Origin: Actinotalea lenta | GTDB lineage: Bacteria > Actinomycetota > Actinomycetes > Actinomycetales > Cellulomonadaceae | Direction: 5' to 3' | DNA length: 64,000 nt | Assembly: GCF_030586465.1 (NCBI RefSeq) | Contig: NZ_JAUQYP010000002.1 | Location: 252,279 to 316,278, forward strand | Part shown: positions 1 to 64,000 of the stretch, piece by piece | How the letters are laid out: the number at the start of each line of letters is the position of its first letter | Position numbering within the stretch: the first letter of the stretch is position 1 | Position numbers and translations under genes: made by a program | The notes under the pieces: generated by a model | Told to the model about the DNA's origin: nothing | Seen by the model: only the letters and a program-made list of their open reading frames with translations | Database searches by the model: none

Positions 1-232
1 CGGCGTCGGCGACCTCGCGGGCGAGCTCGACGTTGCCCTGCTCGACCTCGGCGTCGGGGGCCCGGTTCACACCGGCGATGTGCACGATGGCGTCAATCCC
101 ACGGGCGAGGTCGGCCAGCTGCGGCCAGGCGGAACGATCCACGGGAACGACCTCGTGCTGGCTGCGTGCATGCAGTCGGACCCGGGTGTGCCACCCGAGG
201 AAGCCCCCGGCTCCGGTCACGAGGATCCTCAT
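1..232 (-). CDS. fnlB: NAD-dependent epimerase/reductase, FnlB/CapF-like (partial, N-terminus only)
   Basis: Only the first 77 codons lie in the window; the gene runs off the left edge. The N-terminus reads MRILVTGAGGFLGWHTRVRL, a Rossmann nucleotide-binding start of an extended short-chain dehydrogenase, followed by an AIVHIAGVNR segment typical of CapF/FnlB proteins. That family reduces the 4-keto intermediate made by FnlA/CapE on the way to UDP-L-FucNAc. The ATG at 232 overlaps the stop of the fnlA-like gene as ATGA, so the two are translationally coupled. Assignment to CapF/FnlB rather than another epimerase rests mainly on this partner, because the C-terminal cupin domain of CapF is not visible. 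Confidence 0.7.
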   Translation of the reverse strand, partial: MRILVTGAGGFLGWHTRVRLHARSQHEVVPVDRSAWPQLADLARGIDAIVHIAGVNRAPDAEVEQGNVELAREVADA

Positions 233-1323
233 GCCCGGGCACCGACCAGCTGCTGGATCTCGGGCAGGGTCATCAGGAGCTGCTTCGTCTGCTCGACGTC
301 CAGGCGCTCGGTGTTCTCCGAGGTGTAGTCGTCGAACTCGACGATCTCCTCCTCGCCCTCTTCGTAGTACAGCTCGTACTGGAGGGAGCGCGCGTCCAGC
401 GGAACGCGGAAGTAGTCGCCTTCGTCCAGGGCCTTGACCTTCTCCTCGCGCGACAGCAACGTCTCGTGCATCTTCTCGCCGTGGCGGGTACCGATCCGCC
501 TGATCTCAGGGTCCTCGACCCCGAGCAGACCCGCCACCGCCCGAGCGAGCACCTCGACGGTGCACGCGGGCGCCTTCTTGACGAACAAGTCACCCGGTTC
601 GGCGTGGGTGAACGCGTACTCCACCAGGCCGACAGACTCCTGGAGCGACATGAGGAACCTCGTCATGCGGGGCTCGGTCACGGTGAGTGGCTTGCCGGCG
701 AGGACCTGCTTGACGAAGAGGGGGATCACCGATCCGCGCGAGTACATGACGTTGCCGTAGCGGGTCAGCGACACGACCGTCGACGAGTTCGGGTGGCTAC
801 GGGCGAACGCCTGCGCCGTCTTCTCCATGAGCGCCTTCGACATGCCCATCGCGTTCACCGGGTAGACGGCCTTGTCCGTGCTCAGGAAGACGACCGACTT
901 CACGCCAGTCGCGGCGGCCGCCTCGACGACGTTGTGGCTGCCGGTGACGTTGGTCTTGACCGCCTGCTGCGGGAAGAACTCGCACGACGGGACCTGCTTG
1001 AGGGCGGCGGCGTGGAAGACGAAGTCCACATCGACGAACGCGTTCATCACACTGTCGGCATCGCGGACGTCGCCGAGGAAGAACTTCAGGCGCGAGTCCG
1101 CATAGCGGGTCCGCATCTCGTCCTGCTTCGCCTCGTCGCGGGAGAACACGTGGACCTGCCCCACTCCGTTGTCGAGGAGGTGGCGCACCATGGTCGAACC
1201 GAAGGACCCCGTTCCCCCGGTGATCGCCACGGTCGCGCCCTGCGTCGCCTCAAGCCTCATGCCAGTCGCCTCTCTCGCTGGGTCCGTCGACCGGGTGTCT
1301 GCAGGCAGGCCCTCTCCGGTCAT
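229..1323 (-). CDS. fnlA: UDP-GlcNAc 4,6-dehydratase/5-epimerase, FnlA/CapE family
   Basis: The 364-residue protein is a cytosolic extended SDR. It carries the NAD(P) loop TGGTGSFG (35-42) and the LSTDKAVYPVNAMGMSK active-site stretch, where Met replaces the usual SDR Tyr, as in CapE. Known members convert UDP-GlcNAc to a 4-keto-6-deoxy sugar and epimerise C5, the first step to UDP-L-FucNAc. The ATG at 1323 overlaps the upstream stop as ATGA and has GGGAGGG upstream, so I prefer it. The internal ATG at 1260 gives 343 residues, closer to the usual family length, and also has a purine-rich site (GAGAGAGG). The next gene starts inside its stop codon. Confidence 0.88.
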   Translation of the reverse strand: MTGEGLPADTRSTDPAREATGMRLEATQGATVAITGGTGSFGSTMVRHLLDNGVGQVHVFSRDEAKQDEMRTRYADSRLKFFLGDVRDADSVMNAFVDVDFVFHAAALKQVPSCEFFPQQAVKTNVTGSHNVVEAAAATGVKSVVFLSTDKAVYPVNAMGMSKALMEKTAQAFARSHPNSSTVVSLTRYGNVMYSRGSVIPLFVKQVLAGKPLTVTEPRMTRFLMSLQESVGLVEYAFTHAEPGDLFVKKAPACTVEVLARAVAGLLGVEDPEIRRIGTRHGEKMHETLLSREEKVKALDEGDYFRVPLDARSLQYELYYEEGEEEIVEFDDYTSENTERLDVEQTKQLLMTLPEIQQLVGARA

Positions 1324-2669
1324 GCTGTGCCCTCCCGGCTGTCCGAAACGGTGCGCGTGTCAGCCGCGGGCGGCAACTGCCCGGACCCTCGCGCTCCTGG
1401 GTGGGACGATCTGAGCAATGAGGCGAGCGCGCCCGCATTGACCTTCTCGCTCATGTAGCTCTCGTAGTAGTGGCGGGCGCAGGCACCGCGCCTGGCCCGG
1501 TCCTCTGGGCCCGCCTCGGCTGCTGATCGCATCGCCTCGGCGAGCCGATCCACGTCGCCTGCAGGCGCCACCCAGCCTGCGCCCGACTCGAGCACAACCT
1601 GTGCGATGTCGCCGTCGGCCGACGCGACGACGGGGCTGCCGGAGGCGAGGACCGACTGTACCTTGCTGGGCATCGTGTAGGTGAAGACGGGCTGCTTGTC
1701 GAGAGAGACGACCTGGACGTCCGCTGCGGCGGCCGCCTCGGCCACTTCGCAGGGCTGCATCGGCGGTCGAAAGGTCACCACCTCCGGCGCCACCCGATCG
1801 GCAAGTTCGCGTAGCGCGACCTCGGTGACTCCCGAGCCGACGATGACGAGGGCGATGTCGTGCGTCTCGGAGGCGGACGCGGCGGCCTCGATCACCGTCG
1901 CAAGGGCCTGCGCGGGGCCAAGGTTCCCGGCGTACATGAAGAGCGTCGTCTCGTCAGCGACACCCAGGCTGGCACGGAAGGCGGACGACCTGGTTCGCGG
2001 GAAGTAGGTGGACTCGTCCGCCCAGTTGTAGGTCAGCGCGAGCTTCTCCCTCGGGACGCCGCGCGAGACGAGCAGCTCCAGCATCCCGGGGGAGATCACC
2101 GCGACCTTGTTCGCAAGGCGGTACGTCATGCGGGTGAAGGGGGATATCAGGCTCTCCGCGACTCGCCTGGCGTAGGCGTTCCGGACGAACCCCGTGGCCA
2201 GCACCGAATCTGGCCAGAGGTCCTGGATCAGCACGACGAACGGGGCGCGCTTCAGCAGCCGACAGGCAATCGCCGGCAGGGCGGCCGTTGCCGGAGACGA
2301 GTAGACCAGGAGTGTGTCCCCGGCGTTCACGCGCGTGAGTGCGCGAAGCGTCGCAGAGGCCGCCCAGCTGAAGTAGTTCAGGAGCCGGCGTGCGGCCGAC
2401 AGGTCATGGCTCGGGTACAGAGGGCAACGGTCAACCGGGAAGCCGTTCACGCGCTCCGACGAGTACCTCCGGGCCGAGAAGCCCGGGGGTACGACGCCGG
2501 TCGGGTAGTTGGGGACGCCCGTGATCACGTGGACAGAGAGGCCTGCTGCTCTCAACGCCGTCGCGATGTTCATCGGCACGACGACAGGCTCCGGGGTGAA
2601 CCACTGGGAGATGAGAACGACGCGTGGGTCGCGCGTGTCCTTCTCGGCTGCTGTTCTGAGTCGCTTCAC
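1320..2669 (-). CDS. Glycosyltransferase family 4, WbuB-like (probable L-FucNAc transferase)
   Basis: This is a 449-residue GT-B enzyme. The N-terminal acceptor domain contains ISQWFTPEP near the start and QDLWPDSV in the middle, both typical of WbuB-type transferases. The C-terminal domain has the nucleotide-sugar region with MPSKVQSVLASGSPVVAS. In enterobacterial O-antigen loci WbuB stands next to fnlA-fnlB-fnlC and is thought to add FucNAc to the lipid-linked acceptor. The same neighbourhood here supports that role, but the donor is inferred. The GTG start at 2669 overlaps the acyltransferase stop (GTGA), and the end overlaps fnlA (ATGA). Confidence 0.82.
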   Translation of the reverse strand: MKRLRTAAEKDTRDPRVVLISQWFTPEPVVVPMNIATALRAAGLSVHVITGVPNYPTGVVPPGFSARRYSSERVNGFPVDRCPLYPSHDLSAARRLLNYFSWAASATLRALTRVNAGDTLLVYSSPATAALPAIACRLLKRAPFVVLIQDLWPDSVLATGFVRNAYARRVAESLISPFTRMTYRLANKVAVISPGMLELLVSRGVPREKLALTYNWADESTYFPRTRSSAFRASLGVADETTLFMYAGNLGPAQALATVIEAAASASETHDIALVIVGSGVTEVALRELADRVAPEVVTFRPPMQPCEVAEAAAAADVQVVSLDKQPVFTYTMPSKVQSVLASGSPVVASADGDIAQVVLESGAGWVAPAGDVDRLAEAMRSAAEAGPEDRARRGACARHYYESYMSEKVNAGALASLLRSSHPGARGSGQLPPAADTRTVSDSREGTA

Positions 2670-3304
2670 CGGGCCGGCACACCCTTCACCGTGGTCCCGG
2701 GCGCGACGGACCTGGTGACCACAGCGCCCGCCCCCACCACCGAGCCAGTTCCGAGCTCGAGTCCTTGCAGAACGGTCGCCGCCGCACCGACGAGTGCCTC
2801 GTCGCCGATCGCAACACTCCCCGAGACGCACGCCTGTGGATTCACGCGGCAGAAGTCGCCGAGGGTCGAGTCGTGTCCGATCGTCACGTTCTGGTCGATG
2901 TGAACGTGGCGTCCTATGCGGATCGAGACACTCAGGCGAGCCCCCGGCGCGACGATGGTCCCGTCGCCCAGCTGGACGTCCCTGCCGACGGTGGCATCCG
3001 GGTGCACGAGGACGGGGTACGTGACCGGCGCTCCGGCCAGGCGCTCGACGACTCTCCGGCGCAGGGAGTTCGCGCCGATCGCAACCACGGCAGCGAACGG
3101 ACCGGGGGAGTGCTTCAAGCCGTCCACCGTCCCGACCACTTCGGCACTGAGCGCGGCAACCCGGGCGAGGTCCACAGGCGCCGGGTGGTCGTCGACAAAG
3201 GTGACGTCGTAGTCCTCGCCGCCCGACTCGCGCACGGCCTGGACGATGGCGAACACCTCTCTGCCGAAGCCGCCAGCCCCGATGATGTAGAGGGGCGTAC
3301 TCAT
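2666..3304 (-). CDS. pglD: Sugar O/N-acetyltransferase, PglD/NeuD family
   Basis: The 212-residue protein has a short Rossmann-like N-terminus (LYIIGAGGFGREVF, residues 5-18) that binds the UDP-sugar, then a left-handed beta-helix of hexapeptide repeats from about residue 100 to the end. H144 in TIGHDSTLGD lies where the catalytic base of PglD is expected. PglD acetylates the 4-amino group of a UDP-4-amino-4,6-dideoxy sugar using acetyl-CoA. The PglE-like and PglF-like genes in the same operon would supply this substrate. The ATG at 3304 overlaps the sugar transferase stop. NeuD-type sialic acid O-acetylation is unlikely because no sialic acid genes are present. Confidence 0.82.
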   Translation of the reverse strand: MSTPLYIIGAGGFGREVFAIVQAVRESGGEDYDVTFVDDHPAPVDLARVAALSAEVVGTVDGLKHSPGPFAAVVAIGANSLRRRVVERLAGAPVTYPVLVHPDATVGRDVQLGDGTIVAPGARLSVSIRIGRHVHIDQNVTIGHDSTLGDFCRVNPQACVSGSVAIGDEALVGAAATVLQGLELGTGSVVGAGAVVTRSVAPGTTVKGVPAR

Positions 3305-3936
3305 GCCTGCCCCCGGTCCTGAGTCGTACCCCGGAACTCGTGTGCCGTCGGCGAGCCCTCGGCCGCGATGCCGTCTCGGACGACGACCGATCGAACAGTG
3401 GCCCCAAGGATTCGAAGGTCTCCGGCCAGTGTGTGGTGGTCCACGTACTCCACGTCGAGACGGAACTTCTCCTCCCAGCTCAACGCGTTCCTTCCGGAGA
3501 CCTGTGCGAGGCCGGTGATGCCGGGCCGCACCTCGTGCCGCCTGGCCTGTTCGGGTGTGTACCGGGGCAGGTACTGCATGAGCAGCGGCCGAGGGCCGAC
3601 GAGGCTCATGTCCCCGCGGACCACGTTCCAGAGCGTGGGAAGCTCGTCCAGGCTTGTTGACCGAAGCCGGCGGCCCAGGGTGGTCATGCGTTCGGCATCG
3701 GCCAGGTCGTCGCCGTCCGCCTCGGGCGGCTTCGGGAGCATCGTCCTGAACTTGACGAGTTCGAAGGGCTCTCCATGTAGCCCGGGGCGACGCTGACGGA
3801 AGAGGACCGGCCGCCCCAGGCGGGCAAGCACTGCGAGCGCGACGACCCCTTGGAGGGGGAGTGTGAGGATAGCGGCGGGAATGGCGACAGCGAGGTCGAA
3901 AGCCCTCTTCGCGCGCGACGAGCCCGGTGCCATCAC
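3301..3936 (-). CDS. Initiating phosphoglycosyl transferase, PglC-like (bacterial sugar transferase family)
   Basis: The 211-residue protein is the small monotopic form of this family, without the extra N-terminal membrane domain of WcaJ/WbaP. It has KRAFD at 10-14, a hydrophobic re-entrant segment at about 15-40, FRQRRPG and KFRTM, and the catalytic Asp-Glu pair D97-E98 in SLDELPTLWN. SLVGPRP and RPGITGLAQVSGRN follow. Known members move a sugar-1-phosphate from a UDP-sugar to undecaprenyl phosphate at the inner membrane face, the committed first step of glycan assembly. With PglF, PglE and PglD genes around it, the donor is probably UDP-diNAc-bacillosamine (inference). Tandem ATGs at 3936 and 3933 both fit. 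Confidence 0.85.
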   Translation of the reverse strand: MMAPGSSRAKRAFDLAVAIPAAILTLPLQGVVALAVLARLGRPVLFRQRRPGLHGEPFELVKFRTMLPKPPEADGDDLADAERMTTLGRRLRSTSLDELPTLWNVVRGDMSLVGPRPLLMQYLPRYTPEQARRHEVRPGITGLAQVSGRNALSWEEKFRLDVEYVDHHTLAGDLRILGATVRSVVVRDGIAAEGSPTAHEFRGTTQDRGQA

Positions 3937-5072
3937 CGACCGCCGAGCACGCCCGTGACCACGGACACGACCCGCTCGATCTCCTCATCCGTCAGGGACG
4001 AGCCGCTGGGGAGGGTGACCCCGTCGTCGAACAGCCGACCCGAGGTCCCGGTGACGAAGGCACGCTCGGAGGCGAACACCGGCTGCAGGTGCATCGGCTT
4101 CCAGAGTCGGCGTGCCTCGATGTCGTGCAGGTCGAGCTCGGCGATGACCTTCTCCGGTGTCACCCCGGTGGCGTCGGGGTCGATGTCGATGCACGTGAGC
4201 CAGCAGTTGTCCTCGCGGTCGTCGCGGCCCTCGGTCGGGCGGCCGATCACGCGGACGCCGGGGATCTCCGCGAGAGCGGACACGTACGTCTCACGTATCT
4301 GCCGTCGGCGAGCGATCATCGCGTCGAGTCGAGTCAGCTGCGCGCGCCCGAGCGCCGCCAGGATGTTCGAGAGGCGATAGTTGTAGCCCACGTCGACGTG
4401 CTCGTAGTGCGCCACAGGTAGCCGTGCCTGGGTCGACAGGTAGCGGGCGCGGTCGATCGCGGCGCGATCGTCGCTGAGCAACATCCCGCCGCCCGAGGTC
4501 GTCAAGATCTTGTTGCCGTTGAACGACAGGACCGACACCGCGCCGAAGGAGCCCGCGGCGCTGCCGTGATAGGCGGCCCCGAGCGCCTCGGCCGCGTCCT
4601 CCACGAGCGGGATCCCGCGTTCGGCGAGACCCGGCACCAGCTCGTCGTAGTCGGCCGCACGGCCGAACAGGTCCACCGACATCGCGGCCACCACGTCGGC
4701 GCCCTCCGCGCGGAGCGTGTCGACCGCCTCGAGCATCAGCGAGGCGTCGACGTTCCCGTCCTCGCGCGCGTCGACGAACACAGGCGTGGCTCCCGTGTAG
4801 ACCACGGCCATCGCGGAGGCCGCGAAGGTCATGGACGGCACGACGACGACGGTCCCGGGCCGTGCACCCAGGCCGAGCAGCCCGAGGTGCAGCGCGGCCG
4901 TGCCCGAGGAGAGTGCCAGCGCGTGCCCGACCCCGATCCGTTCGGCGATCTCGCGCTCGAACGCGTCGACGTGCGGACCAAGAGGGGCCACCCACCCGGA
5001 ACGCAGCGCGTCGAGGACGTACTCCTCTTCAACCTCCGTCGCGACGGCCTTGGAGAGGTGGACCCGGGCCAT
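3933..5072 (-). CDS. pglE: PLP-dependent sugar aminotransferase, DegT/DnrJ/EryC1/StrS family (PglE-like)
   Basis: The 379-residue enzyme has the SGTAALHLGL cofactor site (56-65), the VEDAAEALGA stretch with D159 that contacts the PLP ring nitrogen, and K188 in SFNGNKILTTSGGG, the lysine that forms the Schiff base. The family transfers an amino group from glutamate to the 4-keto sugar nucleotide made by a PglF-type dehydratase. The ATG at 5072 overlaps the dehydratase stop by one base (TGATG). The downstream sugar transferase starts inside its stop codon. Exact sugar specificity cannot be read from the sequence. Confidence 0.88.
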   Translation of the reverse strand: MARVHLSKAVATEVEEEYVLDALRSGWVAPLGPHVDAFEREIAERIGVGHALALSSGTAALHLGLLGLGARPGTVVVVPSMTFAASAMAVVYTGATPVFVDAREDGNVDASLMLEAVDTLRAEGADVVAAMSVDLFGRAADYDELVPGLAERGIPLVEDAAEALGAAYHGSAAGSFGAVSVLSFNGNKILTTSGGGMLLSDDRAAIDRARYLSTQARLPVAHYEHVDVGYNYRLSNILAALGRAQLTRLDAMIARRRQIRETYVSALAEIPGVRVIGRPTEGRDDREDNCWLTCIDIDPDATGVTPEKVIAELDLHDIEARRLWKPMHLQPVFASERAFVTGTSGRLFDDGVTLPSGSSLTDEEIERVVSVVTGVLGGR

Positions 5073-6886
5073 CAGACTCCCGCCTGGTCCGCGGCGACAC
5101 CGGCGCCGTGCATCCAGGCGAGGGCGTCGGCGTGGTTCGGGAGCCGGAGCGTCCGGACCTCGTCGGCGTCGATGCGTGGCACGTCCACGCTGTTGATCAG
5201 CTCGTTCGCGGTCGGGCGCCTGTCCTCCTTGGTCGAGAACAGGTCCTCGCACACCTTCTCGCCGGGGCGCAGCCCGGTGAAGGTGATGTCGATGTCCCGT
5301 CGGCCCGACATCCGGATCAGGGTGTTCGCCACGTCGACGATGCGCACCTGCTCGCCCATCTCCAGGACCATCACCTCGCCGTCCGCGCCGATCGTCCCGG
5401 CCTCGAGGACCAGCTGGCACGCCTCGGGGATCAGCATGAAGTACCGGCGCACATCCGGGTGCGTGATGGTGATCGGTCCGCCGCGCTGGATCTGGGCGAG
5501 GAAGGTGTGCACCACGGAGCCGCGCGAGCCCAGGACGTTGCCGAACCGGACGGACACGTAGCGCCCGGGATAGTTCTCGGCGAAGTCCGCCGTCAGGCGC
5601 TCGGCGACCCGCTTGCTGTAGCCCAGCACGCACGTGGGGTCGGCTGCCTTGTCCGTGGAGACGTTGACGAACGCGCCCACCCCCACCTCGGCCGCGGCCG
5701 TGAGCACGTTGAGCGTGCCGAGGACGTTGGTCTTCCACCCTTCCAGGGGGAAGGACTCGAGCAGTGGGAGGTGCTTGAGCGCTGCGGCGTGGAACACCAC
5801 GTCGGGCCGGGTGGCCGCGAACACGTCGTGCATCGCCTCGGGGTCGCGGATGTCCGCGAGCACCACCTCGTCGCCCTGCAGCAGGCCCTCGCCCGTGATG
5901 CTCATCTGAGTGGCGAGCAGGCCGGACTCGTCGCGGTCGAGCATGTAGAGCTTGCCGGGGCGGAAGCGTGCGATCTGCCGGCACAGCTCCGAGCCGATCG
6001 AGCCCCCCGCGCCCGTCACCAGGACGGAGCGCCCGGCGATCTGCTCGGCGATGGCGGTCGTGTCCAGCTTCACGGGACGCCGGCCCAGCAGGTCCTCGAC
6101 GTTGACGTCGCGCAGGTCCCGGGAGGTGGGTCGGCCGCCGATGATCTCGCGCAGCGGCGGAAGGATCAGGACGTCCAGGCCGACTGCGGCGGCCCGGTCG
6201 CTCAGCTCGCGGATCAGGGAGGACTCCGCCTGCGGCAGCGCCACGACGAGGGCCGTCGCCCCGGTGTCGGTCGCCACCTGGGCGATGCCGTGCCGGGTGC
6301 CCAGGACCGGGACACCCTCGATGCGCAGGCGCTGTTTGCGGGGGTCGTCGTCGAGCAGGGCGACCGCCTGGAAGCCGCTGCCGAGGTCGCGGGCCATGCT
6401 GCGCAGCAAGCCCCGGCCGGCCTCGCCCGCGCCGAACACGATGACCTTCTTGTCCGTGGCGCGGCGGCCGGAGTTCAGCAGGCGCCAGCTGCGGAACAAG
6501 AACCTGGCGGCGAGCACGCCGGCCATGGTCAGCGCGCCGGCGATCAACGGCACCGAGCGGGGAACCAGATGGGAGGAGGCGAGAACGGCCCACCCGAACA
6601 GCACCGCGGACGTGATCACCACGGCCTGCGCGACGAACGCGGTCTCCTCGAAGGACCCCCGCTGGTGCCCCTTGCGGTAGGGGCCGAAGGTCCAGCCGGC
6701 GACGAGGTGCAGCACCACCGCGCCGATCGCGAAGATGAACGTCGACGTCACGAGCACCGGCTCGGCCTCGAGGTCCAGCCGGAGCCACATCGCCGCGTAG
6801 ATCGCGCACACCCAGATGGTGGAGTCGATGACCGCCCAGGCCCAGCGGCGGACCGTCGAGCTGTTCTTCAGCTGCTGGATGTCCAT
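5072..6886 (-). CDS. pglF: Membrane-bound nucleoside-diphosphate-sugar 4,6-dehydratase, PglF/WbpM/CapD type
   Basis: The 604-residue protein begins with about four membrane helices (roughly 15-130). A CoA-binding-like Rossmann domain with FGAGEAGRGL (151-160) follows, then the catalytic domain starting at TGAGGSIGSE (291-300). The active-site stretch STDKAADPTCVLGYSKR has Leu where classical SDRs carry Tyr, a replacement typical of the PglF branch. Known enzymes convert UDP-GlcNAc to UDP-4-keto-6-deoxy-GlcNAc. It is the first gene of the operon and probably sets its expression. The ATG at 6886 gives the usual N-terminus before the first helix. Confidence 0.9.
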   Translation of the reverse strand: MDIQQLKNSSTVRRWAWAVIDSTIWVCAIYAAMWLRLDLEAEPVLVTSTFIFAIGAVVLHLVAGWTFGPYRKGHQRGSFEETAFVAQAVVITSAVLFGWAVLASSHLVPRSVPLIAGALTMAGVLAARFLFRSWRLLNSGRRATDKKVIVFGAGEAGRGLLRSMARDLGSGFQAVALLDDDPRKQRLRIEGVPVLGTRHGIAQVATDTGATALVVALPQAESSLIRELSDRAAAVGLDVLILPPLREIIGGRPTSRDLRDVNVEDLLGRRPVKLDTTAIAEQIAGRSVLVTGAGGSIGSELCRQIARFRPGKLYMLDRDESGLLATQMSITGEGLLQGDEVVLADIRDPEAMHDVFAATRPDVVFHAAALKHLPLLESFPLEGWKTNVLGTLNVLTAAAEVGVGAFVNVSTDKAADPTCVLGYSKRVAERLTADFAENYPGRYVSVRFGNVLGSRGSVVHTFLAQIQRGGPITITHPDVRRYFMLIPEACQLVLEAGTIGADGEVMVLEMGEQVRIVDVANTLIRMSGRRDIDITFTGLRPGEKVCEDLFSTKEDRRPTANELINSVDVPRIDADEVRTLRLPNHADALAWMHGAGVAADQAGV

Positions 6887-6972
6887 GGCCCCCCTCGTCG
6901 GGCCATCCGCGACGCCACGTCTCGCCCTCCTGCACTTCGAGTCGCTGCGGCTGTCACCGCAAACGCGGCCCC

Positions 6973-7001
6973 AGAATACTCACGCCGGTTCCCCAAACCT
7001 A
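6973..7001 (-). promoter_or_regulatory. Candidate promoter of the pglF operon
   Basis: On the minus strand a TATTCT hexamer (6973-6978) fits a -10 box. With a 17-base spacer a weak -35 (TAGGTT, 6996-7001) lies upstream. It would give a leader of about 80 nt before pglF. The rest of the 234-base gap shows no gene. Confidence 0.4.
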
Positions 7002-7120
7002 GGACGTCTCGCATGTGGTCCGGGTTTTGTCCTGGTAACTCCCGGAAGTGGTCCGTCGGAGGGTCCTCCGTCTGGCGGATAGCGGGCTGCAGGTGCGCGT
7101 GCGGGAGCGCCTGGCCCGCG

Positions 7121-7669
7121 TCACGGCGCCATCGCGTCCAGCGCCGCCCGGATCTCGCGGTAGGCCCGGCGGTACTCGCCCATCGACCGCCCGTAGGGGT
7201 CGTCGATATCGTCGGCCTCGGGCCCGGCGGGGTTGGTGCGGCGCAGGCGCACGGCGGCCAGGGAGGCCTCGACCAGCGCGGCGCCCGGGCCGTGCACGTC
7301 CTGCGGTCGCGGCACGGAGGGCAGGAGACGGGCGAGCTCGGCCAGCGTGAAGGTCCGCCGCAGGGCGGCCGGCACGCCCGACACGACGGCGGAGCGATGC
7401 GCACGGGTCATGGTGAGCACCAGGTCGGCCTCCGCGACCAGGGCGCCGGACAGCGCCGTGCCCCGATGCTCGGCGAGGGAGAAGCCGTCCTCGCCGGCCA
7501 CCTGCGCCATCCTGGGGTCTGCCGGCGCGCCCACCAGGGCGCGCGTCCCGGCGGAGCGCACCCGGGCATCCGGCAGGCGGGCCGCCAGCACGGCGGCAGC
7601 GGCGGGCGAGCGGCAGATGTTGCCCGTGCACACCACGAGGATGCTGACGGGCCCCGGGGGCGTCGGCAC
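7121..7669 (-). CDS. Low-molecular-weight protein tyrosine phosphatase
   Basis: The 182-residue protein opens with the phosphatase loop CTGNICRS: nucleophile C14, phosphate-binding R20, matching C-X5-R. The general acid lies in the DIDDPYG motif near the C-terminus. Such enzymes (Wzb, PtpA types) dephosphorylate tyrosine kinases that control polysaccharide export, or host and self proteins. Placement beside the glycan operon suggests a Wzb-like role, but no partner tyrosine kinase is in the window. I chose the GTG at 7669 because a CAGACT hexamer ends 6 nt upstream; an ATG/GTG at 7753 would add 28 Pro/Arg-rich residues unlike the family. Confidence 0.85.
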   Translation of the reverse strand: MPTPPGPVSILVVCTGNICRSPAAAAVLAARLPDARVRSAGTRALVGAPADPRMAQVAGEDGFSLAEHRGTALSGALVAEADLVLTMTRAHRSAVVSGVPAALRRTFTLAELARLLPSVPRPQDVHGPGAALVEASLAAVRLRRTNPAGPEADDIDDPYGRSMGEYRRAYREIRAALDAMAP

Positions 7670-7675
7670 GGACCC

Positions 7676-7681
7676 AGTCTG
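7676..7681 (-). promoter_or_regulatory. Leaderless -10 element of the phosphatase gene
   Basis: CAGACT on the minus strand ends 6 nt before the GTG at 7669, and no Shine-Dalgarno sequence is present. It matches the nAnnnT pattern seen at many operon heads in this window. Confidence 0.35.
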
Positions 7682-7781
7682 CCGGATCGCGCGCCTCACG
7701 GCCGCCGGGTGGCGGCCTCGGCCACCCGGAACAGGGGAGCAGGCCAGCCTCACCTTGCTGGACCCCGCCCGCGCGCATGCC

Positions 7782-7787
7782 TACGGT
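7782..7787 (+). promoter_or_regulatory. Leaderless -10 element of the VIT1-like gene
   Basis: TACGGT is followed by 6 nt (CATCAC) and then the ATG at 7794. There is no ribosome binding site between them, so the mRNA probably starts at the A of ATG. Confidence 0.5.
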
Positions 7788-7793
7788 CATCAC

Positions 7794-8543
7794 ATGAGTC
7801 GGGCCGACCAGCAGCAGGGCGACAGCGCCCACGACGAGCCGCACGCCGGCAACGGGCTCAAGGCGCGCCTGAACTGGCTGCGCGCCGGTGTGCTGGGCGC
7901 CAACGACGGCATCATCTCCACCGCCGGCCTGGTCATCGGCGTGGTCGCCGCCACGCCGAGCCGCACCGCGATCATCACGGCGGGTGTCGCCGGTCTGGTC
8001 GCCGGTGCCGTGAGCATGGCGCTGGGGGAGTACGTCTCCGTGAGCAGCGCCCGGGACACCGAGGTCGCGCTCATCGCGCAGGAGCGCGGCGAGCTGGACG
8101 CCGACCCCGAGGGTGAGCTCCAGGAGCTCACCGACGCCTACCGCGCCAAGGGCCTGTCGGAGCACACCGCCCGCACGGTCGCCGAGGAGCTCACCGCGAA
8201 GGACGCCATCCGCGCCCATCTCGAGGTCGAGTTCGGGCTGGACGAGAACGACCTGACCAACCCGTGGCACGCTGCGGTGGCCTCCGCGGTCGCGTTCACC
8301 GTGGGCGCGCTGCTGCCGCTCCTGGCGGTACTGCTCGCGCCGGCCTCCGCGTCGCAGACCGCGCGCATCGTGGTCACCGCCGTCGCGGTGCTCATCGCCC
8401 TCGTGGTGACCGGGTCCGTCAGCGCCCAGTTCGGCGGAGCCGGCCGGGTGCGCGCGGTGCTCCGCCTCGTGGTGGGCGGTGCGCTCGCCATGGGCGTGAC
8501 CTGGGGGATCGGCGCCATGCTCGGCACGAGCATGGCCGGCTGA
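7794..8543 (+). CDS. VIT1/CCC1 family iron/manganese transporter
   Basis: The 249-residue membrane protein has the family signature LGANDGIISTAGLVIGV near residue 34-51 and GAVSMALGEYVSV in the second helix. A charged cytosolic metal-binding insert of about 75 residues follows, rich in Glu and Asp (for example ELQELTDAY and EFGLDENDL). Two helix pairs occupy roughly 160-245. Members export or store Fe2+/Mn2+ by H+ antiport. The gene stands alone, convergent with the LacI gene, so there is no operon context. The ATG at 7794 is chosen from the leaderless promoter; longer in-frame extensions run through the divergent phosphatase gene. Confidence 0.88.
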   Translation: MSRADQQQGDSAHDEPHAGNGLKARLNWLRAGVLGANDGIISTAGLVIGVVAATPSRTAIITAGVAGLVAGAVSMALGEYVSVSSARDTEVALIAQERGELDADPEGELQELTDAYRAKGLSEHTARTVAEELTAKDAIRAHLEVEFGLDENDLTNPWHAAVASAVAFTVGALLPLLAVLLAPASASQTARIVVTAVAVLIALVVTGSVSAQFGGAGRVRAVLRLVVGGALAMGVTWGIGAMLGTSMAG

Positions 8544-8576
8544 CGCCGCCTCGACCTCGGGCAGCCCGCGCCGGAC

Positions 8577-9602
8577 TCAGGCCGAGGCCCGCAGCACCAC
8601 CCGGGCGGTCAGCAGGGCGTGCTCCGGCTCCTTGTCCGGGTGGGCGATCAGGTCGATGAGCATCCGGCCGGCCCTCGCGGCCATCTGGGCGACCGGTTGC
8701 GACACCGTGCTCAGGGGTGGCCGGGTGCTCTCGGCCACCTCGAGGTCGTCGAAGCCCATCACGGCGACGTCCTCGGGCACCCGACGCCCGTGCGAGCTGA
8801 GCACGGTGAGGGCGCTCGCCGCCATCACGTCCGAGGCGCAGAAGATCGCGTCCAGCTCCGGGTGCTCGGCCAGGAGCTGCTCGGTCGCGTAGGTGCCGCC
8901 GTTGGTGGTGAAGTCCCCGTAGGCGATCCCGTCCGTCGGGAGCCCCGCGGACTCCATGGCCTGGCGCCAGCCGACCAGGCGGTCGATGCCGGCGGTCATG
9001 TCCGCCGGCCCGGCGATGGTCGCGACGTGCCGCCGGCCCAGTCCCAGCAGGTGCTCCGTCGCCAGCCGGGCGCCCAGGACGTTGTCGATGTCGATGTAGT
9101 GCGCGTCCTCGACGTCCAGCGGGCGGCCGATGAACACCGACGGCAGCCCGGAGGCCACGAGCTCCCGGTTCAGCGCGTCGTCGCGGTGGTGCGAGGCGAC
9201 CACGGCACCGTCGACATGGCCGGTGGTGAGGTACCTCGAGGCCCGGCGCGTGCCGGACCCGTCCCGCGCGATCAGCAGCAGCATCTGCAGGTCCGCCTCC
9301 TCCAGGGCGAGGGACAGGCCGTTGATGATGTTGCCGAAGAACGGGTCGGTGAGGAGCCGGGTGTTCGGCTCCGGGACCACGAGCGCGACCGAGCCCGTGC
9401 GGCGGGTGGCCAGCGAGCGGGCCACCGGGTTCGGGGTGAAGCCGAGCTCCGCGATCGCCGCCTCGACCGCTGCCTTGGTCGTCGGGCTGACCAGGTGGCC
9501 GCCGTTGATGACCCGGGACGCCGTCGCACGGGACACGCCGGCGGCCGCGGCCACCTGACGGATCGTGGGCGCGGACGCGCGGGGTCGCCGGAGGTCGGTC
9601 AC
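8577..9602 (-). CDS. LacI-family transcriptional regulator of the GH1/ABC sugar operon
   Basis: The 341-residue protein has the LacI helix-turn-helix TIRQVAAAAGVSRATASRVI at 13-32, a hinge helix (PNPVARSLATRRT) and a periplasmic-binding-protein-like sensor domain ending RPPLSTVSQPV. It is the last gene of the sugar operon and its ATG overlaps the GH1 stop as ATGA. It would therefore repress its own operon, and the perfect palindrome at 14532-14549 upstream of the first gene is the natural operator. The inducer is probably a beta-linked oligosaccharide imported by the ABC system. That is inferred from the GH1 partner only. Confidence 0.92.
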   Translation of the reverse strand: MTDLRRPRASAPTIRQVAAAAGVSRATASRVINGGHLVSPTTKAAVEAAIAELGFTPNPVARSLATRRTGSVALVVPEPNTRLLTDPFFGNIINGLSLALEEADLQMLLLIARDGSGTRRASRYLTTGHVDGAVVASHHRDDALNRELVASGLPSVFIGRPLDVEDAHYIDIDNVLGARLATEHLLGLGRRHVATIAGPADMTAGIDRLVGWRQAMESAGLPTDGIAYGDFTTNGGTYATEQLLAEHPELDAIFCASDVMAASALTVLSSHGRRVPEDVAVMGFDDLEVAESTRPPLSTVSQPVAQMAARAGRMLIDLIAHPDKEPEHALLTARVVLRASA

Positions 9603-11059
9603 GCCTGCACGCTACTCGTGTCCCGGACGTGCCCCGTTCGGATCACGTCGGCGAAGGCCCGGGCCGAGCTCTTGGGCGTCCGGGTCTGGGTCGGGTAGTC
9701 CACGTGCACGATGCCGAACCGCTGCGCGTAGCCGTGCGCCCACTCGAAGTTGTCCAGCAGGGACCACACGAAGTAGCCGCGCACGTCGGCCCCCTGGGCG
9801 TGGGCCTCCTGGACGGCCCGGACGTGGGCGAGCAGGTATGCGGTGCGCTCCGGGTCGTGCACCGTGCCGTCCGCGGCCACGACGTCGTCGTACGCGGCGC
9901 CGTTCTCCGTGATGACCACCGGCACGCCGGCCGGACCGGTGTGCTCGGCCTGCAGGTGGACCAGGAGCCGGCGCAGCCCGTCGGGCTGGACCTCCCACTC
10001 CATCGTCGTGCGCGGCAGGTCGCGGCGGACCACGTGGCCCTGCGAACCCAGCATCGGGTTGCCCGTCGGGCGCGGCGGGGCCGGGGGACGCGGGAGGACC
10101 CGGTCCGGGGCGGGCTCGGCCGCGCTGACCAGGGCACCGTGGTAGTAGTTCACGCCCAGCACGTCGATCGGTGCGCTGATCGCCGCCAGGTCGCCGTCCG
10201 CGACGTGCGGGACGCCGCCCGCCGACGCCCAGGCGTCGAGCACCTCGGGCGGGTAGCCGCCGTGCAGGACGGGGTGCAGGAAGGCGTCGTTGACCAGCGC
10301 CTGGTGCAGTGCGGCGGCCTGGACGTCCGCGGGATCCTGCGGGTCCGCGGGGTCGGCGAGGGTCAGGTTCAGCGTGATGCCGACCATCGCGTCGGGGTCC
10401 AGCGCGCGCAGGGCGCGGGTGGCGGCGGCGTGCGAGAGGAGCAGGTGGTGGGCCGCGTCGACCGCGGCCTGCGGATCCTGCCGCCCGGGCGCGTGCTCAC
10501 CGGCGGCGTACCCGAGGAACGCCGAGCACCACGGTTCGTTCAGGGTGAGCCAGTGCCGCACCCGGTCGCCGAGGGCGGCGTGCACGGCGCGCGTGTAGGC
10601 CTCGAACTCGGCGACGACACCGCGGTCCGCCCACCCGCCGCGGTCCTCGAGCCACTGCGGCATGTCCCAGTGGTAGAGCGTGATCCACGGCTCGATCCCG
10701 CGCGCCAGGAGCCCGTCGACCAGGTCCGAGTAGAAGGCCAGGCCCTCGGCGTTGACGACCCCCGGCGCGGGCACGACCCGCGCCCAGGACACCGAGAAGC
10801 GGTACGCGGCCAGCCCCAGGTCGGCCATCAGGGCGACGTCCTGGCGCCACCGGTGGTAGTGGTCGCATGCGACGTCCCCCGTGTCGCCGTCCCGCACGGC
10901 GCCCGGCACCCGGCAGAAGGTGTCCCAGATCGAGTCGGTGCGGCCGCCCTCGCGCGCAGCGCCCTCGATCTGGAACGCCGCGGTCGCGGCACCCCACACG
11001 AAGTCGGCCGGGAGCCCCGCCCCGGTGGCGGACCGGGGCGGTTCGGTCGCGGGTGTCAT
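9599..11059 (-). CDS. Glycoside hydrolase family 1 beta-glucosidase
   Basis: The 486-residue retaining enzyme has the GH1 N-terminal signature FVWGAATAAFQIEGA (20-34). The acid/base glutamate is E175 in TLNEPW, and the nucleophile E385 lies in VITENGAAYDD. The late FVWSLLDNFEW motif closes the glycone pocket. There is no signal peptide, so it acts in the cytoplasm on imported short beta-glucosides such as cellobiose or related disaccharides. It overlaps the permease upstream and the LacI gene downstream, each by ATGA. GH1 also includes beta-galactosidases and 6-phospho enzymes; ABC uptake argues against a phosphorylated substrate. Confidence 0.93.
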   Translation of the reverse strand: MTPATEPPRSATGAGLPADFVWGAATAAFQIEGAAREGGRTDSIWDTFCRVPGAVRDGDTGDVACDHYHRWRQDVALMADLGLAAYRFSVSWARVVPAPGVVNAEGLAFYSDLVDGLLARGIEPWITLYHWDMPQWLEDRGGWADRGVVAEFEAYTRAVHAALGDRVRHWLTLNEPWCSAFLGYAAGEHAPGRQDPQAAVDAAHHLLLSHAAATRALRALDPDAMVGITLNLTLADPADPQDPADVQAAALHQALVNDAFLHPVLHGGYPPEVLDAWASAGGVPHVADGDLAAISAPIDVLGVNYYHGALVSAAEPAPDRVLPRPPAPPRPTGNPMLGSQGHVVRRDLPRTTMEWEVQPDGLRRLLVHLQAEHTGPAGVPVVITENGAAYDDVVAADGTVHDPERTAYLLAHVRAVQEAHAQGADVRGYFVWSLLDNFEWAHGYAQRFGIVHVDYPTQTRTPKSSARAFADVIRTGHVRDTSSVQA

Positions 11060-11961
11060 CCCTTGACCGCCCCCTGCATGATCCCGGAGACCAGCTGCTT
11101 GCCGGCCACCACGAACAGCAGCACCAGCGGGATGGTCGCAGCGACCACCCCGGCCATGATCAGCGCGTAGTCCTTGAAGTAGGACGCCTGGAGCAGCTGC
11201 AGCGCCACGGGCAGTGTCGGGTTGGACGAGCCCAGCACGACGAACGGCCAGAAGAAGTTGGTCCAGGACGCCACGAACGTGAAGAGCGTCAGCATCGCGG
11301 CCGCGGGCCGCGCGGCCGGCAGCGCGACGTGCCAGAAGCTGCGGAACATCGAGCACCCGTCCACGCGCGCCGCCTCGATCAGCTCGTAGGGGAGCGCGGC
11401 CTCGAGGTACTGCGTCATCCAGAACACCCCGAACGCCGTGACCATCCCCGGCACGATCACCGCGGTGAGCGTCCCGGTCCAGCCGAGCCGGGCCATCACG
11501 ATGAACAGGGGGACCACACCGAGCTGGGTCGGCACCGCCATCGTCGCGATGATGAACACGAGCAGGCCGCGACGGCCCCGGAACCGCAGCTTGGCGAACG
11601 CGTAGCCGGCCAGGGTCGCGAAGAACACCACCGAGATGCTCGTGATGACCGAGACGATCAGGCTGTTGAGCACGGCGTGCCAGAAGCCGATGTCCGAGCT
11701 GAGCACGCGGTGCAGGTTGTCGACCAGGTTCGGGCCCGGGACCAGCGACGGCACCGGGTTCTGCGCGATGGTTGCCGAGTCCGAGGACGCCAGCAGCACC
11801 GAGTAGTAGATCGGGTACGCCGAGGCGAGCAGGAACACGATCAGCAGCGTGTAGGTGACCCAGCCCGGGCGCCGGGCCGCGCCCAGCCCACGGCTGCGCG
11901 ACGCGGCGCGCGCGGCGCCCTTGCCGGCGGTCTGACGGATCGATGCGACCGAGGTGCTCAT
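11056..11961 (-). CDS. Carbohydrate ABC transporter permease, MalG type
   Basis: The 301-residue inner-membrane protein has six predicted helices. The cytosolic EAA loop appears as YELIEAARVDGCSMFRSFW, the site that docks on the ATPase. The charged N-terminus before the first helix (about 35 residues) is typical of MalG-type subunits. It pairs with the MalF-type gene upstream (4-base ATGA overlap) and precedes GH1. No ATP-binding subunit lies in the operon. As in many actinobacteria, a shared MsiK-like ATPase encoded elsewhere probably energises the importer (established pattern, inferred here). Confidence 0.92.
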   Translation of the reverse strand: MSTSVASIRQTAGKGAARAASRSRGLGAARRPGWVTYTLLIVFLLASAYPIYYSVLLASSDSATIAQNPVPSLVPGPNLVDNLHRVLSSDIGFWHAVLNSLIVSVITSISVVFFATLAGYAFAKLRFRGRRGLLVFIIATMAVPTQLGVVPLFIVMARLGWTGTLTAVIVPGMVTAFGVFWMTQYLEAALPYELIEAARVDGCSMFRSFWHVALPAARPAAAMLTLFTFVASWTNFFWPFVVLGSSNPTLPVALQLLQASYFKDYALIMAGVVAATIPLVLLFVVAGKQLVSGIMQGAVKG

Positions 11962-12956
11962 CGCGCACCACCCTTCTTGCGGACCTCACCGGACGACGCG
12001 ATGCGCCGGGTGATGCTGAAGTTGATGAGGCCGACGGCCACGATGACGAGGAACAGGATCCAGGCGACGGCCGCGGCGCGGCCGAAGCTCTTCTGCGCGC
12101 CCCAGCCCAGCTCGTACAGGTACATCGTCACGGTCATCCACTGGCGGTCCGCGCCGCCCAGGCCGAACTGGTCGTACATGCGCGGCTCGTCGAAGATCTG
12201 CAGGCCGCCGATCGTCGAGGTGATGACGACGAAGATGATCGTGGGGCGCAGCAGCGGCACGGTGACGGAGAAGAACTGCCGGACGCGGCTGGCGCCGTCG
12301 ATGACGGCGGCCTCGTACAGGTCCCGGGGGATCGCCTGCATCGCGGCGAGGAAGATCAGTGCGTTGTAGCCCGTCCAGCGGAAGTTCACCATCGAGGCGA
12401 TCGCGACGTGGCTGGCCAACGGGTCGGAGTGCCAGCGGATCGGGTCGATACCGATGTCGCCGAGCAGGGCGTTGATGAGCCCGGACTGGTCGGCGAACAG
12501 CCGGGAGAAGATCAGCGCTGCGGCGACCGGCGCGACGACGTAGGGGAGCAGCACACCCATCCGCCAGAACGTCTTGGCGCGCAGGTTGGCGTCCAGCACC
12601 GCGGCGATGATGATCGCGGCGATCACCTGGGGCACGGAGGACAGCAGGAAGATGCTGAAGGTGTTGCGCAGCGCCGTGTAGAACCGCGGCTGGTTCAGCA
12701 CGTCGACGTAGTTGCCCAGCCCGATGAAGTCGCCCTGGCCGCCGATCAGGTGCCACTCGTGCAGGGACACGAACAGCGTGTAGCCCAGCGGGAACAGCCC
12801 GACGATCGCGAAGAGGATGAAGAACGGGGAGATGTACAGGTAGGGCGAGAGCTTGACGTCGAGGCGTCCACGCAGGTTGCGCAGCCGGGTTCGGCGGCTC
12901 GGCGCAGACGTCGGTCTCGTCCGGGTGGGCGTCGGGGTCGCAGCGGTGGTCGCCAT
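11958..12956 (-). CDS. Carbohydrate ABC transporter permease, MalF type
   Basis: This 332-residue protein has six helices, a Thr/Pro-rich charged N-terminus, and the EAA loop LYEAAVIDGASRVRQFF near residue 220. It forms the membrane pore with the MalG-type partner. I chose the ATG at 12956, which has GGAG about 8 nt upstream. A start at 13028 would add 24 residues and run into the hairpin downstream of the binding-protein gene. The 127-base gap before it, with two hairpins, is the only large gap in the operon. Confidence 0.92.
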   Translation of the reverse strand: MATTAATPTPTRTRPTSAPSRRTRLRNLRGRLDVKLSPYLYISPFFILFAIVGLFPLGYTLFVSLHEWHLIGGQGDFIGLGNYVDVLNQPRFYTALRNTFSIFLLSSVPQVIAAIIIAAVLDANLRAKTFWRMGVLLPYVVAPVAAALIFSRLFADQSGLINALLGDIGIDPIRWHSDPLASHVAIASMVNFRWTGYNALIFLAAMQAIPRDLYEAAVIDGASRVRQFFSVTVPLLRPTIIFVVITSTIGGLQIFDEPRMYDQFGLGGADRQWMTVTMYLYELGWGAQKSFGRAAAVAWILFLVIVAVGLINFSITRRIASSGEVRKKGGAR

Positions 12957-13007
12957 GCGGGCTCCAGGTGGGCGCAGTGGGTGGTCAGGGCGTACGCCGT
13001 CGACGCC

Positions 13008-13040
13008 CGCCGCCCGGGACCGGACCAATCCCGGGCGGCG
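13008..13040 (-). terminator. Long perfect hairpin between binding-protein and permease genes
   Basis: A 12-bp perfect inverted repeat (13008-13019 with 13029-13040, TCCCGGGCGGCG on the plus strand) encloses a 9-base loop. No U-run follows, so it may act as a leaky terminator or as an RNA-stabilising stem. Confidence 0.55.
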
Positions 13041-13054
13041 AGCGCGACGGCAGG

Positions 13055-13076
13055 GGGAGCGGGTCAGCCCGCTCCC
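13055..13076 (-). terminator. Second hairpin just after the binding-protein stop codon
   Basis: GGGAGCGGG (13055-13063) pairs perfectly with CCCGCTCCC (13068-13076) around the tetraloop TCAG. It begins 7 bases downstream of the stop codon at 13084. With the next stem it would protect the upstream mRNA or reduce readthrough into the permeases. Confidence 0.55.
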
Positions 13077-13083
13077 GAGCCGG

Positions 13084-14409
13084 TCAGCTCAGGCCGAGCT
13101 CGTTGAACGCCGTGACGGCCTTGTCCCACGAGGACGCAGCGTCGTCGGACTTGTCGACGTCCACGCGGGTGATCGCGTCGACGACGGTCTGGTGGATCGC
13201 GAAGTAGTTCGCACCCTTGTACGGCGCGACGGTCACCGCGGCGGCACGGTCGGCCAGGATCTTCCCGGTCGGCGCGTTGTTGAAGAAGGCGTTGGTCTGG
13301 CTGAGCAGCTCGTCGCTGGACAGCGCGTCGACCTGGCTGGGGAAGGTGCCCTTGGCCTTGAACGCCTTGATCTGCTGCTCAGGAGCGGTCAGCCACGCGG
13401 CGAACGCCTTGGCCTCCTCGGGGTGCTTCGACTGCGTCGGGACGGTCAGGAACGACCCGCCCCAGTTGCCGCCGCCGCCGGGGAAGACGTTGGCGATGTC
13501 CCAGCCCTGGACGCCCGAGGCGTTGCCCTCGATGACACCGAGCATCCAGCCCGGGCAGAGCATGGTGGCGAAGCCGTCGTTCTGGAACGCGGCGTTCCAG
13601 TCGTCCGTCCACTGGTTCAGGTGCGCGGACAGGTTGTCGCCCACGGAGGCCTGGAGCACCATGTTGTAGGCGTCCTTGATCTCGGTGTTGGACGCGAGGT
13701 CCTTGGCGGAGCCGTCCGACGGGTTCTCGTAGGCCGCGTCCATCTGGTTCACGACGCCCTGGTAGATCGCGTTGGCCGAGTCGTACCAGGCGGCGTCCGA
13801 GTTGGCGACGAACTTCTTGCCGACCTCGAAGTACTTGTCCCAGCCGCCCTTGAGGAGCGCGGCGACCTCGTCACGGTCGGTGGGCAGGCCCGCCGCCTTG
13901 AACAGGTCGGACCGGTAGCACACGGCCTCCGGGCCGATGTCGGTGCCGTAGCCGATGAGCTTGCCGTCCGGGGTGGTGGCCTGCGCGGCCTTCCAGTCGA
14001 GCCAGCGGCCCTTGACCTCGTCCGAGTTCAGGTCCACGAACTTGTCCGGGTACTGCATGAGCTCGGCCAGCCAGTCGACCTCGATCGCCTCGACGTCGGT
14101 CAGGCCGGAGCCTGCGGCCAGGCCGGTGAGCATCTTGTCGCGCGCCTCGTTCGACGTGGCAGCCTTGGTGTGCTCGATCTTGATGTTCGGGTGCGCGGCC
14201 TCGTACTCCTTGATGAGGTCCTCGTAGCCGAACTCGTTGAACGTGGTGAGGGTCAGGGTGATCGGCTGGTCCGAGGACCCGGCGTCGCTCGACCCGCTCG
14301 CGCCGGGCTCGGGCTCGGTGCTGCTGCCACTGCTGCAGCCGCTGACGACCAACGCGATCCCGGCCAGACCCGTGGTGAGGGCGAGCCAGGGCTTCTTGCT
14401 AGTGCGCAC
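13084..14409 (-). CDS. Sugar ABC transporter substrate-binding lipoprotein
   Basis: The 441-residue protein carries a lipoprotein signal: positive start RTSKK, hydrophobic core, then lipobox LVVSGC with C25 as the lipid-anchored residue. A Ser/Glu/Pro linker and the type I solute-binding fold follow, with ITLTLTTFNEFGYEDLIKEY as the first strand and helix. The GTG at 14409 has AAGGAG six bases upstream, which decides the start. It is the first gene of the GH1 operon, expressed from the promoter that overlaps the LacI-type operator. Ligand is not readable from sequence; the GH1 partner suggests a beta-linked oligosaccharide. Confidence 0.93.
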   Translation of the reverse strand: MRTSKKPWLALTTGLAGIALVVSGCSSGSSTEPEPGASGSSDAGSSDQPITLTLTTFNEFGYEDLIKEYEAAHPNIKIEHTKAATSNEARDKMLTGLAAGSGLTDVEAIEVDWLAELMQYPDKFVDLNSDEVKGRWLDWKAAQATTPDGKLIGYGTDIGPEAVCYRSDLFKAAGLPTDRDEVAALLKGGWDKYFEVGKKFVANSDAAWYDSANAIYQGVVNQMDAAYENPSDGSAKDLASNTEIKDAYNMVLQASVGDNLSAHLNQWTDDWNAAFQNDGFATMLCPGWMLGVIEGNASGVQGWDIANVFPGGGGNWGGSFLTVPTQSKHPEEAKAFAAWLTAPEQQIKAFKAKGTFPSQVDALSSDELLSQTNAFFNNAPTGKILADRAAAVTVAPYKGANYFAIHQTVVDAITRVDVDKSDDAASSWDKAVTAFNELGLS

Positions 14410-14531
14410 GTGTGACTCCTTCGTCGATGCAGACGGCGTCGCGGCCGCTGCGCGGTTGAGCCCCTGGCCCGGACGAGGCGAGGGGTTCGGGCGCCGCCGT
14501 GGTACCGGTCCCACTTCTCGCGGACAAGAAA

Positions 14532-14549
14532 CCTGAGACCGGTCTCAGG
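14532..14549. promoter_or_regulatory. LacI-type operator (perfect 18-bp palindrome)
   Basis: CCTGAGACCGGTCTCAGG is a perfect palindrome with the central CG typical of LacI-family operators. It lies 123 bases upstream of the binding-protein start, in the promoter region of the operon that ends with the lacI-type gene. Confidence 0.75.
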
Positions 14550-14592
14550 CGATGCGAGAACGGTGCCCGTTCGCGGCCTCAGGTGTCAAACC

Positions 14593-14682
14593 CCGTGACC
14601 GAACCGTGATTCGTCGTTGCCGACCCGTGATGCCCCAGCTGCGGGCCGGACCGTGGTTCGTGACAACCGGTCTCGACCGTGG
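14593..14682. repeat. Five direct CCGTGR repeats in the shared intergenic region
   Basis: CCGTGA or CCGTGG occurs at 14593, 14604, 14625, 14651 and 14677, all in the same orientation, with spacings of 11, 21, 26 and 26 bases. Three copies extend to CCGTGRTKC. They lie between the sugar operon and the HTH-regulator gene in the 326-base gap 14410-14735, which otherwise holds the LacI operator and promoters only. Confidence 0.4.
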
Positions 14683-14723
14683 AATGTGCCCTGAGGTCCT
14701 ACGTCAGCTCCGCGGCGGGCCGC

Positions 14724-14729
14724 GACACT
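14724..14729 (+). promoter_or_regulatory. Leaderless -10 element of the HTH regulator
   Basis: GACACT is followed by 6 nt (AGGGCA) and the ATG at 14736. No Shine-Dalgarno sequence is seen. Confidence 0.4.
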
Positions 14730-14735
14730 AGGGCA

Positions 14736-15443
14736 ATGGAGCAGGGCTGGGACGAGCACCAGGCGCTCGCGTCGCGTAGTCGCGCCGCGCTGCTCGACGT
14801 GCTGCGTGCCAACGGTGGGGCGATGGGGGTCGACGAGCTCGCCGAGTCCGTGGGACTGCACGTGAACACCACGCGCGAGCACCTCGACCGGCTGGTGAGT
14901 GCCGGGCTCGTCTCGCGTGCGCCCGAGCACCGTACGACGCGTGGCCGCCCCCGGATCCTGTACCGGCACCGCGAGCCCGAGGGTGCGCGGGTGCGCAACG
15001 TCATCGACGGTGTCCTGCTCGCCGGCTACGGCCACGCCATGGCCTCGCCGTCGGCGACCGCGGAGCTGGCGGGTCGGCAGGCCGCCGGCGACCTGATCCC
15101 CGAGGGCCTGCTCGAACGCGCCCGCACGCCGCAGGAGGCGCGCCGCATCCTGGTCACCGAGCTCGAAAGGCTCGGCTTCGCCCCGCGCGACGAGGGTGAC
15201 GGTCTGCGGCTGTGCCGCTGCCCGGTGGAGTCGCTGGCCCGCGAGCGCTCCGAGGTGGTGTGTGCCGCGCACCTGGGCATGACCTCCGCGCTGGTGGAGC
15301 GGATCGGTCAGCTCGAGGTCCTGGATGCGACGCCGTTCATCGACGGGGAGTCGTGCATCGTGCGGTTGCGTCCGACCCGCGTGATCGAGGAGGGAACCGC
15401 GCAGGTGCCGGGCGAGGGCACCGCCCAGGTGCAGGGCGCCTGA
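14736..15443 (+). CDS. Winged-helix transcriptional regulator with C-terminal cysteines (ArsR/SufR-like)
   Basis: The 235-residue protein has an ArsR-like winged helix: helices around 14-55, including GVDELAESVGLHVNTTREHL as the recognition helix-turn-helix, then the wing TTRGRPRILY. The C-terminal half contains LCRCPVESLA and VVCAAH, with cysteines C160, C162, C176 and C207. This arrangement recalls SufR-type iron-sulfur regulators, whose cluster controls DNA binding. Cluster binding here is inference. The ATG at 14736 is favoured over one at 14679 because it follows a leaderless -10 element and removes a tail that does not look like the family. It faces the sugar operon divergently. Confidence 0.75.
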   Translation: MEQGWDEHQALASRSRAALLDVLRANGGAMGVDELAESVGLHVNTTREHLDRLVSAGLVSRAPEHRTTRGRPRILYRHREPEGARVRNVIDGVLLAGYGHAMASPSATAELAGRQAAGDLIPEGLLERARTPQEARRILVTELERLGFAPRDEGDGLRLCRCPVESLARERSEVVCAAHLGMTSALVERIGQLEVLDATPFIDGESCIVRLRPTRVIEEGTAQVPGEGTAQVQGA

Positions 15444-15465
15444 CGGCCCGCGCGGTCCCGGCGGC

Positions 15466-16020
15466 TCACAGGAACGCTGCGGGGTCGAACTCCTCGAGCG
15501 GGATGATGCGCACGCGCGGGAGCCGGACCTGGAAGGCGTGCACGTCGTTCTCCAGGTCGAACAGCTCCAGGCCGTCCTCGGTGAGCGCGCGCAGCGAGGA
15601 GGAGATCAGCTCGGAGAACGCCAGCAGGCCCACCCGGCGGGTGCCGAGCAGTGCCTGCAGGTGCTCGGCGAAGTCGCCGTCGTGGCTGGCCAGCAGGACG
15701 TCGCCGGGGCGGGAGGCCAGTGCCTCCAGGGTGCGCTGGATGCCGACGTCGACCACCTTGACGTCGGCCGTCCCGGCCAGGGGCACCGGGGTGAAGCCGA
15801 TCGCGATGAGCGCCTGCACGAACGACGTCGGAAGCGTGCCGGCTGACGCGTTGAGGAAGAACAGCCCGCGGACGGTGGGTGCTCCCCAGACCGTGCGGGC
15901 GTGCTCCAGGACGCGCTCCCAGCGCGGCCGTTGCTCCGGGTTGGGTCGCGCGCCGAGCAGTCCGCCGAGTGTCGCGTCGATGTTCTCGCCGTCGACGAGC
16001 AGATAGGTCTGGGCCGCCAC
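15466..16020 (-). CDS. NYN-domain protein (LabA/DUF88 family, putative RNase)
   Basis: The 184-residue protein begins with YLLVDGENIDATLGGLLG, the NYN/PIN-like first strand with acidic residues. Later comes VKVVDVGIQRTLEAL and then DVLLASHDGDFAEHLQAL, the second acidic metal-binding motif. NYN domains are predicted metal-dependent ribonucleases; substrate unknown. The GTG at 16020 follows a TACCCT -10 element by 7 nt, so I use it rather than upstream Arg-rich codons. It lies downstream of gdh in the same direction with a 106-base gap, and is convergent with the HTH regulator. Confidence 0.8.
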   Translation of the reverse strand: MAAQTYLLVDGENIDATLGGLLGARPNPEQRPRWERVLEHARTVWGAPTVRGLFFLNASAGTLPTSFVQALIAIGFTPVPLAGTADVKVVDVGIQRTLEALASRPGDVLLASHDGDFAEHLQALLGTRRVGLLAFSELISSSLRALTEDGLELFDLENDVHAFQVRLPRVRIIPLEEFDPAAFL

Positions 16021-16027
16021 CCGCCCG

Positions 16028-16033
16028 AGGGTA
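16028..16033 (-). promoter_or_regulatory. Leaderless -10 element of the NYN gene
   Basis: On the minus strand TACCCT is followed by 7 nt (CGGGCGG) and the GTG at 16020, giving a likely leaderless transcript separate from gdh. Confidence 0.45.
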
Positions 16034-16126
16034 CGCCGTCCGAGGCCGCCCGGGGGCCACCCGGTCGGGCGACGGCGCGGGCGACGGCGCGGACGTCGGT
16101 GTGGACCGTGGCCGGGACCGGACGGC

Positions 16127-17452
16127 TCAGGGGTACAGGCCGCGGATCTGGTGGGCCTCGGCCACCCGTCGCACGCTGAGCAGCAGCGCACCGTCCCGCA
16201 GCGAGAGGTTCTCCCGCCGGGACGTCTCGGCGACCTGCGCGTAGGCCTGCGCCATCCGGTCGGCGAGCCGCTGCTCGATCTCCGCCTCCGTCCACCAGTA
16301 CGCCTGCTGGGCCTGCACCCACTCGAAGTAGGACACCACCACGCCGCCCGCGTTGGCCAGGATGTCCGGGACCACCGTGACGCCGCGTTCGGTGAGCATC
16401 GCGTCGGCCTCGCCGGTGGTCGGGCCGTTCGCGCCCTCGACCACCCAGCGCGCCTTGACGTCGCCGGCGTTCTGGGCGTGCAGGACGTGCTCCACCGCGG
16501 CGGGGACCAGCACGTCCACGTCCAGCGTCAGCAGGTCGTCGTTGCCGATCGGGTCCCCGCCGTCGAAGCCCACGACCGTCCCGGTCGCGGCGACGTGCTC
16601 GCGCAGCCGTGGCAGGTCCAGGCCGCCCTCGCGGTGCACGCCCCCGTTCTCGTCGCTGACCGCCTCGACACGCGCGCCCGCCTCCGCGTACATCGACGCG
16701 GCCGGGCCGCCGACCTTGCCGAAGCCCTGCACCGCGACGCGCACGTCGGCCAGGTCCAGGCCCGCTTCGCGCAGCGCGGCGCGGGTGGAGTGCACCACGC
16801 CCCGCGAGGTCGCGGTCGCCCGGCCCAGCGAGCCGCCCACCTGCAACGGCTTACCGGTGACGACGGCGGGGATGGTGTGCCCGCGGTTGACGGAGAAGGT
16901 GTCCATCACCCAGGCCATCGTCTGCTCGTCGGTCCCGATGTCCGGCGCCATGATGTCGTGCTCCGGGCCGATCATCGGCATGATCTCGCTCGTGTAGCGC
17001 CGGGTCACGCGCTCCAGCTCGGAGGCGGAGTAGTGCCGGGGGTCGATGGACACGCCGCCCTTCGCACCGCCGTACGGCAGCTCGACCAGCGCGCACTTCC
17101 AGGTCATCCACATCGCCAGGGCACGCACCTCGTCGATGTCCACCGCCGGGTGGTAGCGCAACCCGCCCTTGCCCGGTCCCCGGGAGATGTTGTGCTGCAC
17201 GCGGTAGCCGTGGAACAGCTCGGTGGTGCCGTCGTCGCGCCGCAGCGGGATCGCGACGTGGATCTCGCGGCGCGGGCTGGCGAGCATCATGTGCATGCCC
17301 GGGTCGTAGCCGAGTCGCTGGATCGCCCCCTCGAGCTGGCTCAGGGCGGTCGCGAGCGGACCCGTCACGCGGTCGGGCACGAGCGGGGAGACGGTGCTCT
17401 CGCGGACCGCGACGGGCTCGTGCGTCGGGTCGGTCGCCGAGGTGTCGGACAT
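16127..17452 (-). CDS. Glutamate dehydrogenase (Glu/Leu/Phe/Val dehydrogenase family)
   Basis: The 441-residue cytosolic enzyme has the dimerisation domain with GLRYHP, the substrate lysine K119 in MTWKCAL and the catalytic lysine K131 in PYGGAKGGV. The Rossmann domain carries the VQGFGKVGG loop. PDILANAGGVVVSYFEW near the end is typical of hexameric GDHs of the GudB/RocG type. It interconverts glutamate with 2-oxoglutarate and ammonia. The ATG at 17452 has GGAGG 6 nt upstream. It is divergent from the DrrA-like gene. Leucine or phenylalanine dehydrogenases are about 80 residues shorter, so GDH is preferred. Cofactor preference is not clear. Confidence 0.92.
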   Translation of the reverse strand: MSDTSATDPTHEPVAVRESTVSPLVPDRVTGPLATALSQLEGAIQRLGYDPGMHMMLASPRREIHVAIPLRRDDGTTELFHGYRVQHNISRGPGKGGLRYHPAVDIDEVRALAMWMTWKCALVELPYGGAKGGVSIDPRHYSASELERVTRRYTSEIMPMIGPEHDIMAPDIGTDEQTMAWVMDTFSVNRGHTIPAVVTGKPLQVGGSLGRATATSRGVVHSTRAALREAGLDLADVRVAVQGFGKVGGPAASMYAEAGARVEAVSDENGGVHREGGLDLPRLREHVAATGTVVGFDGGDPIGNDDLLTLDVDVLVPAAVEHVLHAQNAGDVKARWVVEGANGPTTGEADAMLTERGVTVVPDILANAGGVVVSYFEWVQAQQAYWWTEAEIEQRLADRMAQAYAQVAETSRRENLSLRDGALLLSVRRVAEAHQIRGLYP

Positions 17453-17586
17453 CGATGGCCTCCAGGGTCGGTCGGGCCGAGATCGTCGGCCGCCTCACAC
17501 TGTGGCACCACGCCGGGGTTCGCGCGAGCGTCGTCGCCCCGTGCCGAAGGGTGGAATTCCCCTGACGCCCTGTCGGTGCCCGGACC

Positions 17587-17592
17587 TAGTCT
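17587..17592 (+). promoter_or_regulatory. Leaderless -10 element of the DrrA-like gene
   Basis: TAGTCT is followed by 6 nt (CCGGAC) and the ATG at 17599. Confidence 0.5.
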
Positions 17593-17598
17593 CCGGAC

Positions 17599-18570
17599 AT
17601 GACCGATGCGATCGACGCCACCGGCCTCGTCAAGCGCTACGGCGACGTCGTCGCCCTGGACGGCGTGGACCTGCGCGTGCCGGCCGGCACCGTCGTGGGG
17701 CTGCTCGGCCCCAACGGTGCGGGCAAGACCACTGCGGTGCGCATCCTGACCACGCTGCTACGACCCGACGCGGGCAGCGCCACCGTCGCCGGCGTCGACG
17801 TGCTCGCCGACCCGCGGGAGGTGCGGCGCCGGATCGGGCTGTCCGGGCAGTACGCGGCCGTCGACGAGTACCTCACCGGGTTCGAGAACCTGCAGATGAT
17901 CGGTCGGCTGTACCACCTGGGCCGGCCGGCGGCGCGCGAGCGCGCCCGTGAGCTGCTCGCGGCGTTCCGCCTCGAGGACGCCGCGGACCGCCCGGCGCGC
18001 ACCTACTCCGGCGGCATGCGTCGCCGTCTGGACCTGGCCGGGGCGCTTGTGGCCAAGCCTCCGGTGCTCTTCCTCGACGAGCCGACGACCGGCCTGGATC
18101 CGCGCTCCCGCATCGAGATGTGGGACGTGATCCAGGGGCTGGTCGCCTCCGGGACGACGCTGCTGCTCACCACCCAGTACCTCGAGGAGGCCGACGTCCT
18201 GGCGGACACCATCGTGGTGATCGACCACGGCCGGGTGATCGCGCGCGGCACGGCGGACGAGCTCAAGCGACAGGTCGGTGGTGAGCGCCTCGAGGTGACC
18301 GTGGCTGACGGCGACCGGCTGGCGGACGCCGTGCAGGCGCTCGGCGGCCTCGGGGTCGGCGAGGTGAGCACCGAGGAGCACCGGCGCTCGCTGACCCTCC
18401 CGGTCCAGGGCGGGTCAGCAGTGCTGGTGGACGCGCTGCGTCGGCTCGACGCCGTCGGCATCGCGGTCGACGACGTGGGCCTGCGCCGCCCGACCCTCGA
18501 CGACGTCTTCCTCACCCTGACGGGGCGACCGGCCGAGGACGTCGCCCAGCGTGCCGAGGAGGTGGCGTGA
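17599..18570 (+). CDS. ABC exporter ATP-binding protein, DrrA (daunorubicin resistance) type
   Basis: The 323-residue ATPase has Walker A GPNGAGKT (37-44), Q-loop region, signature [15 protein letters not shown] (about 135-149) and Walker B with [12 protein letters not shown]. An extra C-terminal domain of about 90 residues follows, typical of DrrA-like exporters. It pairs with the permease gene that starts at its stop codon (TGATG). DrrAB systems export drugs, lipids or signalling molecules; the substrate here is unknown. No biosynthetic cluster is next to it. Confidence 0.9.
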
Positions 18571-19391
18571 TGCGGGTGCCCGCCGTGCTGGCCGACGCCG
18601 ACGTGGTCGCGCGTCGCAACCTGACCAAGATCAAGCGTGTGCCCGACCTGCTGGTGTTCACCACGCTCCAGCCGATCATGTTCGTGCTGCTGTTCTCCTA
18701 CGTGTTCGGTGGGGCGATCGGCTCCGCGCTGGGCGGCGGGGGGTCGGCGGGCGAGGCGTACCGCGAGTTCCTGATGGCCGGGATCTTCGCCCAGACGGTG
18801 ATCTTCGGCGCGACGATCACCGGGTCGGCGCTGGCCGAGGACGTCAAGAAGGGGATCATCGACCGCTTCCGGTCGCTGCCGATGGCGCCCTCGGCGGTGC
18901 TGGCCGGTCGGACGCTGTCCGACGTGGTCAACAACGTGATCGTGCTCGTGGTGATGTCGTTGACCGGCCTCGCGGTGGGCTGGCGGATCCGGTCCGGGTT
19001 CCTCGACGCCGCGCTCGGGTACCTGGTGCTGCTGGCCTTCGCCTACGCGGTGTCCTGGATCATGGCGTGGGTCGGGATGCTCGTGCGTAGTCCCGAGGTG
19101 TTCAACAACGCCTCGTTCATCGTCATCTTCCCGATGACGTTCATCGCGATCACCTTCGTGCCGCTGGACACCCTGCCGGGTCCGCTGCAGCGGTTCGCCG
19201 AGTGGAACCCGGTCTCCTCGGTCACCCAGGCGGCGCGCGAGCAGTTCGGCAACGTCATCCCCGGGACGCCCGAGCCGACGGCATGGCCCCTCCAGCACGC
19301 TGCGCTGTACACGGTGCTGTGGGCGCTGGTGATCCTGGCGGTCTTCATCCCCTTGGCCAACCTCCAGTACCGCCGATCCACCAGCCGCTGA
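18570..19391 (+). CDS. ABC-2 type exporter permease, DrrB type
   Basis: The 273-residue protein has six predicted helices and the ABC-2 topology: a cytosolic start (ADADVVARRNLTKIKRVPDL), a first helix pair around 35-75, the conserved ...DVKKGIIDRFRSLPMAPSAV coupling segment, and a late helix after WNPVSSVTQAAREQFG. The gene overlaps the ATPase stop by one base if ATG 18570 is used; a GTG directly before it at 18567 is the alternative. It forms the membrane half of a homodimeric exporter with the DrrA-like partner. Confidence 0.9.
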   Translation: MRVPAVLADADVVARRNLTKIKRVPDLLVFTTLQPIMFVLLFSYVFGGAIGSALGGGGSAGEAYREFLMAGIFAQTVIFGATITGSALAEDVKKGIIDRFRSLPMAPSAVLAGRTLSDVVNNVIVLVVMSLTGLAVGWRIRSGFLDAALGYLVLLAFAYAVSWIMAWVGMLVRSPEVFNNASFIVIFPMTFIAITFVPLDTLPGPLQRFAEWNPVSSVTQAAREQFGNVIPGTPEPTAWPLQHAALYTVLWALVILAVFIPLANLQYRRSTSR

Positions 19392-19449
19392 GCCTGCGGT
19401 CTCGGCGGTCCCGGCCGGCCCCGCGGCCCGGACCGGGTCGGCCCTGAGC

Positions 19450-19469
19450 CGTGGGCTCGTCAGCCCACG
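19450..19469. terminator. Hairpin at the convergent drrB / vanY ends
   Basis: CGTGGGCT (19450-19457) and AGCCCACG (19462-19469) form a perfect 8-bp stem with loop CGTC. It lies downstream of the permease and spans the stop codon of the minus-strand peptidase. There is no U-run, so termination is only plausible. Confidence 0.4.
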
Positions 19470-20530
19470 TACTCGTAGTGCCAGTACTCGGGGTCGCCGG
19501 ACCGGGTCGCTGCCGGGCACACCCAGCCGTAGTCGGGGCCGTGTGCGACCAACCACTCGTACCGGGCGCTGCCGAAGGCGTAGGCCTTCCACTCGTAGAC
19601 GTCGATCGCCAGCCCGAGGCCGTGGTTGGAGGTGCCGGGCGTCGCGGCCAGATTCCCGAACAGCTGCTTGGCCCGGACCTGGTCGGCGTAGGACCGGTAG
19701 GACAGGTCGATCGCGATGTTCTCCCCGAACTGCGTGCGGAACGCGTCGTTGAGCCGGACCAGGGCGGCCGCGGCGTCCGAGCGCAGCCACTGCGCGTCGC
19801 CCCGCGAGTTGACGCACCAGCCCAAGGGGGTCATCGCCGAGCGCGGCATGTGCCCGTTCGAGCCGTCGCCGTCCACGGACGGCACCGAGCTGAACAGGGC
19901 TGCCGACGCGTCCCCGGTGGCGGGCTGGTAGGAGCCCGAGCCCCCGCAGTCCGCTCCCGCCCCGAGCGTCCAGGAGCTCGCGGGCGGCGCCGGCGCCGCC
20001 CGCGCCGCCGCCCGCCGCGCGGCCTGCCAGGCCTCATGGGCGTCGCGCGTGGCGGCCGTGGCCGCGGACAGCGTGACGGCCGAGCGCGCCAGGTCGCCGA
20101 CCCGTGCCAGGTCCGGGGCGTCGATCCCGGTCAGGGCCTGCTCCGTGGCGCCGATCGCCGCGGCGAGGTCGGCGCGCACCGCATCGTCGGACACCTGCCC
20201 GTCCGACTCCGCCAGGACGTTCCGGGCCCGGGCGAGAGCCTCGCCGCTGATCCCCGTGGCGGCCGTCCACGCGACGGCGAGGGTGCGTCGGCGGGCCACG
20301 TCGTGAGCCAGGACGACCCGAGCCGACGCCCGCGCCTCCCGGTCCGCGGCGACTCGGGCGAGCGCGACGCGAGCCGCCTCGGCCGCCTGCTGCTCGACGA
20401 CCCGCGCGTGGTCGCCGGCGACGGCGCTCGCCCGCAGCTCGACCGCTGCGAGCCCGCCGCCGGACAGCACGAGAGCCACGACCGCGGCAGGCACCCAGCG
20501 CCGGCGGCGCGCCCGGACGTGCGTGCTCAC
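19460..20530 (-). CDS. Secreted D,D-/L,D-carboxypeptidase, VanY (M15B) family
   Basis: The 356-residue protein has a basic N-terminus (VRARRRRW) and one hydrophobic anchor (about 13-30). An Ala/Arg-rich helical region of about 150 residues follows. The C-terminal M15B peptidase domain contains DLSYRSYADQ, the zinc motif SNHGLGLAID (His and Asp ligands) and WHYEYVG (third His). M15B enzymes trim the terminal D-Ala or L-D bonds of peptidoglycan stems outside the membrane. No VanR/S or resistance ligase genes are near, so it is a housekeeping wall enzyme. The GTG at 20530 follows a GACACT element by 6 nt; upstream codons overlap the divergent flavodoxin gene. Confidence 0.85.
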   Translation of the reverse strand: MSTHVRARRRRWVPAAVVALVLSGGGLAAVELRASAVAGDHARVVEQQAAEAARVALARVAADREARASARVVLAHDVARRRTLAVAWTAATGISGEALARARNVLAESDGQVSDDAVRADLAAAIGATEQALTGIDAPDLARVGDLARSAVTLSAATAATRDAHEAWQAARRAAARAAPAPPASSWTLGAGADCGGSGSYQPATGDASAALFSSVPSVDGDGSNGHMPRSAMTPLGWCVNSRGDAQWLRSDAAAALVRLNDAFRTQFGENIAIDLSYRSYADQVRAKQLFGNLAATPGTSNHGLGLAIDVYEWKAYAFGSARYEWLVAHGPDYGWVCPAATRSGDPEYWHYEYVG

Positions 20531-20536
20531 CTCGGG

Positions 20537-20542
20537 AGTGTC
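20537..20542 (-). promoter_or_regulatory. Leaderless -10 element of the VanY-like gene
   Basis: On the minus strand GACACT is followed by 6 nt (CCCGAG) and the GTG at 20530. The same hexamer and spacing occur at 14724. Confidence 0.4.
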
Positions 20543-20752
20543 ACAAGCCCCCGCGCAGATGTCGACCCCTGCGCGGCCCGGGATCGCGACCAACCGGCGG
20601 CGGACCTGGGTCGGTAGTCCCTGAACCGACACCGGACCGGCCCGTGCGGGGCCCGTCGGCGGCGGGAACGTCGGACCTCGGGACCTGCGGCCCACGACGG
20701 CGGCCCGTGTTCGGGTGAGGCTGAGGCATCGGGACCCCGAGGGGGTGGACGC

Positions 20753-21271
20753 ATGAGAGTCATGGTGGCTGTCGCCTCGCGGCACGGGGCCACCCGGGAG
20801 ATCGGCGAGGCGATCGCCGACGTCCTGCGGGGTGCCGGGTTCGACGTGGACGTCACGGACCCGGACGACGTCGAGGACGTCGAGCCCTTCGACGCCGTGG
20901 TCCTGGGGTCCGCCGTCTACGTCGGTCGGTGGGCGGCCGGGGCGCGCGCCTTCGTGGACCGGTTCGCCGGCCGGCTCGCCCAGCGTCCGGTGTGGCTCTT
21001 CTCGTCCGGCCCGGTGGGCGACCCGCCGGCGCCGATGGGCGACCCCGAGGAGATCGGCCCGATCATGCGGCGCATGGGGGCGCGGGGGCACAAGACGTTC
21101 GCCGGGCGGCTCGACCGTGGCGGTCTCGCGCTCGCGGAGCGCGCCGTCGTGGCGCTCGTCCAGGCCGAGCAGGGTGACTTCCGCGCGTGGCCGGACGTGC
21201 AGGACTGGGCGTCACGCATCGCTGAGGACCTGCACTCCGAGGAGATCCGTCGACTGCGCCACGTGCGCTGA
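20753..21271 (+). CDS. Flavodoxin-domain protein (HemG-like)
   Basis: The 172-residue protein has the flavodoxin FMN-phosphate loop SRHGATREIG (9-18), the second strand ending VVLGSAVYVGRW and PVWLFSSGPVG. It resembles protoporphyrinogen oxidase HemG-like and related actinobacterial flavodoxins that bind FMN and transfer electrons. No heme genes are nearby, so a role in heme synthesis is not supported by context. A purine-rich site (GAGGGGG) lies about 8 bases before the ATG. It ends 11 bases before the convergent DUF2505 gene. Confidence 0.8.
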   Translation: MRVMVAVASRHGATREIGEAIADVLRGAGFDVDVTDPDDVEDVEPFDAVVLGSAVYVGRWAAGARAFVDRFAGRLAQRPVWLFSSGPVGDPPAPMGDPEEIGPIMRRMGARGHKTFAGRLDRGGLALAERAVVALVQAEQGDFRAWPDVQDWASRIAEDLHSEEIRRLRHVR

Positions 21272-21282
21272 CGCGCCGACGC

Positions 21283-21789
21283 TCAGGGGGCCGGGTCGGG
21301 CCGGGCGAGCCAGCTGCGGGCAGCGCCCTCCTCGGCCGTGAGCGCCGCGAGCACGGCCTCGGCCATGGCCTTCTCGACGGCCGCGCCGAACAGTGGGATG
21401 GAGGCCCGCAGCTCGCCGGCCACGGCCATCGTCGACCCTGCCGCGTCCCCGGTCAGGTGCATCGTCCCCGTCAGGCGCACGGGGGCGCCCGTGACCTCGA
21501 CGACGACGGTGCCATGCCGGCCGTCGCTCCCGGCCGGCTCCCACGCCTCCACCTGACGGACCTCGAGCGTGCCCCCGACGAGGGAGCGGAACTGCACCGG
21601 GATCGAATCGGTCGGCATCTGCCGCCGGGTCGTCACGGTGAAGCCGCTGTCCGGGTCGCCCACGACCCCGGCGGTGTGGCTCAGCGCGCCGGAAGCCTCG
21701 ACCTTCGCGCGCACGAAACCCTCGTCGGCGAACATCGCGGCCACGGTCTGCGGGTCCGCCCCGAACCTGGCCTCGGCCGTCACGTGCAC
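21283..21789 (-). CDS. DUF2505 domain protein (START-like fold)
   Basis: This 168-residue protein matches the actinobacterial DUF2505 family. It starts HVTAEARFGADPQTVAAMFAD and has GFTVTTRRQMPTDSIP and a central WEP, with an alpha/beta pattern like polyketide cyclase/START proteins that hold hydrophobic ligands. Function is unknown. The GTG at 21789 has GGAGGGG upstream in a short leader. A TAGCCT hexamer (minus strand, 21819-21824) may be its -10 box, so it shares a divergent promoter region with the PdtaS-like kinase. Confidence 0.82.
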   Translation of the reverse strand: MHVTAEARFGADPQTVAAMFADEGFVRAKVEASGALSHTAGVVGDPDSGFTVTTRRQMPTDSIPVQFRSLVGGTLEVRQVEAWEPAGSDGRHGTVVVEVTGAPVRLTGTMHLTGDAAGSTMAVAGELRASIPLFGAAVEKAMAEAVLAALTAEEGAARSWLARPDPAP

Positions 21790-21838
21790 CGTGGTTCCCC
21801 TCCGCCGCTGGTGGTCCGAGGCTAACAGCCCGTGCGCC

Positions 21839-21844
21839 TAGGCT
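21839..21844 (+). promoter_or_regulatory. Leaderless -10 element of the PdtaS-like gene
   Basis: TAGGCT is followed by 7 nt (CGGGGTC) and the GTG at 21852. Confidence 0.5.
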
Positions 21845-21851
21845 CGGGGTC

Positions 21852-23318
21852 GTGTCGACCATCAGCACCCTCGTCGCGCGTCACTCCGACCTGACCCCGG
21901 CGGACGCCGAGTGGCTGCACCTGCTCGTCGGGGACTGGCAGCTCATCTCGGACCTGGCGTTCGCCGACCTCGTGCTGTGGCTGCCGGACCTGGAGGGCGG
22001 GTTCGTGGCCGTCGCCCAGGCGCGCCCGTCGACCGGTGCCACGGTGCACTACGACGACATCGTCGGCACGAGGGCCCCGGACGGGCAGCGCCAGCAGCTC
22101 GAGCGCGCCCTGCACGACGTGGCGATCCAGCGCTCGCGCGAGCCGCGCTGGTTCGGCACCTACGCCGTGCGTGAGGAAGCCGTGCCGGTGGTCCGGGAGG
22201 GGCGGCCCATCGCGGTGATCGCGCGGCAGACCAACCTCGGCGGTGCGCGCACCCCGAGCAGGCTCGAGCTCAACTATGTCGAGGCCGCCGACGACCTGCT
22301 CGGCATGATCTCGCGGGGTGAGTTCCCCTCGCCCAACGCGCCGACCGGGCCGCGCCGGGGAGCGCCGCGCGTGGGCGACGGGCTGATCCGGCTGAACTCC
22401 GAGGGCGAGGTGCTCTACGCCAGCCCCAACGCGCTGAGCTGCTTCCACCGGCTGGGGGTCCTGGGCTCGCTGGTCGGCCAGTCCCTGGCCGAGGTCACCA
22501 CCGGCCTGCTCGAGGAGCACACGCAGACCGACGAGTCGCTCCCACTCGTGGTCACGGGCCGCGCCCCGTGGCGTACGGACGTGGAGTCCCGGGGCGTGTG
22601 CCTGTCGCTGCGGGCGGTGCCGCTGACCGAGGGCAAGCGGCGGTCCGGCGCGGTGCTGCTGTGCCGGGACGTGTCCGAGCTGAGGCGCCGGGAACGCGAG
22701 CTGCTCAGCAAGGACGCCACCATCCGCGAGATCCACCACCGGGTGAAGAACAACCTGCAGACCGTCGCGGCGCTGCTGCGCCTCCAGGCCCGACGGATGA
22801 CGTCCACCGAGGCGCGCGAGGCCCTCGGCGAGGCCATCCGCCGCGTCACCACCATCGCGCAGGTGCACGAGACGCTCTCGCAGACCCTGGACGAGACCGT
22901 CGACTTCGACGCGCTCGTGGACCGGAGCCTGCGGCTCGCGGCGGACGTCGCGTCGGCCGGTGGGTCGGTGCGCACCGTGCGGGTCGGGTCGTTCGGCCTC
23001 GTGCCCGCCGAGGCTGCCACCGCGCTCGCGCTCGTGCTCACCGAGCTGGTCACCAACGCCGTCGAGCACGGCTTCGCCGACGGGCGCCCCGGCACGGTGG
23101 AGATCACCGCCGAGCGGTCCGGGGCTCACCTACGTGCGGTGGTCGCCGACGACGGCCGCGGGCTCCCGGATGCCCGCAGCCGCAGCGGCGGCCTGGGCAC
23201 CCAGATCGTGTCGACCCTGGTGCGGTACGAGCTGCACGGCACCATCGAGTGGCAGCCGCGGGAGAGCGGCGGGACGCAGGTCGTGCTCGAGCTGGACCTG
23301 CGCGAGTCCCACCCGTGA
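21852..23318 (+). CDS. pdtaS: Sensor histidine kinase, PdtaS type (GAF-PAS-HisKA_2-HATPase)
   Basis: The 488-residue soluble kinase has an N-terminal GAF-like domain (about 1-145), a PAS domain (about 170-280), and the HisKA_2 segment IREIHHRVKNNLQTVAALLR. H295 or H296 is the phosphorylated residue. The ATPase domain has the N box LTELVTNAVEHGF and G boxes DDGRGLP and SGGLGTQIV. In mycobacteria PdtaS phosphorylates the antiterminator PdtaR and lies beside whiB1, as here, which supports orthology. PdtaR is not in the window. There is no membrane segment, so it senses a cytosolic signal. Confidence 0.9.
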   Translation: MSTISTLVARHSDLTPADAEWLHLLVGDWQLISDLAFADLVLWLPDLEGGFVAVAQARPSTGATVHYDDIVGTRAPDGQRQQLERALHDVAIQRSREPRWFGTYAVREEAVPVVREGRPIAVIARQTNLGGARTPSRLELNYVEAADDLLGMISRGEFPSPNAPTGPRRGAPRVGDGLIRLNSEGEVLYASPNALSCFHRLGVLGSLVGQSLAEVTTGLLEEHTQTDESLPLVVTGRAPWRTDVESRGVCLSLRAVPLTEGKRRSGAVLLCRDVSELRRRERELLSKDATIREIHHRVKNNLQTVAALLRLQARRMTSTEAREALGEAIRRVTTIAQVHETLSQTLDETVDFDALVDRSLRLAADVASAGGSVRTVRVGSFGLVPAEAATALALVLTELVTNAVEHGFADGRPGTVEITAERSGAHLRAVVADDGRGLPDARSRSGGLGTQIVSTLVRYELHGTIEWQPRESGGTQVVLELDLRESHP

Positions 23319-23364
23319 GCGGCGCCCGGCCCAGCGGGAGACACCCGTGGCCGGGCATGAAAGA

Positions 23365-23392
23365 GCCCCGCGACCGGGGGAGATCGCGGGGC
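23365..23392. terminator. Terminator between pdtaS and whiB1
   Basis: GCCCCGCGA (23365-23373) pairs with TCGCGGGGC (23384-23392) around a 10-base loop. On the minus strand it is followed by CTCTTTC, so it best suits whiB1 but may serve both convergent genes. Confidence 0.7.
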
Positions 23393-23401
23393 CCTCGTCA
23401 G

Positions 23402-23653
23402 TCAGCTGGCGGCGCGGCGAGCCCGAGCGGTCCGGCGCTTGAGAGCGCGGCGCTCGTCCTCGGACAGGCCGCCCCAGACGCCGGCGTCCTGGCCGGACTC
23501 CAGCGCCCACTTGAGGCAGGTCTCGGTGACGGGGCAGCGTCGGCACACGGCCTTCGCGTCCTCGATCTGCTGCAGGGCCGGACCGGTGTTGCCGATCGGG
23601 AAGAACAGCTCCGGGTCCTCGTCCAGGCAGGCAGCGCGGTGGCGCCAGTCCAT
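23402..23653 (-). CDS. whiB1: WhiB-family iron-sulfur transcription factor WhiB1
   Basis: The 83-residue protein has the four cluster cysteines C9, C37, C40 and C46, the GVWGG turn (58-62) and a basic C-terminal DNA-binding tail (RALKRRTARARR). These features and the length match WhiB1, an essential NO-sensitive [4Fe-4S] protein that binds sigma-A region 4. GAGGAG lies six bases before the ATG at 23653. Its neighbourhood with the PdtaS-type kinase is conserved in mycobacteria. Regulation is probably through the long upstream region, which holds a promoter and direct repeats. Confidence 0.95.
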   Translation of the reverse strand: MDWRHRAACLDEDPELFFPIGNTGPALQQIEDAKAVCRRCPVTETCLKWALESGQDAGVWGGLSEDERRALKRRTARARRAAS

Positions 23654-23715
23654 TCGTCACTCCTCGGGACACAGGTGATCGCACACTCCGACGGAGGTGG
23701 ATCATTCGGTGGGGG

Positions 23716-23743
23716 TTCGTAGAACGTCCTACGACTTGTCCAA
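23716..23743 (-). promoter_or_regulatory. Candidate whiB1 promoter
   Basis: On the minus strand TTGGAC (23738-23743) and TACGAA (23716-23721) are separated by 16 bases. The inverted repeat CGTAG...CTACG (23718-23722 with 23729-23733) overlaps the -10 side. The leader to the whiB1 ATG would be about 55 nt. Confidence 0.4.
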
Positions 23744-23773
23744 GCGTCACACCTGAAGTCCCGATGCACAAGG

Positions 23774-23803
23774 GGTCACGACAGTGTTTCGCTCCGGTCA
23801 CGA
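23774..23803. repeat. Direct repeat GGTCACGA, 22 bases apart, in the whiB1 upstream region
   Basis: GGTCACGA occurs at 23774-23781 and 23796-23803, exactly two helical turns apart, in the 336-base gap 23654-23989. The gap otherwise shows the whiB1 promoter and the leaderless promoter of the next plus-strand gene. The spacing suggests a dimeric regulator, not identified. Confidence 0.4.
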
Positions 23804-23976
23804 ATGAGGCGTTCCTCACATCGCCCGATCGGGGTAGGCCGTTCGGCGGCGGCGCTCAGGGGGAAGGGACCAAGGTCCCTCTCCGGTCATTGGACCGGCG
23901 CGGACCCGGCGGACCCGGGAGCGCGACCGGCCGGCGCAGCCCGGCGGCGGGTGCGCGTCCCCTGGGGGGATGGTCG

Positions 23977-23982
23977 TAGGGT
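23977..23982 (+). promoter_or_regulatory. Leaderless -10 element of the small membrane protein gene
   Basis: TAGGGT is followed by 7 nt (CGGGGGC) and the GTG at 23990. Confidence 0.45.
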
Positions 23983-23989
23983 CGGGGGC

Positions 23990-24445
23990 GTGACGTCACG
24001 CCCCCTGTCGATCGCCGTCGTCGTCGGGGTCGGCATCGAGGTCCTCGGCCTGGTGGCCGCCGCGGCCTGGATGGCGATCCAGCTGCTGCGCGGGCGCGCC
24101 GACTCCGTCGGCACCGCCGTCGGGCTGGTGGTGTTCGCCCTGGTGTTCGCGGGCGCACTCGCCCTGGTCACCCGTTCGCTCGTGCGCACGGGCACCCGGC
24201 CCGCGCGCGCCACCGTCGTGACGTGGCAGCTCGTGCAGGCGGGCAGCGCGGGGACGATCATCGGCGCCGGAGTGGCCTCGCCCGCGGTGATCGCCACCAC
24301 GTGGGCGACGGCTGCACTCGCGGTGGTCCTCGTCGCCGTGCTGGTGGCGGACGCGTGGCGCGCGAACCGTGCGGCCGGCCTCGCGCGTGTCGAGCCCGCG
24401 ATGCCGAAGAAGCCGGCGCGGCCGAGCCGCCCGACGCACACCTGA
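23990..24445 (+). CDS. Small four-helix membrane protein, function unknown
   Basis: The 151-residue protein has four predicted hydrophobic helices (about 7-30, 42-62, 80-100 and 105-125) and a short basic tail ending KKPARPSRPTHT. I do not recognise a named family. It resembles small uncharacterised membrane proteins found next to envelope genes in actinobacteria. The GTG at 23990 is chosen from the leaderless -10 element; an upstream ORF extension would add an Arg/Gly-rich tail. It is convergent with the EccC-like gene and the two ORFs abut at 24445/24446. Confidence 0.6.
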   Translation: MTSRPLSIAVVVGVGIEVLGLVAAAAWMAIQLLRGRADSVGTAVGLVVFALVFAGALALVTRSLVRTGTRPARATVVTWQLVQAGSAGTIIGAGVASPAVIATTWATAALAVVLVAVLVADAWRANRAAGLARVEPAMPKKPARPSRPTHT

Positions 24446-27400
24446 TCACGGTGCGACCGCGGGGGCGCACGGTGCCGCCGCGGGCTCGGTGCCGCCCGTC
24501 CGGCCCCGCCCCGCGTCCGGCCACGCTCGTGCGTCGTCCGGGCCCGCGAGCTGGAGCGGTGTCGCGACGCCCGACTCGACCAGCGCACCGCGGCCCGGGA
24601 CCCGACGGGGGTCGCTGACCCGCGCCAGGTCGAACCCCGCCACCTCCGACGACCCAGGCGTCATCGGGTCGATCAGCACGACGGACGCTGCACCGCGGAG
24701 CGCTGCCACCAGCCCGCGGAAGGTTCCGGCCGCGCGGTCGGTGCGGGCGGCCACCGCCACGCGAGGAACCCCGGCGTCGCCGGCCTCGGCCGCGAGCACC
24801 CACTCCACCAGGCGGTCCTCGACGTCGGGGCGTCCCCGCAACGCGAGGTCGGCGTCGTCCACCACGAACAGCCGACGGCCGCCGCTCGAGCGCGCCCAAC
24901 GGCCGACCGCGTGGTCCAGGTCGGACGGCGCCGCGACCAGCACGTCGACGCCCTGCGGCGCACCCGCCGCCAGGCGCGCCAGCACGGCGGAGCGCCCCGA
25001 CCTGGCCGGTCCGCACACGAGGAGGCCCCGTCCGAGATCGGCCACCAGCTCCCGTGCGTCGTCGCCGCCTCGACCCAGCGGTGCGCCCCACGCCCCGCGC
25101 CACGGACCGAGCCCGTCGACGTGACGGGGCAGTGGCGCGAGCCGCAGCGGGGCGGACCGGGGGAGGTCGGCCGGCGGTCCGGCGGCGCGCGCCGGGCCGT
25201 CCACGGGCACCGCGACGTGGCACACCGCACCGTCGCTCTCCCGGACCCCGCGACCGGGCGCCGCGGCGCCGGGGTTCGCGCCGCCCGGTGGTGCGGCGCC
25301 CAGGCGCACCCGGGTTCCGTCGAGCCCCCGGACGTCGCGAGCGTGACCGGCGCAGGCGACCGGCACGGTCGTCGCGGCCAGGTCGACCAGGGCGCGGTCG
25401 CCGGCCCCGCGCGGGAGCCGGGCCAGTGCTGCGAGCACGGCGCCCACGTCGTCCACCAGGAGCACGTCCCGACGCCCCGGTCCCTCGGCCAGCAGCTCGA
25501 GCAGGCGGAGGGCTCGGCGCGGGTCGTCGGCGCCGACCACGGTGCCCTGGCCGCCCGGTGCGCCGCGTGGCCAGCTCCAGCCACCTGCGTGCAGGACGTG
25601 CACGGTCAGGCCCGTGCGCAGCGCCACCTGGGCGACCGTGCGCAGCGCCGTGGTGCGCCCCGAGCCGCCGGGTCCGGCCAGCACGAGCGGCCCGCGGCCC
25701 AGGTCCCAGGTCAGGGGGTCGGTACGCCGAGTGTCCGGCAGGTCCACCAGCCCGAGACGCAGCGGGCTCGCCGACCACGCCCGCAGTCCCCGCGGCGACG
25801 CCTCGCTGCCCGGGTCGTCGTCGACCCCGCCGACCAGGCGCTCGAGGTCGTCGACGTCACAGCGGTCCGGGAGCGCCGGTCGCCACAAGGGCGTCGGCGA
25901 CGAGCGCGACACCGCACCGACCAGGGCGCTGGCCGGGTCGTCGACCGTGCCGGGTGCGGGCCGTGGTGGCCAGGCCGGCGCCCAGACCGGGGCGTCGTGC
26001 TCGGCGGGCAGCGCAGCCCAGGCGGTCTGCACGCGCTCGACGGGGAGGTCCGCGCGGCGCAGCAGCGCCCGGCCCGGCAGGTCCGCGGGGATCGTCGCCG
26101 CCTCCGGCGTGCCCAGCACGTCCACGGAGTCGTGCGCCTCGGCCACGCGCAGGCACACCCGCAGTGGGACGTTCGCCCGGACCTGGGCATCCAGGGCCCC
26201 GGCCGGGCGCTGGGTGGCGAGCACCAGATGGATGCCCAGCGATCGACCCTGCGACGCCAGACGGATGAGAGCGGGCAGCACGTCGGGCAGGTCCTCGCGC
26301 AGCGCCAGGAGCTCGTCGACCACCACCACGAGCCTGGGCGGCGCCGGCCCCCGGGCGCGCAGGTCCTCCAGGTCCGCGCACCCGGCCGCGGCGAGCAGGC
26401 GCTCGCGGCGCCGCAGCTCCGCGCGGACGCCGGCCAGGGCACGCGCCGCGGCGTGGGCGTCGAGGTCGGTGACCGTGCCCGCCACGTGCGGCAACCGGTG
26501 GCAGGCGCCCAGACCCGCACCGCCTTTGAAGTCCACCAGGACCAGGGCCACCCGGGACGGCGGGTAGCGGGCCGCGAGCGCCAGGACCAGGGACCGCAGC
26601 AGCTCGGACTTGCCCGCGCCCGTGGTCCCCGCGACCAGCAGGTGCGGTCCGTCCGCGATGAGGTCGAGGTCGACCACGCCGCGTGGGCCGAGCCCGAGCG
26701 GGACGGTCAGGACTCCGCCGGACGCCGGTCGTCGCAGGAGCCCGGTGAGACTGACGGCGCGGGGCAGGTCGTCGCCCGGCCGCGCGTGTCCGGCGAGCGT
26801 GCGTGCCACGGCGTCGGCCCACGGCGAGCCCGCGCGGGGCAGGCGGGGATCCGTGGCAGCGAGCACGTGGCGACACCAGGCGGGAACCTGGTGAGTGTCG
26901 CCAGCAAGCAGAAGTACGCCGACGTCGTCCTGGCGCCGCCACCACTGCTGCACGGCCGTGCCGGATCCGCCGTCCACGACCACCAGGGCGCGGCGCAGGG
27001 CCGTCCGCGGCAGGCCCACCCGCACCCGAGGCGACCACCGGCACCACGTCCAGTCGGTCGACCGGTCGGTCACCAGCACCACCTCGACGCCCGGATCCAG
27101 CAGGGCGGCGGCCACCAGCGCCCGGGCCGCGTCCAGGGCTGCGGCGCGCGCGCCCACCAGTGCGACGCCGCCCCTGGCCGACGCCCACCACGCCACCTCG
27201 CGCTCGCCGCACGTGGTGGCCAGCACGACGCTCTCGGCGGGATCTGGGCCCCAGGGGCGCGGCCGGCGGACCGGGCGCAGCCTGCCGAGCGTCGGCAGCA
27301 GGGCGGCCAGCGCGAGCAGCGCGAGCGCGGGCGTGCGCAACGCGACCGCCATCGCCACCCCGCCCGCCGCGGGGGTCAGCCAGGCCCATACCGGGCCGCG

Positions 27401-27937
27401 CGACGGTACCCGCGCGTCCTCGCCCGGCCGCGCGGGCACCAGCGTGCAACCGCCCACCCGGACGCCGGTCGTCCGGACCGGCCGCGGGACGGCCCAGCGG
27501 CGGCGTTCCCGCCACCACCACCGGCCCAGCACCCGGTGCAGCGTGCCGTGCCGGGCGAGCACCGCAGCGTCGGTGAGCCGCAGGTCCGAGCCGTCGGCCG
27601 AGCCCACGCGCACCGCCGGCGGCCGCCCGCGGGCCGCCGCGCACGAGCCGACGTCGGGTCCGGCGGTGACGGCCACCTGCCACCGGCCGGCCCTCGATCC
27701 GGACCGGAGCGGCCCCGGAGCAGGCGCCGTGCCCGCCGCGACCGCGACGCGGCTGCCCTCCACCCAGGGCGCCACCCCGGCCACCTGGTCCTCCGTGAGC
27801 GGGCGACCCGCCACCGAGAGCGGTGCCTCGGCCAGGGCGGTGCTGCCCACCAGCTCCACCAGGCCGGGCCGGCACGCCGCGAGCGCCACACCGTCGGGCA
27901 CGTGGACGTCACCGCCGGGCTCGAGCGTGAAGCGCAT
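24446..27937 (-). CDS. FtsK/SpoIIIE-type ATPase resembling EccC of type VII secretion (orphan)
   Basis: The 1163-residue protein has an N-terminal region with an FHA-like segment (ARHGTLHRVLGRW), then a membrane helix pair (about 180-220). Three FtsK-like ATPase domains follow. The first is canonical, with Walker A TTGAGKSELLRSL (near 440), Walker B LVVVVDELLAL (near 540) and ATQRPAGALDAQVRANVPLR. The second (GPGGSGRTTAL, near 760) and third (GPARSGRSAVL, near 980) have Arg where the Walker lysine should be. This tri-ATPase plan is that of EccC/YukB, which powers type VII secretion. No EccB/D/E or WXG100 genes lie nearby. ATG 27937 is chosen because upstream codons belong to an FtsX remnant. 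Confidence 0.82.
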   Translation of the reverse strand: MRFTLEPGGDVHVPDGVALAACRPGLVELVGSTALAEAPLSVAGRPLTEDQVAGVAPWVEGSRVAVAAGTAPAPGPLRSGSRAGRWQVAVTAGPDVGSCAAARGRPPAVRVGSADGSDLRLTDAAVLARHGTLHRVLGRWWWRERRRWAVPRPVRTTGVRVGGCTLVPARPGEDARVPSRGPVWAWLTPAAGGVAMAVALRTPALALLALAALLPTLGRLRPVRRPRPWGPDPAESVVLATTCGEREVAWWASARGGVALVGARAAALDAARALVAAALLDPGVEVVLVTDRSTDWTWCRWSPRVRVGLPRTALRRALVVVDGGSGTAVQQWWRRQDDVGVLLLAGDTHQVPAWCRHVLAATDPRLPRAGSPWADAVARTLAGHARPGDDLPRAVSLTGLLRRPASGGVLTVPLGLGPRGVVDLDLIADGPHLLVAGTTGAGKSELLRSLVLALAARYPPSRVALVLVDFKGGAGLGACHRLPHVAGTVTDLDAHAAARALAGVRAELRRRERLLAAAGCADLEDLRARGPAPPRLVVVVDELLALREDLPDVLPALIRLASQGRSLGIHLVLATQRPAGALDAQVRANVPLRVCLRVAEAHDSVDVLGTPEAATIPADLPGRALLRRADLPVERVQTAWAALPAEHDAPVWAPAWPPRPAPGTVDDPASALVGAVSRSSPTPLWRPALPDRCDVDDLERLVGGVDDDPGSEASPRGLRAWSASPLRLGLVDLPDTRRTDPLTWDLGRGPLVLAGPGGSGRTTALRTVAQVALRTGLTVHVLHAGGWSWPRGAPGGQGTVVGADDPRRALRLLELLAEGPGRRDVLLVDDVGAVLAALARLPRGAGDRALVDLAATTVPVACAGHARDVRGLDGTRVRLGAAPPGGANPGAAAPGRGVRESDGAVCHVAVPVDGPARAAGPPADLPRSAPLRLAPLPRHVDGLGPWRGAWGAPLGRGGDDARELVADLGRGLLVCGPARSGRSAVLARLAAGAPQGVDVLVAAPSDLDHAVGRWARSSGGRRLFVVDDADLALRGRPDVEDRLVEWVLAAEAGDAGVPRVAVAARTDRAAGTFRGLVAALRGAASVVLIDPMTPGSSEVAGFDLARVSDPRRVPGRGALVESGVATPLQLAGPDDARAWPDAGRGRTGGTEPAAAPCAPAVAP

Positions 27938-28033
27938 GCGGGCAGGGTGCCGCCCTCGGCGGCGGGCGCCCTGCACGGGCCCGGCGTGCTGTGGACGCGT
28001 GCCCACGGGGTGGATCCGTGGACGCGTCGCCTC

Positions 28034-28237
28034 CTGCGTGCCGAGCGCCTCCACCGGCGGGGTGCGCGCCGCGGACCGGGCTGGCAGCACCGAGGCGAGC
28101 AGGCCGGCGGCGAGCGCCACCGCGAGCACCAGCCCGAGGTCGCGCCAGGGCACGACGAGCGCGACCGTCTGCACCCTGGCCAGCAGGATCGCGGTACCGA
28201 GCCAGCCGTTGGCGATCCCCAGCACGGCACCCCGGGG
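28034..28237 (-). pseudogene. C-terminal remnant of an FtsX/MacB-type ABC permease
   Basis: In the frame of the EccC-like gene, just upstream of it, about 64 codons encode a permease end: a helix (GTAILLARVQTVALVVPWRD), a second helix and SVLPARSAARTPPVEALGT. That last motif closes FtsX-family permeases. A TGA at 28238-28240 cuts the frame on the 5' side and no start or first half exists. After the motif the frame continues open into the EccC-like gene. It is probably a decayed gene end left by a deletion. Confidence 0.6.
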
Positions 28238-28301
28238 TCAGCCCGAGGTCGCAGCCCGGCGTTCCGGCCCACCAATCCGCGGTGGTGGAGCGGGGCTGTG
28301 G

Positions 28302-28307
28302 CAGCAT
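28302..28307 (+). promoter_or_regulatory. Possible leaderless -10 of the response regulator gene
   Basis: CAGCAT is followed by 6 nt (GGGCCC) and the ATG at 28314. It keeps only the A and final T of the pattern, so support is weak. Confidence 0.3.
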
Positions 28308-28313
28308 GGGCCC

Positions 28314-28997
28314 ATGACTCGCGTGCTCTTGGCTGAGGACGACCCCGCTATTGCCGAGCCCTTGGCCCGCGCCCTCGGTCGCGAGGGCTACGACGTCGTC
28401 GTGCAAGGGACTGGTCAAGGGGCGATCGACAGCGCCCCTTCCGCCGACATGATCATCCTCGATCTCGGGCTTCCAGACATGGACGGCCTGGACGTCGCGC
28501 GCCGGGTGCGCAACGACGGTCTGGCCATCCCGGTGCTGATCCTCACCGCCCGGGCCGACGAGGTCGACCTCGTGGTGGGGTTGGACGCGGGCGCCGACGA
28601 CTACGTCACCAAGCCGTTCCGCCTCGCCGAGCTGCTCGCGCGCGTCCGGGCGCTGCTGCGCCGCACGCACGCCGACGGCACCGAGGAGGACGAGCTGCGG
28701 GCCCGGGACGTCAAGGTCGACCTGGGTGCACATCGTGCGTTCCAGGCGGACCGCGAGCTTCACCTGACCGCCAAGGAGTTCGACCTCCTCACCGCCCTGG
28801 TCCGGGAGGCGGGCTCGGTGGTGGGCCGCGAGACGTTGATGCGGGAGGTCTGGGGCTCGGACCCGTCGGGCTCGACCAAGACGCTCGACATGCACGTGTC
28901 GTGGCTGCGCCGCAAGCTCGGCGACGACGCGGGTGCGCCGCGCTACATCACGACCGTGCGCGGGATGGGCTTCCGGTTCGAGTCGGGCCCGGCCTGA
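28314..28997 (+). CDS. OmpR-family response regulator
   Basis: The 227-residue protein has a receiver domain with the acidic pocket AEDD (7-10), phosphoacceptor D50 in MIILDLGLPDMDG and the lysine of VTKPFR (near 99). A winged-helix DNA-binding domain follows from about 130, with HLTAKEFDLL and RKLGDD...YITTVRGMGFRF. It is followed after 11 bases by a histidine kinase gene, so the two form a two-component system. The ATG at 28314 starts directly at the first beta strand (TRVLLAEDD). Target genes are unknown. Confidence 0.93.
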   Translation: MTRVLLAEDDPAIAEPLARALGREGYDVVVQGTGQGAIDSAPSADMIILDLGLPDMDGLDVARRVRNDGLAIPVLILTARADEVDLVVGLDAGADDYVTKPFRLAELLARVRALLRRTHADGTEEDELRARDVKVDLGAHRAFQADRELHLTAKEFDLLTALVREAGSVVGRETLMREVWGSDPSGSTKTLDMHVSWLRRKLGDDAGAPRYITTVRGMGFRFESGPA

Positions 28998-29008
28998 GGC
29001 GGGACTGA

Positions 29009-30340
29009 GTGCGTCGCCGCGTCCTGCAGGCGACCATCGCGGCGGTCACCGTCGCGGTCGTCCTGCTGGGCATCCCGTTGGCGTTCTACGGCGCCCGCCT
29101 GGTGCGGGACACCGAGCTGCGCAACCGTGACGACCGCGCCGCGGCGCTGGCCCGGCAGGTCGACGTCCGGGTGGCCAACGGTCGGCCGATCACCGAGGAC
29201 CTGCTCGAGGCGTACGTGGGTGGTGAGCACGGCAACCTGCCCGCGTCGGTGACCGTGCTGGCCCAGGACGGCACCCGGGTGCGGGCCGGCAAGCCGATCG
29301 GTGGACGCGCGTACCCGACCGTGGTGCGCGCCCCGGAGTCCGACGCGGTGATCATCTTCACGCTGTCGTGGTGGGACGTGTTCTGGGAGTCGGCACGTGC
29401 GGTCGCGCTCGTCGTCGCAGCGTCGCTGGTGGCGTTCGGCGCCGGGATCGCGGTGGCGCTGTGGTCGGCGCGACGGCTCTCCGCCCCGCTGATCTACCTG
29501 GCGGCCAGCGCCGAGCAGCTCGGCTCGGGCCAGGTCCGTCCGCACCTGAAGGCCTCCGGGGTGGAGGAGATCGACCTGGTGGCCGCGGAGCTCGGGCGCA
29601 GCGCGGACCGGCTGGCGGGGCGGCTGGCCGTGGAGCGACAGTTCGCCGCGGACGCCTCCCACCAGCTGCGCACGCCGCTGACCGCGCTGACGATGCGTCT
29701 GGACGAGATCTCGCTCGCGTCGGACTCCGACGTGGTCCGTGAGGAGGCCCGCATCGCGATGGGGCAGGTCGAGCGGCTGGTCGCCGTCGTCGACGACCTG
29801 CTGCGTCGCTCGCGCAGCGCGACCGGCGGCACGACCGAGGCCGTGCACCTGCTCGAGGTCGTGCACCAGCAGCACGAGGAGTGGGGTCCGGCATTCGCGA
29901 GGGCGGGGCGCACGCTCTCCGTCGAGGTGCCTGCGGACACCACCGTCCTGGCCACCCCGGGGGCGCTCACGCAGGTGCTGGCCACGCTGATCGAGAACTC
30001 CCTCAAGCACGGCGACGGGACCACGACGGTGCGCTCGCGGCCCTCGGGCTCCAGCGGCGCCGTGGCCGTGGAGGTGCTGGACGAGGGGCCCGGTGTGCCC
30101 GACGAGCTCGCGGCCCGGATCTTCGAGCGCGAGGTCACGTCCGGCAAGGGCACGGGGCTCGGTCTCGCACTGGCGCGGGACCTGGTGACCGCCGACGGCG
30201 GCAGGCTCGAGCTCGCGCAGCGGCGACCGCCGATCTTCGCGATCTTCCTGGCCGGTGTGCCGCGGCTGTACGACCCCGAGGTCGTGCTGCCCCGGGGTTC
30301 GGCGGTGTCACCGGGGCGCGGCCGCCGTGGCCGCCGCTGA
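29009..30340 (+). CDS. Membrane sensor histidine kinase, partner of the response regulator
   Basis: The 443-residue kinase has a first helix at about 8-28, an extracytoplasmic sensor of about 100 residues, a second helix at 131-152, a HAMP-like linker, and the HisKA motif ADASHQLRTPLTAL with phosphoacceptor H218. The ATPase domain has the N box TLIENSLKHG and G boxes DEGPGVP and GKGTGLGLALARDL. The start GTG at 29009 follows the regulator stop closely. Its 3' end overlaps the convergent GtrA gene by 33 bases. The signal is unknown; the small sensor domain has no recognised fold. Confidence 0.92.
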   Translation: MRRRVLQATIAAVTVAVVLLGIPLAFYGARLVRDTELRNRDDRAAALARQVDVRVANGRPITEDLLEAYVGGEHGNLPASVTVLAQDGTRVRAGKPIGGRAYPTVVRAPESDAVIIFTLSWWDVFWESARAVALVVAASLVAFGAGIAVALWSARRLSAPLIYLAASAEQLGSGQVRPHLKASGVEEIDLVAAELGRSADRLAGRLAVERQFAADASHQLRTPLTALTMRLDEISLASDSDVVREEARIAMGQVERLVAVVDDLLRRSRSATGGTTEAVHLLEVVHQQHEEWGPAFARAGRTLSVEVPADTTVLATPGALTQVLATLIENSLKHGDGTTTVRSRPSGSSGAVAVEVLDEGPGVPDELAARIFEREVTSGKGTGLGLALARDLVTADGGRLELAQRRPPIFAIFLAGVPRLYDPEVVLPRGSAVSPGRGRRGRR

Positions 30341-30766
30341 CCGCAGCGGCTCGGTCGAGGTGAACACGACGCGTCGGTAGGCGACGTACCGGAAGAGCGT
30401 GCCCAGACCCAGGCCGACCACGTTCGCGGAGATGTTGTCCGCGAGCGGTGAGGTCAGGCCGAGCAGGTAGTGCGACACCGCGAGACACACCAGCGCGATG
30501 GCCATCCCGACCACGTTGACCACCGCGAACACGACGAGCTCGCGGCCCCGGGTGGTGGTGCGCCGTTCCGCGAAGGTCCAGTACCGGTTGCCGATCCAGG
30601 ACACCAGGGTCGCCACCGCGACGGAGATCACCTTCGCCGTGAGCGGCTTGTGGCCGAGGATCTCGCCCGGTCCGAACCGGAGGAGGTTGAAGAGCCCCGC
30701 GTCGACCAGGTAGGCGAGCGCGCCGACGGAGCCGAACCGGAAGAGCTCGATCAGTCGCGCACGCAC
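30308..30766 (-). CDS. GtrA-family membrane protein
   Basis: The 152-residue protein has four helices with the GtrA signatures FGSVGALAYLVDAGLFNLLR, VSWIGNRYWTF near the second helix and a final RYVAYRRVVF. GtrA proteins act in membrane transport or orientation of polyprenyl-phosphate sugars for surface glycans. The GTG start at 30766 follows TAGCCT by 6 nt and is divergent from purK. The last 33 bases overlap the kinase gene on the other strand. The donor sugar is unknown. Confidence 0.88.
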   Translation of the reverse strand: MRARLIELFRFGSVGALAYLVDAGLFNLLRFGPGEILGHKPLTAKVISVAVATLVSWIGNRYWTFAERRTTTRGRELVVFAVVNVVGMAIALVCLAVSHYLLGLTSPLADNISANVVGLGLGTLFRYVAYRRVVFTSTEPLRSAAATAAAPR

Positions 30767-30772
30767 GTGGCA

Positions 30773-30778
30773 AGGCTA
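30773..30778 (-). promoter_or_regulatory. Leaderless -10 element of the gtrA-like gene
   Basis: On the minus strand TAGCCT is followed by 6 nt (TGCCAC) and the GTG at 30766. Confidence 0.5.
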
Positions 30779-30796
30779 ACGTGCCGGGGCGCCGGG

Positions 30797-30802
30797 TACG
30801 CT
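30797..30802 (+). promoter_or_regulatory. Leaderless -10 element of purK
   Basis: TACGCT is followed by 8 nt and the GTG at 30811. It lies 18 bases from the divergent gtrA -10, so the two genes share a compact 44-base promoter region. Confidence 0.45.
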
Positions 30803-30810
30803 CGGCGCCC

Positions 30811-31986
30811 GTGACGATGGTGGTGGCCGTGATCGGCGGCGGACAGCTGGCCCGGATGATGACGCCGGCCGCGACGGCCCTCGGTGTGCGCCTGCGGGTC
30901 CTGGTCGAGGGTCCCGACGTGTCGGCGGCCCAGGTGGTGGTCGACGCTCCGGTGGGCGCGCCCCGCGAGGTCGCGGACGTGCTGGAGCTGGTCCGCGGCG
31001 GGGCGGACGGTCCGCGGGCCGACGTGCTCACCTTCGAGCACGAGCACGTCGGGGCCGACGTGCTGGCCGCGGTGGCCGAGCTGGGGGTCCCGGTGCGGCC
31101 CTCGGCGCAGGCGCTCCTGCACGCGCGGGACAAGCTCGCGATGCGGGCCCGGCTCGCGGAGCTGGGCGTGCCCGGGCCCCGGTGGGCCCCCGTCCCGGAC
31201 GCCGACGCCCTGACCGCGTTCCTGGCGCAGATGGGCGGCCGGGCCGTGGTCAAGACGGCCCGCGGCGGGTACGACGGCAAGGGCGTGCGGGTGGTCACGT
31301 CCGCCGACCAGGTCGCCGACTGGTTCGACGCCGCGGCCTCCGGGGGGCCCGAGCTGCTCGCGGAGGAGGCCGTGGACTTCGTCCGCGAGCTCGCCGTGCT
31401 GCTGGCGCGCCGGCCGTCCGGCGAGGTCCGGGCGTGGCCGGTGGTGGAGACGGTGCAGCGCGACGGGGTGTGCGCGGAGGTCGTCGCGCCCGCGCCCGAC
31501 CTGGATCCGGCGGTGGCACGCGCAGCCGTGCAGGCGGCGACCACGGTCGCGGAGGGGTTGGACGTCACCGGTGTGCTCGCGGTCGAGATGTTCGAGGTCT
31601 CGGGGCCGGACGGGTCGCGGGTGCTGGTCAACGAGCTCGCGATGCGGCCGCACAACTCGGGGCACTGGACCATCGACGGCGCCGTGACGAGCCAGTTCGA
31701 GCAGCACCTGCGCGCGGTCCTGGACCTGCCCCTGGGCGACCCGGGGGCCCGAGCCCCGCACGCCGTGATGGTGAACGTGCTCGGCAGCTCGCGCGAGCGC
31801 CTGACCGACGCGTTGCCGCAGGTCCTGGCCGATCCGCACCTCCGCGTCCACCTGTACGGCAAGGGTGTGCGGCCCGGCCGCAAGCTCGGGCACGTGACCG
31901 CGGTGGGCGACGACGTGGCGGACCTGCGCGCCCGGGCCCGGGCCGGGGCGGCGTTGATCCAGGGCACGGCCGATCTGGCAGGCTGA
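30811..31986 (+). CDS. purK: N5-carboxyaminoimidazole ribonucleotide synthase
   Basis: The 391-residue ATP-grasp enzyme has the N-terminal [11 protein letters not shown] loop, VLTFEHEHV, the ATP-binding [12 protein letters not shown] and [14 protein letters not shown] glycine-rich loop. The C-terminal metal site is [16 protein letters not shown]. It uses ATP and bicarbonate to convert AIR to N5-CAIR in purine synthesis, the substrate of PurE encoded 38 bases downstream. The GTG at 30811 follows the leaderless -10; an ATG two codons later is an alternative. Confidence 0.95.
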
Positions 31987-32023
31987 GGGTCGCGCCCGGG
32001 TGGCGGGCGCGGAGGGAGGACGC

Positions 32024-32566
32024 GTGGACGTGCAGCCGCTCGTGGGTGTCGTGATGGGCTCGGACTCCGACTGGCCGGTGATGCAGGCCGCCGCGGAGGT
32101 GCTCGACGAGTTCGGCGTCGGCTACGAGGCCGACGTGGTCTCCGCGCACCGGATGCCGCAGGACATGGTGGACTACGGCCGCTCGGCTGCCGAGCGCGGG
32201 CTGCGCGTGATCGTCGCGGGTGCCGGGGGAGCGGCGCACCTGCCGGGCATGCTCGCGTCCGTGACGCCGCTGCCGGTGATCGGCGTGCCGGTCCCGTTGG
32301 CCCACCTGGACGGCTTGGACTCGCTGCTGTCGATCGTCCAGATGCCGGCCGGGGTCCCGGTGGCGACCGTGTCCGTGGGCGGCGCCCGCAACGCCGGGCT
32401 GCTCGCGGTCCGCATCCTGGCCGCCGGTGACGGGGAGCACGCCGCGGAGCTGCGCGGGGCCATGGTGTCGTTCCAGACGGACCTGCGGGCCCAGGCCGTC
32501 GCCAAGGGCGAGCGCCTGCGGGCCAAGGCGTCCGGGGCCCAGGCGACCGGCTTCACCGCCGGCTGA
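32024..32566 (+). CDS. purE: N5-carboxyaminoimidazole ribonucleotide mutase
   Basis: The 180-residue enzyme has the phosphate-binding [10 protein letters not shown] (11-20), SAHRMP (40-45) with the catalytic His42, and [12 protein letters not shown]. Class I PurE converts N5-CAIR to CAIR after PurK. The GTG at 32024 has a strong GGAGGGAGGA site four bases upstream, which decides the start over the in-frame ATG at 32000. A 12-bp palindrome CCACCCGGGTGG (32596-32607) lies downstream, without a U-run. Confidence 0.95.
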
Positions 32567-32612
32567 CCCGGGCAACGGGCCGCCGGGCACCGGCACCACC
32601 CGGGTGGGGCGG

Positions 32613-33272
32613 TCAGACGGTCCCTTCGGCGTCCTCGACCAGCTGTTCGCCGTGCCGGAAAGCGGCGGCGAGCGCGGCGACGACCGTGCCGACCAGCAGC
32701 GGCACCGGGCGCCACGCCAGGGCGGGCACGAGCATCCCCGACTCGTCCAGGCCGGTGCGGTTCAGCACGAGCGCCCCGGCCAGCTCCGGGAGGAGCGGTG
32801 CCGCCGTGCCGATCACCGCGATCACCGCTCCGGCCCCCAGCAGCCGACCCGCATTGCCCGGGATGAACGGGCGGCCGGCCGCCGTCGACCGCAGGACGGG
32901 CCGCAGCAGCAACGCCATCGCCAGCAGACCCGCCCCTCCGAGCATCCAGTCCCCGCGCGCCAGCGCCTGCTCCGTCCGGGTCGATCGCCAGGCGTGCAGG
33001 CTGAGGTAGCCGTCGACACTGCCGAGCCGGACCCCGCTGGCCTGCGCAGGAGCGAGCCAACCGTCCTGCACCGTCACGTCCGGGACCTGCACCGAGGCGG
33101 TGTCCGGGGCGCCGGCGGCGTTCGCCGGGGCGACCGCGACCGGGACGGTGATGCCCGCGGGCGCCTGGGTGATCCCCGCGACGTCGTAGGCGACACCCCA
33201 CAGCGCCGTGAGGACGCCCAGGGCGACGAGCACGGCCGCCAACCTGCTCGACTCGGTGCTCCCCGCCGACAT
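32613..33272 (-). CDS. Membrane protein of DUF2975-like type, function unknown
   Basis: The 219-residue protein has four predicted helices (about 12-32, 107-127, 143-167 and 182-200), with an extracytoplasmic stretch of about 75 residues after the first. The ending FRHGEQLVEDAEGTV recalls the conserved GEELxxDxxLTV ending of DUF2975 proteins, but the small HTH partner gene usual for that family is missing. The ATG at 33272 has AGGGGGG just upstream; an ORF start at 33371 adds 33 unlikely residues. It is convergent with purE and divergent from the acyltransferase. Confidence 0.55.
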   Translation of the reverse strand: MSAGSTESSRLAAVLVALGVLTALWGVAYDVAGITQAPAGITVPVAVAPANAAGAPDTASVQVPDVTVQDGWLAPAQASGVRLGSVDGYLSLHAWRSTRTEQALARGDWMLGGAGLLAMALLLRPVLRSTAAGRPFIPGNAGRLLGAGAVIAVIGTAAPLLPELAGALVLNRTGLDESGMLVPALAWRPVPLLVGTVVAALAAAFRHGEQLVEDAEGTV

Positions 33273-33463
33273 CTGCCCCCCTGACCTGACCCAGCGCACG
33301 CCGACACTAGTCCTCGCGTCCCCCGCGGGAGGGCGGTTCACGGGCGGCCGTGAGGTGAAGATGCGATTCACCCGCGTGCCGGGCCAGGGGCGGCGCGTTG
33401 AGCCGACGCGAAGAGACTGTGCAGAAGTCGGGACCTGTCGTGCGGCATCGGGACGCGTCTGCT

Positions 33464-33469
33464 TAAGGT
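33464..33469 (+). promoter_or_regulatory. Leaderless -10 element of the acyltransferase-3 gene
   Basis: TAAGGT is followed by 6 nt (CACAAA) and the ATG at 33476. It is one of the clearest examples in the window. Confidence 0.55.
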
Positions 33470-33475
33470 CACAAA

Positions 33476-34720
33476 ATGATAACGACGGCAGTCGCGACCG
33501 GCAGCGAGTGGACGGGCCGTGTGCCCCCGCCGTCCGCCGGGACGCCGTCCCGGCTCAGGGCGCTGGACGGGCTGCGCTTCCTCGCCGCGGCCGGGGTGCT
33601 GCTCTACCACTTCACGGCCCGTAGCCCGGAGTGGGGCTCGGGGGTCCGGTTCCCGGTGCTGGGCAACGTGGCGATCTACCTCTCCTTGGCGCCGGAGCTG
33701 TTCTTCGTGATCAGCGGCTTCGTCATCCTGTGGACGGCGTGGGACCGGCCCGTGGCGAACGTGATCGCCTCGCGGGTCGCCCGGATCTACCCGGCCTACT
33801 GGGCGGCACTCGCGCTGACCAGCCTGCTGCTGGGGACCTGGTGGACGTCCGTGCGTCAGCTCTCGGCGGGGCAGGTGGCGGTGAACGCGACGCTGCTGCA
33901 GTCCGTGTTCGGGGTCAGCCCCGTGGACGGGGTGTACTGGACGCTGTGGGCCGAGCTGCGGTTCTACCTGCTCGTGGTGGTCCTCGCGGCGGTCGGGCTG
34001 TCCCGGCGGCGTGTGCTGGCGTTCTCGACCGCCTGGCCGGTGCTCGCGGTGCTCGCCGAGCACACGTCAGCCGAGCCCTGGGCGACGTTGCTGATCGGCG
34101 GGTACGCGCCGTTCTTCGCCGCAGGCATGGCGCTGTTCCTGATCTGGCGCGACGGGCACAGCTGGTGGCCATGGGCGATCGTGGCCGGCAACGCCGCCCT
34201 GGGCGCCGCGACCGCGGGTGTGGGGCGCGCCACGATGCTGGCCCGGCTCACCCCGTTCCAGCCCAGCACCGCGCTGGTCTGCGCCGTCGCAGTCGCGTGC
34301 GTGGCCGCGGTGGCCGCGGTGACGCTGACGCCGGCGCGCCGATGGGACTGGCGCGGCCTGACCGCGGTCGGTGCGCTCACCTACCCGCTGTACCTGGTGC
34401 ACCAGTACTGGGGCCGGTTCGTCATCCAGGCGCTGCACGACCACCTGCCCCGGTACGTCACGCTCGCCGTGGCCGCCGCCGTGAGCGTGCTGATCGCGCT
34501 CGCCGTGCACCGTGGGGTCGAGCGGGTGCTGCACCGTCCGGTGCGGCGGGCCGTCCAGCGTGGTCTCACCGCGATGGCCGACCGCCTGTCCCGCGCGGGC
34601 GCTCAGCCCAGGCCGCCGACGGACCCTGGCTCGAGCGTCCCGTCCGCCACGGCCTTCCAGAAGGCAGGTGTCTTGTCCGGGTCGAGCTCGACCGTCGACC
34701 CCACGCCGCCGGGCCGGTAG
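33476..34720 (+). CDS. Acyltransferase family 3 membrane protein (OafA-like)
   Basis: The 414-residue protein has about ten helices. The first carries the conserved RLRALDGLRFLAAAGVLLYH with the histidine thought to take part in acyl transfer. ELFFVISGFVILW and RIYPAYWAAL follow, and LTYPLYLVHQYWG appears late; all are family hallmarks. Such enzymes O-acetylate surface glycans or peptidoglycan from cytosolic acyl-CoA. The last 39 codons (after about 375) are Pro/Ser-rich and lie opposite the 3' end of the LCP gene, a 118-base convergent overlap. Confidence 0.88.
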   Translation: MITTAVATGSEWTGRVPPPSAGTPSRLRALDGLRFLAAAGVLLYHFTARSPEWGSGVRFPVLGNVAIYLSLAPELFFVISGFVILWTAWDRPVANVIASRVARIYPAYWAALALTSLLLGTWWTSVRQLSAGQVAVNATLLQSVFGVSPVDGVYWTLWAELRFYLLVVVLAAVGLSRRRVLAFSTAWPVLAVLAEHTSAEPWATLLIGGYAPFFAAGMALFLIWRDGHSWWPWAIVAGNAALGAATAGVGRATMLARLTPFQPSTALVCAVAVACVAAVAAVTLTPARRWDWRGLTAVGALTYPLYLVHQYWGRFVIQALHDHLPRYVTLAVAAAVSVLIALAVHRGVERVLHRPVRRAVQRGLTAMADRLSRAGAQPRPPTDPGSSVPSATAFQKAGVLSGSSSTVDPTPPGR

Positions 34721-35871
34721 TCCGGGTTGGCGATCGGCGGGGTGCCCCGCACCCCGCCCGGCCCGGTCGCGGCCCGGAACGCCAGCGCGAGGCGCCCCAG
34801 GTCCACGATGGTGGAGCGCTGGTCGACCCGCAGCGCGCCGAGCCCGGCGTCGATCAGCGCGACCTGGCGCGCGGGTTGCAGCACCAGGGACTTCTGGCTG
34901 ACCTTGCCCGACACCGCGGAGATCAGCTCCTGCTGGCGCCGTGCGCGCCCGATGTCGCCCTCGCGGTCGGCCTTGCGCATGCGGGCGAAGGCCACCGCCG
35001 TCGTCCCCTCGACCTTCCGGCACCCGGGGGCCTGCCAGACGAGCCCGGAGTCCGGGTCGTTGATCGGGAAGGTGACCTTGTCGACCTTCGGGTCGAAGCA
35101 CAGGGTCACGCCGCCGACCGCGTCGACGATCTCCGCAACGCCGCCCAGCCCGACCTCCGCGTAGTGGTCGACGTGCAGGCCGGTCAGCTTCTCGACCGTC
35201 GTGACCAGCAGCGGTGCCCCGCCGTAGGCGTAGGCGGCGTTGAGCTTGGCCGGGCCGTGCCCGGGGATGTCGACGTAGGTGTCCCGGGGCAGGCTGATGA
35301 GGGAAGCCGGTCCGTGCGCGGGCGCTGTGAGCAGCATGATGGTGTCCGTGCGCGCCCCGAGCGTGCCGTCGTCCGGGATTCCGTCCGCGCCACCACGCGC
35401 GTCGGACCCCGCGAGCAGGTACGTGGTCGCGGACCCGGAGTCCGGGGTGCCGCTCAGGGCGTCGACGTGCTCGATCTTGCCGTTCGCCCAGATCAGCAGC
35501 CCCACGGGCCACGCGAGCAGGAGCACGAGCACCAGAGCCAGCGTCCAGGCCACCCGTCGGCCCCAGCGTCGCCGCGGGCGTTGGACGGCCGGCACCGCAC
35601 CCTGAGGCCGGCGCGGTTCCGGCGCGGCGGGGCGGCCCGCGGGCCGTGTCGGTGCGTACGAGACCGGGCGGGTGGGCCGGGCGGCGGTCCCCGGCCGCGC
35701 GGAGCCCTGCTCGGGGCCGGGAGCAGGGCGGGCCGCCGGCTCGCGCGGGGTGACCCGGATGGGCGGAGTCGAGCCGTGGTCACGGCGGGGCGGGCTGCTC
35801 GGCGGGAAGCTGGGCGGGGGCGCGTCCGCCCCCCTGCGCTCGGGATCAGAGGGGCCGGATGGACGGGGCAC
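34603..35871 (-). CDS. LytR-CpsA-Psr (LCP) family glycan ligase, first copy
   Basis: The 422-residue protein has a Pro/Arg-rich cytosolic region of about 105 residues and one helix (about 107-130). The LCP domain shows LLAGSDARGG, RTDTIMLL, SLPRDTYVDIPGHG, KLNAAYAYGG and DIGRARRQQELI; the Asp and Arg residues bind the polyprenyl pyrophosphate. LCP enzymes attach teichoic acids, arabinogalactan or capsule to peptidoglycan at the outer membrane face. The GTG at 35871 follows a TAGGCT element. Its 3' end overlaps the acyltransferase gene on the other strand. Confidence 0.93.
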   Translation of the reverse strand: MPRPSGPSDPERRGADAPPPSFPPSSPPRRDHGSTPPIRVTPREPAARPAPGPEQGSARPGTAARPTRPVSYAPTRPAGRPAAPEPRRPQGAVPAVQRPRRRWGRRVAWTLALVLVLLLAWPVGLLIWANGKIEHVDALSGTPDSGSATTYLLAGSDARGGADGIPDDGTLGARTDTIMLLTAPAHGPASLISLPRDTYVDIPGHGPAKLNAAYAYGGAPLLVTTVEKLTGLHVDHYAEVGLGGVAEIVDAVGGVTLCFDPKVDKVTFPINDPDSGLVWQAPGCRKVEGTTAVAFARMRKADREGDIGRARRQQELISAVSGKVSQKSLVLQPARQVALIDAGLGALRVDQRSTIVDLGRLALAFRAATGPGGVRGTPPIANPDYRPGGVGSTVELDPDKTPAFWKAVADGTLEPGSVGGLG

Positions 35872-35876
35872 GCTTG

Positions 35877-35882
35877 AGCCTA
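35877..35882 (-). promoter_or_regulatory. Leaderless -10 element of the first LCP gene
   Basis: On the minus strand TAGGCT is followed by 5 nt (CAAGC) and the GTG at 35871. Confidence 0.4.
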
Positions 35883-35919
35883 TGCACGGATGGTCGCGGA
35901 GCCGTGGTGCGACGCGGCG

Positions 35920-37224
35920 TCAGCCGCAGACGCCGCCGTCCGTGGCCGAGGTGGTGTCGAGATTCGGGATCGGCGCGACGGTCGGTGTGGAGGTCTGGGT
36001 CGGCGCCGAGGTGCCGGTGCTGCCGGGTGCCGGGCTGCCCGCGTCGCCCGGCGTCGAGGAGCCGGCCGTGGGCGGTGTCGGGCTGGTCGACGGCGTGACC
36101 TCCGTCTCGGTGACCGGCTCGTCGTTGGCCATGCGGTCCCAGACCTTGTAGGACGCGGAGGTCCACACGACGCGGTTCGGGTCCGACGGTGCGGTGGCCA
36201 CCGGGATGGTCATGAACACGATGTGATCGGTGTGCAGGTTCTTCAGGCTGAGAGCCAGGCCGGCCATGTCGGTGAGGTGGCTCAGGCCCGGGTCCACCGT
36301 GAGCGACTTGGTCGCCGCGTCCAGGAACTGCAGCAGCTCGCCCACGTTGGTGAGCAGGTTCTTGGACTTCAGCTCGCGCACCATGGCGGCGATCAGCGCC
36401 TGCTGGCGCGTGGTGCGCTGCAGGTCCGACCCGTTCATGTTCGTGCCCTTGCGGGCGCGGGCGTAGGCGAGCGCGGTGGGGCCGTCCAGGGTCTGGAAGC
36501 CGGCCTTGACGTTCAGGCCTGCGTCGGGCGAGTAGTAGTTCTTCGGGATGCAGATCGGCACACCACCGACCGCGTCGATCATCTGCTGGAAGCCCGCGAA
36601 GTCCACCACCACGAAGTGGTCGATCGTCAGACCGGTCGTGGCCTGGACCGTCTTGATCGTGCACCCGGCGGCGGATGCCATGTCCCCACCCATGTCCCAG
36701 CCGGTCGCGAAGGCGGAGTTGAACATCGCGTGCTTCTGCGGGTAGGACTTCTTGCCGTTCGTCATGGTGCACGACGGGATGTCGACCAGCGAGTCACGCG
36801 GGATCGACACGAGCTCGGCTCGGGTCCGGTCCGCGGACAGGTGCGCGACGATCGTGGTGTCCGAGCGCATGCCGGCCACGTAGCCGCCGATCTTGGCGTT
36901 CGCGCCGTCGCGCTCGTCGGAGCCCATGATCAGGATGTTGACGTCCTTGCCGGCCTGCGGGTCGGTCGGGTCCGGTGCGGCGGTCTGCGTCGCGTCCGGG
37001 CTGGCCGACGGGGTGCGGGCCGGCGCGGGGCCGGCGAGGGAGATGGCGTCGGCGACCGTGACGTTGCCCTCGAACCGGTTCAGTGCCGTGGCGACCCCGG
37101 CGCCGGTGAAGGCGAGCACGGCGACGATGACCAGCGCGGCGGTGTGCCGCACGCGGTGCGCGCGCAGCGACAGCGCGTGCCGCGGGGTGCGGGCGCGCCG
37201 GGACGAGGCATGGCGTCGGGTCAC
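35920..37224 (-). CDS. LytR-CpsA-Psr (LCP) family glycan ligase, second copy
   Basis: The 434-residue protein starts with an Arg/His-rich cytosolic tail and a helix (about 28-48), then the LCP domain: LIMGSDERDGANAKIGG, RSDTTIVAHL, VSIPRDSLVDIPSC, KHAMFNSAF and QRTTRQQALI. A Thr/Ser/Pro tail of about 60 residues follows and ends GGVCG. Compared with the first copy it has extra cysteines, as in secreted disulfide-bonded LCPs. The two are paralogues transcribed in series with a short gap (35883-35919). The GTG at 37224 follows a TATTCT element by 7 nt, which sets the start. Confidence 0.93.
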   Translation of the reverse strand: MTRRHASSRRARTPRHALSLRAHRVRHTAALVIVAVLAFTGAGVATALNRFEGNVTVADAISLAGPAPARTPSASPDATQTAAPDPTDPQAGKDVNILIMGSDERDGANAKIGGYVAGMRSDTTIVAHLSADRTRAELVSIPRDSLVDIPSCTMTNGKKSYPQKHAMFNSAFATGWDMGGDMASAAGCTIKTVQATTGLTIDHFVVVDFAGFQQMIDAVGGVPICIPKNYYSPDAGLNVKAGFQTLDGPTALAYARARKGTNMNGSDLQRTTRQQALIAAMVRELKSKNLLTNVGELLQFLDAATKSLTVDPGLSHLTDMAGLALSLKNLHTDHIVFMTIPVATAPSDPNRVVWTSASYKVWDRMANDEPVTETEVTPSTSPTPPTAGSSTPGDAGSPAPGSTGTSAPTQTSTPTVAPIPNLDTTSATDGGVCG

Positions 37225-37231
37225 GTGATCG

Positions 37232-37237
37232 AGAATA
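37232..37237 (-). promoter_or_regulatory. Leaderless -10 element of the second LCP gene
   Basis: On the minus strand TATTCT is followed by 7 nt (CGATCAC) and the GTG at 37224. It matches the sigma-70 -10 closely. Confidence 0.5.
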
Positions 37238-37339
37238 GGTGGAAGACGTGGGACGACGGGCGGTGGAGCCGCGCCGTTCGCGTGGAGACCCTGTGCAGGA
37301 TCGTGCGTCCCGACCGCCGACGGGGTGCGTTGCAACGGA

Positions 37340-37416
37340 TAGGCCTTTGGGCCTAGCCCGGGTGAGTCGCGTTGACCCGTACGGGTGTCAGGCGCCACCG
37401 ATACGGGGGACCGTAT
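37340..37416. repeat. Three inverted repeats before the secreted VLDTR-module protein
   Basis: TAGGCC/GGCCTA with loop TTTG (37340-37355), the perfect palindrome ACCCGTACGGGT (37375-37386), and ATACGG/CCGTAT with loop GGGA (37401-37416) follow each other. The third covers the ATG at 37415 and puts its G-rich ribosome site in the loop. They may be operators or RNA control structures. Confidence 0.45.
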
Positions 37417-39667
37417 GTCGGAATCATCCCCTTTTCGAGGTCGTTCTGGGAGCGTTGCACCAGGGGCCCGCGATCGTGGGGCCGCGTCCGTGGCGAAGAG
37501 GTGTGGCGTGCGACGATCACGAGTGGCAACGGTCCTGGCGGCGGTGATGGTGATGGTGGCCCCGGTGGCCGGCGCGACACCGGCCGCGGCGGTGGTCGCC
37601 ACGACCGTCGGCGGCACGCTTGCGGTCGACCCCGGCGCGGGGGTCGGTTCCGTCCTGGCCCACCTGGACTGCGGAGCCGTGCCGACCGCCCTGGTCGGTG
37701 CGCTGGGTGCGGACGGAGGGCCGTTCGAGTTCGACGTCACGACGTCCTCGACCGCCACCTGCCGACTGAACGTGATCGTGCTCGGCAACGGTGAGTGGTC
37801 CCTGGACGGGTGGTACGTGGACGAGGGGACGACCGGCCGGCTCGGTCTCGACTCCGAGGCGACCGTGATCACCGTGCACCCCGGCGACACCCTCAGCCTT
37901 CCGCCCATCACCGTCAGTCGTGCGGTGCTCACGGTGGACGTGGCCGACTCGGCGGGTCGCGACCTCGGTTCGTCGCTCGACCCTGCCTCAGCCGTCGTGC
38001 TCCGGGGGGCCGGTTCCCTCGATCCGACGGACGCGACGGGCAGCGGGGGAAGCCTGAGCCTGCTGCCGGGCTCGACCTACCTCGTGGACGCCAACCGGGC
38101 GCCTCGCGAGTCGCCCTACACCGGGCGGTACTACGCCGGTGATGGCGCGCTCGGCGCCGCGAGCGCGGCCGCTGCAACGACCGTGAGCCTGGCCGCCGGC
38201 GAGGCGCGCACGGTATCGGTCCGGCTGGATGGGTGCGCCACGGTCAGCGGCACCGTCGCCGGTGGAGCGGACCTGACGGACCGGACCGTCACCGTCGCGA
38301 ATCCTTCCGATCCAGACCTGGTGACCCGCCTGGGGACGGTGGCCGCAGACGGCTCGTTCACGGTGCGGGGGCTCCTGCCAGGCGACTACTACGTCTGGGC
38401 ATCGGCCGTCGCCAGTGCGACCTCGTCCCAGGTCACCGGCCCGTACTACCGCGGGGCGGATCCCGCGGCGGACGCTGCCCCGCTGCACCTGTCGGGCTGC
38501 ACGGCGACGGCGGCCGGCCTGGTGCTCGAGCTCCCGGGCCTCAGCGGCGTCATCTCGCAGACCCCCGTGCGGGTGCGGGACGATCGTGCCGTGCCTCCCG
38601 ACGCCCCTCGCTGCGTCCAGGTCGCGGGGACGGCGGGCGTCCCCGAGTCCGCGGCGGGGGCCGTGCTCAACGTCACGACCGACGGGCCCACCGGGCCTGG
38701 ATACGTCGTGGTGTACCCGGACAGCTCGGGCACGGGGAACACCGCCCCGCCCCGAGGGTCCACCGTGAACTTCGAGGTCGGCGCGTCGGTTGCCAACGCG
38801 GCATTCGTCCGCCTACCCGACGACGGCAAGCTGTGCTATGCGACGCGCGGACCGAGCACGGTGCGGATCATCCTCGACGTCACCGGATACATGATGTCCG
38901 GCTCGGGGATCACGACGCAGGTCTCGCAGCGCCTGCTCGACACCCGCCTCGCGACACACGTAGGCCAACTCGCCGGCGCACTTGACCCCAGGCAGGTGTA
39001 CACGGTGGACGTCGCGGGCCACGCCGGGGTCCCGAGCGACGCCACGGGTGTCCTGGTCAACGTGACAGTGGTCGGCGCGACTGCACTCGGGCACCTACGG
39101 GTCTTCCCGGGGGGTGCCGCGGTCCCCAACGCCTCGACGGTGAACTATGCCCCGGGGCAGACGAAGGCCAACGCCACCGTGGTCTCGTTGTCCGCCGCGG
39201 GCGCGATCTCGCTGTACTCGGTGACGTCCACCAGGGTCGACGTGATCCTGGACGTCGTGGGCTGGGTGTCCGCGGGGGGTGCATACGCGCCGATCACGCC
39301 GACCCGGGTGATCGACTCCCGCCCGGGCTCGGGCCGCACGAACCTGGAGGGCCCGCTCACGGGGCGCATCCCGTACCAGGTCGACCTCGGAGGTGCGGCC
39401 GGGATTCCTGCGGATGCGACCGCGGTGGTGCTCAACGTGACAGCGGTGCACCCGACGGCTCTCGGCAACCTCCGGGTCTACCCCTTGGCGTTCAACGGGG
39501 ATGACACGCCCCCGTACGCGTCCTCAGTGAACTACATCCCGGGGCGGGACATCCCGAACCTCGTCGTGGTCGGCATGCAGCCGCACTCCACCGTGGTGTT
39601 CTACTCGGACACGTCCGGATCGGTGAACGTGATAGCGGACGTGGTCGGCTACCTCACGGCGCCGTGA
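37415..39667 (+). CDS. Secreted cell-surface protein with CnaB-like domains and tandem VLDTR modules
   Basis: The 750-residue protein has a long charged start, then a signal peptide (RRSRVATVLAAVMVMVAPVA, Ala-X-Ala end). The N-terminal half contains carboxypeptidase-regulatory/CnaB-like beta domains, for example CATVSGTVAGGADLTDRTV and GSFTVRGLLPGDYYVWAS. The C-terminal 350 residues hold three copies of a module of about 115 residues: a degenerate first copy (PRCVQVAGTAGVP to ILDVTGYM), then RLLDTR to LDVVGWVS and RVIDSR to ADVVGYL. Two more secreted proteins here share the module. No catalytic motif is seen. ATG 37415 is used; GTG 37490 would give a more normal signal peptide. A palindrome (39654-39667) spans the stop. 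Confidence 0.7.
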   Translation: MSESSPFRGRSGSVAPGARDRGAASVAKRCGVRRSRVATVLAAVMVMVAPVAGATPAAAVVATTVGGTLAVDPGAGVGSVLAHLDCGAVPTALVGALGADGGPFEFDVTTSSTATCRLNVIVLGNGEWSLDGWYVDEGTTGRLGLDSEATVITVHPGDTLSLPPITVSRAVLTVDVADSAGRDLGSSLDPASAVVLRGAGSLDPTDATGSGGSLSLLPGSTYLVDANRAPRESPYTGRYYAGDGALGAASAAAATTVSLAAGEARTVSVRLDGCATVSGTVAGGADLTDRTVTVANPSDPDLVTRLGTVAADGSFTVRGLLPGDYYVWASAVASATSSQVTGPYYRGADPAADAAPLHLSGCTATAAGLVLELPGLSGVISQTPVRVRDDRAVPPDAPRCVQVAGTAGVPESAAGAVLNVTTDGPTGPGYVVVYPDSSGTGNTAPPRGSTVNFEVGASVANAAFVRLPDDGKLCYATRGPSTVRIILDVTGYMMSGSGITTQVSQRLLDTRLATHVGQLAGALDPRQVYTVDVAGHAGVPSDATGVLVNVTVVGATALGHLRVFPGGAAVPNASTVNYAPGQTKANATVVSLSAAGAISLYSVTSTRVDVILDVVGWVSAGGAYAPITPTRVIDSRPGSGRTNLEGPLTGRIPYQVDLGGAAGIPADATAVVLNVTAVHPTALGNLRVYPLAFNGDDTPPYASSVNYIPGRDIPNLVVVGMQPHSTVVFYSDTSGSVNVIADVVGYLTAP

Positions 39668-39670
39668 CCG

Positions 39671-40801
<1,131 letters not shown>

Positions 40802-40802
40802 T

Positions 40803-40835
40803 CACATCAGTAACACCAGCCACTCCCGTTACGTC
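40803..40835 (+). promoter_or_regulatory. GTCAC/GTAAC/GTTAC repeat cluster in the amidase leader (MtrA-like)
   Basis: GTCAC (40803), GTAAC (40812, nine bases later, same direction) and GTTAC (40830, inverted) lie just after the likely transcription start. Direct GTnAC repeats recall MtrA sites that control wall hydrolases in actinobacteria. Binding by MtrA is inference. Confidence 0.4.
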
Positions 40836-40851
40836 CGGCGTCAGGGTTCGC

Positions 40852-43578
40852 ATGAGTCTCCGCATCGTCGTCAGTGCAGCCCTGGCCGCTCTCGGCCTGG
40901 CCGTCCCGCTCGCCCTCAGTCATGCGGCCGCTCCCGCCCCGACGCTCCTCGAGGACCGCATCGTCGGAGGCCCCAGCCAGCTCGACGCCTTCGACGCGGC
41001 CGCGCGGACCGCTGCGGCCACGGACACCAGGACGCCGCCGGCCTCGGAGGCCGCCCAGGTCCGCACCCTGGACGTCGAGGTCGCCACCTCCCACGACGGC
41101 CTCGCCATGGCCCCGACGGCGCCCGGCAGCACGGGACGGCTCGTCGCGGACGCCGTCAGCGGCGGTCGGGTGCAGAGCGCCACCATGACGACGGGCGACT
41201 TCCAGACCCTTGGCCTGACCTGGCCCGACGGTGCCGACGTCGCGGGCCTGGACCCGCAGGTGCGCACCCGCAGCAAGGGCGGCACGTGGACGGACTGGAC
41301 GGCCCTGCCCGCGTCCGACAACAGCCCCGACGCCGGCACCCCGGACGCCGAGCGCGCCAAGCGCGGTGGCACGGACTCGCTGTGGGTCGGGGACTCGGAC
41401 GCGGTCCAGGTGTCGTTCGCCGCCGACCGGGCCGCGAAGGCCTCCGGTCTCGAGCTCGCCCTCGTGGACGTCCCGCCGATCCCCGCCGCAGCTGCCCAGA
41501 GCGTGGGCACGGCGTGGTCCGGTCAGGCGCAGATCGTCCCTGCCGTGGCAGGCCTGCCCACGCTCAGCCAACCGCGGATCATCTCCCGCGAGCAGTGGGG
41601 TGCGCGCCCCCAGGTGTGCCAACCGGCCGTCGCCGATGGCCTGGTCGGTGTCGTGGTGCACCACACCGCGGACTCCAACGACTACTCCACGGTCGCCGAG
41701 GCGATGCAGAAGATCCGTGGCGACCAGGCGTACCACATCGACGGTCGCGGCTGGTGCGACATCGGCTACAACTTCATCGTCGACAAGTGGGGCAACATCT
41801 ACGAGGGCCGGGACAACTCCCTCACGGAGCCCGTCATCGGCGTGCACGCGGGAGGGTTCAACACGGGCACGGTCGGGATCTCGATGCTCGGCACCTACTC
41901 CGCGGCACCGCCCCAGGTCACCCAGGAGGCCGTCGCGACCCTGGTCGCCTGGCGCCTGCGGGAGTACCACCGGGACCCCACCGCGACGATGCGGTACTAC
42001 ACCTACTGGGGCGAGAACTCCCGGTTCGACCACCAGTGGGTGACGCTGCCGCGCGTGCTCGGCCACCGGGACGTCGCCTACACGGCGTGCCCCGGCCAGG
42101 GCGGGTACGAGGCCCTGCCCTGGATCCGCACCCGCGCCAAGCAGCTCATCGGGCCGTCGTTCATCGACCCGACCGCTCCCAAGACCGTCGCGTCCGGCCA
42201 ACCCGTGACCCTCACCGCGTCGACCATCGGGGACCTCTCCTGGTCGCTGACCGTCCGTGACCCCCTGACCGGGTACACGTTCGCCACGAACTCGGGAGTG
42301 GCGCTGCAGTCCGACGGCGGGCTCTCCGTCACGTGGGACGGCACCAACGGCGCCGGGCTCCCTGTCGGTGCCGGGACGTACTCGATGTACGTCACGGGCA
42401 CGGACCAGGCGACCGGGGCCAGGGTCGTGCCCATCGACCAGCGCGTCGTCGTGACCCGGACGGACAACCCACCGACGGTGGACCCGGTCCCGCTGGTGGG
42501 CGACCTCACGTTCCATGCGATCACGCCGGAGCGGGTGCTGGACACGCGTCCGTCCGCCCAGTCCCTGGGGCCGCGCTCGCGCGCCGACGTCAAGGTCGCC
42601 GGGGTCGGTGACGTCCCGGCGGACGCGAAGGCCGTGTCGGTCACCCTCACCGCGGTGGCGGCCTCGACCGCGACCTTCCTGACCGTGTGGCCGGCCGGTG
42701 CCGACCGACCCCTAGCCTCGATCCTCAACGCCGACGCGCACCACACCGTTCCCGCGAGCACCATCGTGGGAGTCGGCGGTCAGGGCATGATCAGCGTCTA
42801 CAACGCCTCCGGCTCGGTGCACGTGGTCGTCGACGTGACCGGCTACTGGTCCGACGACGGCGCCGGCGACCTGTTCACGCCCCTGCCCACCGCGACGCGG
42901 CTGTACGACTCGCGCACCTCGGGCGGGCAGTTCGCGAGCGGGGAGACCCGGACCCTCACCGTGGCCGGCGTCGACGGCGTGCCCGCGGACGCGACGGCGG
43001 CGATGCTCAACGTGGTGTCCGTCGGCGCGAAGGACGACGGCTACGTCTCGGTGGTGCCGCACGGCAGCGACCCGACCCTGACCTCCACGGTCAACAACGT
43101 GCCGGGGGGAGACGCCGCCAACCGCTCCCTGGTCCCGCTGTCGGGCGGCCAGGCCGACGTCTACCTCCGCGGGGGCGCGGCGGACGTGGTCGTGGACGTC
43201 GTCGGCTGGGTCGGGCCGTCCGGCTCGTACCGCTTCACGCCGGTGCAGCCCGTGCGTGCCTTCGACACCCGGGACGCCAGCGCGCCGCTGACCGAGGGGG
43301 AGCAGCGGACCTTCCAGCTGCGCGACGCCGTCGGAGCGGCCGACGCGCAGCTCGCCCTGGTGAACCTCACGGCGACCCAGGAGACCGCGCCGGCGACCTA
43401 TCTGACGGTGTGGCCCGGGGGCTCGGACCAGCCCGGGACCTCCGACCTGAACGCCAGCAGGGGCCGTGACCAGGCCAATGCCACGGTGGTCGGTTGGGAC
43501 AGCGGCGGAGAGGTCACCGCATACAATGCACGAGGCTCGACCCATCTGATCGCGGACGTGTACGGCTTCTTCCGCTGA
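40852..43578 (+). CDS. Secreted N-acetylmuramoyl-L-alanine amidase with FlgD-like Ig domain and three VLDTR modules
   Basis: The 908-residue protein has a signal peptide (cleavage after SHAAA, about residue 27). An N-terminal domain runs to about 230. The amidase_2/PGRP domain spans about 241-433, with the first zinc ligand in VVVHHTAD (H270), the others in GHRDVAYTACPG (H405, C413), and WGNIYEGRD. A FlgD-like Ig domain (about 443-540), the linker VPLVGD and three modules (555-668, 676-791, 794-908) follow. The enzyme cuts between MurNAc and L-Ala of peptidoglycan. The C-terminal half is closely paralogous to that of the SpoIID protein at 52380. Confidence 0.92.
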   Translation: MSLRIVVSAALAALGLAVPLALSHAAAPAPTLLEDRIVGGPSQLDAFDAAARTAAATDTRTPPASEAAQVRTLDVEVATSHDGLAMAPTAPGSTGRLVADAVSGGRVQSATMTTGDFQTLGLTWPDGADVAGLDPQVRTRSKGGTWTDWTALPASDNSPDAGTPDAERAKRGGTDSLWVGDSDAVQVSFAADRAAKASGLELALVDVPPIPAAAAQSVGTAWSGQAQIVPAVAGLPTLSQPRIISREQWGARPQVCQPAVADGLVGVVVHHTADSNDYSTVAEAMQKIRGDQAYHIDGRGWCDIGYNFIVDKWGNIYEGRDNSLTEPVIGVHAGGFNTGTVGISMLGTYSAAPPQVTQEAVATLVAWRLREYHRDPTATMRYYTYWGENSRFDHQWVTLPRVLGHRDVAYTACPGQGGYEALPWIRTRAKQLIGPSFIDPTAPKTVASGQPVTLTASTIGDLSWSLTVRDPLTGYTFATNSGVALQSDGGLSVTWDGTNGAGLPVGAGTYSMYVTGTDQATGARVVPIDQRVVVTRTDNPPTVDPVPLVGDLTFHAITPERVLDTRPSAQSLGPRSRADVKVAGVGDVPADAKAVSVTLTAVAASTATFLTVWPAGADRPLASILNADAHHTVPASTIVGVGGQGMISVYNASGSVHVVVDVTGYWSDDGAGDLFTPLPTATRLYDSRTSGGQFASGETRTLTVAGVDGVPADATAAMLNVVSVGAKDDGYVSVVPHGSDPTLTSTVNNVPGGDAANRSLVPLSGGQADVYLRGGAADVVVDVVGWVGPSGSYRFTPVQPVRAFDTRDASAPLTEGEQRTFQLRDAVGAADAQLALVNLTATQETAPATYLTVWPGGSDQPGTSDLNASRGRDQANATVVGWDSGGEVTAYNARGSTHLIADVYGFFR

Positions 43579-43628
43579 CGGGTCGCCTTCCCGACATCCG
43601 TCGGGCGACCGCGACCGGAGACTGGGGA

Positions 43629-44510
43629 ATGCCGACGTACGACACGACCGTCGATCCCGACGCGGCCAACACCAGCCACGCCCTGATGCTGGACCTCGTG
43701 GGCGGTGGCTCCCGGGTGCTCGACGTCGGCTGCGCGACGGGCTACCTCGCCCAGGCGCTCGCTGCCCGCGGGTGCACGGTGAGCGGTGTCGAGATGGATC
43801 CCGCCGCCGCGGAGATCGCCAGGCCGCTGCTCGACCGCCTGGTGGTGGGCAACCTCGCGGAGCTCGACCTCGTCGCCGAGCTCGGGGCGGGTCAGTTCGA
43901 CGTCGTCGTGCTCGGTGACGTCCTGGAGCACCTCGAGCAGCCGGAGGCCGTGCTGCGCTCGATGGTCCCCCTGCTGGCACCCGGCGGCTCGTTCGTGATC
44001 TCCACGCCGAACGTCGCGCACGGCTCGCTGCGGCTCGGCCTGCTGCTCGGCCGCTGGGAGTACACCGACCGCGGCCTCCTGGACCGCACCCACCTGCGGT
44101 TCTTCACGCGTGCCTCGCTGCGCGCGCTGCTGCGGACCGCGGGCCTGGTGCCCACGGAGCTGCGCCGCACCGTCGTCGACCCGCTCGGGGGCGAGGTGCG
44201 GATCGATCCCGCCACCCTGCCCGCCGGGCTGATCGACTGGGTCCGCGCGCAGCCCGATGCGGACACCTATCAGTTCGTGTGGCGCGCCGTGCCGGACACC
44301 GACGCGGCGGTCGCCCAGCTGGCGCGCGAGCGTGACGAGCTGACCGACCGGCTCGGAGCCCTCGGCGCCGAGCTCGCGTCCGCGCGGCGCGAGCGGGACG
44401 ACGCCCGCGGTTCCCTGGACGAGCTGCAGCGGACCCGGGTGATGCGCTGGAGCGCCCTGCCGCGCGGTGCCTACCGCCGCGTGCGGACCGCGATGGGGCG
44501 CGGCCGATGA
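43629..44510 (+). CDS. SAM-dependent methyltransferase with coiled-coil tail (glycan chain modification)
   Basis: The 293-residue protein has a class I methyltransferase fold: SRVLDVGCATGYLAQALA (SAM loop), VSGVEMDP (acidic ribose contact) and FDVVVLGDVLEHLEQPE. From about residue 230 a coiled coil (LARERDELTDRLGALGAEL) and a basic end (RGAYRRVRTAMGRGR) follow. Placed directly before Wzm/Wzt, it may methylate the non-reducing end of the polymer, as in O-antigen ABC systems where chain length is set by capping. That role is inference. It overlaps wzm by ATGA. Confidence 0.82.
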   Translation: MPTYDTTVDPDAANTSHALMLDLVGGGSRVLDVGCATGYLAQALAARGCTVSGVEMDPAAAEIARPLLDRLVVGNLAELDLVAELGAGQFDVVVLGDVLEHLEQPEAVLRSMVPLLAPGGSFVISTPNVAHGSLRLGLLLGRWEYTDRGLLDRTHLRFFTRASLRALLRTAGLVPTELRRTVVDPLGGEVRIDPATLPAGLIDWVRAQPDADTYQFVWRAVPDTDAAVAQLARERDELTDRLGALGAELASARRERDDARGSLDELQRTRVMRWSALPRGAYRRVRTAMGRGR

Positions 44511-45340
44511 GCCTGGTCAGCGACACGTTCCGGTCGCGCGAGCTGCTCGCCAACCTCACCCGGCGGGAGATCAGCGGCAAGTACAAGCGCACCGCGCTGG
44601 GGCAGCTCTGGTCGCTGGTGAACCCGCTCGCCCAGATGGTGATCTTCTGGGCGGTCTTCTCCTTCGTGATCCGGATCAAGCCGGCGCCCGGTGACCCGAG
44701 CGGGCTGGACATCTTCGCGGTGTGGCTGCTGTGCGGGCTGCTGCCGTGGGCGTTCTTCGCCAACGTCGTGAACAACGGCATGGCGTCGCTCGTCAGCAAC
44801 GAGAACCTGATCAAGAAGGTCTGGTTCCCCCGGCTCGTGCTGCCGGTCTCCTCGACCCTCGCGGTCGTGGTGAGCTGGGCGATCGAGATGGCCGTGCTGA
44901 CCGTCGTCCTGGTCGTGGTCGGGGGGCGCCCGCTGGTCTGGCTCCCGCTCGTGGTGGTCGCCATGGCCCTGCTGGCGTTGTTCTCCCTCGGTGTGGGGCT
45001 GATGTTCGCCGTGCTCAACGTCTACTTCCGCGACACCCAGCACTTCATCGGCATCCTCATGCAGGCGTGGTTCTACGCGACCCCGGTCATCTACCCCGTG
45101 AGCTACGTCGCCAAGGTCTCCGGCGAGACCGGGGCGCTGTTCGGCTCCGTCACGCTGTACGACCTGTACCGCCTCAACCCGATGGAGCGATTCCTCGAGG
45201 TGTTCCGGACGCTGCTGTACGACAACCGCTGGCCGCCGCTCGACTCGACGCTCGCGGCGTTCGGCTGGGCGGCGGCCGCGCTCGCCCTCGGCCTGTGGGT
45301 CTTCTCGCGGCACCAGCGCAGGCTCGCGGAGGTGCTGTGA
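44507..45340 (+). CDS. wzm: Polysaccharide ABC-2 exporter permease, Wzm-like
   Basis: The 277-residue inner-membrane protein has six helices, a cytosolic start (RSRELLANLTRREISGKYK) and TALGQLWSLVNPLAQMVIFW, all typical of Wzm/TagG-type permeases. FVPLVVV-like helices and NPMERFLEVFRTLLYDNRW at the end complete the fold. Wzm with Wzt exports undecaprenyl-PP-linked polysaccharide or teichoic acid. It overlaps the methyltransferase upstream (ATGA) and wzt downstream (GTGA), so all three are one transcript. Confidence 0.93.
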   Translation: MSLVSDTFRSRELLANLTRREISGKYKRTALGQLWSLVNPLAQMVIFWAVFSFVIRIKPAPGDPSGLDIFAVWLLCGLLPWAFFANVVNNGMASLVSNENLIKKVWFPRLVLPVSSTLAVVVSWAIEMAVLTVVLVVVGGRPLVWLPLVVVAMALLALFSLGVGLMFAVLNVYFRDTQHFIGILMQAWFYATPVIYPVSYVAKVSGETGALFGSVTLYDLYRLNPMERFLEVFRTLLYDNRWPPLDSTLAAFGWAAAALALGLWVFSRHQRRLAEVL

Positions 45341-46536
45341 ACGCGGCGGTCAGCGTGGAGGGGGTCTCCAAGCGGTTCCGGGTCTACCACGAGCGGAACC
45401 AGACCCTGAAGTCGGCCATCATGCGTCGCCGGCGCGCCGTGTACGAGGACTTCTGGGCGCTCCGGGACGTGTCCTTCGAGATCCCGGCCGGGCGCACCTT
45501 CGCCCTGGTGGGGGACAACGGGTCGGGCAAGTCGACGCTGCTCAAGACGCTCGCCCAGATCCTGTACCCGGACGAGGGGACCGTGCGGGTCAACGGCCGC
45601 GTGGCGGCCCTGCTCGAGGTCGGCTCCGGGTTCCACCCCGAGCTCTCCGGCCGCGAGAACGTGTACCTCAACGGGTCCATCCTCGGGATGACCCGCACCG
45701 AGATCGAGCGCAAGTTCGACGACATCGTCGGGTTCTCCGGGGTCGAGGACTTCATCGACCAGCCGGTGAAGAACTACTCGTCCGGCATGTACGTGCGGCT
45801 GGGGTTCTCGGTGGCGATCAACGTGGACCCGGAGATCCTGCTCGTCGACGAGGTGCTCGCGGTGGGCGACGCCGCGTTCCAGGACAAGTGCGCGGAGAAG
45901 TTCGCCGACTTCCGTCGCGAGGGCCGTACCGTCGTCGTGGTCAGCCACTCCATGCCCTCGTTGCGGGCGATGGCCGACCAGGTGGCCTGGCTCGACCACG
46001 GCTCGCTGGTCAGGACCGGGGACGCCGGCACGGTGCTGGAGGAGTACCTGGACTCCACGCGGCAGGGTGTCCGGGTCGACGAGTCCGGCCGGGTCCGTTG
46101 GGGGAGCGGTGAGGCGCGCATCGACCGCGTCGACGTGGTCTCGGGCGGCCGCACGACGGACGTCGTCCGGTCGCTGGCCCCGGTGACGCTGCGGGTGCAC
46201 TACACCGCCGACGAGGCGATCCCCAACCCCGTCTTCGGCCTGGCGATCGAGAGCCACGACGGCGTCTACCTGTGGGCGAACAACACCCGTGACCAGGGGT
46301 GGCACACGCCGAGGATCGCCGGGTCGGGCGTCCTGGAGTGCCAGGTGCCCGCACTCGCGCTGCAGCCGGGGGGGTTCAGCGTGCTGGCCTCGGTGGTGGA
46401 CGAGACCACCACGCACGTCTACGACTACCTGCGCGACGCGGCACGGTTCCAGGTCACGCACGGTGACCTGCACGAGTCCGGGGGGTTCGTCGCCCTGGAC
46501 GGCCGGTGGTCCGCGCCCGGCGAGGGGGCGTCGTGA
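45337..46536 (+). CDS. wzt: Polysaccharide ABC exporter ATPase with C-terminal carbohydrate-binding domain, Wzt-like
   Basis: The 399-residue protein has the ATPase domain with Walker A GDNGSGKST (59-67), the gate motif EVGSGFHPELSGRENVYLNG, signature YSSGMYVRLGFS and Walker B EILLVDEVLAVGD. From about residue 245 a beta-rich Wzt_C-type domain follows (VRSLAPVTLRVHYTADE to FQVTHGDLHESGGFV). In O-antigen systems this domain binds the capped chain end before export, so a capped polymer is likely here too. The GTG start at 45337 overlaps the wzm stop. The next glycosyltransferase starts inside its own stop. Confidence 0.93.
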   Translation: MNAAVSVEGVSKRFRVYHERNQTLKSAIMRRRRAVYEDFWALRDVSFEIPAGRTFALVGDNGSGKSTLLKTLAQILYPDEGTVRVNGRVAALLEVGSGFHPELSGRENVYLNGSILGMTRTEIERKFDDIVGFSGVEDFIDQPVKNYSSGMYVRLGFSVAINVDPEILLVDEVLAVGDAAFQDKCAEKFADFRREGRTVVVVSHSMPSLRAMADQVAWLDHGSLVRTGDAGTVLEEYLDSTRQGVRVDESGRVRWGSGEARIDRVDVVSGGRTTDVVRSLAPVTLRVHYTADEAIPNPVFGLAIESHDGVYLWANNTRDQGWHTPRIAGSGVLECQVPALALQPGGFSVLASVVDETTTHVYDYLRDAARFQVTHGDLHESGGFVALDGRWSAPGEGAS

Positions 46537-47900
46537 GACGACGGGTCCTCGTGGTCACCCTCGACACGATCGGTGACCGGATGGCCGGGCCGGCGATCCG
46601 TGCCTGGGAGATCGCCCAGGCTCTCGCGGCCGAGCACGACGTGCGCCTCGTCACCTTCGGTGCCTGCACGCGCAGCGACGGCCGGGTCTCGCTGGGCCAG
46701 GTCACCGTCGACGGGTTCCGGGCCGAGGTGGAGCGGGTCGACGTCGTCGTGGTGCAGGGCTTCGTCTTCGCGACGTTCCCCTGGTTGCAGACGTGCGAGC
46801 AGGTGCTCGTGGTGGACCTGTACGACCCGTTCCAGATCGAGACCCTCGAGGTGGACCGGTTCAAGCCCCGCGCCGAGCGCCAGCATGCGCTGCGCACCGC
46901 GCTGGCCGAGCTCGCCGCCCAGCTGCGCCGCGGCGACCTGTTCCTGTGCGCCTCGGCGCGCCAGCGCGACCTGTGGATCGGGCACCTGACGGCCGCGGGA
47001 CGCGTGAACCCCGACACGTATGACGCAGACCCGAACCTGTCCCGGTTGCTCACCGTGGTGCCGTTCGGCATGCCCGCGGAGCCGCCGCGGCAGGCCACCC
47101 GGGCGATCAAGGGAGCGGTCGACGGGATCGGGCCGGACGACGTCGTGCTGCTGTGGGGCGGCGGGGTCTACAACTGGTTCGACCCGATCACGTTGGTCCG
47201 CGCGGTCGACCGGCTGCGCCACGAGATCCCCACCCTGCGGCTGTACTTCCTGGGGATGCGGCACCCGAACCCCGACGTGCCCGAGATGGCGGTCGCGGCC
47301 AGGACCCGGCGGCTCGCCGAGGAGCTGCACCTCGTGGGCAGCCACGTGTTCTTCAACGAGGAGTGGGTGCCCTACGAGCGCCGGGCGGACTTCCTCCTGG
47401 ACGCGGACATCGGTGTGAGCTGCCACTTCGACCACGTCGAGACGGAGTTCTCGTTCCGGACCCGGATCCTGGACTACCTGTGGGCCGGCCTGCCGATCGT
47501 CAGCACGCGGGGTGACTCCTTCGCGGCGATGGTCGAGCGCGAGGGCCTCGGACGCACCGTCCCCGCCGCCGACGTCGAGGCGCTCGTCGACGCCCTGCGG
47601 GACCTGATCACGCGGCCCGACGAGCTCGCCTCGGCCCGAGCCGCCGTGCGGCGCGTGGCGCCGAGCCTGACCTGGCCCGAGGTCCTCGCGCCGGTGCTCG
47701 AGTTCTGCCGGGAGCCGCGCCGGGCCGCCGACGCGGAGCACCTGCCCCCGATCGCCACTCCGGAACGCCCGTCGCTGGCCGGTCGGGTGATCTCCGACGT
47801 GCGCGCCGTCGGCCACCACCTGCGCGCCGGCGGACCGCGCCAGCTGCTCGCGAAGGTCCGCTGGCGGCTGGCGAGCAACGCGTCGCGTCGTCGCGGCTAG
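46533..47900 (+). CDS. Glycosyltransferase family 4, fourth gene of the Wzm/Wzt operon
   Basis: The 455-residue GT-B enzyme starts RRRVLVVTLDTIGDRMAGPA, with the GPAIR acceptor loop. The donor domain has DDVVLLWGGGVYNWFDP and FSFRTRILDYLWAGLPIVST, where an Asp-Tyr-Leu-Trp stretch replaces the more usual E-x7-E motif. The C-terminal tail is basic (HHLRAGGPRQLLAKVRWRL). The GTG at 46533 overlaps wzt (GTGA). Its final TAG is part of CTAG shared with the stop of the convergent GT2 gene. Donor and acceptor sugars are unknown. Confidence 0.88.
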   Translation: MRRRVLVVTLDTIGDRMAGPAIRAWEIAQALAAEHDVRLVTFGACTRSDGRVSLGQVTVDGFRAEVERVDVVVVQGFVFATFPWLQTCEQVLVVDLYDPFQIETLEVDRFKPRAERQHALRTALAELAAQLRRGDLFLCASARQRDLWIGHLTAAGRVNPDTYDADPNLSRLLTVVPFGMPAEPPRQATRAIKGAVDGIGPDDVVLLWGGGVYNWFDPITLVRAVDRLRHEIPTLRLYFLGMRHPNPDVPEMAVAARTRRLAEELHLVGSHVFFNEEWVPYERRADFLLDADIGVSCHFDHVETEFSFRTRILDYLWAGLPIVSTRGDSFAAMVEREGLGRTVPAADVEALVDALRDLITRPDELASARAAVRRVAPSLTWPEVLAPVLEFCREPRRAADAEHLPPIATPERPSLAGRVISDVRAVGHHLRAGGPRQLLAKVRWRLASNASRRRG

Positions 47901-49339
47901 CGGACCGAGCGGAGCTGGACGAACGGGTCGCGGTACGCCTCGGCGCGCCAGTGCGCGACCATGAAGTCCCGCTCGGCCTGCTCGACTCGTGCCGTGCGTG
48001 ACGCCGACTCGTAGTGGAACAACCGCACGGACGGCGCGACGACCACGCGCCGTCCCGCGGCCCGCACCTTGAAGCAGAAGTCGACGTCGTTGTAGTTCAG
48101 TGGCAGGGCGGTGCACAGGCCGCCCACGTCGACGAACAGCCGGCGCGAGGTCAGCAGGCACGCGCCCGTCACGGCGGGGTAGTCCAGGTCCAGGCTGCCC
48201 ATCCCGAAGTGGCCGGTGCCGTCCGTCTCGAACATGAACGGGTGCGAGGGTTCCCACACGTCGTTGTGCATGACCCCCAGGTGCTGGACCCGGCCGTCCG
48301 CGAAGACGAGCTTGGCGCCGACCACGCCGACGCTCGGATCGGCCTCGACCGCGACCATCTGCCGCAACCAGCTCGGGTCGTCGGCCTCGGTGTCGTCGTT
48401 GAGCAGCAGCACGAGCTCGCCGGAGGCGACCCGGACGCCCTCGTTGATCGAGCGGGAGAAGTTGAAGTCCCCGGCCACGTGGGTGACCGTGAGGCGGTCG
48501 CCCGCCTCGGCACGGACCTCGTCGACCACCTCGGGAGGGGTCCCTTCGCTGGTGACCAGCACGACGTCCCAGGACGGGTAGTCGGTCGTCGCGACGAGCG
48601 AGCGAACGCACCGGGTCACGAGGCGGACCCGCTCACCGCGGACCTCGCGCGACGTCCCGGCCGTGGGGATCACCACGCTCACCGTCGGGGGCTCGGGCAC
48701 GGCGCGCCGCACCCGGACCCCGCCCGGCGGCTCCGCGGCCTCGACCCGCGCGTCGACGCCCGTGCGGCGCAGGTGGCGCTCGACCGCAGCGATGCACGCC
48801 GTCGGGTCGGGCTGGGGCGCGTGCGGTCGCGACACGCCGACGAGCGGCAGGTGCTCGACCGTCGCGCCCCGCTCGATGACCCGCAGCTGGGCGTCGCGCT
48901 CCTCGACCCCTTCGGTGCCGGACAGGAAGCCCCCGGCGTCCTGCAGCAGCTCACGCCGCACCAGGCACAGCCGTCCGAGGTAGCCCAGGGCCACGTGGTA
49001 CGCGGGGTTCCAGTCGGGCTTGGTGAAGATCCCCGAGGCTCCCTCGCCCGGCCACTGCTCATCGGTGTAGAGCACGTCCACGTCGGGGTGCCGGGTGAGG
49101 TACGTCACCGCCGCCTCGAGCACGCCCGGCTCGACCAGGTCACCCGGCTCGAGGACGCCGACGTAGCGACCCGAGGCCCGGGCGAGGGCGGCGGCCAGCT
49201 CGTCCGCGGTGCTCGCGTCCGGCGTCCGGGGTCCGAGCACCTCGACCTGCCGGGCCGATGCGCGCACGGTGCTGAGCGTGGTCGTGACGTCCTGCGCGCG
49301 GCCCGGGCCCAGCAGCAGAGAGATGACGGGATGCGTCAT
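47897..49339 (-). CDS. Glycosyltransferase family 2 with degenerate N-terminal domain
   Basis: The 480-residue protein has two GT-A-like halves. The first (1-210) keeps VISLLLG and DVLYTDEQW but lacks clear catalytic residues. The second (225-460) has SVVIPTAGTSRE, LLLNDDTEADDP (metal-binding Asp pair), LDYPAVTGACLLTSR and YNDVDFCFKVRAAGRR, typical of active GT2 enzymes acting on rhamnan-like or O-antigen chains. It overlaps the small coiled-coil gene upstream by ATGA. Its TAG stop overlaps the stop of the other glycosyltransferase. Confidence 0.88.
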   Translation of the reverse strand: MTHPVISLLLGPGRAQDVTTTLSTVRASARQVEVLGPRTPDASTADELAAALARASGRYVGVLEPGDLVEPGVLEAAVTYLTRHPDVDVLYTDEQWPGEGASGIFTKPDWNPAYHVALGYLGRLCLVRRELLQDAGGFLSGTEGVEERDAQLRVIERGATVEHLPLVGVSRPHAPQPDPTACIAAVERHLRRTGVDARVEAAEPPGGVRVRRAVPEPPTVSVVIPTAGTSREVRGERVRLVTRCVRSLVATTDYPSWDVVLVTSEGTPPEVVDEVRAEAGDRLTVTHVAGDFNFSRSINEGVRVASGELVLLLNDDTEADDPSWLRQMVAVEADPSVGVVGAKLVFADGRVQHLGVMHNDVWEPSHPFMFETDGTGHFGMGSLDLDYPAVTGACLLTSRRLFVDVGGLCTALPLNYNDVDFCFKVRAAGRRVVVAPSVRLFHYESASRTARVEQAERDFMVAHWRAEAYRDPFVQLRSVR

Positions 49340-49686
49340 CGGCGCCGCATCCGGCGCGCGAGCGCCCGGGCGCTGCGGACCGGGTGGCGCGCCGCGCGCA
49401 GCACGCGGCGCGCGTGGACGGTGAGGGTGCCCGGTGGCGTCGGTTCGGGCGCCTGCTGCCGGCGGTCGCGCTCGCGGAGCGCGACGGTCAGGTCGCGCAC
49501 CATCTCGTCGCGCACCCGCACCGCCTCCCGCTGCACGTGCAGCTCGGCCATGAGCATGTCCAGGCGCCGCTCCAAGGCTTCGTTCTCGGCACGCACCGCA
49601 TCGGCGTCGGCGAGGGCGTGGACCTCGCGGTCTCGTGCGGCGAGGGCCTCGTGCCAGGCCTCACGCGTCATCGGGTCCACCGCCAT
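49336..49686 (-). CDS. Short coiled-coil protein with basic tail
   Basis: The 116-residue protein is a long coiled coil (about 5-75, heptads such as ADADAVRAENEALERRLDML) followed by Pro-rich residues and a basic, amphipathic end (RRVLRAARHPVRSARALARR). No enzyme motif is seen. The tail resembles the ends of the nearby methyltransferase and both GT4 proteins. It may scaffold the glycan assembly enzymes at the membrane; that is inference. ATG 49686 follows TAACCT by 7 nt, and the GT2 gene starts inside its stop. Confidence 0.7.
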   Translation of the reverse strand: MAVDPMTREAWHEALAARDREVHALADADAVRAENEALERRLDMLMAELHVQREAVRVRDEMVRDLTVALRERDRRQQAPEPTPPGTLTVHARRVLRAARHPVRSARALARRMRRR

Positions 49687-49693
49687 GGCGGAC

Positions 49694-49699
49694 AGGTTA
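49694..49699 (-). promoter_or_regulatory. Leaderless -10 element of the coiled-coil gene
   Basis: On the minus strand TAACCT is followed by 7 nt (GTCCGCC) and the ATG at 49686. Confidence 0.45.
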
Positions 49700-49763
49700 G
49701 TGGGCAGTGTGTGTTCTCCGGTAGGACGCCGTGAACGTTCCGGGTGCGCCGCGACCCCCGATC

Positions 49764-49769
49764 TAGAGT
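49764..49769 (+). promoter_or_regulatory. Leaderless -10 element of the two-domain glycosyltransferase
   Basis: TAGAGT is followed by 6 nt (TGGGCG) and the GTG at 49776. The divergent coiled-coil gene has the same kind of element. Confidence 0.5.
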
Positions 49770-49775
49770 TGGGCG

Positions 49776-52277
49776 GTGCGCGTCGTTCAGGTGTCGGCTC
49801 ACTACCCCCCCAACTTCGTCAGCGGGGGGACGCTGGTCCCTCAGCGGATCGCCCGACACCTGGCGGCGCAGGGCCACGAGTCCCTCGTCTACGCCGGTCA
49901 CCTGGACGAGTCACGCGCACCGCTGGACACCTGGGAGGACGTCGACGAGCAGGGGGTCCGGGTCCGCTGGGTCGTCACGACTCCGTGGACGGCGTGGTCG
50001 GACCCGCTCAACACGCTGAACCCGGCGGTCGAGGCTGATGCGGAGCGATGGTTCGCCGAGGTCCGCCCCGACGTGGTCCACGTCCACGCGTTGCAGACGC
50101 TCGGCGGTGGCGTCCTGCGTGCGGCCAAGCGGTCCGGGGCGGCCGTGGTGGTGACGATGCACGACTTCTGGTGGACGTGCGCCCGGCAGTTCCTCATGCC
50201 CGCGGTCGGTCCCGAGTGCAGCCTCGTCGTCTCGTGCGGCTCGTGCCCGTGCGCCGTGGACCACGCCTGGCTCGAGCGGCGCAACAGCGAGCTGCAGGCG
50301 TACCTCGAGCACGCGGACCTCGTCCTCGCACCGTCGGAGTCGGCCGCACGCGTGCTGGCCGCGAACGGGGTGGCGGCCGACCGCATCGAGGTCGACGAGA
50401 ACGGTGTGCAGGGCGTGTCCGGACCGGCGGCCCCGCGGGGGCCCCGGACCGGGCCGGTCCGCTTCCTGTACGCCGGTGGGGACGACCCGATGAAGGGCGT
50501 CGAGACGCTGCTGGCCGCGGTTCCGGGACTCCCCGACGACGCCGCGTGGACGCTGGACCTCTACGGCGTCGCGGGGCGGACCGGGCTGCCGTCCGGCGTC
50601 CGGGCGCACCCGCCGTTCGGCCGCGACGAGCTGGGTGCCGTGCTCGCCGACCACGACGTGCTGGTCCTGCCGTCGCGGCTGCGGGAGTCGCACTCGATCC
50701 TGACCCGCGAGGCCCTGCAGGCCGGCCTGGCGGTGGTCTGCACCGAGTCGCTGGGCCCGGAGGAGGTCGTCGAGCACGGCGTCACCGGGATGGTGGTCCC
50801 GATCGACGGCGCTGCCGAGCTGGCCGAGGCGATGGGTGTGCTCGCGCGCGACCCGGCGCTCGTCCACCGGATGGGCGAGGCCGGACGCCGCGTGCGGCTG
50901 CGGGACTGGCAGGACCAGCTCGACGGTCTCGAGCGCCGCTACCAGGAGCTCGCGGACGCCGGCGGCCGCTCGCAGACGGTCCTGCACGCGGCGGAGCTCG
51001 CCCTGCTGCACGACGTGGTCGTCATCACCGGCATCAACGGTGCGCCGCTGCGCTACCGGGGTCAGCTGCCGGCGGAGGCGCTCGCGCTGCACGGGCACCA
51101 CGTCGAGGTACGGCACTACCGCGACCCCGAGCTCCCGGACCTGCTGGACAGCGCTGACGCGGTCGTGCTGTACCGGGTGCCCGCGACCCACCAGGTCCTG
51201 GACCTGATCGCCGCGGTCCGCCGACGCGAGCGGACGGTCCCGGTGCTGTTCGACGTCGACGACCTGATCTTCGACCCGCAGATGGGTCAGGTCGAGGGGC
51301 TGGGCAGGCTGAGCCGCGCCGAGCAGGACCTCTGGTGGCGGGGCGTGGCCCGGTACCGCACCACGATGGAGCAGTGCGACGCCTACGTGGGCAGCACCGC
51401 CTTGCTGTGCGAGCGCGCCACCGCGCTCACCGGCATGCCCGCGTTCCGGTTCGCGAACGGGGTCGGCACCGCGCTCGCGCGCGTCAGCGATGCCGAGGTG
51501 GACCGGCCCCGGGCCGACGGCCCCCTGCGGATCGGGTACTTCTCCGGGACCAAGACCCACGACGCGGACTGGGCGAGCATCGAGCCGGCCGTCGCCCAGG
51601 TGCTGCGGGAGCGCCCGGAGGTCGAGCTGTGGCTCGGCGGCCTGGTGACGCCTGGTCCGCTGCTCGACGACCTGGCGGACCGGGTGCGGCGGCTCCCGAT
51701 GGTGCCGTGGCACACGTTGCCCGCCTACCTGCGGGACGTGGACGTGAACCTCGCGCCGCTGGTCCTGGGGACACCGTTCAACGAGGCGAAGTCCGCGATC
51801 AAGTGGCTCGAGGCGGCGCTCGTGCAGACCCCGACGGTCGCCTCGCCCACCCAGCCGTTCCTCGAGGCGATCACCGAGGGGCGGACGGGCCTGCTGGCGA
51901 CCGACCACGACGACTGGGTCCGGGCCATCGGTCGGCTGCTCGACGACGACCTGCTGCGTCGCCGGGTCGGGGTGCTGGCCGAGCGCGAGGCCCTGCTGCG
52001 GTGGGGCCCGCACCTCCAGGGGCTCGCCTACCAGCGCATCCTGGTCGAGGTCGCCCGGATCCGGCGCGCGGACGGCCCACGCGTGACGTCGTGGGAGCCC
52101 GTGCTCGACGACGAGCCGCTCAGCGCCGCCGACGCCTGGGTGGAACCCCTCGTGGTCCCCCGGGTCCGGCAGTCCGACGGCCGGTTGCGGCAACGCTGGC
52201 GTGCGGTGCGCCGGGTGTACGCGGCCGGGGGCCCTCGCGAGGTGACGCGGCGCGTCGCTGCACGGCTCCGGGCCTGA
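49776..52277 (+). CDS. Two-domain glycosyltransferase (tandem GT4-type fusion)
   Basis: The 833-residue protein joins two GT-B enzymes. The first (1-390) has VSAHYPPNFVSGGTLVPQRI, an acceptor domain with MHDFWWTCARQFLM, a Cys-rich CSLVVSCGSCPC stretch and the donor motif ESHSILTREALQAGLAVV. The second (about 405-800) has GAPLRYRGQLPAEALALHGH, PVLFDVDDLIFDP, IGYFSGTKTHDADW and PFNEAKSAIKWLEAALVQ. The tail is basic (YAAGGPREVTRRVAARLRA). A fused enzyme could add two different sugars or a disaccharide repeat. GTG 49776 follows a -10 element; a preceding ORF extension lacks support. Confidence 0.87.
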   Translation: MRVVQVSAHYPPNFVSGGTLVPQRIARHLAAQGHESLVYAGHLDESRAPLDTWEDVDEQGVRVRWVVTTPWTAWSDPLNTLNPAVEADAERWFAEVRPDVVHVHALQTLGGGVLRAAKRSGAAVVVTMHDFWWTCARQFLMPAVGPECSLVVSCGSCPCAVDHAWLERRNSELQAYLEHADLVLAPSESAARVLAANGVAADRIEVDENGVQGVSGPAAPRGPRTGPVRFLYAGGDDPMKGVETLLAAVPGLPDDAAWTLDLYGVAGRTGLPSGVRAHPPFGRDELGAVLADHDVLVLPSRLRESHSILTREALQAGLAVVCTESLGPEEVVEHGVTGMVVPIDGAAELAEAMGVLARDPALVHRMGEAGRRVRLRDWQDQLDGLERRYQELADAGGRSQTVLHAAELALLHDVVVITGINGAPLRYRGQLPAEALALHGHHVEVRHYRDPELPDLLDSADAVVLYRVPATHQVLDLIAAVRRRERTVPVLFDVDDLIFDPQMGQVEGLGRLSRAEQDLWWRGVARYRTTMEQCDAYVGSTALLCERATALTGMPAFRFANGVGTALARVSDAEVDRPRADGPLRIGYFSGTKTHDADWASIEPAVAQVLRERPEVELWLGGLVTPGPLLDDLADRVRRLPMVPWHTLPAYLRDVDVNLAPLVLGTPFNEAKSAIKWLEAALVQTPTVASPTQPFLEAITEGRTGLLATDHDDWVRAIGRLLDDDLLRRRVGVLAEREALLRWGPHLQGLAYQRILVEVARIRRADGPRVTSWEPVLDDEPLSAADAWVEPLVVPRVRQSDGRLRQRWRAVRRVYAAGGPREVTRRVAARLRA

Positions 52278-52321
52278 CGGGCTCCGGAACAGGACATCTC
52301 GGGACACCGCGACGGGGCGTC

Positions 52322-52350
52322 TTGGAGTGCCGCGGGTCGGCGCTTACGCT
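52322..52350 (+). promoter_or_regulatory. Promoter of the SpoIID-like gene
   Basis: TTGGAG (52322-52327), a 17-base spacer and TACGCT (52345-52350) fit a sigma-70-type promoter. A leader of about 23 nt carries AGGACCAGG before the ATG at 52380. Confidence 0.6.
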
Positions 52351-52379
52351 GGCATGACACCCGTCGAGCGAGGACCAGG

Positions 52380-55079
52380 ATGACCCGAATCCGCACCGTG
52401 CTGTCGTCGCTGACCGCACTCGCACTGGCCGCCGTCGGCCTGCTCGTGCCCACGGCCGCCGTGGCGGCCGACCCGGAGGTGTACCCGGTGCCGGCCACCG
52501 GGGCGTGGCTGGTGCACGGGCACGGCTGGGGGCACGGGCGCGGCATGTCCCAGTGGGGGGCGCAGGGCGCCGCCGTGCAGGGCGTGCCGGCCGACCAGAT
52601 CCTCGACTTCTACTACCCGAAGACCGCCACCGCCGACGTCGGCGACCCGACGCTGCGGGTCGGGCTGGCGGCGTACTCGCCGACGCTCTCGGTGACGCTG
52701 TGGAACCCCCCGGGCCAGACCGTCGTCACGTTCGTGGGCGTGGAGGAGGGTGACACGGCCGAGACGGCCTGGACCCTGATGGCGCGGCGCTACACGGTGT
52801 CGGTCTCCGGCCAGACCGTGACGATCCAGCCGCGCGACACGATCGGCGGCCCGGACCTCAGCCCCATGACGTACACGGGCCCGGTGACGATGTCCACGGG
52901 CGACGGCGTGGTGGTCGCACCCGAGCCGACCAGCACCACCGGCACCTGGTACCGCGGGCGCATCGAGGTGCGGCCCGCGACCACCGGCTTCAACGTGACC
53001 AACGTGGTGCCGATGGAGGAGTACCTGCGTGGGGTGGTGCCGCGTGAGTCGCCCGCGTACTGGAAGCCCGCGGCGCTCCAGGCGCAGGCCGTCGCCGCCC
53101 GCTCGTATGCGCTGTACAAGAAGGAGCACGCCTCGGGGGCGGTCGACCTGTGCGACACGACGGCGTGCCAGGTCTACGGCGGTCGGGCGACCGCGACCTG
53201 GAACGGGTCGGCGTCCGACGGCACCGCGACCGCCAAGGAGTCGGTCTCGACCGACCTGGCGATCGAGGCGACCGCGGGACAGGTCCGGACCTACGGCGGC
53301 CACACGGCCCTGACGGAGTTCTCGTCGTCGAACGGTGGCTGGACGCGGGCCGGGGGGGTGCCGTATCAGGTGGCGAAGGCCGACCCCTGGACGGGCAGCG
53401 CGCCCGGCGACCCGGTGTCGAGCTGGACCACGGCGCTCAGCGTGGAGCGCGTGCAGCGGTCCTGTCCGTCCGGCGGTGACCTGCGCCAGATCGTCGTGCT
53501 GTCCCGGGACGGCAACGGGGACTACGGCGGCCGCGTCACGTCGGTGCGGCTCGACTGCACGACCGGCTCCACGACGATCTCCAACCCGGCGTTCGGGATG
53601 CGGTCCTCCTGGTGGCAGATCGACACCACACCCCCCGCGCTCGACGGCTTCCAGGCCTCGGCGACGTCGATCGCCAGCGCGGGGTCCGTGACGGTCTCCG
53701 CCGTGCCCAACCTCAGCATGGACTACCAGCTGCGGGTCACCGACGAGCGCACCGGGCGGGTGGCGGCGACGGCGACGGCCGAGGCGGTCGCGGGGCAGCG
53801 GTTCTCCGTGACGTGGAACGGCCGCACCGACGGCGGGACCGCCGTGGGGGCGGGCCCGTACCGCGTCGCGCTGCGCGGCGTCGACCAGGCCGGACGGGTC
53901 TCCGCCTGGGTGTCCGCGCTGGTCCAGGTGGGTACGGCGCCCAACCCCGCCCCGGTCGCGGCGGTGCCGCTGGTGGGTGACGGCGGGTACGTCGCCGTCG
54001 CGCCCGTCCGCCTGCTGGACACCCGCGAGACCTTCACCTCGATGGGCGCCCGGCAACGGCAGGACCTCCAGGTCACCGGCGTGGCCGGCCTGCCGACCTC
54101 CGGGGTGACCGCGGTCGTGCTGAACGTGACGGCCGTGAACGCCTCGCAGGAGACGCACCTGCGTGCGTGGCCCGCGGGGTCCCCGATGCCCCCGACGTCG
54201 ATCCTCAACGTCGGGCCCGGCAGGACGCAGGCCAGCATGGCCGTGGTCGCCGTGGGCGGGCAGGGCAAGATCAGCCTGTACAACGCGGCGGGCGTGACCC
54301 ACGTGATCGTCGACGTCGTCGGGTACTTCAGCACGGCGCTGGGCTCGGCGGCCGGCTACCACGCGGTCGACCCGCTGCGCGCGTACGACTCCCGCGCGAG
54401 CGGCCAGTCGCCGCTCGCGCCCGGAACCCCGAGGGCGGTCGACGTCGCGGGCAAGCTCGGCATCGCCCCGACGCAGATCGGTGCCGTCCTGGTGAACCTC
54501 ACGACCGTGGCGCCCCGTGGCCAGGGGTACGTCGTGGCCTACGGGGGGTCGGCCGTCCCGTCCGTCTCGACGGTGAACCTGCGGCCCGGGGTGGACGTCG
54601 CCAACCGCGCGGTCGTGCCGGTGGTCGACGGCCGCATCATGCTGGCGTCGCGGGGCTCGTCCACCGACGTCGCGGTCGACGTGGTCGGGTGGTTCGGCAC
54701 CGCGGGCAGCGGCGACGGCTCGCTGTACACGCCGGTGCAGCCCGTCCGTCTGCTCGACACGCGCACGTCCTCGGCGCTGCCGCCGCACGGCACCGTCTCG
54801 GTCCGGGCGGGCTCGGCGGCACCGGCGGCGGCGTCGGCCCTGAGTGGTTCGGTCACCGTGGTGTCCACCACGGCGACCAGCACGCACCTGCGGACCTGGC
54901 CGAGCGGAACGCCGATGACGGCGGCGTCGGACGTCAACGCGGTGCGCGGTACCACGCAGAGCAACGCCGTGGTCGTCCCGCTGTCCAGCGGCAGCTCTCC
55001 GGCCGTGTCGATCTACAACGCCGCCGGCAGCACCCAGGTGCTGCTGGACATGACGGGGTACTTCGCGCCGCGGAGCTGA
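52380..55079 (+). CDS. Secreted SpoIID/LytB-domain protein with FlgD-like Ig domain and three VLDTR modules
   Basis: The 899-residue protein has a signal peptide (cleavage near AVAAD, about 30). The SpoIID/LytB region spans about 40-410. The GHGWGHGRGMSQWGA motif stands first (47-61), and VVPMEEYLRGVVPRESP with its catalytic glutamate comes near 213-229. Then comes a FlgD-like Ig domain (about 420-515), the linker VPLVGD and modules at 536-651, 659-775 and 782-899. SpoIID enzymes are lytic transglycosylases on denuded glycan strands. Here no stem-trimming partner is adjacent, but the amidase at 40852 with the same C-terminus could create such strands. Confidence 0.85.
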   Translation: MTRIRTVLSSLTALALAAVGLLVPTAAVAADPEVYPVPATGAWLVHGHGWGHGRGMSQWGAQGAAVQGVPADQILDFYYPKTATADVGDPTLRVGLAAYSPTLSVTLWNPPGQTVVTFVGVEEGDTAETAWTLMARRYTVSVSGQTVTIQPRDTIGGPDLSPMTYTGPVTMSTGDGVVVAPEPTSTTGTWYRGRIEVRPATTGFNVTNVVPMEEYLRGVVPRESPAYWKPAALQAQAVAARSYALYKKEHASGAVDLCDTTACQVYGGRATATWNGSASDGTATAKESVSTDLAIEATAGQVRTYGGHTALTEFSSSNGGWTRAGGVPYQVAKADPWTGSAPGDPVSSWTTALSVERVQRSCPSGGDLRQIVVLSRDGNGDYGGRVTSVRLDCTTGSTTISNPAFGMRSSWWQIDTTPPALDGFQASATSIASAGSVTVSAVPNLSMDYQLRVTDERTGRVAATATAEAVAGQRFSVTWNGRTDGGTAVGAGPYRVALRGVDQAGRVSAWVSALVQVGTAPNPAPVAAVPLVGDGGYVAVAPVRLLDTRETFTSMGARQRQDLQVTGVAGLPTSGVTAVVLNVTAVNASQETHLRAWPAGSPMPPTSILNVGPGRTQASMAVVAVGGQGKISLYNAAGVTHVIVDVVGYFSTALGSAAGYHAVDPLRAYDSRASGQSPLAPGTPRAVDVAGKLGIAPTQIGAVLVNLTTVAPRGQGYVVAYGGSAVPSVSTVNLRPGVDVANRAVVPVVDGRIMLASRGSSTDVAVDVVGWFGTAGSGDGSLYTPVQPVRLLDTRTSSALPPHGTVSVRAGSAAPAAASALSGSVTVVSTTATSTHLRTWPSGTPMTAASDVNAVRGTTQSNAVVVPLSSGSSPAVSIYNAAGSTQVLLDMTGYFAPRS

Positions 55080-55085
55080 GGGCGC

Positions 55086-56483
55086 TCAGCCGCCGTGGCT
55101 GATGCCCGAGACGGCGGCGAGCACCGCGAGCGTGCCCGCGCCGCCCAGGGCGACCGCCGCCCACGTGCCCCCGCGCACCCGCTCGAGCACGATGGCCCAG
55201 CACGCGAGGATCAGCGGCACGAGGCTCAAGCCGTAGCGCGAGCTCACGTCGGGGAAGTACTCGGCCCCGCTCGTGTTGACGAACGCCTGGAGCTGGACCA
55301 CGGTCGGGTAGGTCAGGAGGCCGACGAGGGTCGCTGCCGGGATCGTGAACGCCCGGCTGGAGGGCCGCAGCCGGAAGAGTGCGACGAATGCCCCGGACGT
55401 GACCAGGGCGGTGGCGAGCGGCGTCCAGAACGTCATGGCGAGGCCGGTGAAGTCCGGGTCGAGCAGCACGCGGGCGGACATCTGCAGGCCCTGGAAGAAC
55501 GTCGAGGTCCACTCGGCCAAGGGTGTGCCGACGATCGGGTCGGTGCTGAAGCCCGCGATCGGGCTGACCCAGTTCGGGTCGCCGCGGTGGGACTGGAAGA
55601 GGTCCCAGGCGAAGTACACGACGGCAACCGTCGCAACGATCGAGAGGCCCACGACGGCGAGCGGCCGGGCCTGCGGGGTGCGTCGGCGCAGCACCGCGTA
55701 GATCACCGCGACGCCGGCCACGGCGAGCAGGGCATAGGCGTTGAGAGTCTTGGTCGAGGCGGCGAGCGCGGTGAGCAGGACCGGCACCCACAGGCCGTAG
55801 CGTTCCTCGCGGAACAGCCGCGCCGCGACGAGCAGCGCGAAGGCGCCGCCCAGGATGGCCGGGGCGTCGTTCGTCACGGTGGTGCCCGAGCCGAGCACCC
55901 ACGGGGTGCCGACGGCGGTCGCGGCGATGCCCGCGGCGATCGCCGTGCGCACCCCCCACCGGCGCAGCGCGAAGAACAGCATCACGACGCCCGCGGCCAG
56001 CCACAACGAGCTGGCGAACCGCGCCGCCGGCACGAAGGTGACGCCCACCACGCTCGCAGCGCGGGCCAGGTAGCCGGTGACCAGGTAGTACACCGGTGGG
56101 TGAGCGAAGTTGTACTGCTCGCCGCGCGCGACGAAGTCGGCAGGGTTGGTGGTGCTGTCGCACGGCGGGAGCTTGAGGTTGAACTGCCCGCGACAGGTCC
56201 ACTCGCGCAGGATCTCGGGCGGGATGGTGTCCCCGGCGGCGGGGATCTTGCCGTGCGAGATGTCCCACGCATAGCCGAGGTGGGTGTGCTCGTCGATCGG
56301 CGAGAGGTCGGGTGAGGCGAGCTGCCCCAGGGTGCCGATGACGACCGTGATGAGGCCGAGCCCGACCGCCACGACCGCCGTGATCCAGGTGCGCTCCCGC
56401 GCCGGACCCGGGCCGGTCGTCTCGGGCGGAACGGGTGGGGGGGAGTCGTCACCGTCGATGATCGTCTCGCCGTCCGCCGCCAC
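55086..56483 (-). CDS. GT-C membrane glycosyltransferase (ArnT/PMT-like)
   Basis: The 465-residue protein has about eleven helices. The first external loop carries DEHTHLGYAWDI, where the acidic pair fits the GT-C active site, and a long periplasmic loop has four cysteine/proline-rich turns (EWTCRGQFNLKLPPCDS). HPPVYYLVTGYLAR and TNDAPAILGGAFALL follow. GT-C enzymes use polyprenyl-phosphate sugars outside the membrane. The divergent GT2 gene could make such a donor. The GTG at 56483 has GGGAGG six bases upstream. The stop is 6 bases from the SpoIID stop, in a short CTGAG/CTCAG hairpin. Confidence 0.75.
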   Translation of the reverse strand: MAADGETIIDGDDSPPPVPPETTGPGPARERTWITAVVAVGLGLITVVIGTLGQLASPDLSPIDEHTHLGYAWDISHGKIPAAGDTIPPEILREWTCRGQFNLKLPPCDSTTNPADFVARGEQYNFAHPPVYYLVTGYLARAASVVGVTFVPAARFASSLWLAAGVVMLFFALRRWGVRTAIAAGIAATAVGTPWVLGSGTTVTNDAPAILGGAFALLVAARLFREERYGLWVPVLLTALAASTKTLNAYALLAVAGVAVIYAVLRRRTPQARPLAVVGLSIVATVAVVYFAWDLFQSHRGDPNWVSPIAGFSTDPIVGTPLAEWTSTFFQGLQMSARVLLDPDFTGLAMTFWTPLATALVTSGAFVALFRLRPSSRAFTIPAATLVGLLTYPTVVQLQAFVNTSGAEYFPDVSSRYGLSLVPLILACWAIVLERVRGGTWAAVALGGAGTLAVLAAVSGISHGG

Positions 56484-56517
56484 CCGAAGCCTCCCTCGAC
56501 CCCTGCACCGTGCGGGG

Positions 56518-56524
56518 TATCCTA
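56518..56524. promoter_or_regulatory. Overlapping divergent -10 elements (TATCCTA)
   Basis: TATCCT on the plus strand (56518-56523) and TAGGAT on the minus strand (56519-56524) share almost the same bases. They could serve the GT2 and GT-C genes as one bidirectional promoter. Confidence 0.5.
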
Positions 56525-56568
56525 CGCAAGCCTCGCACAAGTCCCCGCGCCCACAGTCAGCGAGTTCG

Positions 56569-57516
56569 ATGAAGGTCTTCGTCCAGATCCCGTGCCTCAA
56601 CGAGGAGCACACGCTCCCCTTGGTCCTCGCCACCATCCCCCGCGAGATCGAGGGGGTCGACGAGGTCGAGATCCTCGTGATCGACGACGGCTCCACGGAT
56701 GCGACGCTCGAGGTCGCCCGCCGCCTGGGCGTCACGCACTTCGTGCACCACACCCGGAACATGGGCCTGGCGCGCTCGTTCCGGGACGGGGTGGACTACG
56801 CGCTGCGGCACGGCGCGGACATCGTGGTGAACACCGACGGGGACAACCAGTACCCGCAGGAGCGCATCCCGGACCTCGTCGCCCCGGTGATCGCCGGCGA
56901 TGCGGACATCGTGATCGCCGACCGGCAGACCTCCACGATCGAGCACTTCTCGCCGTTCAAGAAGCAGATGCAGCGGCTGGGCAGCTCCGTGGTCAACGCT
57001 GCCGCGGACACCGAGCTCCCGGACGCTGCCAGCGGGTTCCGCGCCTACTCCAGGGCGTCGCTCCTGCGCCTGAACGTGGTGACCGAGTTCTCCTACTGCA
57101 TGGAGACGATCATCCAGGCCGGGCACAAGCGGCTGCGGATCGCGAGCATCCCCGTGGTGACCAACGCGAAGACCCGCGAGTCGCGGCTGTTCCGCAACAT
57201 CTGGCACCACATGTACAAGTCGGCGTCGGCGATCACGCGCAGCTACCTGATGTTCAAGCCCCAGGTGGTGTTCACCACGCTGGCGCTGGTCTTCGGACTC
57301 CTCGCAGCGGTGCCGTTCGTCCGGTTCCTGGTGCTGTACGTCACGAGCGGCGGGGACGCGTCCGGCAACGTGCAGTCCCTGATCTTCGGCACGGTCATGG
57401 TGGTGGCAGCGCTGCTCTCGGTGGCTCTCGGTGTGCTCTCCGACCTGCAACGCACCAACCGGATCCTGCTCGAGGAGCAGCTCGAACGGCTCAAGGAGAT
57501 CCAGTACCGGGCCTGA
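56569..57516 (+). CDS. GT2 polyprenyl-phosphate glycosyltransferase (DPM1/GtrB-like)
   Basis: The 315-residue protein begins VFVQIPCLNEEHTLPLVL and has VIDDGSTDAT, then NTDGDNQYP, the metal-binding DxD, and RNMGLARSFRDG. Two helices near the end (about 225-247 and 262-285) anchor it. The layout is that of DPM1/GtrB enzymes that transfer a sugar from a nucleotide to a polyprenyl phosphate. Its divergent neighbour is a GT-C enzyme able to use such a donor. The ATG at 56569 precedes the first beta strand. Its last 26 bases overlap the rhamnosyltransferase gene on the other strand. Confidence 0.9.
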   Translation: MKVFVQIPCLNEEHTLPLVLATIPREIEGVDEVEILVIDDGSTDATLEVARRLGVTHFVHHTRNMGLARSFRDGVDYALRHGADIVVNTDGDNQYPQERIPDLVAPVIAGDADIVIADRQTSTIEHFSPFKKQMQRLGSSVVNAAADTELPDAASGFRAYSRASLLRLNVVTEFSYCMETIIQAGHKRLRIASIPVVTNAKTRESRLFRNIWHHMYKSASAITRSYLMFKPQVVFTTLALVFGLLAAVPFVRFLVLYVTSGGDASGNVQSLIFGTVMVVAALLSVALGVLSDLQRTNRILLEEQLERLKEIQYRA

Positions 57517-58417
57517 CGCGCAGGGGGCCGGTGCGCCGCAGCAGCCCGTCCAGCACGCCCCTGACGGCGAGCCGCGCGCGGCGCCACCGCGGGGGGACCA
57601 GCAGCGCGTTGAAGGCGGTGAGCTTGGCCAGCCAGACCAGGTACCCGATCCGCCACGCGACCGGCAGCAGGCCGGACCGCACGAGCAGCACGGTGTTGCG
57701 CGCGAGGTAGTAGACCCGCGTGGGGGAGTGCACGTGCACCTCCTGGCGTCGGCCCGGGAGCCGGACCAGCCGGTCGCCCAGCCGGTGGTCGAGGCGGGCC
57801 GCGACGACCGCGTGCAGGGTCCAGCCACGACGGCGGGCGCGCAGGCCCCACTCGAGGTCGACGTGGTCGATGAACCATGCCTCGTTCATGCCGCCGACGT
57901 CGTCGAGCACGTCCAGCGGGATCAGGCAGCCCGATGCGAGCAGGAAGGTCGCCTCGACCAGGCCGTCGGTGTCGGGCGTGCACGGCGAGCGACGGGGCCC
58001 CCAGCGGCTGTCGCGGTAGACCATCACCTCGTCGGCGGAGCGGACGTCGACGCTGACCGGGCCGACCGCGCCCGGGCGGTCGCCGCGGCGCTCGGCGGCC
58101 CGCAGCCCGGCGAGCAGCAGCTCGACCATGTCCGCGGCCGGGACGCTGTCCTGGTCCGACAGCAGCACGTGGGTGGCGGCGAGGTCGCGCGCCGCGGCGA
58201 TGCCCACGTTCTGCGCCGCCGCGATGCCGGTGTTGGTCGCCAACGGCTCGAACCGCACATCGGCCCTGGCGCACAGGTCGCGCAGCCCGGTGACGTCGGG
58301 GCTGCCGTTGTCCACCACCACGACGTGCTCGACCTGCGCGCTGAGCGAGCGCAGCAGCGTCCCGGTGAGCTCGAGGTCGGGCCCGAAGGTGACGACGACG
58401 GCGACGACGGTGGTCAG
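57491..58417 (-). CDS. GT2 rhamnosyltransferase-like enzyme starting at CTG
   Basis: The 308-residue protein has VVAVVVTFGPDLELTGTLL, VVVVDNGSPD, LLSDQDSVP (the DQDS signature of rhamnosyltransferases), ATFLLASGCLIPL and WFIDHVDLEWGLRARRRG. It lies directly downstream of rmlC, which fits use of dTDP-L-rhamnose. No ATG, GTG or TTG lies at a useful place; the first beta strand begins at CTG 58417, which overlaps the rmlC stop as CTGA and has GGAG eight bases upstream. A CTG start is therefore likely. The end overlaps the GT2 gene by 26 bases. Confidence 0.82.
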   Translation of the reverse strand: MTTVVAVVVTFGPDLELTGTLLRSLSAQVEHVVVVDNGSPDVTGLRDLCARADVRFEPLATNTGIAAAQNVGIAAARDLAATHVLLSDQDSVPAADMVELLLAGLRAAERRGDRPGAVGPVSVDVRSADEVMVYRDSRWGPRRSPCTPDTDGLVEATFLLASGCLIPLDVLDDVGGMNEAWFIDHVDLEWGLRARRRGWTLHAVVAARLDHRLGDRLVRLPGRRQEVHVHSPTRVYYLARNTVLLVRSGLLPVAWRIGYLVWLAKLTAFNALLVPPRWRRARLAVRGVLDGLLRRTGPLRVRPGTGSP

Positions 58418-59028
58418 CCCAGGCTCCGGCGGTAGGCGAGGGCGGCCTCGAAGGTGGGTAGCGCCCCGGCTGCGGCGGCGTCGGCGAGAGTCGGGGCGGC
58501 GGCGTCCTTCTCGGAGAGCTGCGGCACGAGCGGCGCGCCGTCCCGCGCCGTGGTCGGCCAGGTGATCCCGATCTCGGGATCCAGCGGGTGAACGCCGTGC
58601 TCGCGACCGGGCGTGTAGGGCGTGGAGCACAGGTACAGCACGGTGGACCCGTCCGCGAGGGACATGAAGGCATGCCCCAGCCCCTCGGACAGGTAGATCG
58701 CGCGCCGGTCGACGTCGTCCAGGAGCACCGAGTCCCACTGCCCGAACGTCGGCGACCCGACCCTGATGTCGACCACGACGTCCAGGACCGCCCCCGCTGC
58801 GCACGTCACGTACTTCGCCTGGGACGGGGGCACGTCGGCGTAGTGCACGCCGCGCAGCACGCCCGCGGCCGACACCGAGCAGTTGGCCTGCGCGAGGCTC
58901 AGGTCGTGACCGACCTCGGCGGCGAACGCCGCACCCTTGAACCACTCGAGGAACACGCCCCGGGCGTCGCCGTGCTGCCGGGGGGTGATCTCCCAGGCCC
59001 CGGGGACGTTCAGCTCTCGGTAGGTCAT
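58414..59028 (-). CDS. rmlC: dTDP-4-dehydrorhamnose 3,5-epimerase
   Basis: The 204-residue cupin has GDARGVFLEWFK, QANCSVSAAGVLRGVHY with the catalytic H62, K72 in SQAKYVTC, and YLSEGLGHAFMSL. It epimerises C3 and C5 of dTDP-4-keto-6-deoxyglucose, after RmlB and before RmlD. GGAGAGGGAG stands three bases before the ATG at 59028. The rhamnosyltransferase overlaps its stop. It is divergent from rmlD. Confidence 0.94.
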   Translation of the reverse strand: MTYRELNVPGAWEITPRQHGDARGVFLEWFKGAAFAAEVGHDLSLAQANCSVSAAGVLRGVHYADVPPSQAKYVTCAAGAVLDVVVDIRVGSPTFGQWDSVLLDDVDRRAIYLSEGLGHAFMSLADGSTVLYLCSTPYTPGREHGVHPLDPEIGITWPTTARDGAPLVPQLSEKDAAAPTLADAAAAGALPTFEAALAYRRSLG

Positions 59029-59054
59029 CTGCTCCCTCTCCTTCGACGGGCCCC

Positions 59055-59075
59055 AGGGTAGCCAGCCAGTAGGCT
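59055..59075. promoter_or_regulatory. Divergent rmlC/rmlD promoter region
   Basis: TACCCT on the minus strand (59055-59060) and TAGGCT on the plus strand (59070-59075) fit -10 boxes for rmlC and rmlD, each giving a short leader with a Shine-Dalgarno site. Confidence 0.45.
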
Positions 59076-59114
59076 CCCGGGGATGGCACGAGCGGGCGAG
59101 AGGGAGGACTGACG

Positions 59115-59969
59115 ATGCGCTGGCTGGTGGTGGGCGCTCAGGGCATGCTCGGCCAGGACCTGGTCGACGTGCTGCGGGCGGCCGGGCACGAGGTGGTCGG
59201 CGTGGACCGGCCGGAGATCGACATCACGGACCCCGATCAGTGCGTCACCCACGTGGCCGGTCACGACGTCGTCGTGAACTGCGCCGCCTGGACGGCGGTG
59301 GACGCGGCGGAGGACCACGAGCCCGAGGCCTTCACCGTCAACGGGGTGGGAGCCGCGCACCTGGCCCGCGCAGCACACGGTGCCGGCGCGAGGATCGTCC
59401 AGATCTCCACGGACTACGTCTTCGACGGCGACGCCTCGGACCCGTACCCGGCGGACGCCCCCGTCGGGCCGCGGTCCGCCTACGGCCGGACGAAGGTCGC
59501 GGGCGAGTGGGCGGTCGCCGCGCACGCCCCCGACCACCTCATCGTGCGGACGGCCTGGCTGTACGGCGCTCGGGGCGCATGCTTCCCCGCCACGATCGCC
59601 CGGGTGGTGCGGGAGAAGGGTGGCGCGGACGTGGTCGCCGACCAGGTCGGGCAGCCGACCTGGACCGTGGACCTCGCCCGGCTGATCCTGCGCCTGGTCG
59701 AGGCGGAGGTCCCCGCGGGCACGTACCACGGCACGTCGGCCGGCCGGACCAGCTGGTACGACTTCGCCCGGGCCGTGGTCTCGGCGGCGGGCCTCGACCC
59801 CGAGACCGTCCGGCCGACCACCAGCGAGGCCTTCGTGCGGCCCGCGCACCGTCCGGCGTGGTCGGTCCTCTCGCACGACGGCCTGGCGGCCGTCGGCGTC
59901 GAGGAGATCGGCGACTGGCAGGAGCGCTGGGCCGAGGCCGCCCCGCAGGTGCTGGGGACCTCGACGTGA
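59115..59969 (+). CDS. rmlD: dTDP-4-dehydrorhamnose reductase
   Basis: The 284-residue SDR has the NADPH loop VVGAQGMLGQDL (5-16), the STDYVFDGD segment, YGRTKVAGE (Tyr and Lys of the active site) and RTAWLYG. It reduces dTDP-4-keto-rhamnose to dTDP-L-rhamnose. GGAGG lies about 8 bases before the ATG. The next glycosyltransferase starts in its stop (GTGA), so this gene leads a three-gene operon with a glycosyltransferase and a flippase-like protein. Confidence 0.94.
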   Translation: MRWLVVGAQGMLGQDLVDVLRAAGHEVVGVDRPEIDITDPDQCVTHVAGHDVVVNCAAWTAVDAAEDHEPEAFTVNGVGAAHLARAAHGAGARIVQISTDYVFDGDASDPYPADAPVGPRSAYGRTKVAGEWAVAAHAPDHLIVRTAWLYGARGACFPATIARVVREKGGADVVADQVGQPTWTVDLARLILRLVEAEVPAGTYHGTSAGRTSWYDFARAVVSAAGLDPETVRPTTSEAFVRPAHRPAWSVLSHDGLAAVGVEEIGDWQERWAEAAPQVLGTST

Positions 59970-61066
59970 AGCTCGCGCTGGTCGGCCCGACGCACCCGTT
60001 CAAGGGGGGCATCGCGCAGCACACCACGAGGCTGGCCGGGGCGCTGCGGGACGCCGGCGTGAGCACCGCGCTGGTCTCCTGGTCGCGGCAGTACCCCGCG
60101 CGGTTGTACCCCGGTCAGCTCACGGTGCCCGACGGCCAGCCCGAGGTGCCCCCGTACGACCGGACGACACGGGACCTCGCCTGGAACCGTCCCGACAGCT
60201 GGCTCCGGGTGGCCCGGCGGCTGCGGGCCGCAGACGCGGTGGTGTTCGTGGTGGTGACCCCGCTGCAGCTGGTCGCGTACCACGTGATGCTCTCGGTCCT
60301 GGGGCGCGGGACCCGCACCGTCGCCCTGGTGCACAACGTCCTCCCGCACGAGCCCTCCCCGGTCGACCGTCCCCTGGTCTCGGCGTTCCTGCGCCGCGTC
60401 GACGCGGTCCTGGTGCACACCACCGAGCAGGCCGAGCTCGCCCGGGAGCTGGGGGCCGCGGACCCGGTGACGATCCTGCTGCCCTCGAACATCGAGGCCC
60501 ATCCCCACCGGGCGGCTCCCGCACGCACGAGCCCCGACGACCCGCTCGAGGTGCTGTTCTTCGGCCTCGTCCGGCCCTACAAGGGCGTCGACGTCCTGGT
60601 GCGCGCGGCGGCCGAGGTGCCCCAGGTGCGCCTGACCGTGGCCGGCGAGTTCTGGAGCGACCCGGCCGAGCTCGCGTCGCTCGCCCACGAGCTCGGTGCG
60701 GGTGACCGGGTCTCGCTGCGGGCCGGCTACGTGCCGACCGAGCAGCTCGAGGAGCTGTTCGGCGCCTCGCACGTGGTGGCACTGCCCTACCGGGACGCGA
60801 CCGGCAGCGGCAACATCCGTCTCGCGCTCGAGCAGGGTGTGCCCGTGGTCGTGACCCGGGTCGGTGACCTGCCCGAGTCGGTGGCCGGAGGCCTGGGCCT
60901 GGTCTGCGAGCCCGACGACGTCGCGTCCCTCGCCGAAGCACTCCGCTCGGTGGCCGACCCGGAGGTCCAGGCGGCGCTGGACCGCGCCGTGGCGGCCCGG
61001 CCCAGCAGCCACGCGGAGGAGTGGTCGCGCTACGTCGGCGCGCTCGTCGACCTCGCCGAGCCGTGA
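59966..61066 (+). CDS. Glycosyltransferase family 4 of the rmlD operon
   Basis: The 366-residue GT-B enzyme starts KLALVGPTHPFKGGIAQHT, an acceptor-site loop seen in GT4 enzymes. It has VALVHNVLPHEPSP, VLFFGLVRPYKGVDVLVRAA and the donor motif RDATGSGNIRLALEQGVPVV. It is coupled to rmlD (GTGA) and to the following membrane gene (GTGA), so a rhamnose or mannose donor is likely. The acceptor would be a lipid-linked chain at the inner membrane face. Confidence 0.88.
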   Translation: MKLALVGPTHPFKGGIAQHTTRLAGALRDAGVSTALVSWSRQYPARLYPGQLTVPDGQPEVPPYDRTTRDLAWNRPDSWLRVARRLRAADAVVFVVVTPLQLVAYHVMLSVLGRGTRTVALVHNVLPHEPSPVDRPLVSAFLRRVDAVLVHTTEQAELARELGAADPVTILLPSNIEAHPHRAAPARTSPDDPLEVLFFGLVRPYKGVDVLVRAAAEVPQVRLTVAGEFWSDPAELASLAHELGAGDRVSLRAGYVPTEQLEELFGASHVVALPYRDATGSGNIRLALEQGVPVVVTRVGDLPESVAGGLGLVCEPDDVASLAEALRSVADPEVQAALDRAVAARPSSHAEEWSRYVGALVDLAEP

Positions 61067-62079
61067 GCGCCGCGCAGCAGCCTCCGGCCCGGCGGTCGGT
61101 CCGGTCGGTCCTCGGCGTCCTGGTCCGCTGGGGTGCCCTGCTCGCCGCCCTCGTCCTGGCCGGGGTCGCCGTGCACGGCCGCTGGCCCGAGGTGCGCGGT
61201 CACCTGGCCGACCTCGGGTGGCCGGCGGTCACGGTGGCGGTCCTCGCGGCGATGGCCGCAGTGGCCTCCTCGGGCGAGCAGCAACGCGCGCTGCTCGCCG
61301 CGACCGGGGCGAACATCCGGCCGCGCCCGTGGGCCTCGGTCTTCTACCTCGCCCAGCTCGGCAAGTACCTGCCCGGCAGCGCCTGGGCCTACGTCGCGCA
61401 GACGGAGCTCGCACGCCAGCGCGGTGTGCGGCGCTCGGCCTCGGTCATGGTCATCGTGCTGGGAGCGGGCATGACGGTGGCCACCGCCGTGGTGGTCGCG
61501 GTGCCCGCCGTGGCGACCGGTCGGTTCTCGGACGTTCCCGCCTGGTTGCAGTGGTCCGTGGTCGCCGTGGGGGCCGCGGCGGTCGCCGTGCTCGCCGTGC
61601 GTCCCGAGCTCCTCGCCGACCTTCTGGCTCGCCTGCCCCTCGGGTTCCGCGGCCTGCGCCTGCCGGCCCTCGCACGGCATCGCGGACCCGTGCGCACGGC
61701 CCTGGGCTGGTCGTTCGTCGCGTGGCTGCTGTATGGGCTGCACTTCTGGTCGATCGTGGCGCCGTTGGGGCTGACGGGCGCGCGCGGGGCGGTCATGGCG
61801 CTGGGCACGTTCGCGCTGGCCTGGGTGTGCGGATTCCTGTTCTTCATCGCCCCCGCGGGCGCGTACGTCCGCGAAGCGGTGATCTATGCGGTCCTGGTCG
61901 GCGAGATCGGTGCGTCAGCGGCCACCGCGGCCGCCCTGGCCAGCCGGTTCCTCGTGATGGTCGCCGAGCTGATCCTCACCGGGGTCGGTGCCCTGCTCCG
62001 TGGGCGCGGCGGCGCACCGGCGAGCCAGGTCGACGCGGTTGACGGCCCGACCGAGGGGACCGACCGCTCGGCGACCTAG
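61063..62079 (+). CDS. Flippase-like membrane protein (AglD/LPG-synthase transmembrane family)
   Basis: The 338-residue protein has about eight helices and the conserved segment FYLAQLGKYLPGSAWAYVAQ, where GKYLPG is the family hallmark. FFIAPAGAYVREAVIYAVL near residue 265 is the second. The family (UPF0104) includes AglD, a membrane glycosyltransferase, and the membrane half of MprF. The soluble synthase domain of MprF is absent here. Being coupled to a glycosyltransferase, it may flip or process a lipid-linked sugar; this is inference. Confidence 0.78.
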   Translation: MSAAQQPPARRSVRSVLGVLVRWGALLAALVLAGVAVHGRWPEVRGHLADLGWPAVTVAVLAAMAAVASSGEQQRALLAATGANIRPRPWASVFYLAQLGKYLPGSAWAYVAQTELARQRGVRRSASVMVIVLGAGMTVATAVVVAVPAVATGRFSDVPAWLQWSVVAVGAAAVAVLAVRPELLADLLARLPLGFRGLRLPALARHRGPVRTALGWSFVAWLLYGLHFWSIVAPLGLTGARGAVMALGTFALAWVCGFLFFIAPAGAYVREAVIYAVLVGEIGASAATAAALASRFLVMVAELILTGVGALLRGRGGAPASQVDAVDGPTEGTDRSAT

Positions 62080-62131
62080 GCGTCGCACCGTGGGCGCGTC
62101 GCCAGGTTCATCCGTCCAGGTGAGCGGTGAC

Positions 62132-62148
62132 CGAGACGGACCGTCTCG
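62132..62148. promoter_or_regulatory. 17-bp inverted repeat upstream of the subtilase gene
   Basis: CGAGACGGACCGTCTCG is a perfect odd palindrome with a central A, 54 bases before the GTG at 62202. It is well placed for an operator in the promoter of the protease gene; no -10 box is clear. Confidence 0.4.
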
Positions 62149-62201
62149 CCCGTTCCTGGTGGTAGGAAGAGCCGTTCGGCCATCGCTCGCTTGGGGGCCT
62201 C

Positions 62202-64000
62202 GTGCGCGCGCTCATCCTCGTCCTCGCTCTCGGTGTCGCCATCGTGCCCGCCGCGCCTGGTGCCGCCGCGCCTGGTGCCGCCGCACCTGGTGCCGCCGCA
62301 CCCGGCGTCCCGGTCGGTGCCTCGGCGGCCGACGTCCCCACCCCCGACCGCGGCGCGGACCGCCCGGACGGGGCCTCGCCGACGCCGCACCGCACCGGGC
62401 TCGAGGAGATCCACCCGGCCGCGCCGCAGGACACCACGATCCCCGGTGAGGTGGTGGTGCGGTTCGCACCCGGCGTGAGCGCCACGCGGCAGGCCGCCGC
62501 GCTGTCCGCCGCCGGTGTGAGGACCCGCCGCACCGCATCGCGGGACGGCGCGCTGACGACGACCGTCACCGTGGCTCCCGAGCGGGCCGAGCAGGCGGCG
62601 GCCGCGCTGGCCGCCGCGCCAGGGGTGGTGGCCGCCCAGGTCGCGCACCGGAGGTCGGTCGCCGGTTGGACCGACGACCCGCTCCTGGACGAGGCGTGGC
62701 CGTACTTCGCCCTGACCGAGCTCCCGCGTGCCTGGGACGCCGACCAGGGCGCCGGCGTCGTGGTCGCGGTCCTCGACACCGGGGTCTCGGCCCACCCGGA
62801 CCTGGCCGGCGCGTTGCTCCCGGGCGTCGACCTGGTCGACAACGACTCCGACCCCTCGGACCCCAACGGGCACGGCACGGCCGTGGCTGGGGTCGTGGCA
62901 GCCCGGGGCGACAACGGTCTGGGGGCGGTCGGCTCCGCACCGGCCGCCTCCGTGCTCCCGGTGCGGGTCGCCGACGCGAACGGCCAGGCCGACGACGCGG
63001 TGATCGCCGCGGGGATCGACTGGGCGGTCGCGCACGGCGCGGACGTCATCAACATCTCGCTGGGCGGCCCGTCGGAAGCTCCCGTGCTGCTCGCAGCCAT
63101 GCGGGACGCCGTCGCCGCTGGGGCCGTCGTGGTGGTCGCGGCCGGAAACGACGGCACCGAGGCGCCGGAGTACCCCGCGGCCTACGCCCCGCTCGTCGAC
63201 GGCGTGATCGCCGTCGGTGCGACGGACGACGCCGGCCGGATCGAGCACTTCTCCAGCTCGGGCGACTGGGTCACGCTCGCCGCGCCCGGCCGCCAGCTGG
63301 GTGCACCGGCGCCCGGCGGCGGATACGTCTGGGCGACCGGCACGTCGTTCTCCGCCCCGCTCGCGGCGGGCGTCGCCGCGCTGGTGGAGGAGGCCGGGAC
63401 CACCGACCCGGCGGCCGTGCAGCGGGCCCTGACGCGCAGCGCACGGGACGCCGGACCGCGCGGCCTCGACCCGTGGTACGGCGCCGGCGTGGTCGATGCC
63501 GCCGCGGCGCTCGGGCTGGTCACGGCCGTCCCGCTGGACCGGGCCACCGGGGACGGCGGACCCGAGGACGGCCTGCCGGGTCAGGCGCAGCCTCTCGCGG
63601 CCGGGACCGACCACGAGGCGACCCTCGCCCCCGAGGGCGACGTCGACTGGTACCGCGTCGAGCTCGGCGCGGGCATGTACCAGGCCGTCGTCACTCCCGG
63701 TCTGGACCCGGTGACCGGCATCCGGGCCCAGCGCCCGGTCGTGATCGTGCTCGACGCCGCCGGGCACCGGATCGAGTCGACCGCTTCCGCCCCGGCCCAG
63801 CCCGTCAGTGCCGCCTTCGCGCTGTCCGGCCCGGGGTCCGTCGACGTGGGCGTGCGCGACACGAGCGGCGTGGTCACCCGCGCCCCGTACGACATCCGCG
63901 TGGAGCCCGCATCAGCCGTCGCGCCCTTCACGCGCGATGACGTCCGCACAACCGTGATCGACCCGCGGCTCGCCGTGGCGGACGTCACGGGTGACGGGCG
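62202..64000 (+). CDS. Secreted subtilisin-like serine protease (S8), C-terminus cut by the window end
   Basis: 599 codons are in the window and the frame is open to the edge. The signal peptide (RALILVLALGVAIVPAA) runs into AAAPG repeats. An I9-like propeptide (about 80-150) follows. The S8 domain has the triad D192 (AVLDTGVS), H224 (NGHGTAVAG) and S382 (GTSFSAP). A beta-domain (about 465-585) resembles PPC, and the last visible residues, LAVADVTGDG, look like the first FG-GAP or VCBS repeat, so the missing part is probably a propeller. The protease may process wall proteins. GTG 62202 follows GGGGG; no longer start is plausible. Confidence 0.9.
   Translation, partial: MRALILVLALGVAIVPAAPGAAAPGAAAPGAAAPGVPVGASAADVPTPDRGADRPDGASPTPHRTGLEEIHPAAPQDTTIPGEVVVRFAPGVSATRQAAALSAAGVRTRRTASRDGALTTTVTVAPERAEQAAAALAAAPGVVAAQVAHRRSVAGWTDDPLLDEAWPYFALTELPRAWDADQGAGVVVAVLDTGVSAHPDLAGALLPGVDLVDNDSDPSDPNGHGTAVAGVVAARGDNGLGAVGSAPAASVLPVRVADANGQADDAVIAAGIDWAVAHGADVINISLGGPSEAPVLLAAMRDAVAAGAVVVVAAGNDGTEAPEYPAAYAPLVDGVIAVGATDDAGRIEHFSSSGDWVTLAAPGRQLGAPAPGGGYVWATGTSFSAPLAAGVAALVEEAGTTDPAAVQRALTRSARDAGPRGLDPWYGAGVVDAAAALGLVTAVPLDRATGDGGPEDGLPGQAQPLAAGTDHEATLAPEGDVDWYRVELGAGMYQAVVTPGLDPVTGIRAQRPVVIVLDAAGHRIESTASAPAQPVSAAFALSGPGSVDVGVRDTSGVVTRAPYDIRVEPASAVAPFTRDDVRTTVIDPRLAVADVTGDG
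62250..62306 (+). repeat. Four copies of an AAAPG-coding 15-bp repeat
   Basis: The unit GCCGCCGCGCCTGGT, with GCG/GCA and CCT/CCC third-base changes, occurs in 3 full copies after a partial first one. It follows the signal peptide of the subtilase directly and encodes an Ala/Pro/Gly hinge. The copies are in frame and may vary in number between strains. Confidence 0.6.

Follow-up and report, generated by a model that had tools for sequence, protein, structure and literature searches.

Three proteins encoded at a wall-glycan locus of Actinotalea lenta end in the same kind of module triplet, and we favor the view that this triplet is a non-covalent anchor on wall glycan, at this locus likeliest the polymer that is exported by Wzm/Wzt and fixed by LCP proteins. 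As relatives with other polymer genes bear another tail on the corresponding enzymes, the triplet would probably be a clamp on the polymer of its neighboring genes. The triplet, together with the SLH, LGFP and DUF4214 tails that replace it at other locus types, provides named anchor candidates for sortase-free retention of secreted hydrolases on the walls of actinobacteria.

Nine modules in three proteins of a wall-glycan locus

The stretch of DNA analyzed (the window; 64,000 nucleotides) encodes nine modules of ~118 residues each, three in each of the proteins P1, P2 and P3, with module spans of 38543-39664, 42505-43575 and 53982-55076, respectively. Profiles built from two of the proteins recovered 3/3 modules of the third with E-values of 2.4e-16 to 2.6e-33 (Z = 3000), values that exclude chance. 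All nine modules of the original prediction, three ending each of three proteins, were thereby found in place, and the gene content it gave for the locus, with LCP, Rml, Wzm/Wzt and glycosyltransferase genes between the modules, was much as claimed when judged by domain matches. The features are as follows, with modules placed by the held-out profiles.

34897-35352, minus strand: LCP (LytR_cpsA_psr) domain, copy 1 (C2:287175-287630)
36367-36867, minus strand: LCP (LytR_cpsA_psr) domain, copy 2 (C2:288645-289145)
37385-39667, plus strand: P1, probably secreted (by eye), three C-terminal modules; 760 residues from the GTG at 37385, with an ATG at 37415
38543-38905, plus strand: P1 module 1 (RDDR)
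38903-39280, plus strand: P1 module 2
39278-39664, plus strand: P1 module 3
39671-40789, minus strand: RmlB-like NAD-dependent sugar dehydratase (name inferred from Pfam matches)
40852-43578, plus strand: P2, probably secreted amidase, three C-terminal modules; Amidase_2 at residues 266-416, weak FlgD-Ig-like linker match
42505-42861, plus strand: P2 module 1
42868-43224, plus strand: P2 module 2
43228-43575, plus strand: P2 module 3
43626-44510, plus strand: methyltransferase
44507-45340, plus strand: Wzm-like ABC-2 membrane protein
45337-46536, plus strand: Wzt, ABC ATPase with Wzt_C domain
46506-47900, plus strand: glycosyltransferase (group 1)
47897-49339, minus strand: glycosyltransferase (family 2)
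49776-52277, plus strand: double glycosyltransferase (group 1/family 4)
52380-55079, plus strand: P3, probably secreted SpoIID/LytB-domain protein, three C-terminal modules; SpoIID at residues 202-305, weak FlgD-Ig-like linker match
53982-54341, plus strand: P3 module 1
54351-54707, plus strand: P3 module 2
54720-55076, plus strand: P3 module 3 (P3 triplet, 53982-55076, is the modeled unit)

Common to the modules is a core of PxRxxDTR, P, (V/L)LNVTxV, P, P, SxxN, N and DVxGY. This agrees with the conserved motifs described earlier except at the opening of P1 module 1, which has RDDR instead of LDTR. Modules are more similar within one protein (0.48-0.52) than between proteins (0.38-0.41), and still their number is three. 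The N-termini of the module-bearing proteins are signal-like as judged by eye, and P1, P2 and P3 are probably secreted. Upstream of its modules P1 shows a weak CarboxypepD_reg match and nothing else. The RmlB-like dehydratase has best matches of 75-87% identity in 13 of the 16 congeners with fetched loci.

A predicted all-beta unit outside named domain families

For 29 proteins with a triplet (P1-P3 at E ≤1, four proteins at 0.01 and 22 at 0.001), none of the Pfam matches listed fell inside a module, and an NCBIfam scan of P1-P3 returned no match in the module regions; the module is, as first proposed, without a named domain in the proteins scanned. A search for sequence relatives in the PDB gave none that was convincing (best E 0.45), and a search of open-access papers for module sequence strings listed no relevant one.

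The structure models are almost all beta. Modeling of the P3 triplet (pLDDT 96.7, pTM 0.93) predicts a rigid, all-beta unit in which three jelly-roll-like beta sandwiches of one chain pack together. Foldseek comparison of the triplet with the PDB retrieved C1q heads at E 7e-6, with a single-chain three-domain C1q head at the top rank, but the best match had a TM of only 0.24. For one module, no PDB structure matched at E ≤0.001; the best E was 1.4e-3, TM ranged from 0.33 to 0.53 among the 50 matches listed, and the weak matches included BclA, CBM6, CBM4 and BC2L-C. Structure comparison was also used to seek a known fold family for the module, and none was settled on.

The module is constant in number and varied in its partners

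A profile search of the source genome found 21 modules in 7 proteins, each with three. The fourth carrier is a subtilase at C2:314.4-318.6 kb, whose frame opens within the window and runs on for 2.4 kb past its end, and the carriers on contig C1 are a beta-helix protein, a weakly matching metalloprotease and a PD40 protein. Across 74 named loci and the source genome, exactly three modules were present in 86/100 uncut ORFs and more than three in none; the remaining 14 were pieces confined to four loci. Plasmid proteins taken as a test carried three modules in 8/8 cases. The module also occurs on a scaffold of Rudaea, a Gram-negative genus, which speaks against a wall-glycan anchor. Seven stretches were obtained when viral contigs were searched with the P3 pattern, none of which encodes a relative.

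Partner domains elsewhere include subtilases, a thermolysin-type protease, a chitinase, a CHAP protein and RCC1 proteins. An informative domain was present in 8/20 partner proteins (S8 twice, RCC1 twice, M4, GH18, CHAP and Amidase_2), another 6/20 had only Ig- or fn3-like matches and 6/20 had no match. With an amidase, a SpoIID protein, a subtilase, proteases and others as carriers, the sequences bear out the earlier claim that module and catalytic domain are independent of each other.

The expected co-occurrence with glycan genes across genomes was seldom seen elsewhere. At the 74 named loci, any cluster-protein match was found in 16, a Wzm-like match in 1 and a Wzt-like match in 5, in flanks of at most 8 kb (much less on some contigs) searched with the window proteins at E 1e-10, a search that misses distant exporters. 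A general tie of the module to Wzm/Wzt loci was rejected on these counts. This broad scatter without glycan loci would suit a generic carbohydrate-binding module for external polysaccharides of plants, fungi or biofilm matrix and not the cell's own wall, as would the jelly-roll-like fold, for which CBM6 and CBM4 are weak matches, and partners such as the GH18 chitinase, the proteases and the beta-helix protein. We nevertheless consider such a function unlikely: the carriers in the genus, an amidase and a SpoIID protein, are by family enzymes of the own wall, SLH or LGFP tails replace the module on such enzymes in other genomes, and a fixed triplet is atypical of CBMs.

Amidase and SpoIID proteins carry matched tails that differ between loci

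In relatives, the amidase and SpoIID proteins of the Wzm/Wzt/LCP locus bear other tails, namely DUF4214, FG-GAP, SLH or LGFP. The tails of the two enzymes were homologous in 26 of the 28 loci in which both were at least 30 residues long (permutation mean 6.2, maximum 15), with the linker before the modules counted in triplet-type tails; these 26 matches represent a much smaller number of independent events, perhaps six kinds. One of the two misses, L271, is a real mismatch, and in the other, L248 (E 0.0013), the locus end cut the tail to 33 residues. L260 and L261, where SpoIID has no tail, were left out. Of 125 genomes from other genera in which SpoIID had a match, the 38 top-scoring supplied loci, as did two lower ones; these 40 order-level loci, being picked mostly by score, are not a random sample. 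Within the genus, both enzymes were obtained from 11 of 19 genomes, SpoIID alone from G001, G003 and G012, the amidase alone from G004, G005, G007 and G017, and neither from G006; the 20 fetched locus stretches cover 16 of the 18 congeners, all except G001 and G012.

Tail kinds were first labeled by eye, and the labels that Pfam does not confirm rest on that judgment. DUF4214 was found in 5/5 genomes with a DUF4214 locus, by match positions on both enzymes in all five, compared to 0/14 others; the DUF4214 tail of L262 was also confirmed by Pfam. G004, which has an SLH-tailed amidase, holds 12 of the 19 SLH matches of the genus. LGFP had no match in the 19 genus genomes, source included, where no locus seen uses it; LGFP tails were recognized by eye on both enzymes in 8 loci of another family of the order, with Pfam confirmation for both enzymes of L237. 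Pfam identified FG-GAP on both enzymes of G009, G013 and L267, on the G010 amidase and on the G012 SpoIID protein, while the SpoIID protein of L263, from the same order, ends in three CWB2 repeats. No convincing Pfam match was obtained for the SpoIID tail of G001 or the amidase tails of L258 and L266. A search of the open-access literature for matched amidase/SpoIID tails in actinobacteria found none. These comparisons support the view that the module occupies the tail position taken by SLH, LGFP or DUF4214 at other loci.

Matched tails might also arise if the triplet were a spacer or oligomerization block lacking a specific ligand, and either whole loci moved as blocks or modules were copied from one gene to its neighbor, an explanation to which we assign a low probability. 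Several of the fold matches (BclA, C1q, OX40L and BC2L-C) are trimeric types. The triplets of P2 and P3 are 42% identical, compared to 33-34% for either with P1, and triplet-type enzymes lie together in both catalytic trees with weak to moderate support (54/85 and 86/90). However, the P2 triplet is nearer to the amidase triplets of other genomes (50-57%) than to P3 of its own genome, so any copying would be old; the nearest non-triplet relatives are not the same for the amidase and the SpoIID protein; and the genome-wide use of DUF4214 and SLH tracks locus type, a link that does not follow from block transfer. Part of the tail matching could be due to such transfer.

Within the genus, triplet use at the glycan locus goes with one exporter type

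Wzm proteins resembling the window copy are found in G005 (64% identity), G011 (65%), G002 (63%) and G007 (48%), compared to ≤37% in the 13 other congeners with a match. In these four genomes triplets lie at the Wzm/LCP locus or next to it, and the C-terminal part of their Wzt is 44-60% identical to that of the window, compared to ≤31% elsewhere. In G007, which is of triplet type by both Wzm and Wzt, the amidase is ~35 kb away and has another tail, and SpoIID gave no match. The catalytic domain of P2 is 67% identical to that of the G011 amidase, with a 58% identical tail, and 68% identical to that of the G016 amidase, with dissimilar tails.

RpoB does not group the triplet-type genomes (AU p 5.2e-5, 18 genomes). 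The five triplet genomes form a group in the Wzt tree only; in the Wzm tree they stay unresolved, and G003 shares their open fork. Besides the DUF4214 genomes themselves, their Wzm clade takes in G004 (SLH), G017 (another tail) and G006, which lacks DUF4214, so exporter clade and module kind do not correspond one to one. Moreover, module matches are present despite another locus type in G003 (7), G018 (3) and G014 (1, weak). Such carriers, and the many actinobacterial ones with no visible Wzm/Wzt neighbor, would be expected if the triplet bound peptidoglycan or some general wall feature and module kind tracked lineage or wall chemistry indirectly. We find this highly improbable, as it leaves unexplained both the unrelated, exporter-linked tails of amidases whose catalytic domains are 63-68% identical and the difference between G000 and G016, near neighbors by RpoB (94%).

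The sequence data thus support an association in the genus between module use at the glycan locus and one Wzm/Wzt type. The link first drawn to glycan loci in general does not stand in that breadth, and holds within the genus for this exporter type.

A proposed anchor role

The anchor reading that we favor has gained comparative support from the tail swaps and matched pairs, although its general tie to glycan loci has fallen away. In this mechanism, the triplet would act as one functional unit that holds a secreted protein on wall glycan; at the window locus this glycan would most likely be the one that the neighboring Wzm/Wzt pair exports and LCP proteins attach to the wall. P2 and P3, the amidase and the SpoIID/LytB protein, would be the resident wall-remodeling pair of the locus, and a shared anchor may be what both require to work on a glycan-coated wall. 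A switch of locus type would then entail a switch of the anchors on both enzymes.

More tentatively, actinobacterial wall-glycan loci may carry an anchor code, in which the shared tail of amidase and SpoIID (triplet, DUF4214, SLH, LGFP, FG-GAP propellers and others) would be the receptor for the glycan type of the locus and locus exchange would force anchor replacement genome-wide. The triplet would be a new single-chain trimeric beta-sandwich receptor and DUF4214 another. An anchor function would suggest a role for DUF4214 and supply non-covalent display tags.

Comparison with known anchoring systems

SLH triplets (PF00395) are a close parallel in design, in that three tandem repeats of one chain form one unit, and in the congener G004 the amidase of the corresponding locus ends in SLH repeats. 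According to the account in PMC6081394, three SLH repeats bind wall polymers as a non-covalent anchor with a pseudo-threefold arrangement and a three-helix core. The known ligands of SLH triplets are pyruvylated secondary wall polymers. SLH, with a model of 44 positions, is helical at its core, whereas the module has ~118 residues and is all beta in the models; SLH gave 0 matches in the source genome and none in P1-P3 at E ≤1.

In Clostridioides difficile, 29 proteins are described as carrying CWB2 (PF04122) in triplicate at one terminus, N or C, and as binding the wall polymer PSII with all three repeats needed, some of them being encoded beside the proposed polymer locus (PMC4973711). The CWB2 repeats are position-specialized in that description, whereas the window modules resemble others of the same protein more than those of the other two, and CWB2 had no match in P1-P3 at E ≤1. 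Like the triplet, LGFP (PF08310) forms matched tails on the amidase and SpoIID protein of corresponding loci, there in a different family of this order, but it is unlike the triplet in sequence. The C1q/TNF-like and CBM jelly rolls share a weak fold likeness with the module, while the global arrangement of the triplet is unmatched among them.

In Bacillus subtilis, the wall teichoic acid region is listed as including a SpoIID/LytB protein and an amidase with tagU and polymer genes (PMC8753576). LytB is described there as an enhancer of LytC in PMC7176660, while PMC10653849 lists it as not hydrolyzing peptidoglycan, cites it as a modifier homologous to autolysin and SpoIID, and places LytC under Amidase_3. 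Like P3 and P2, LytB and LytC are a SpoIID protein and an amidase at a wall-polymer locus with a common tail module, although P2 is an Amidase_2 enzyme. The common wall-binding repeats of LytB and LytC are CWB2 and not the window module. The triplet would work like three SLH or three CWB2 repeats but is, as judged from sequence, a separate family.

Modules and their carriers

The original prediction placed nine modules in threes on three secreted proteins, and this was borne out, with modules of ~118 residues in three open reading frames (ORFs):

37385-39667, P1, a protein with a weak CarboxypepD_reg match only
40852-43578, P2, an Amidase_2 protein
52380-55079, P3, a SpoIID protein

All three have N-termini that resemble signal peptides, as judged by eye. 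The prediction had called for a profile HMM, and a profile from any two proteins recovers the three modules of the third (E 2.4e-16 to 2.6e-33). The suggestion that the module lacks a named domain also stood, since neither Pfam nor NCBIfam gave a match to the modules of P1-P3. The observation is correct and understated: the window genome holds 21 modules on seven proteins, three apiece. The fourth carrier is a subtilase that also has FG-GAP repeats; its open frame begins within the window and stops 2.4 kb past the window's end. Another contig encodes the other three: a PD40 protein, a beta-helix protein and a metalloprotease that matches weakly. The glycan region or its vicinity accounts for four of the seven carriers, and the remaining three are elsewhere.

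Module number was counted in the window genome and in 74 named loci; the loci come from a search of a genome collection, of whose 220 confirmed stretches 80 were kept. Exactly three modules were found in 86 of 100 module-bearing ORFs uncut by a locus end, and more than three in none. The other 14 are confined to four loci (L075, L081, L089, L105) and are overlapping pieces in differing frames, the pattern expected of frame-broken genes or sequencing errors. Three modules were likewise present in 38 of 41 ORFs from loci of the genus and phylum samples, a set with overlaps and many truncations, and in all eight plasmid-record proteins read, from 13 listed records matching in the module region (P3 matched 22 records overall). 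The triplet is C-terminal in 66 of the 86 ORFs, N-terminal in 16 and internal in four. Across 279 modules, likeness is 0.48-0.52 within a protein versus 0.38-0.41 between proteins. The fixed number and alike copies suggest a functional unit of three.

In the Cellulomonas sp. Root485 draft, triplet genes are split into overlapping frames (L075 12257-14097; L081 1-2885 and 7785-9632), by either real decay or sequencing error. Runs of adjacent triplet genes also occur, with four intact and one frame-broken at L105 (Actinokineospora) and four at L118 (a Chloroflexi MAG).

Predicted structure

AlphaFold2 models the P3 triplet as nearly all beta (pLDDT 96.7, pTM 0.93) and gives 97.7 and 0.89 for a single module; the high pTM implies that the relative placement of the three modules is confidently predicted. 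In Foldseek searches of the PDB with the triplet, single-chain C1q heads ranked first and third (E 7e-6 and 1e-5, TM 0.24-0.25). One module gave weak jelly-roll matches to BclA, CBM4, CBM6, the BC2L-C lectin, OX40L and a trimeric phage cement protein; E values were all above 0.001, and TM was 0.33-0.53 among the best 50. Matches to predicted phage proteins were better (E to 1.6e-5, TM to 0.72). We take the modelled fold to resemble a jelly roll and to have no close relative among solved structures. Near-invariant residues are the P, R, D and R of PxRxxDTR, the N and T of LNVT, the S and N of SxxN, and the D and G of DVxGY.

Amidase and SpoIID proteins carry matched tails

The more interesting part of the finding is a rule of matched tails.

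Tails of the two enzymes in the genus (G000, window genome; G001-G018, congeners)
Tail	Amidase	SpoIID (gene near Wzm)
Triplet	G000, G002, G005, G011	G000, G002, G011
DUF4214	G008, G014, G015, G016, G018	G008, G014, G015, G016, G018
FG-GAP repeats	G009, G010, G013	G009, G010 (by eye), G012 (no Wzm found), G013
SLH repeats	G004	–
FG-GAP-like repeat, no Pfam match	–	G001
Other repeats	G017, G007 (~35 kb off its locus)	G003

The tails match in all 11 genomes of the genus having both enzymes. The sample from other genera comprised 40 loci, 19 with both enzymes and 17 with both tails; 15 of these 17 pairs match (phmmer, E < 1e-3), one, with a cut tail, stands at 0.0013, and one is a mismatch. Overall, 26 of 28 pairs match versus a permutation mean of 6.2 and a maximum of 15 in 10,000, although the permutation ignores relatedness and independent events number far below 26. 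Outside the genus the tails are of LGFP, FG-GAP or DUF4214 kind (Pfam confirms each of these at one locus) or belong to one of two further repeat types.

P2 and the G016 amidase share a 68% identical catalytic domain and have unrelated tails, whereas P2 and the G011 amidase are 67% identical in the catalytic domain and 58% in the tail. FG-GAP-type amidases are just 39-42% identical to P2, and thus the enzyme differs there too. In the catalytic trees triplet- and DUF4214-type amidases are close, triplet-type SpoIID proteins are nearer those of G001 and G003, and triplet-type sequences cluster in both (support 54/85 and 86/90).

Elsewhere in the order, LGFP occurs on both enzymes at L237-L239, L241-L244 and L246 (L237 Pfam-checked, the rest by eye), and at L238, L241-L244 and L246 Wzm or Wzt matches share the stretch with the pair. 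Within a single genus, g224, two kinds of matched tail occur among three genomes: a 'SELLxY' repeat pair (L258, L264) and a DUF4214 pair (L262).

Locus types across the genus

Wzm and LCP matches are present in all 19 genomes except G012. Identity to the window Wzm is 63-65% in G002, G005 and G011 and 48% in G007, and does not exceed 37% in the remaining 13 genomes that gave a match; the Wzt C-terminal part parallels this (44-60% in those four genomes versus at most 31% elsewhere). In the same four, triplet proteins lie within or adjoining Wzm/LCP genes (on separate short contigs in G005). Thirteen of the 16 fetched congeners, with tails of triplet, DUF4214, SLH or other kinds, have a counterpart 75-87% identical to the RmlB-like gene; none was seen in the stretches fetched for the FG-GAP-type loci of G009, G010 and G013. 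RpoB rejects a clade of the five triplet-type genomes (AU p 5.2e-5; 18 genomes, G010 missing), and the nearest relatives of the window genome, G013 (95%) and G016 (94%), have different locus types. The five group together in the Wzt tree (SH-aLRT 96); in the Wzm tree they and G003 share one open fork.

CAP-domain proteins with Ig and triplet regions adjoin LCP genes in G011 (L188 16381-19110) and G007 (L185 16383-19094); they appear to be an additional resident of loci of the triplet type.

Genome-wide use and distribution

A tail that reads the glycan would be expected on other secreted proteins as well. DUF4214 is found in exactly the five DUF4214-locus genomes (11-34 matches each) and in none of the 14 others (Fisher 8.6e-5, uncorrected for relatedness); four of these genomes have some of their matches at a distance from the locus or on a different contig, and the fifth, G015, has all 11 on the contig that carries the locus. 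The triplet occurs in five of five genomes with a triplet-type locus and three of 14 others, but its p of 0.005 is partly circular because the locus itself holds triplet genes, and the three exceptional carriers count against a strict code. SLH matches number 12 in G004, which has the SLH-tailed amidase, three each in G012 and G017, and one, weak, in G008; LGFP has none in the 19 genomes.

DUF4214, of unknown function, is all-or-none in the genus and sits on the amidase and SpoIID proteins of the glycan locus in exactly the five genomes tabulated; it may be a wall anchor too. G006 and G015 have 99.7% identical RpoB and 0 versus 11 DUF4214 matches, a possible recent exchange of wall-anchor systems between near relatives.

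Module matches occur in eight of the 19 genomes (21, 42, 18, 15, 7, 6, 3 and 1) and in 20 of 296 genomes of a phylum sample, where 15 candidates per genome were scored and module counts are therefore lower bounds. Among sampled genomes the module is absent from most and numerous in some, and named matches indicate the Cellulomonas/Actinotalea group.

Triplet loci filed under Stenotrophomonas (L132) and Planococcus (L139) have Wzt matches 47-49% identical, close to the 46% of a Microbacterium locus (L114), and may be misassigned contigs. A further triplet protein (L116) is encoded by a 2.25 Mb Rudaea cellulosilytica scaffold. This bacterium is Gram-negative; a Gram-positive wall glycan is excluded as the ligand there.

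Comparison with known anchors

We favour reading the triplet as a putative wall-glycan anchor, a role we consider reasonably probable, whereby it would bind the glycan that the neighbouring Wzm/Wzt exports and LCP fixes. Membership of the SLH, CWB2 or LGFP families was considered, and by sequence the triplet belongs to none of the three. We class it as an undescribed, anchor-like domain belonging to a functional kind that is already known.

Non-covalent anchors built from three repeats have precedents. CWB2 is described as occurring in triplicate, with all three copies required, and as binding PSII, whose proposed locus adjoins several CWB2 carriers (PMC4973711). This classical triple wall anchor occupies the same tail position on a SpoIID protein of the order (L263 9002-11515, three CWB2 repeats; no amidase was found at L263). 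SLH triplets are reported to bind pyruvylated wall polymers via residues from several repeats (PMC6081394). In B. subtilis, the amidase LytC and the SpoIID-family LytB are grouped with tagU and polymer genes (PMC8753576), LytB being cited as a modifier homologous to both autolysin and SpoIID (PMC10653849). LytC/LytB and P2/P3 look like the same arrangement with a different anchor.
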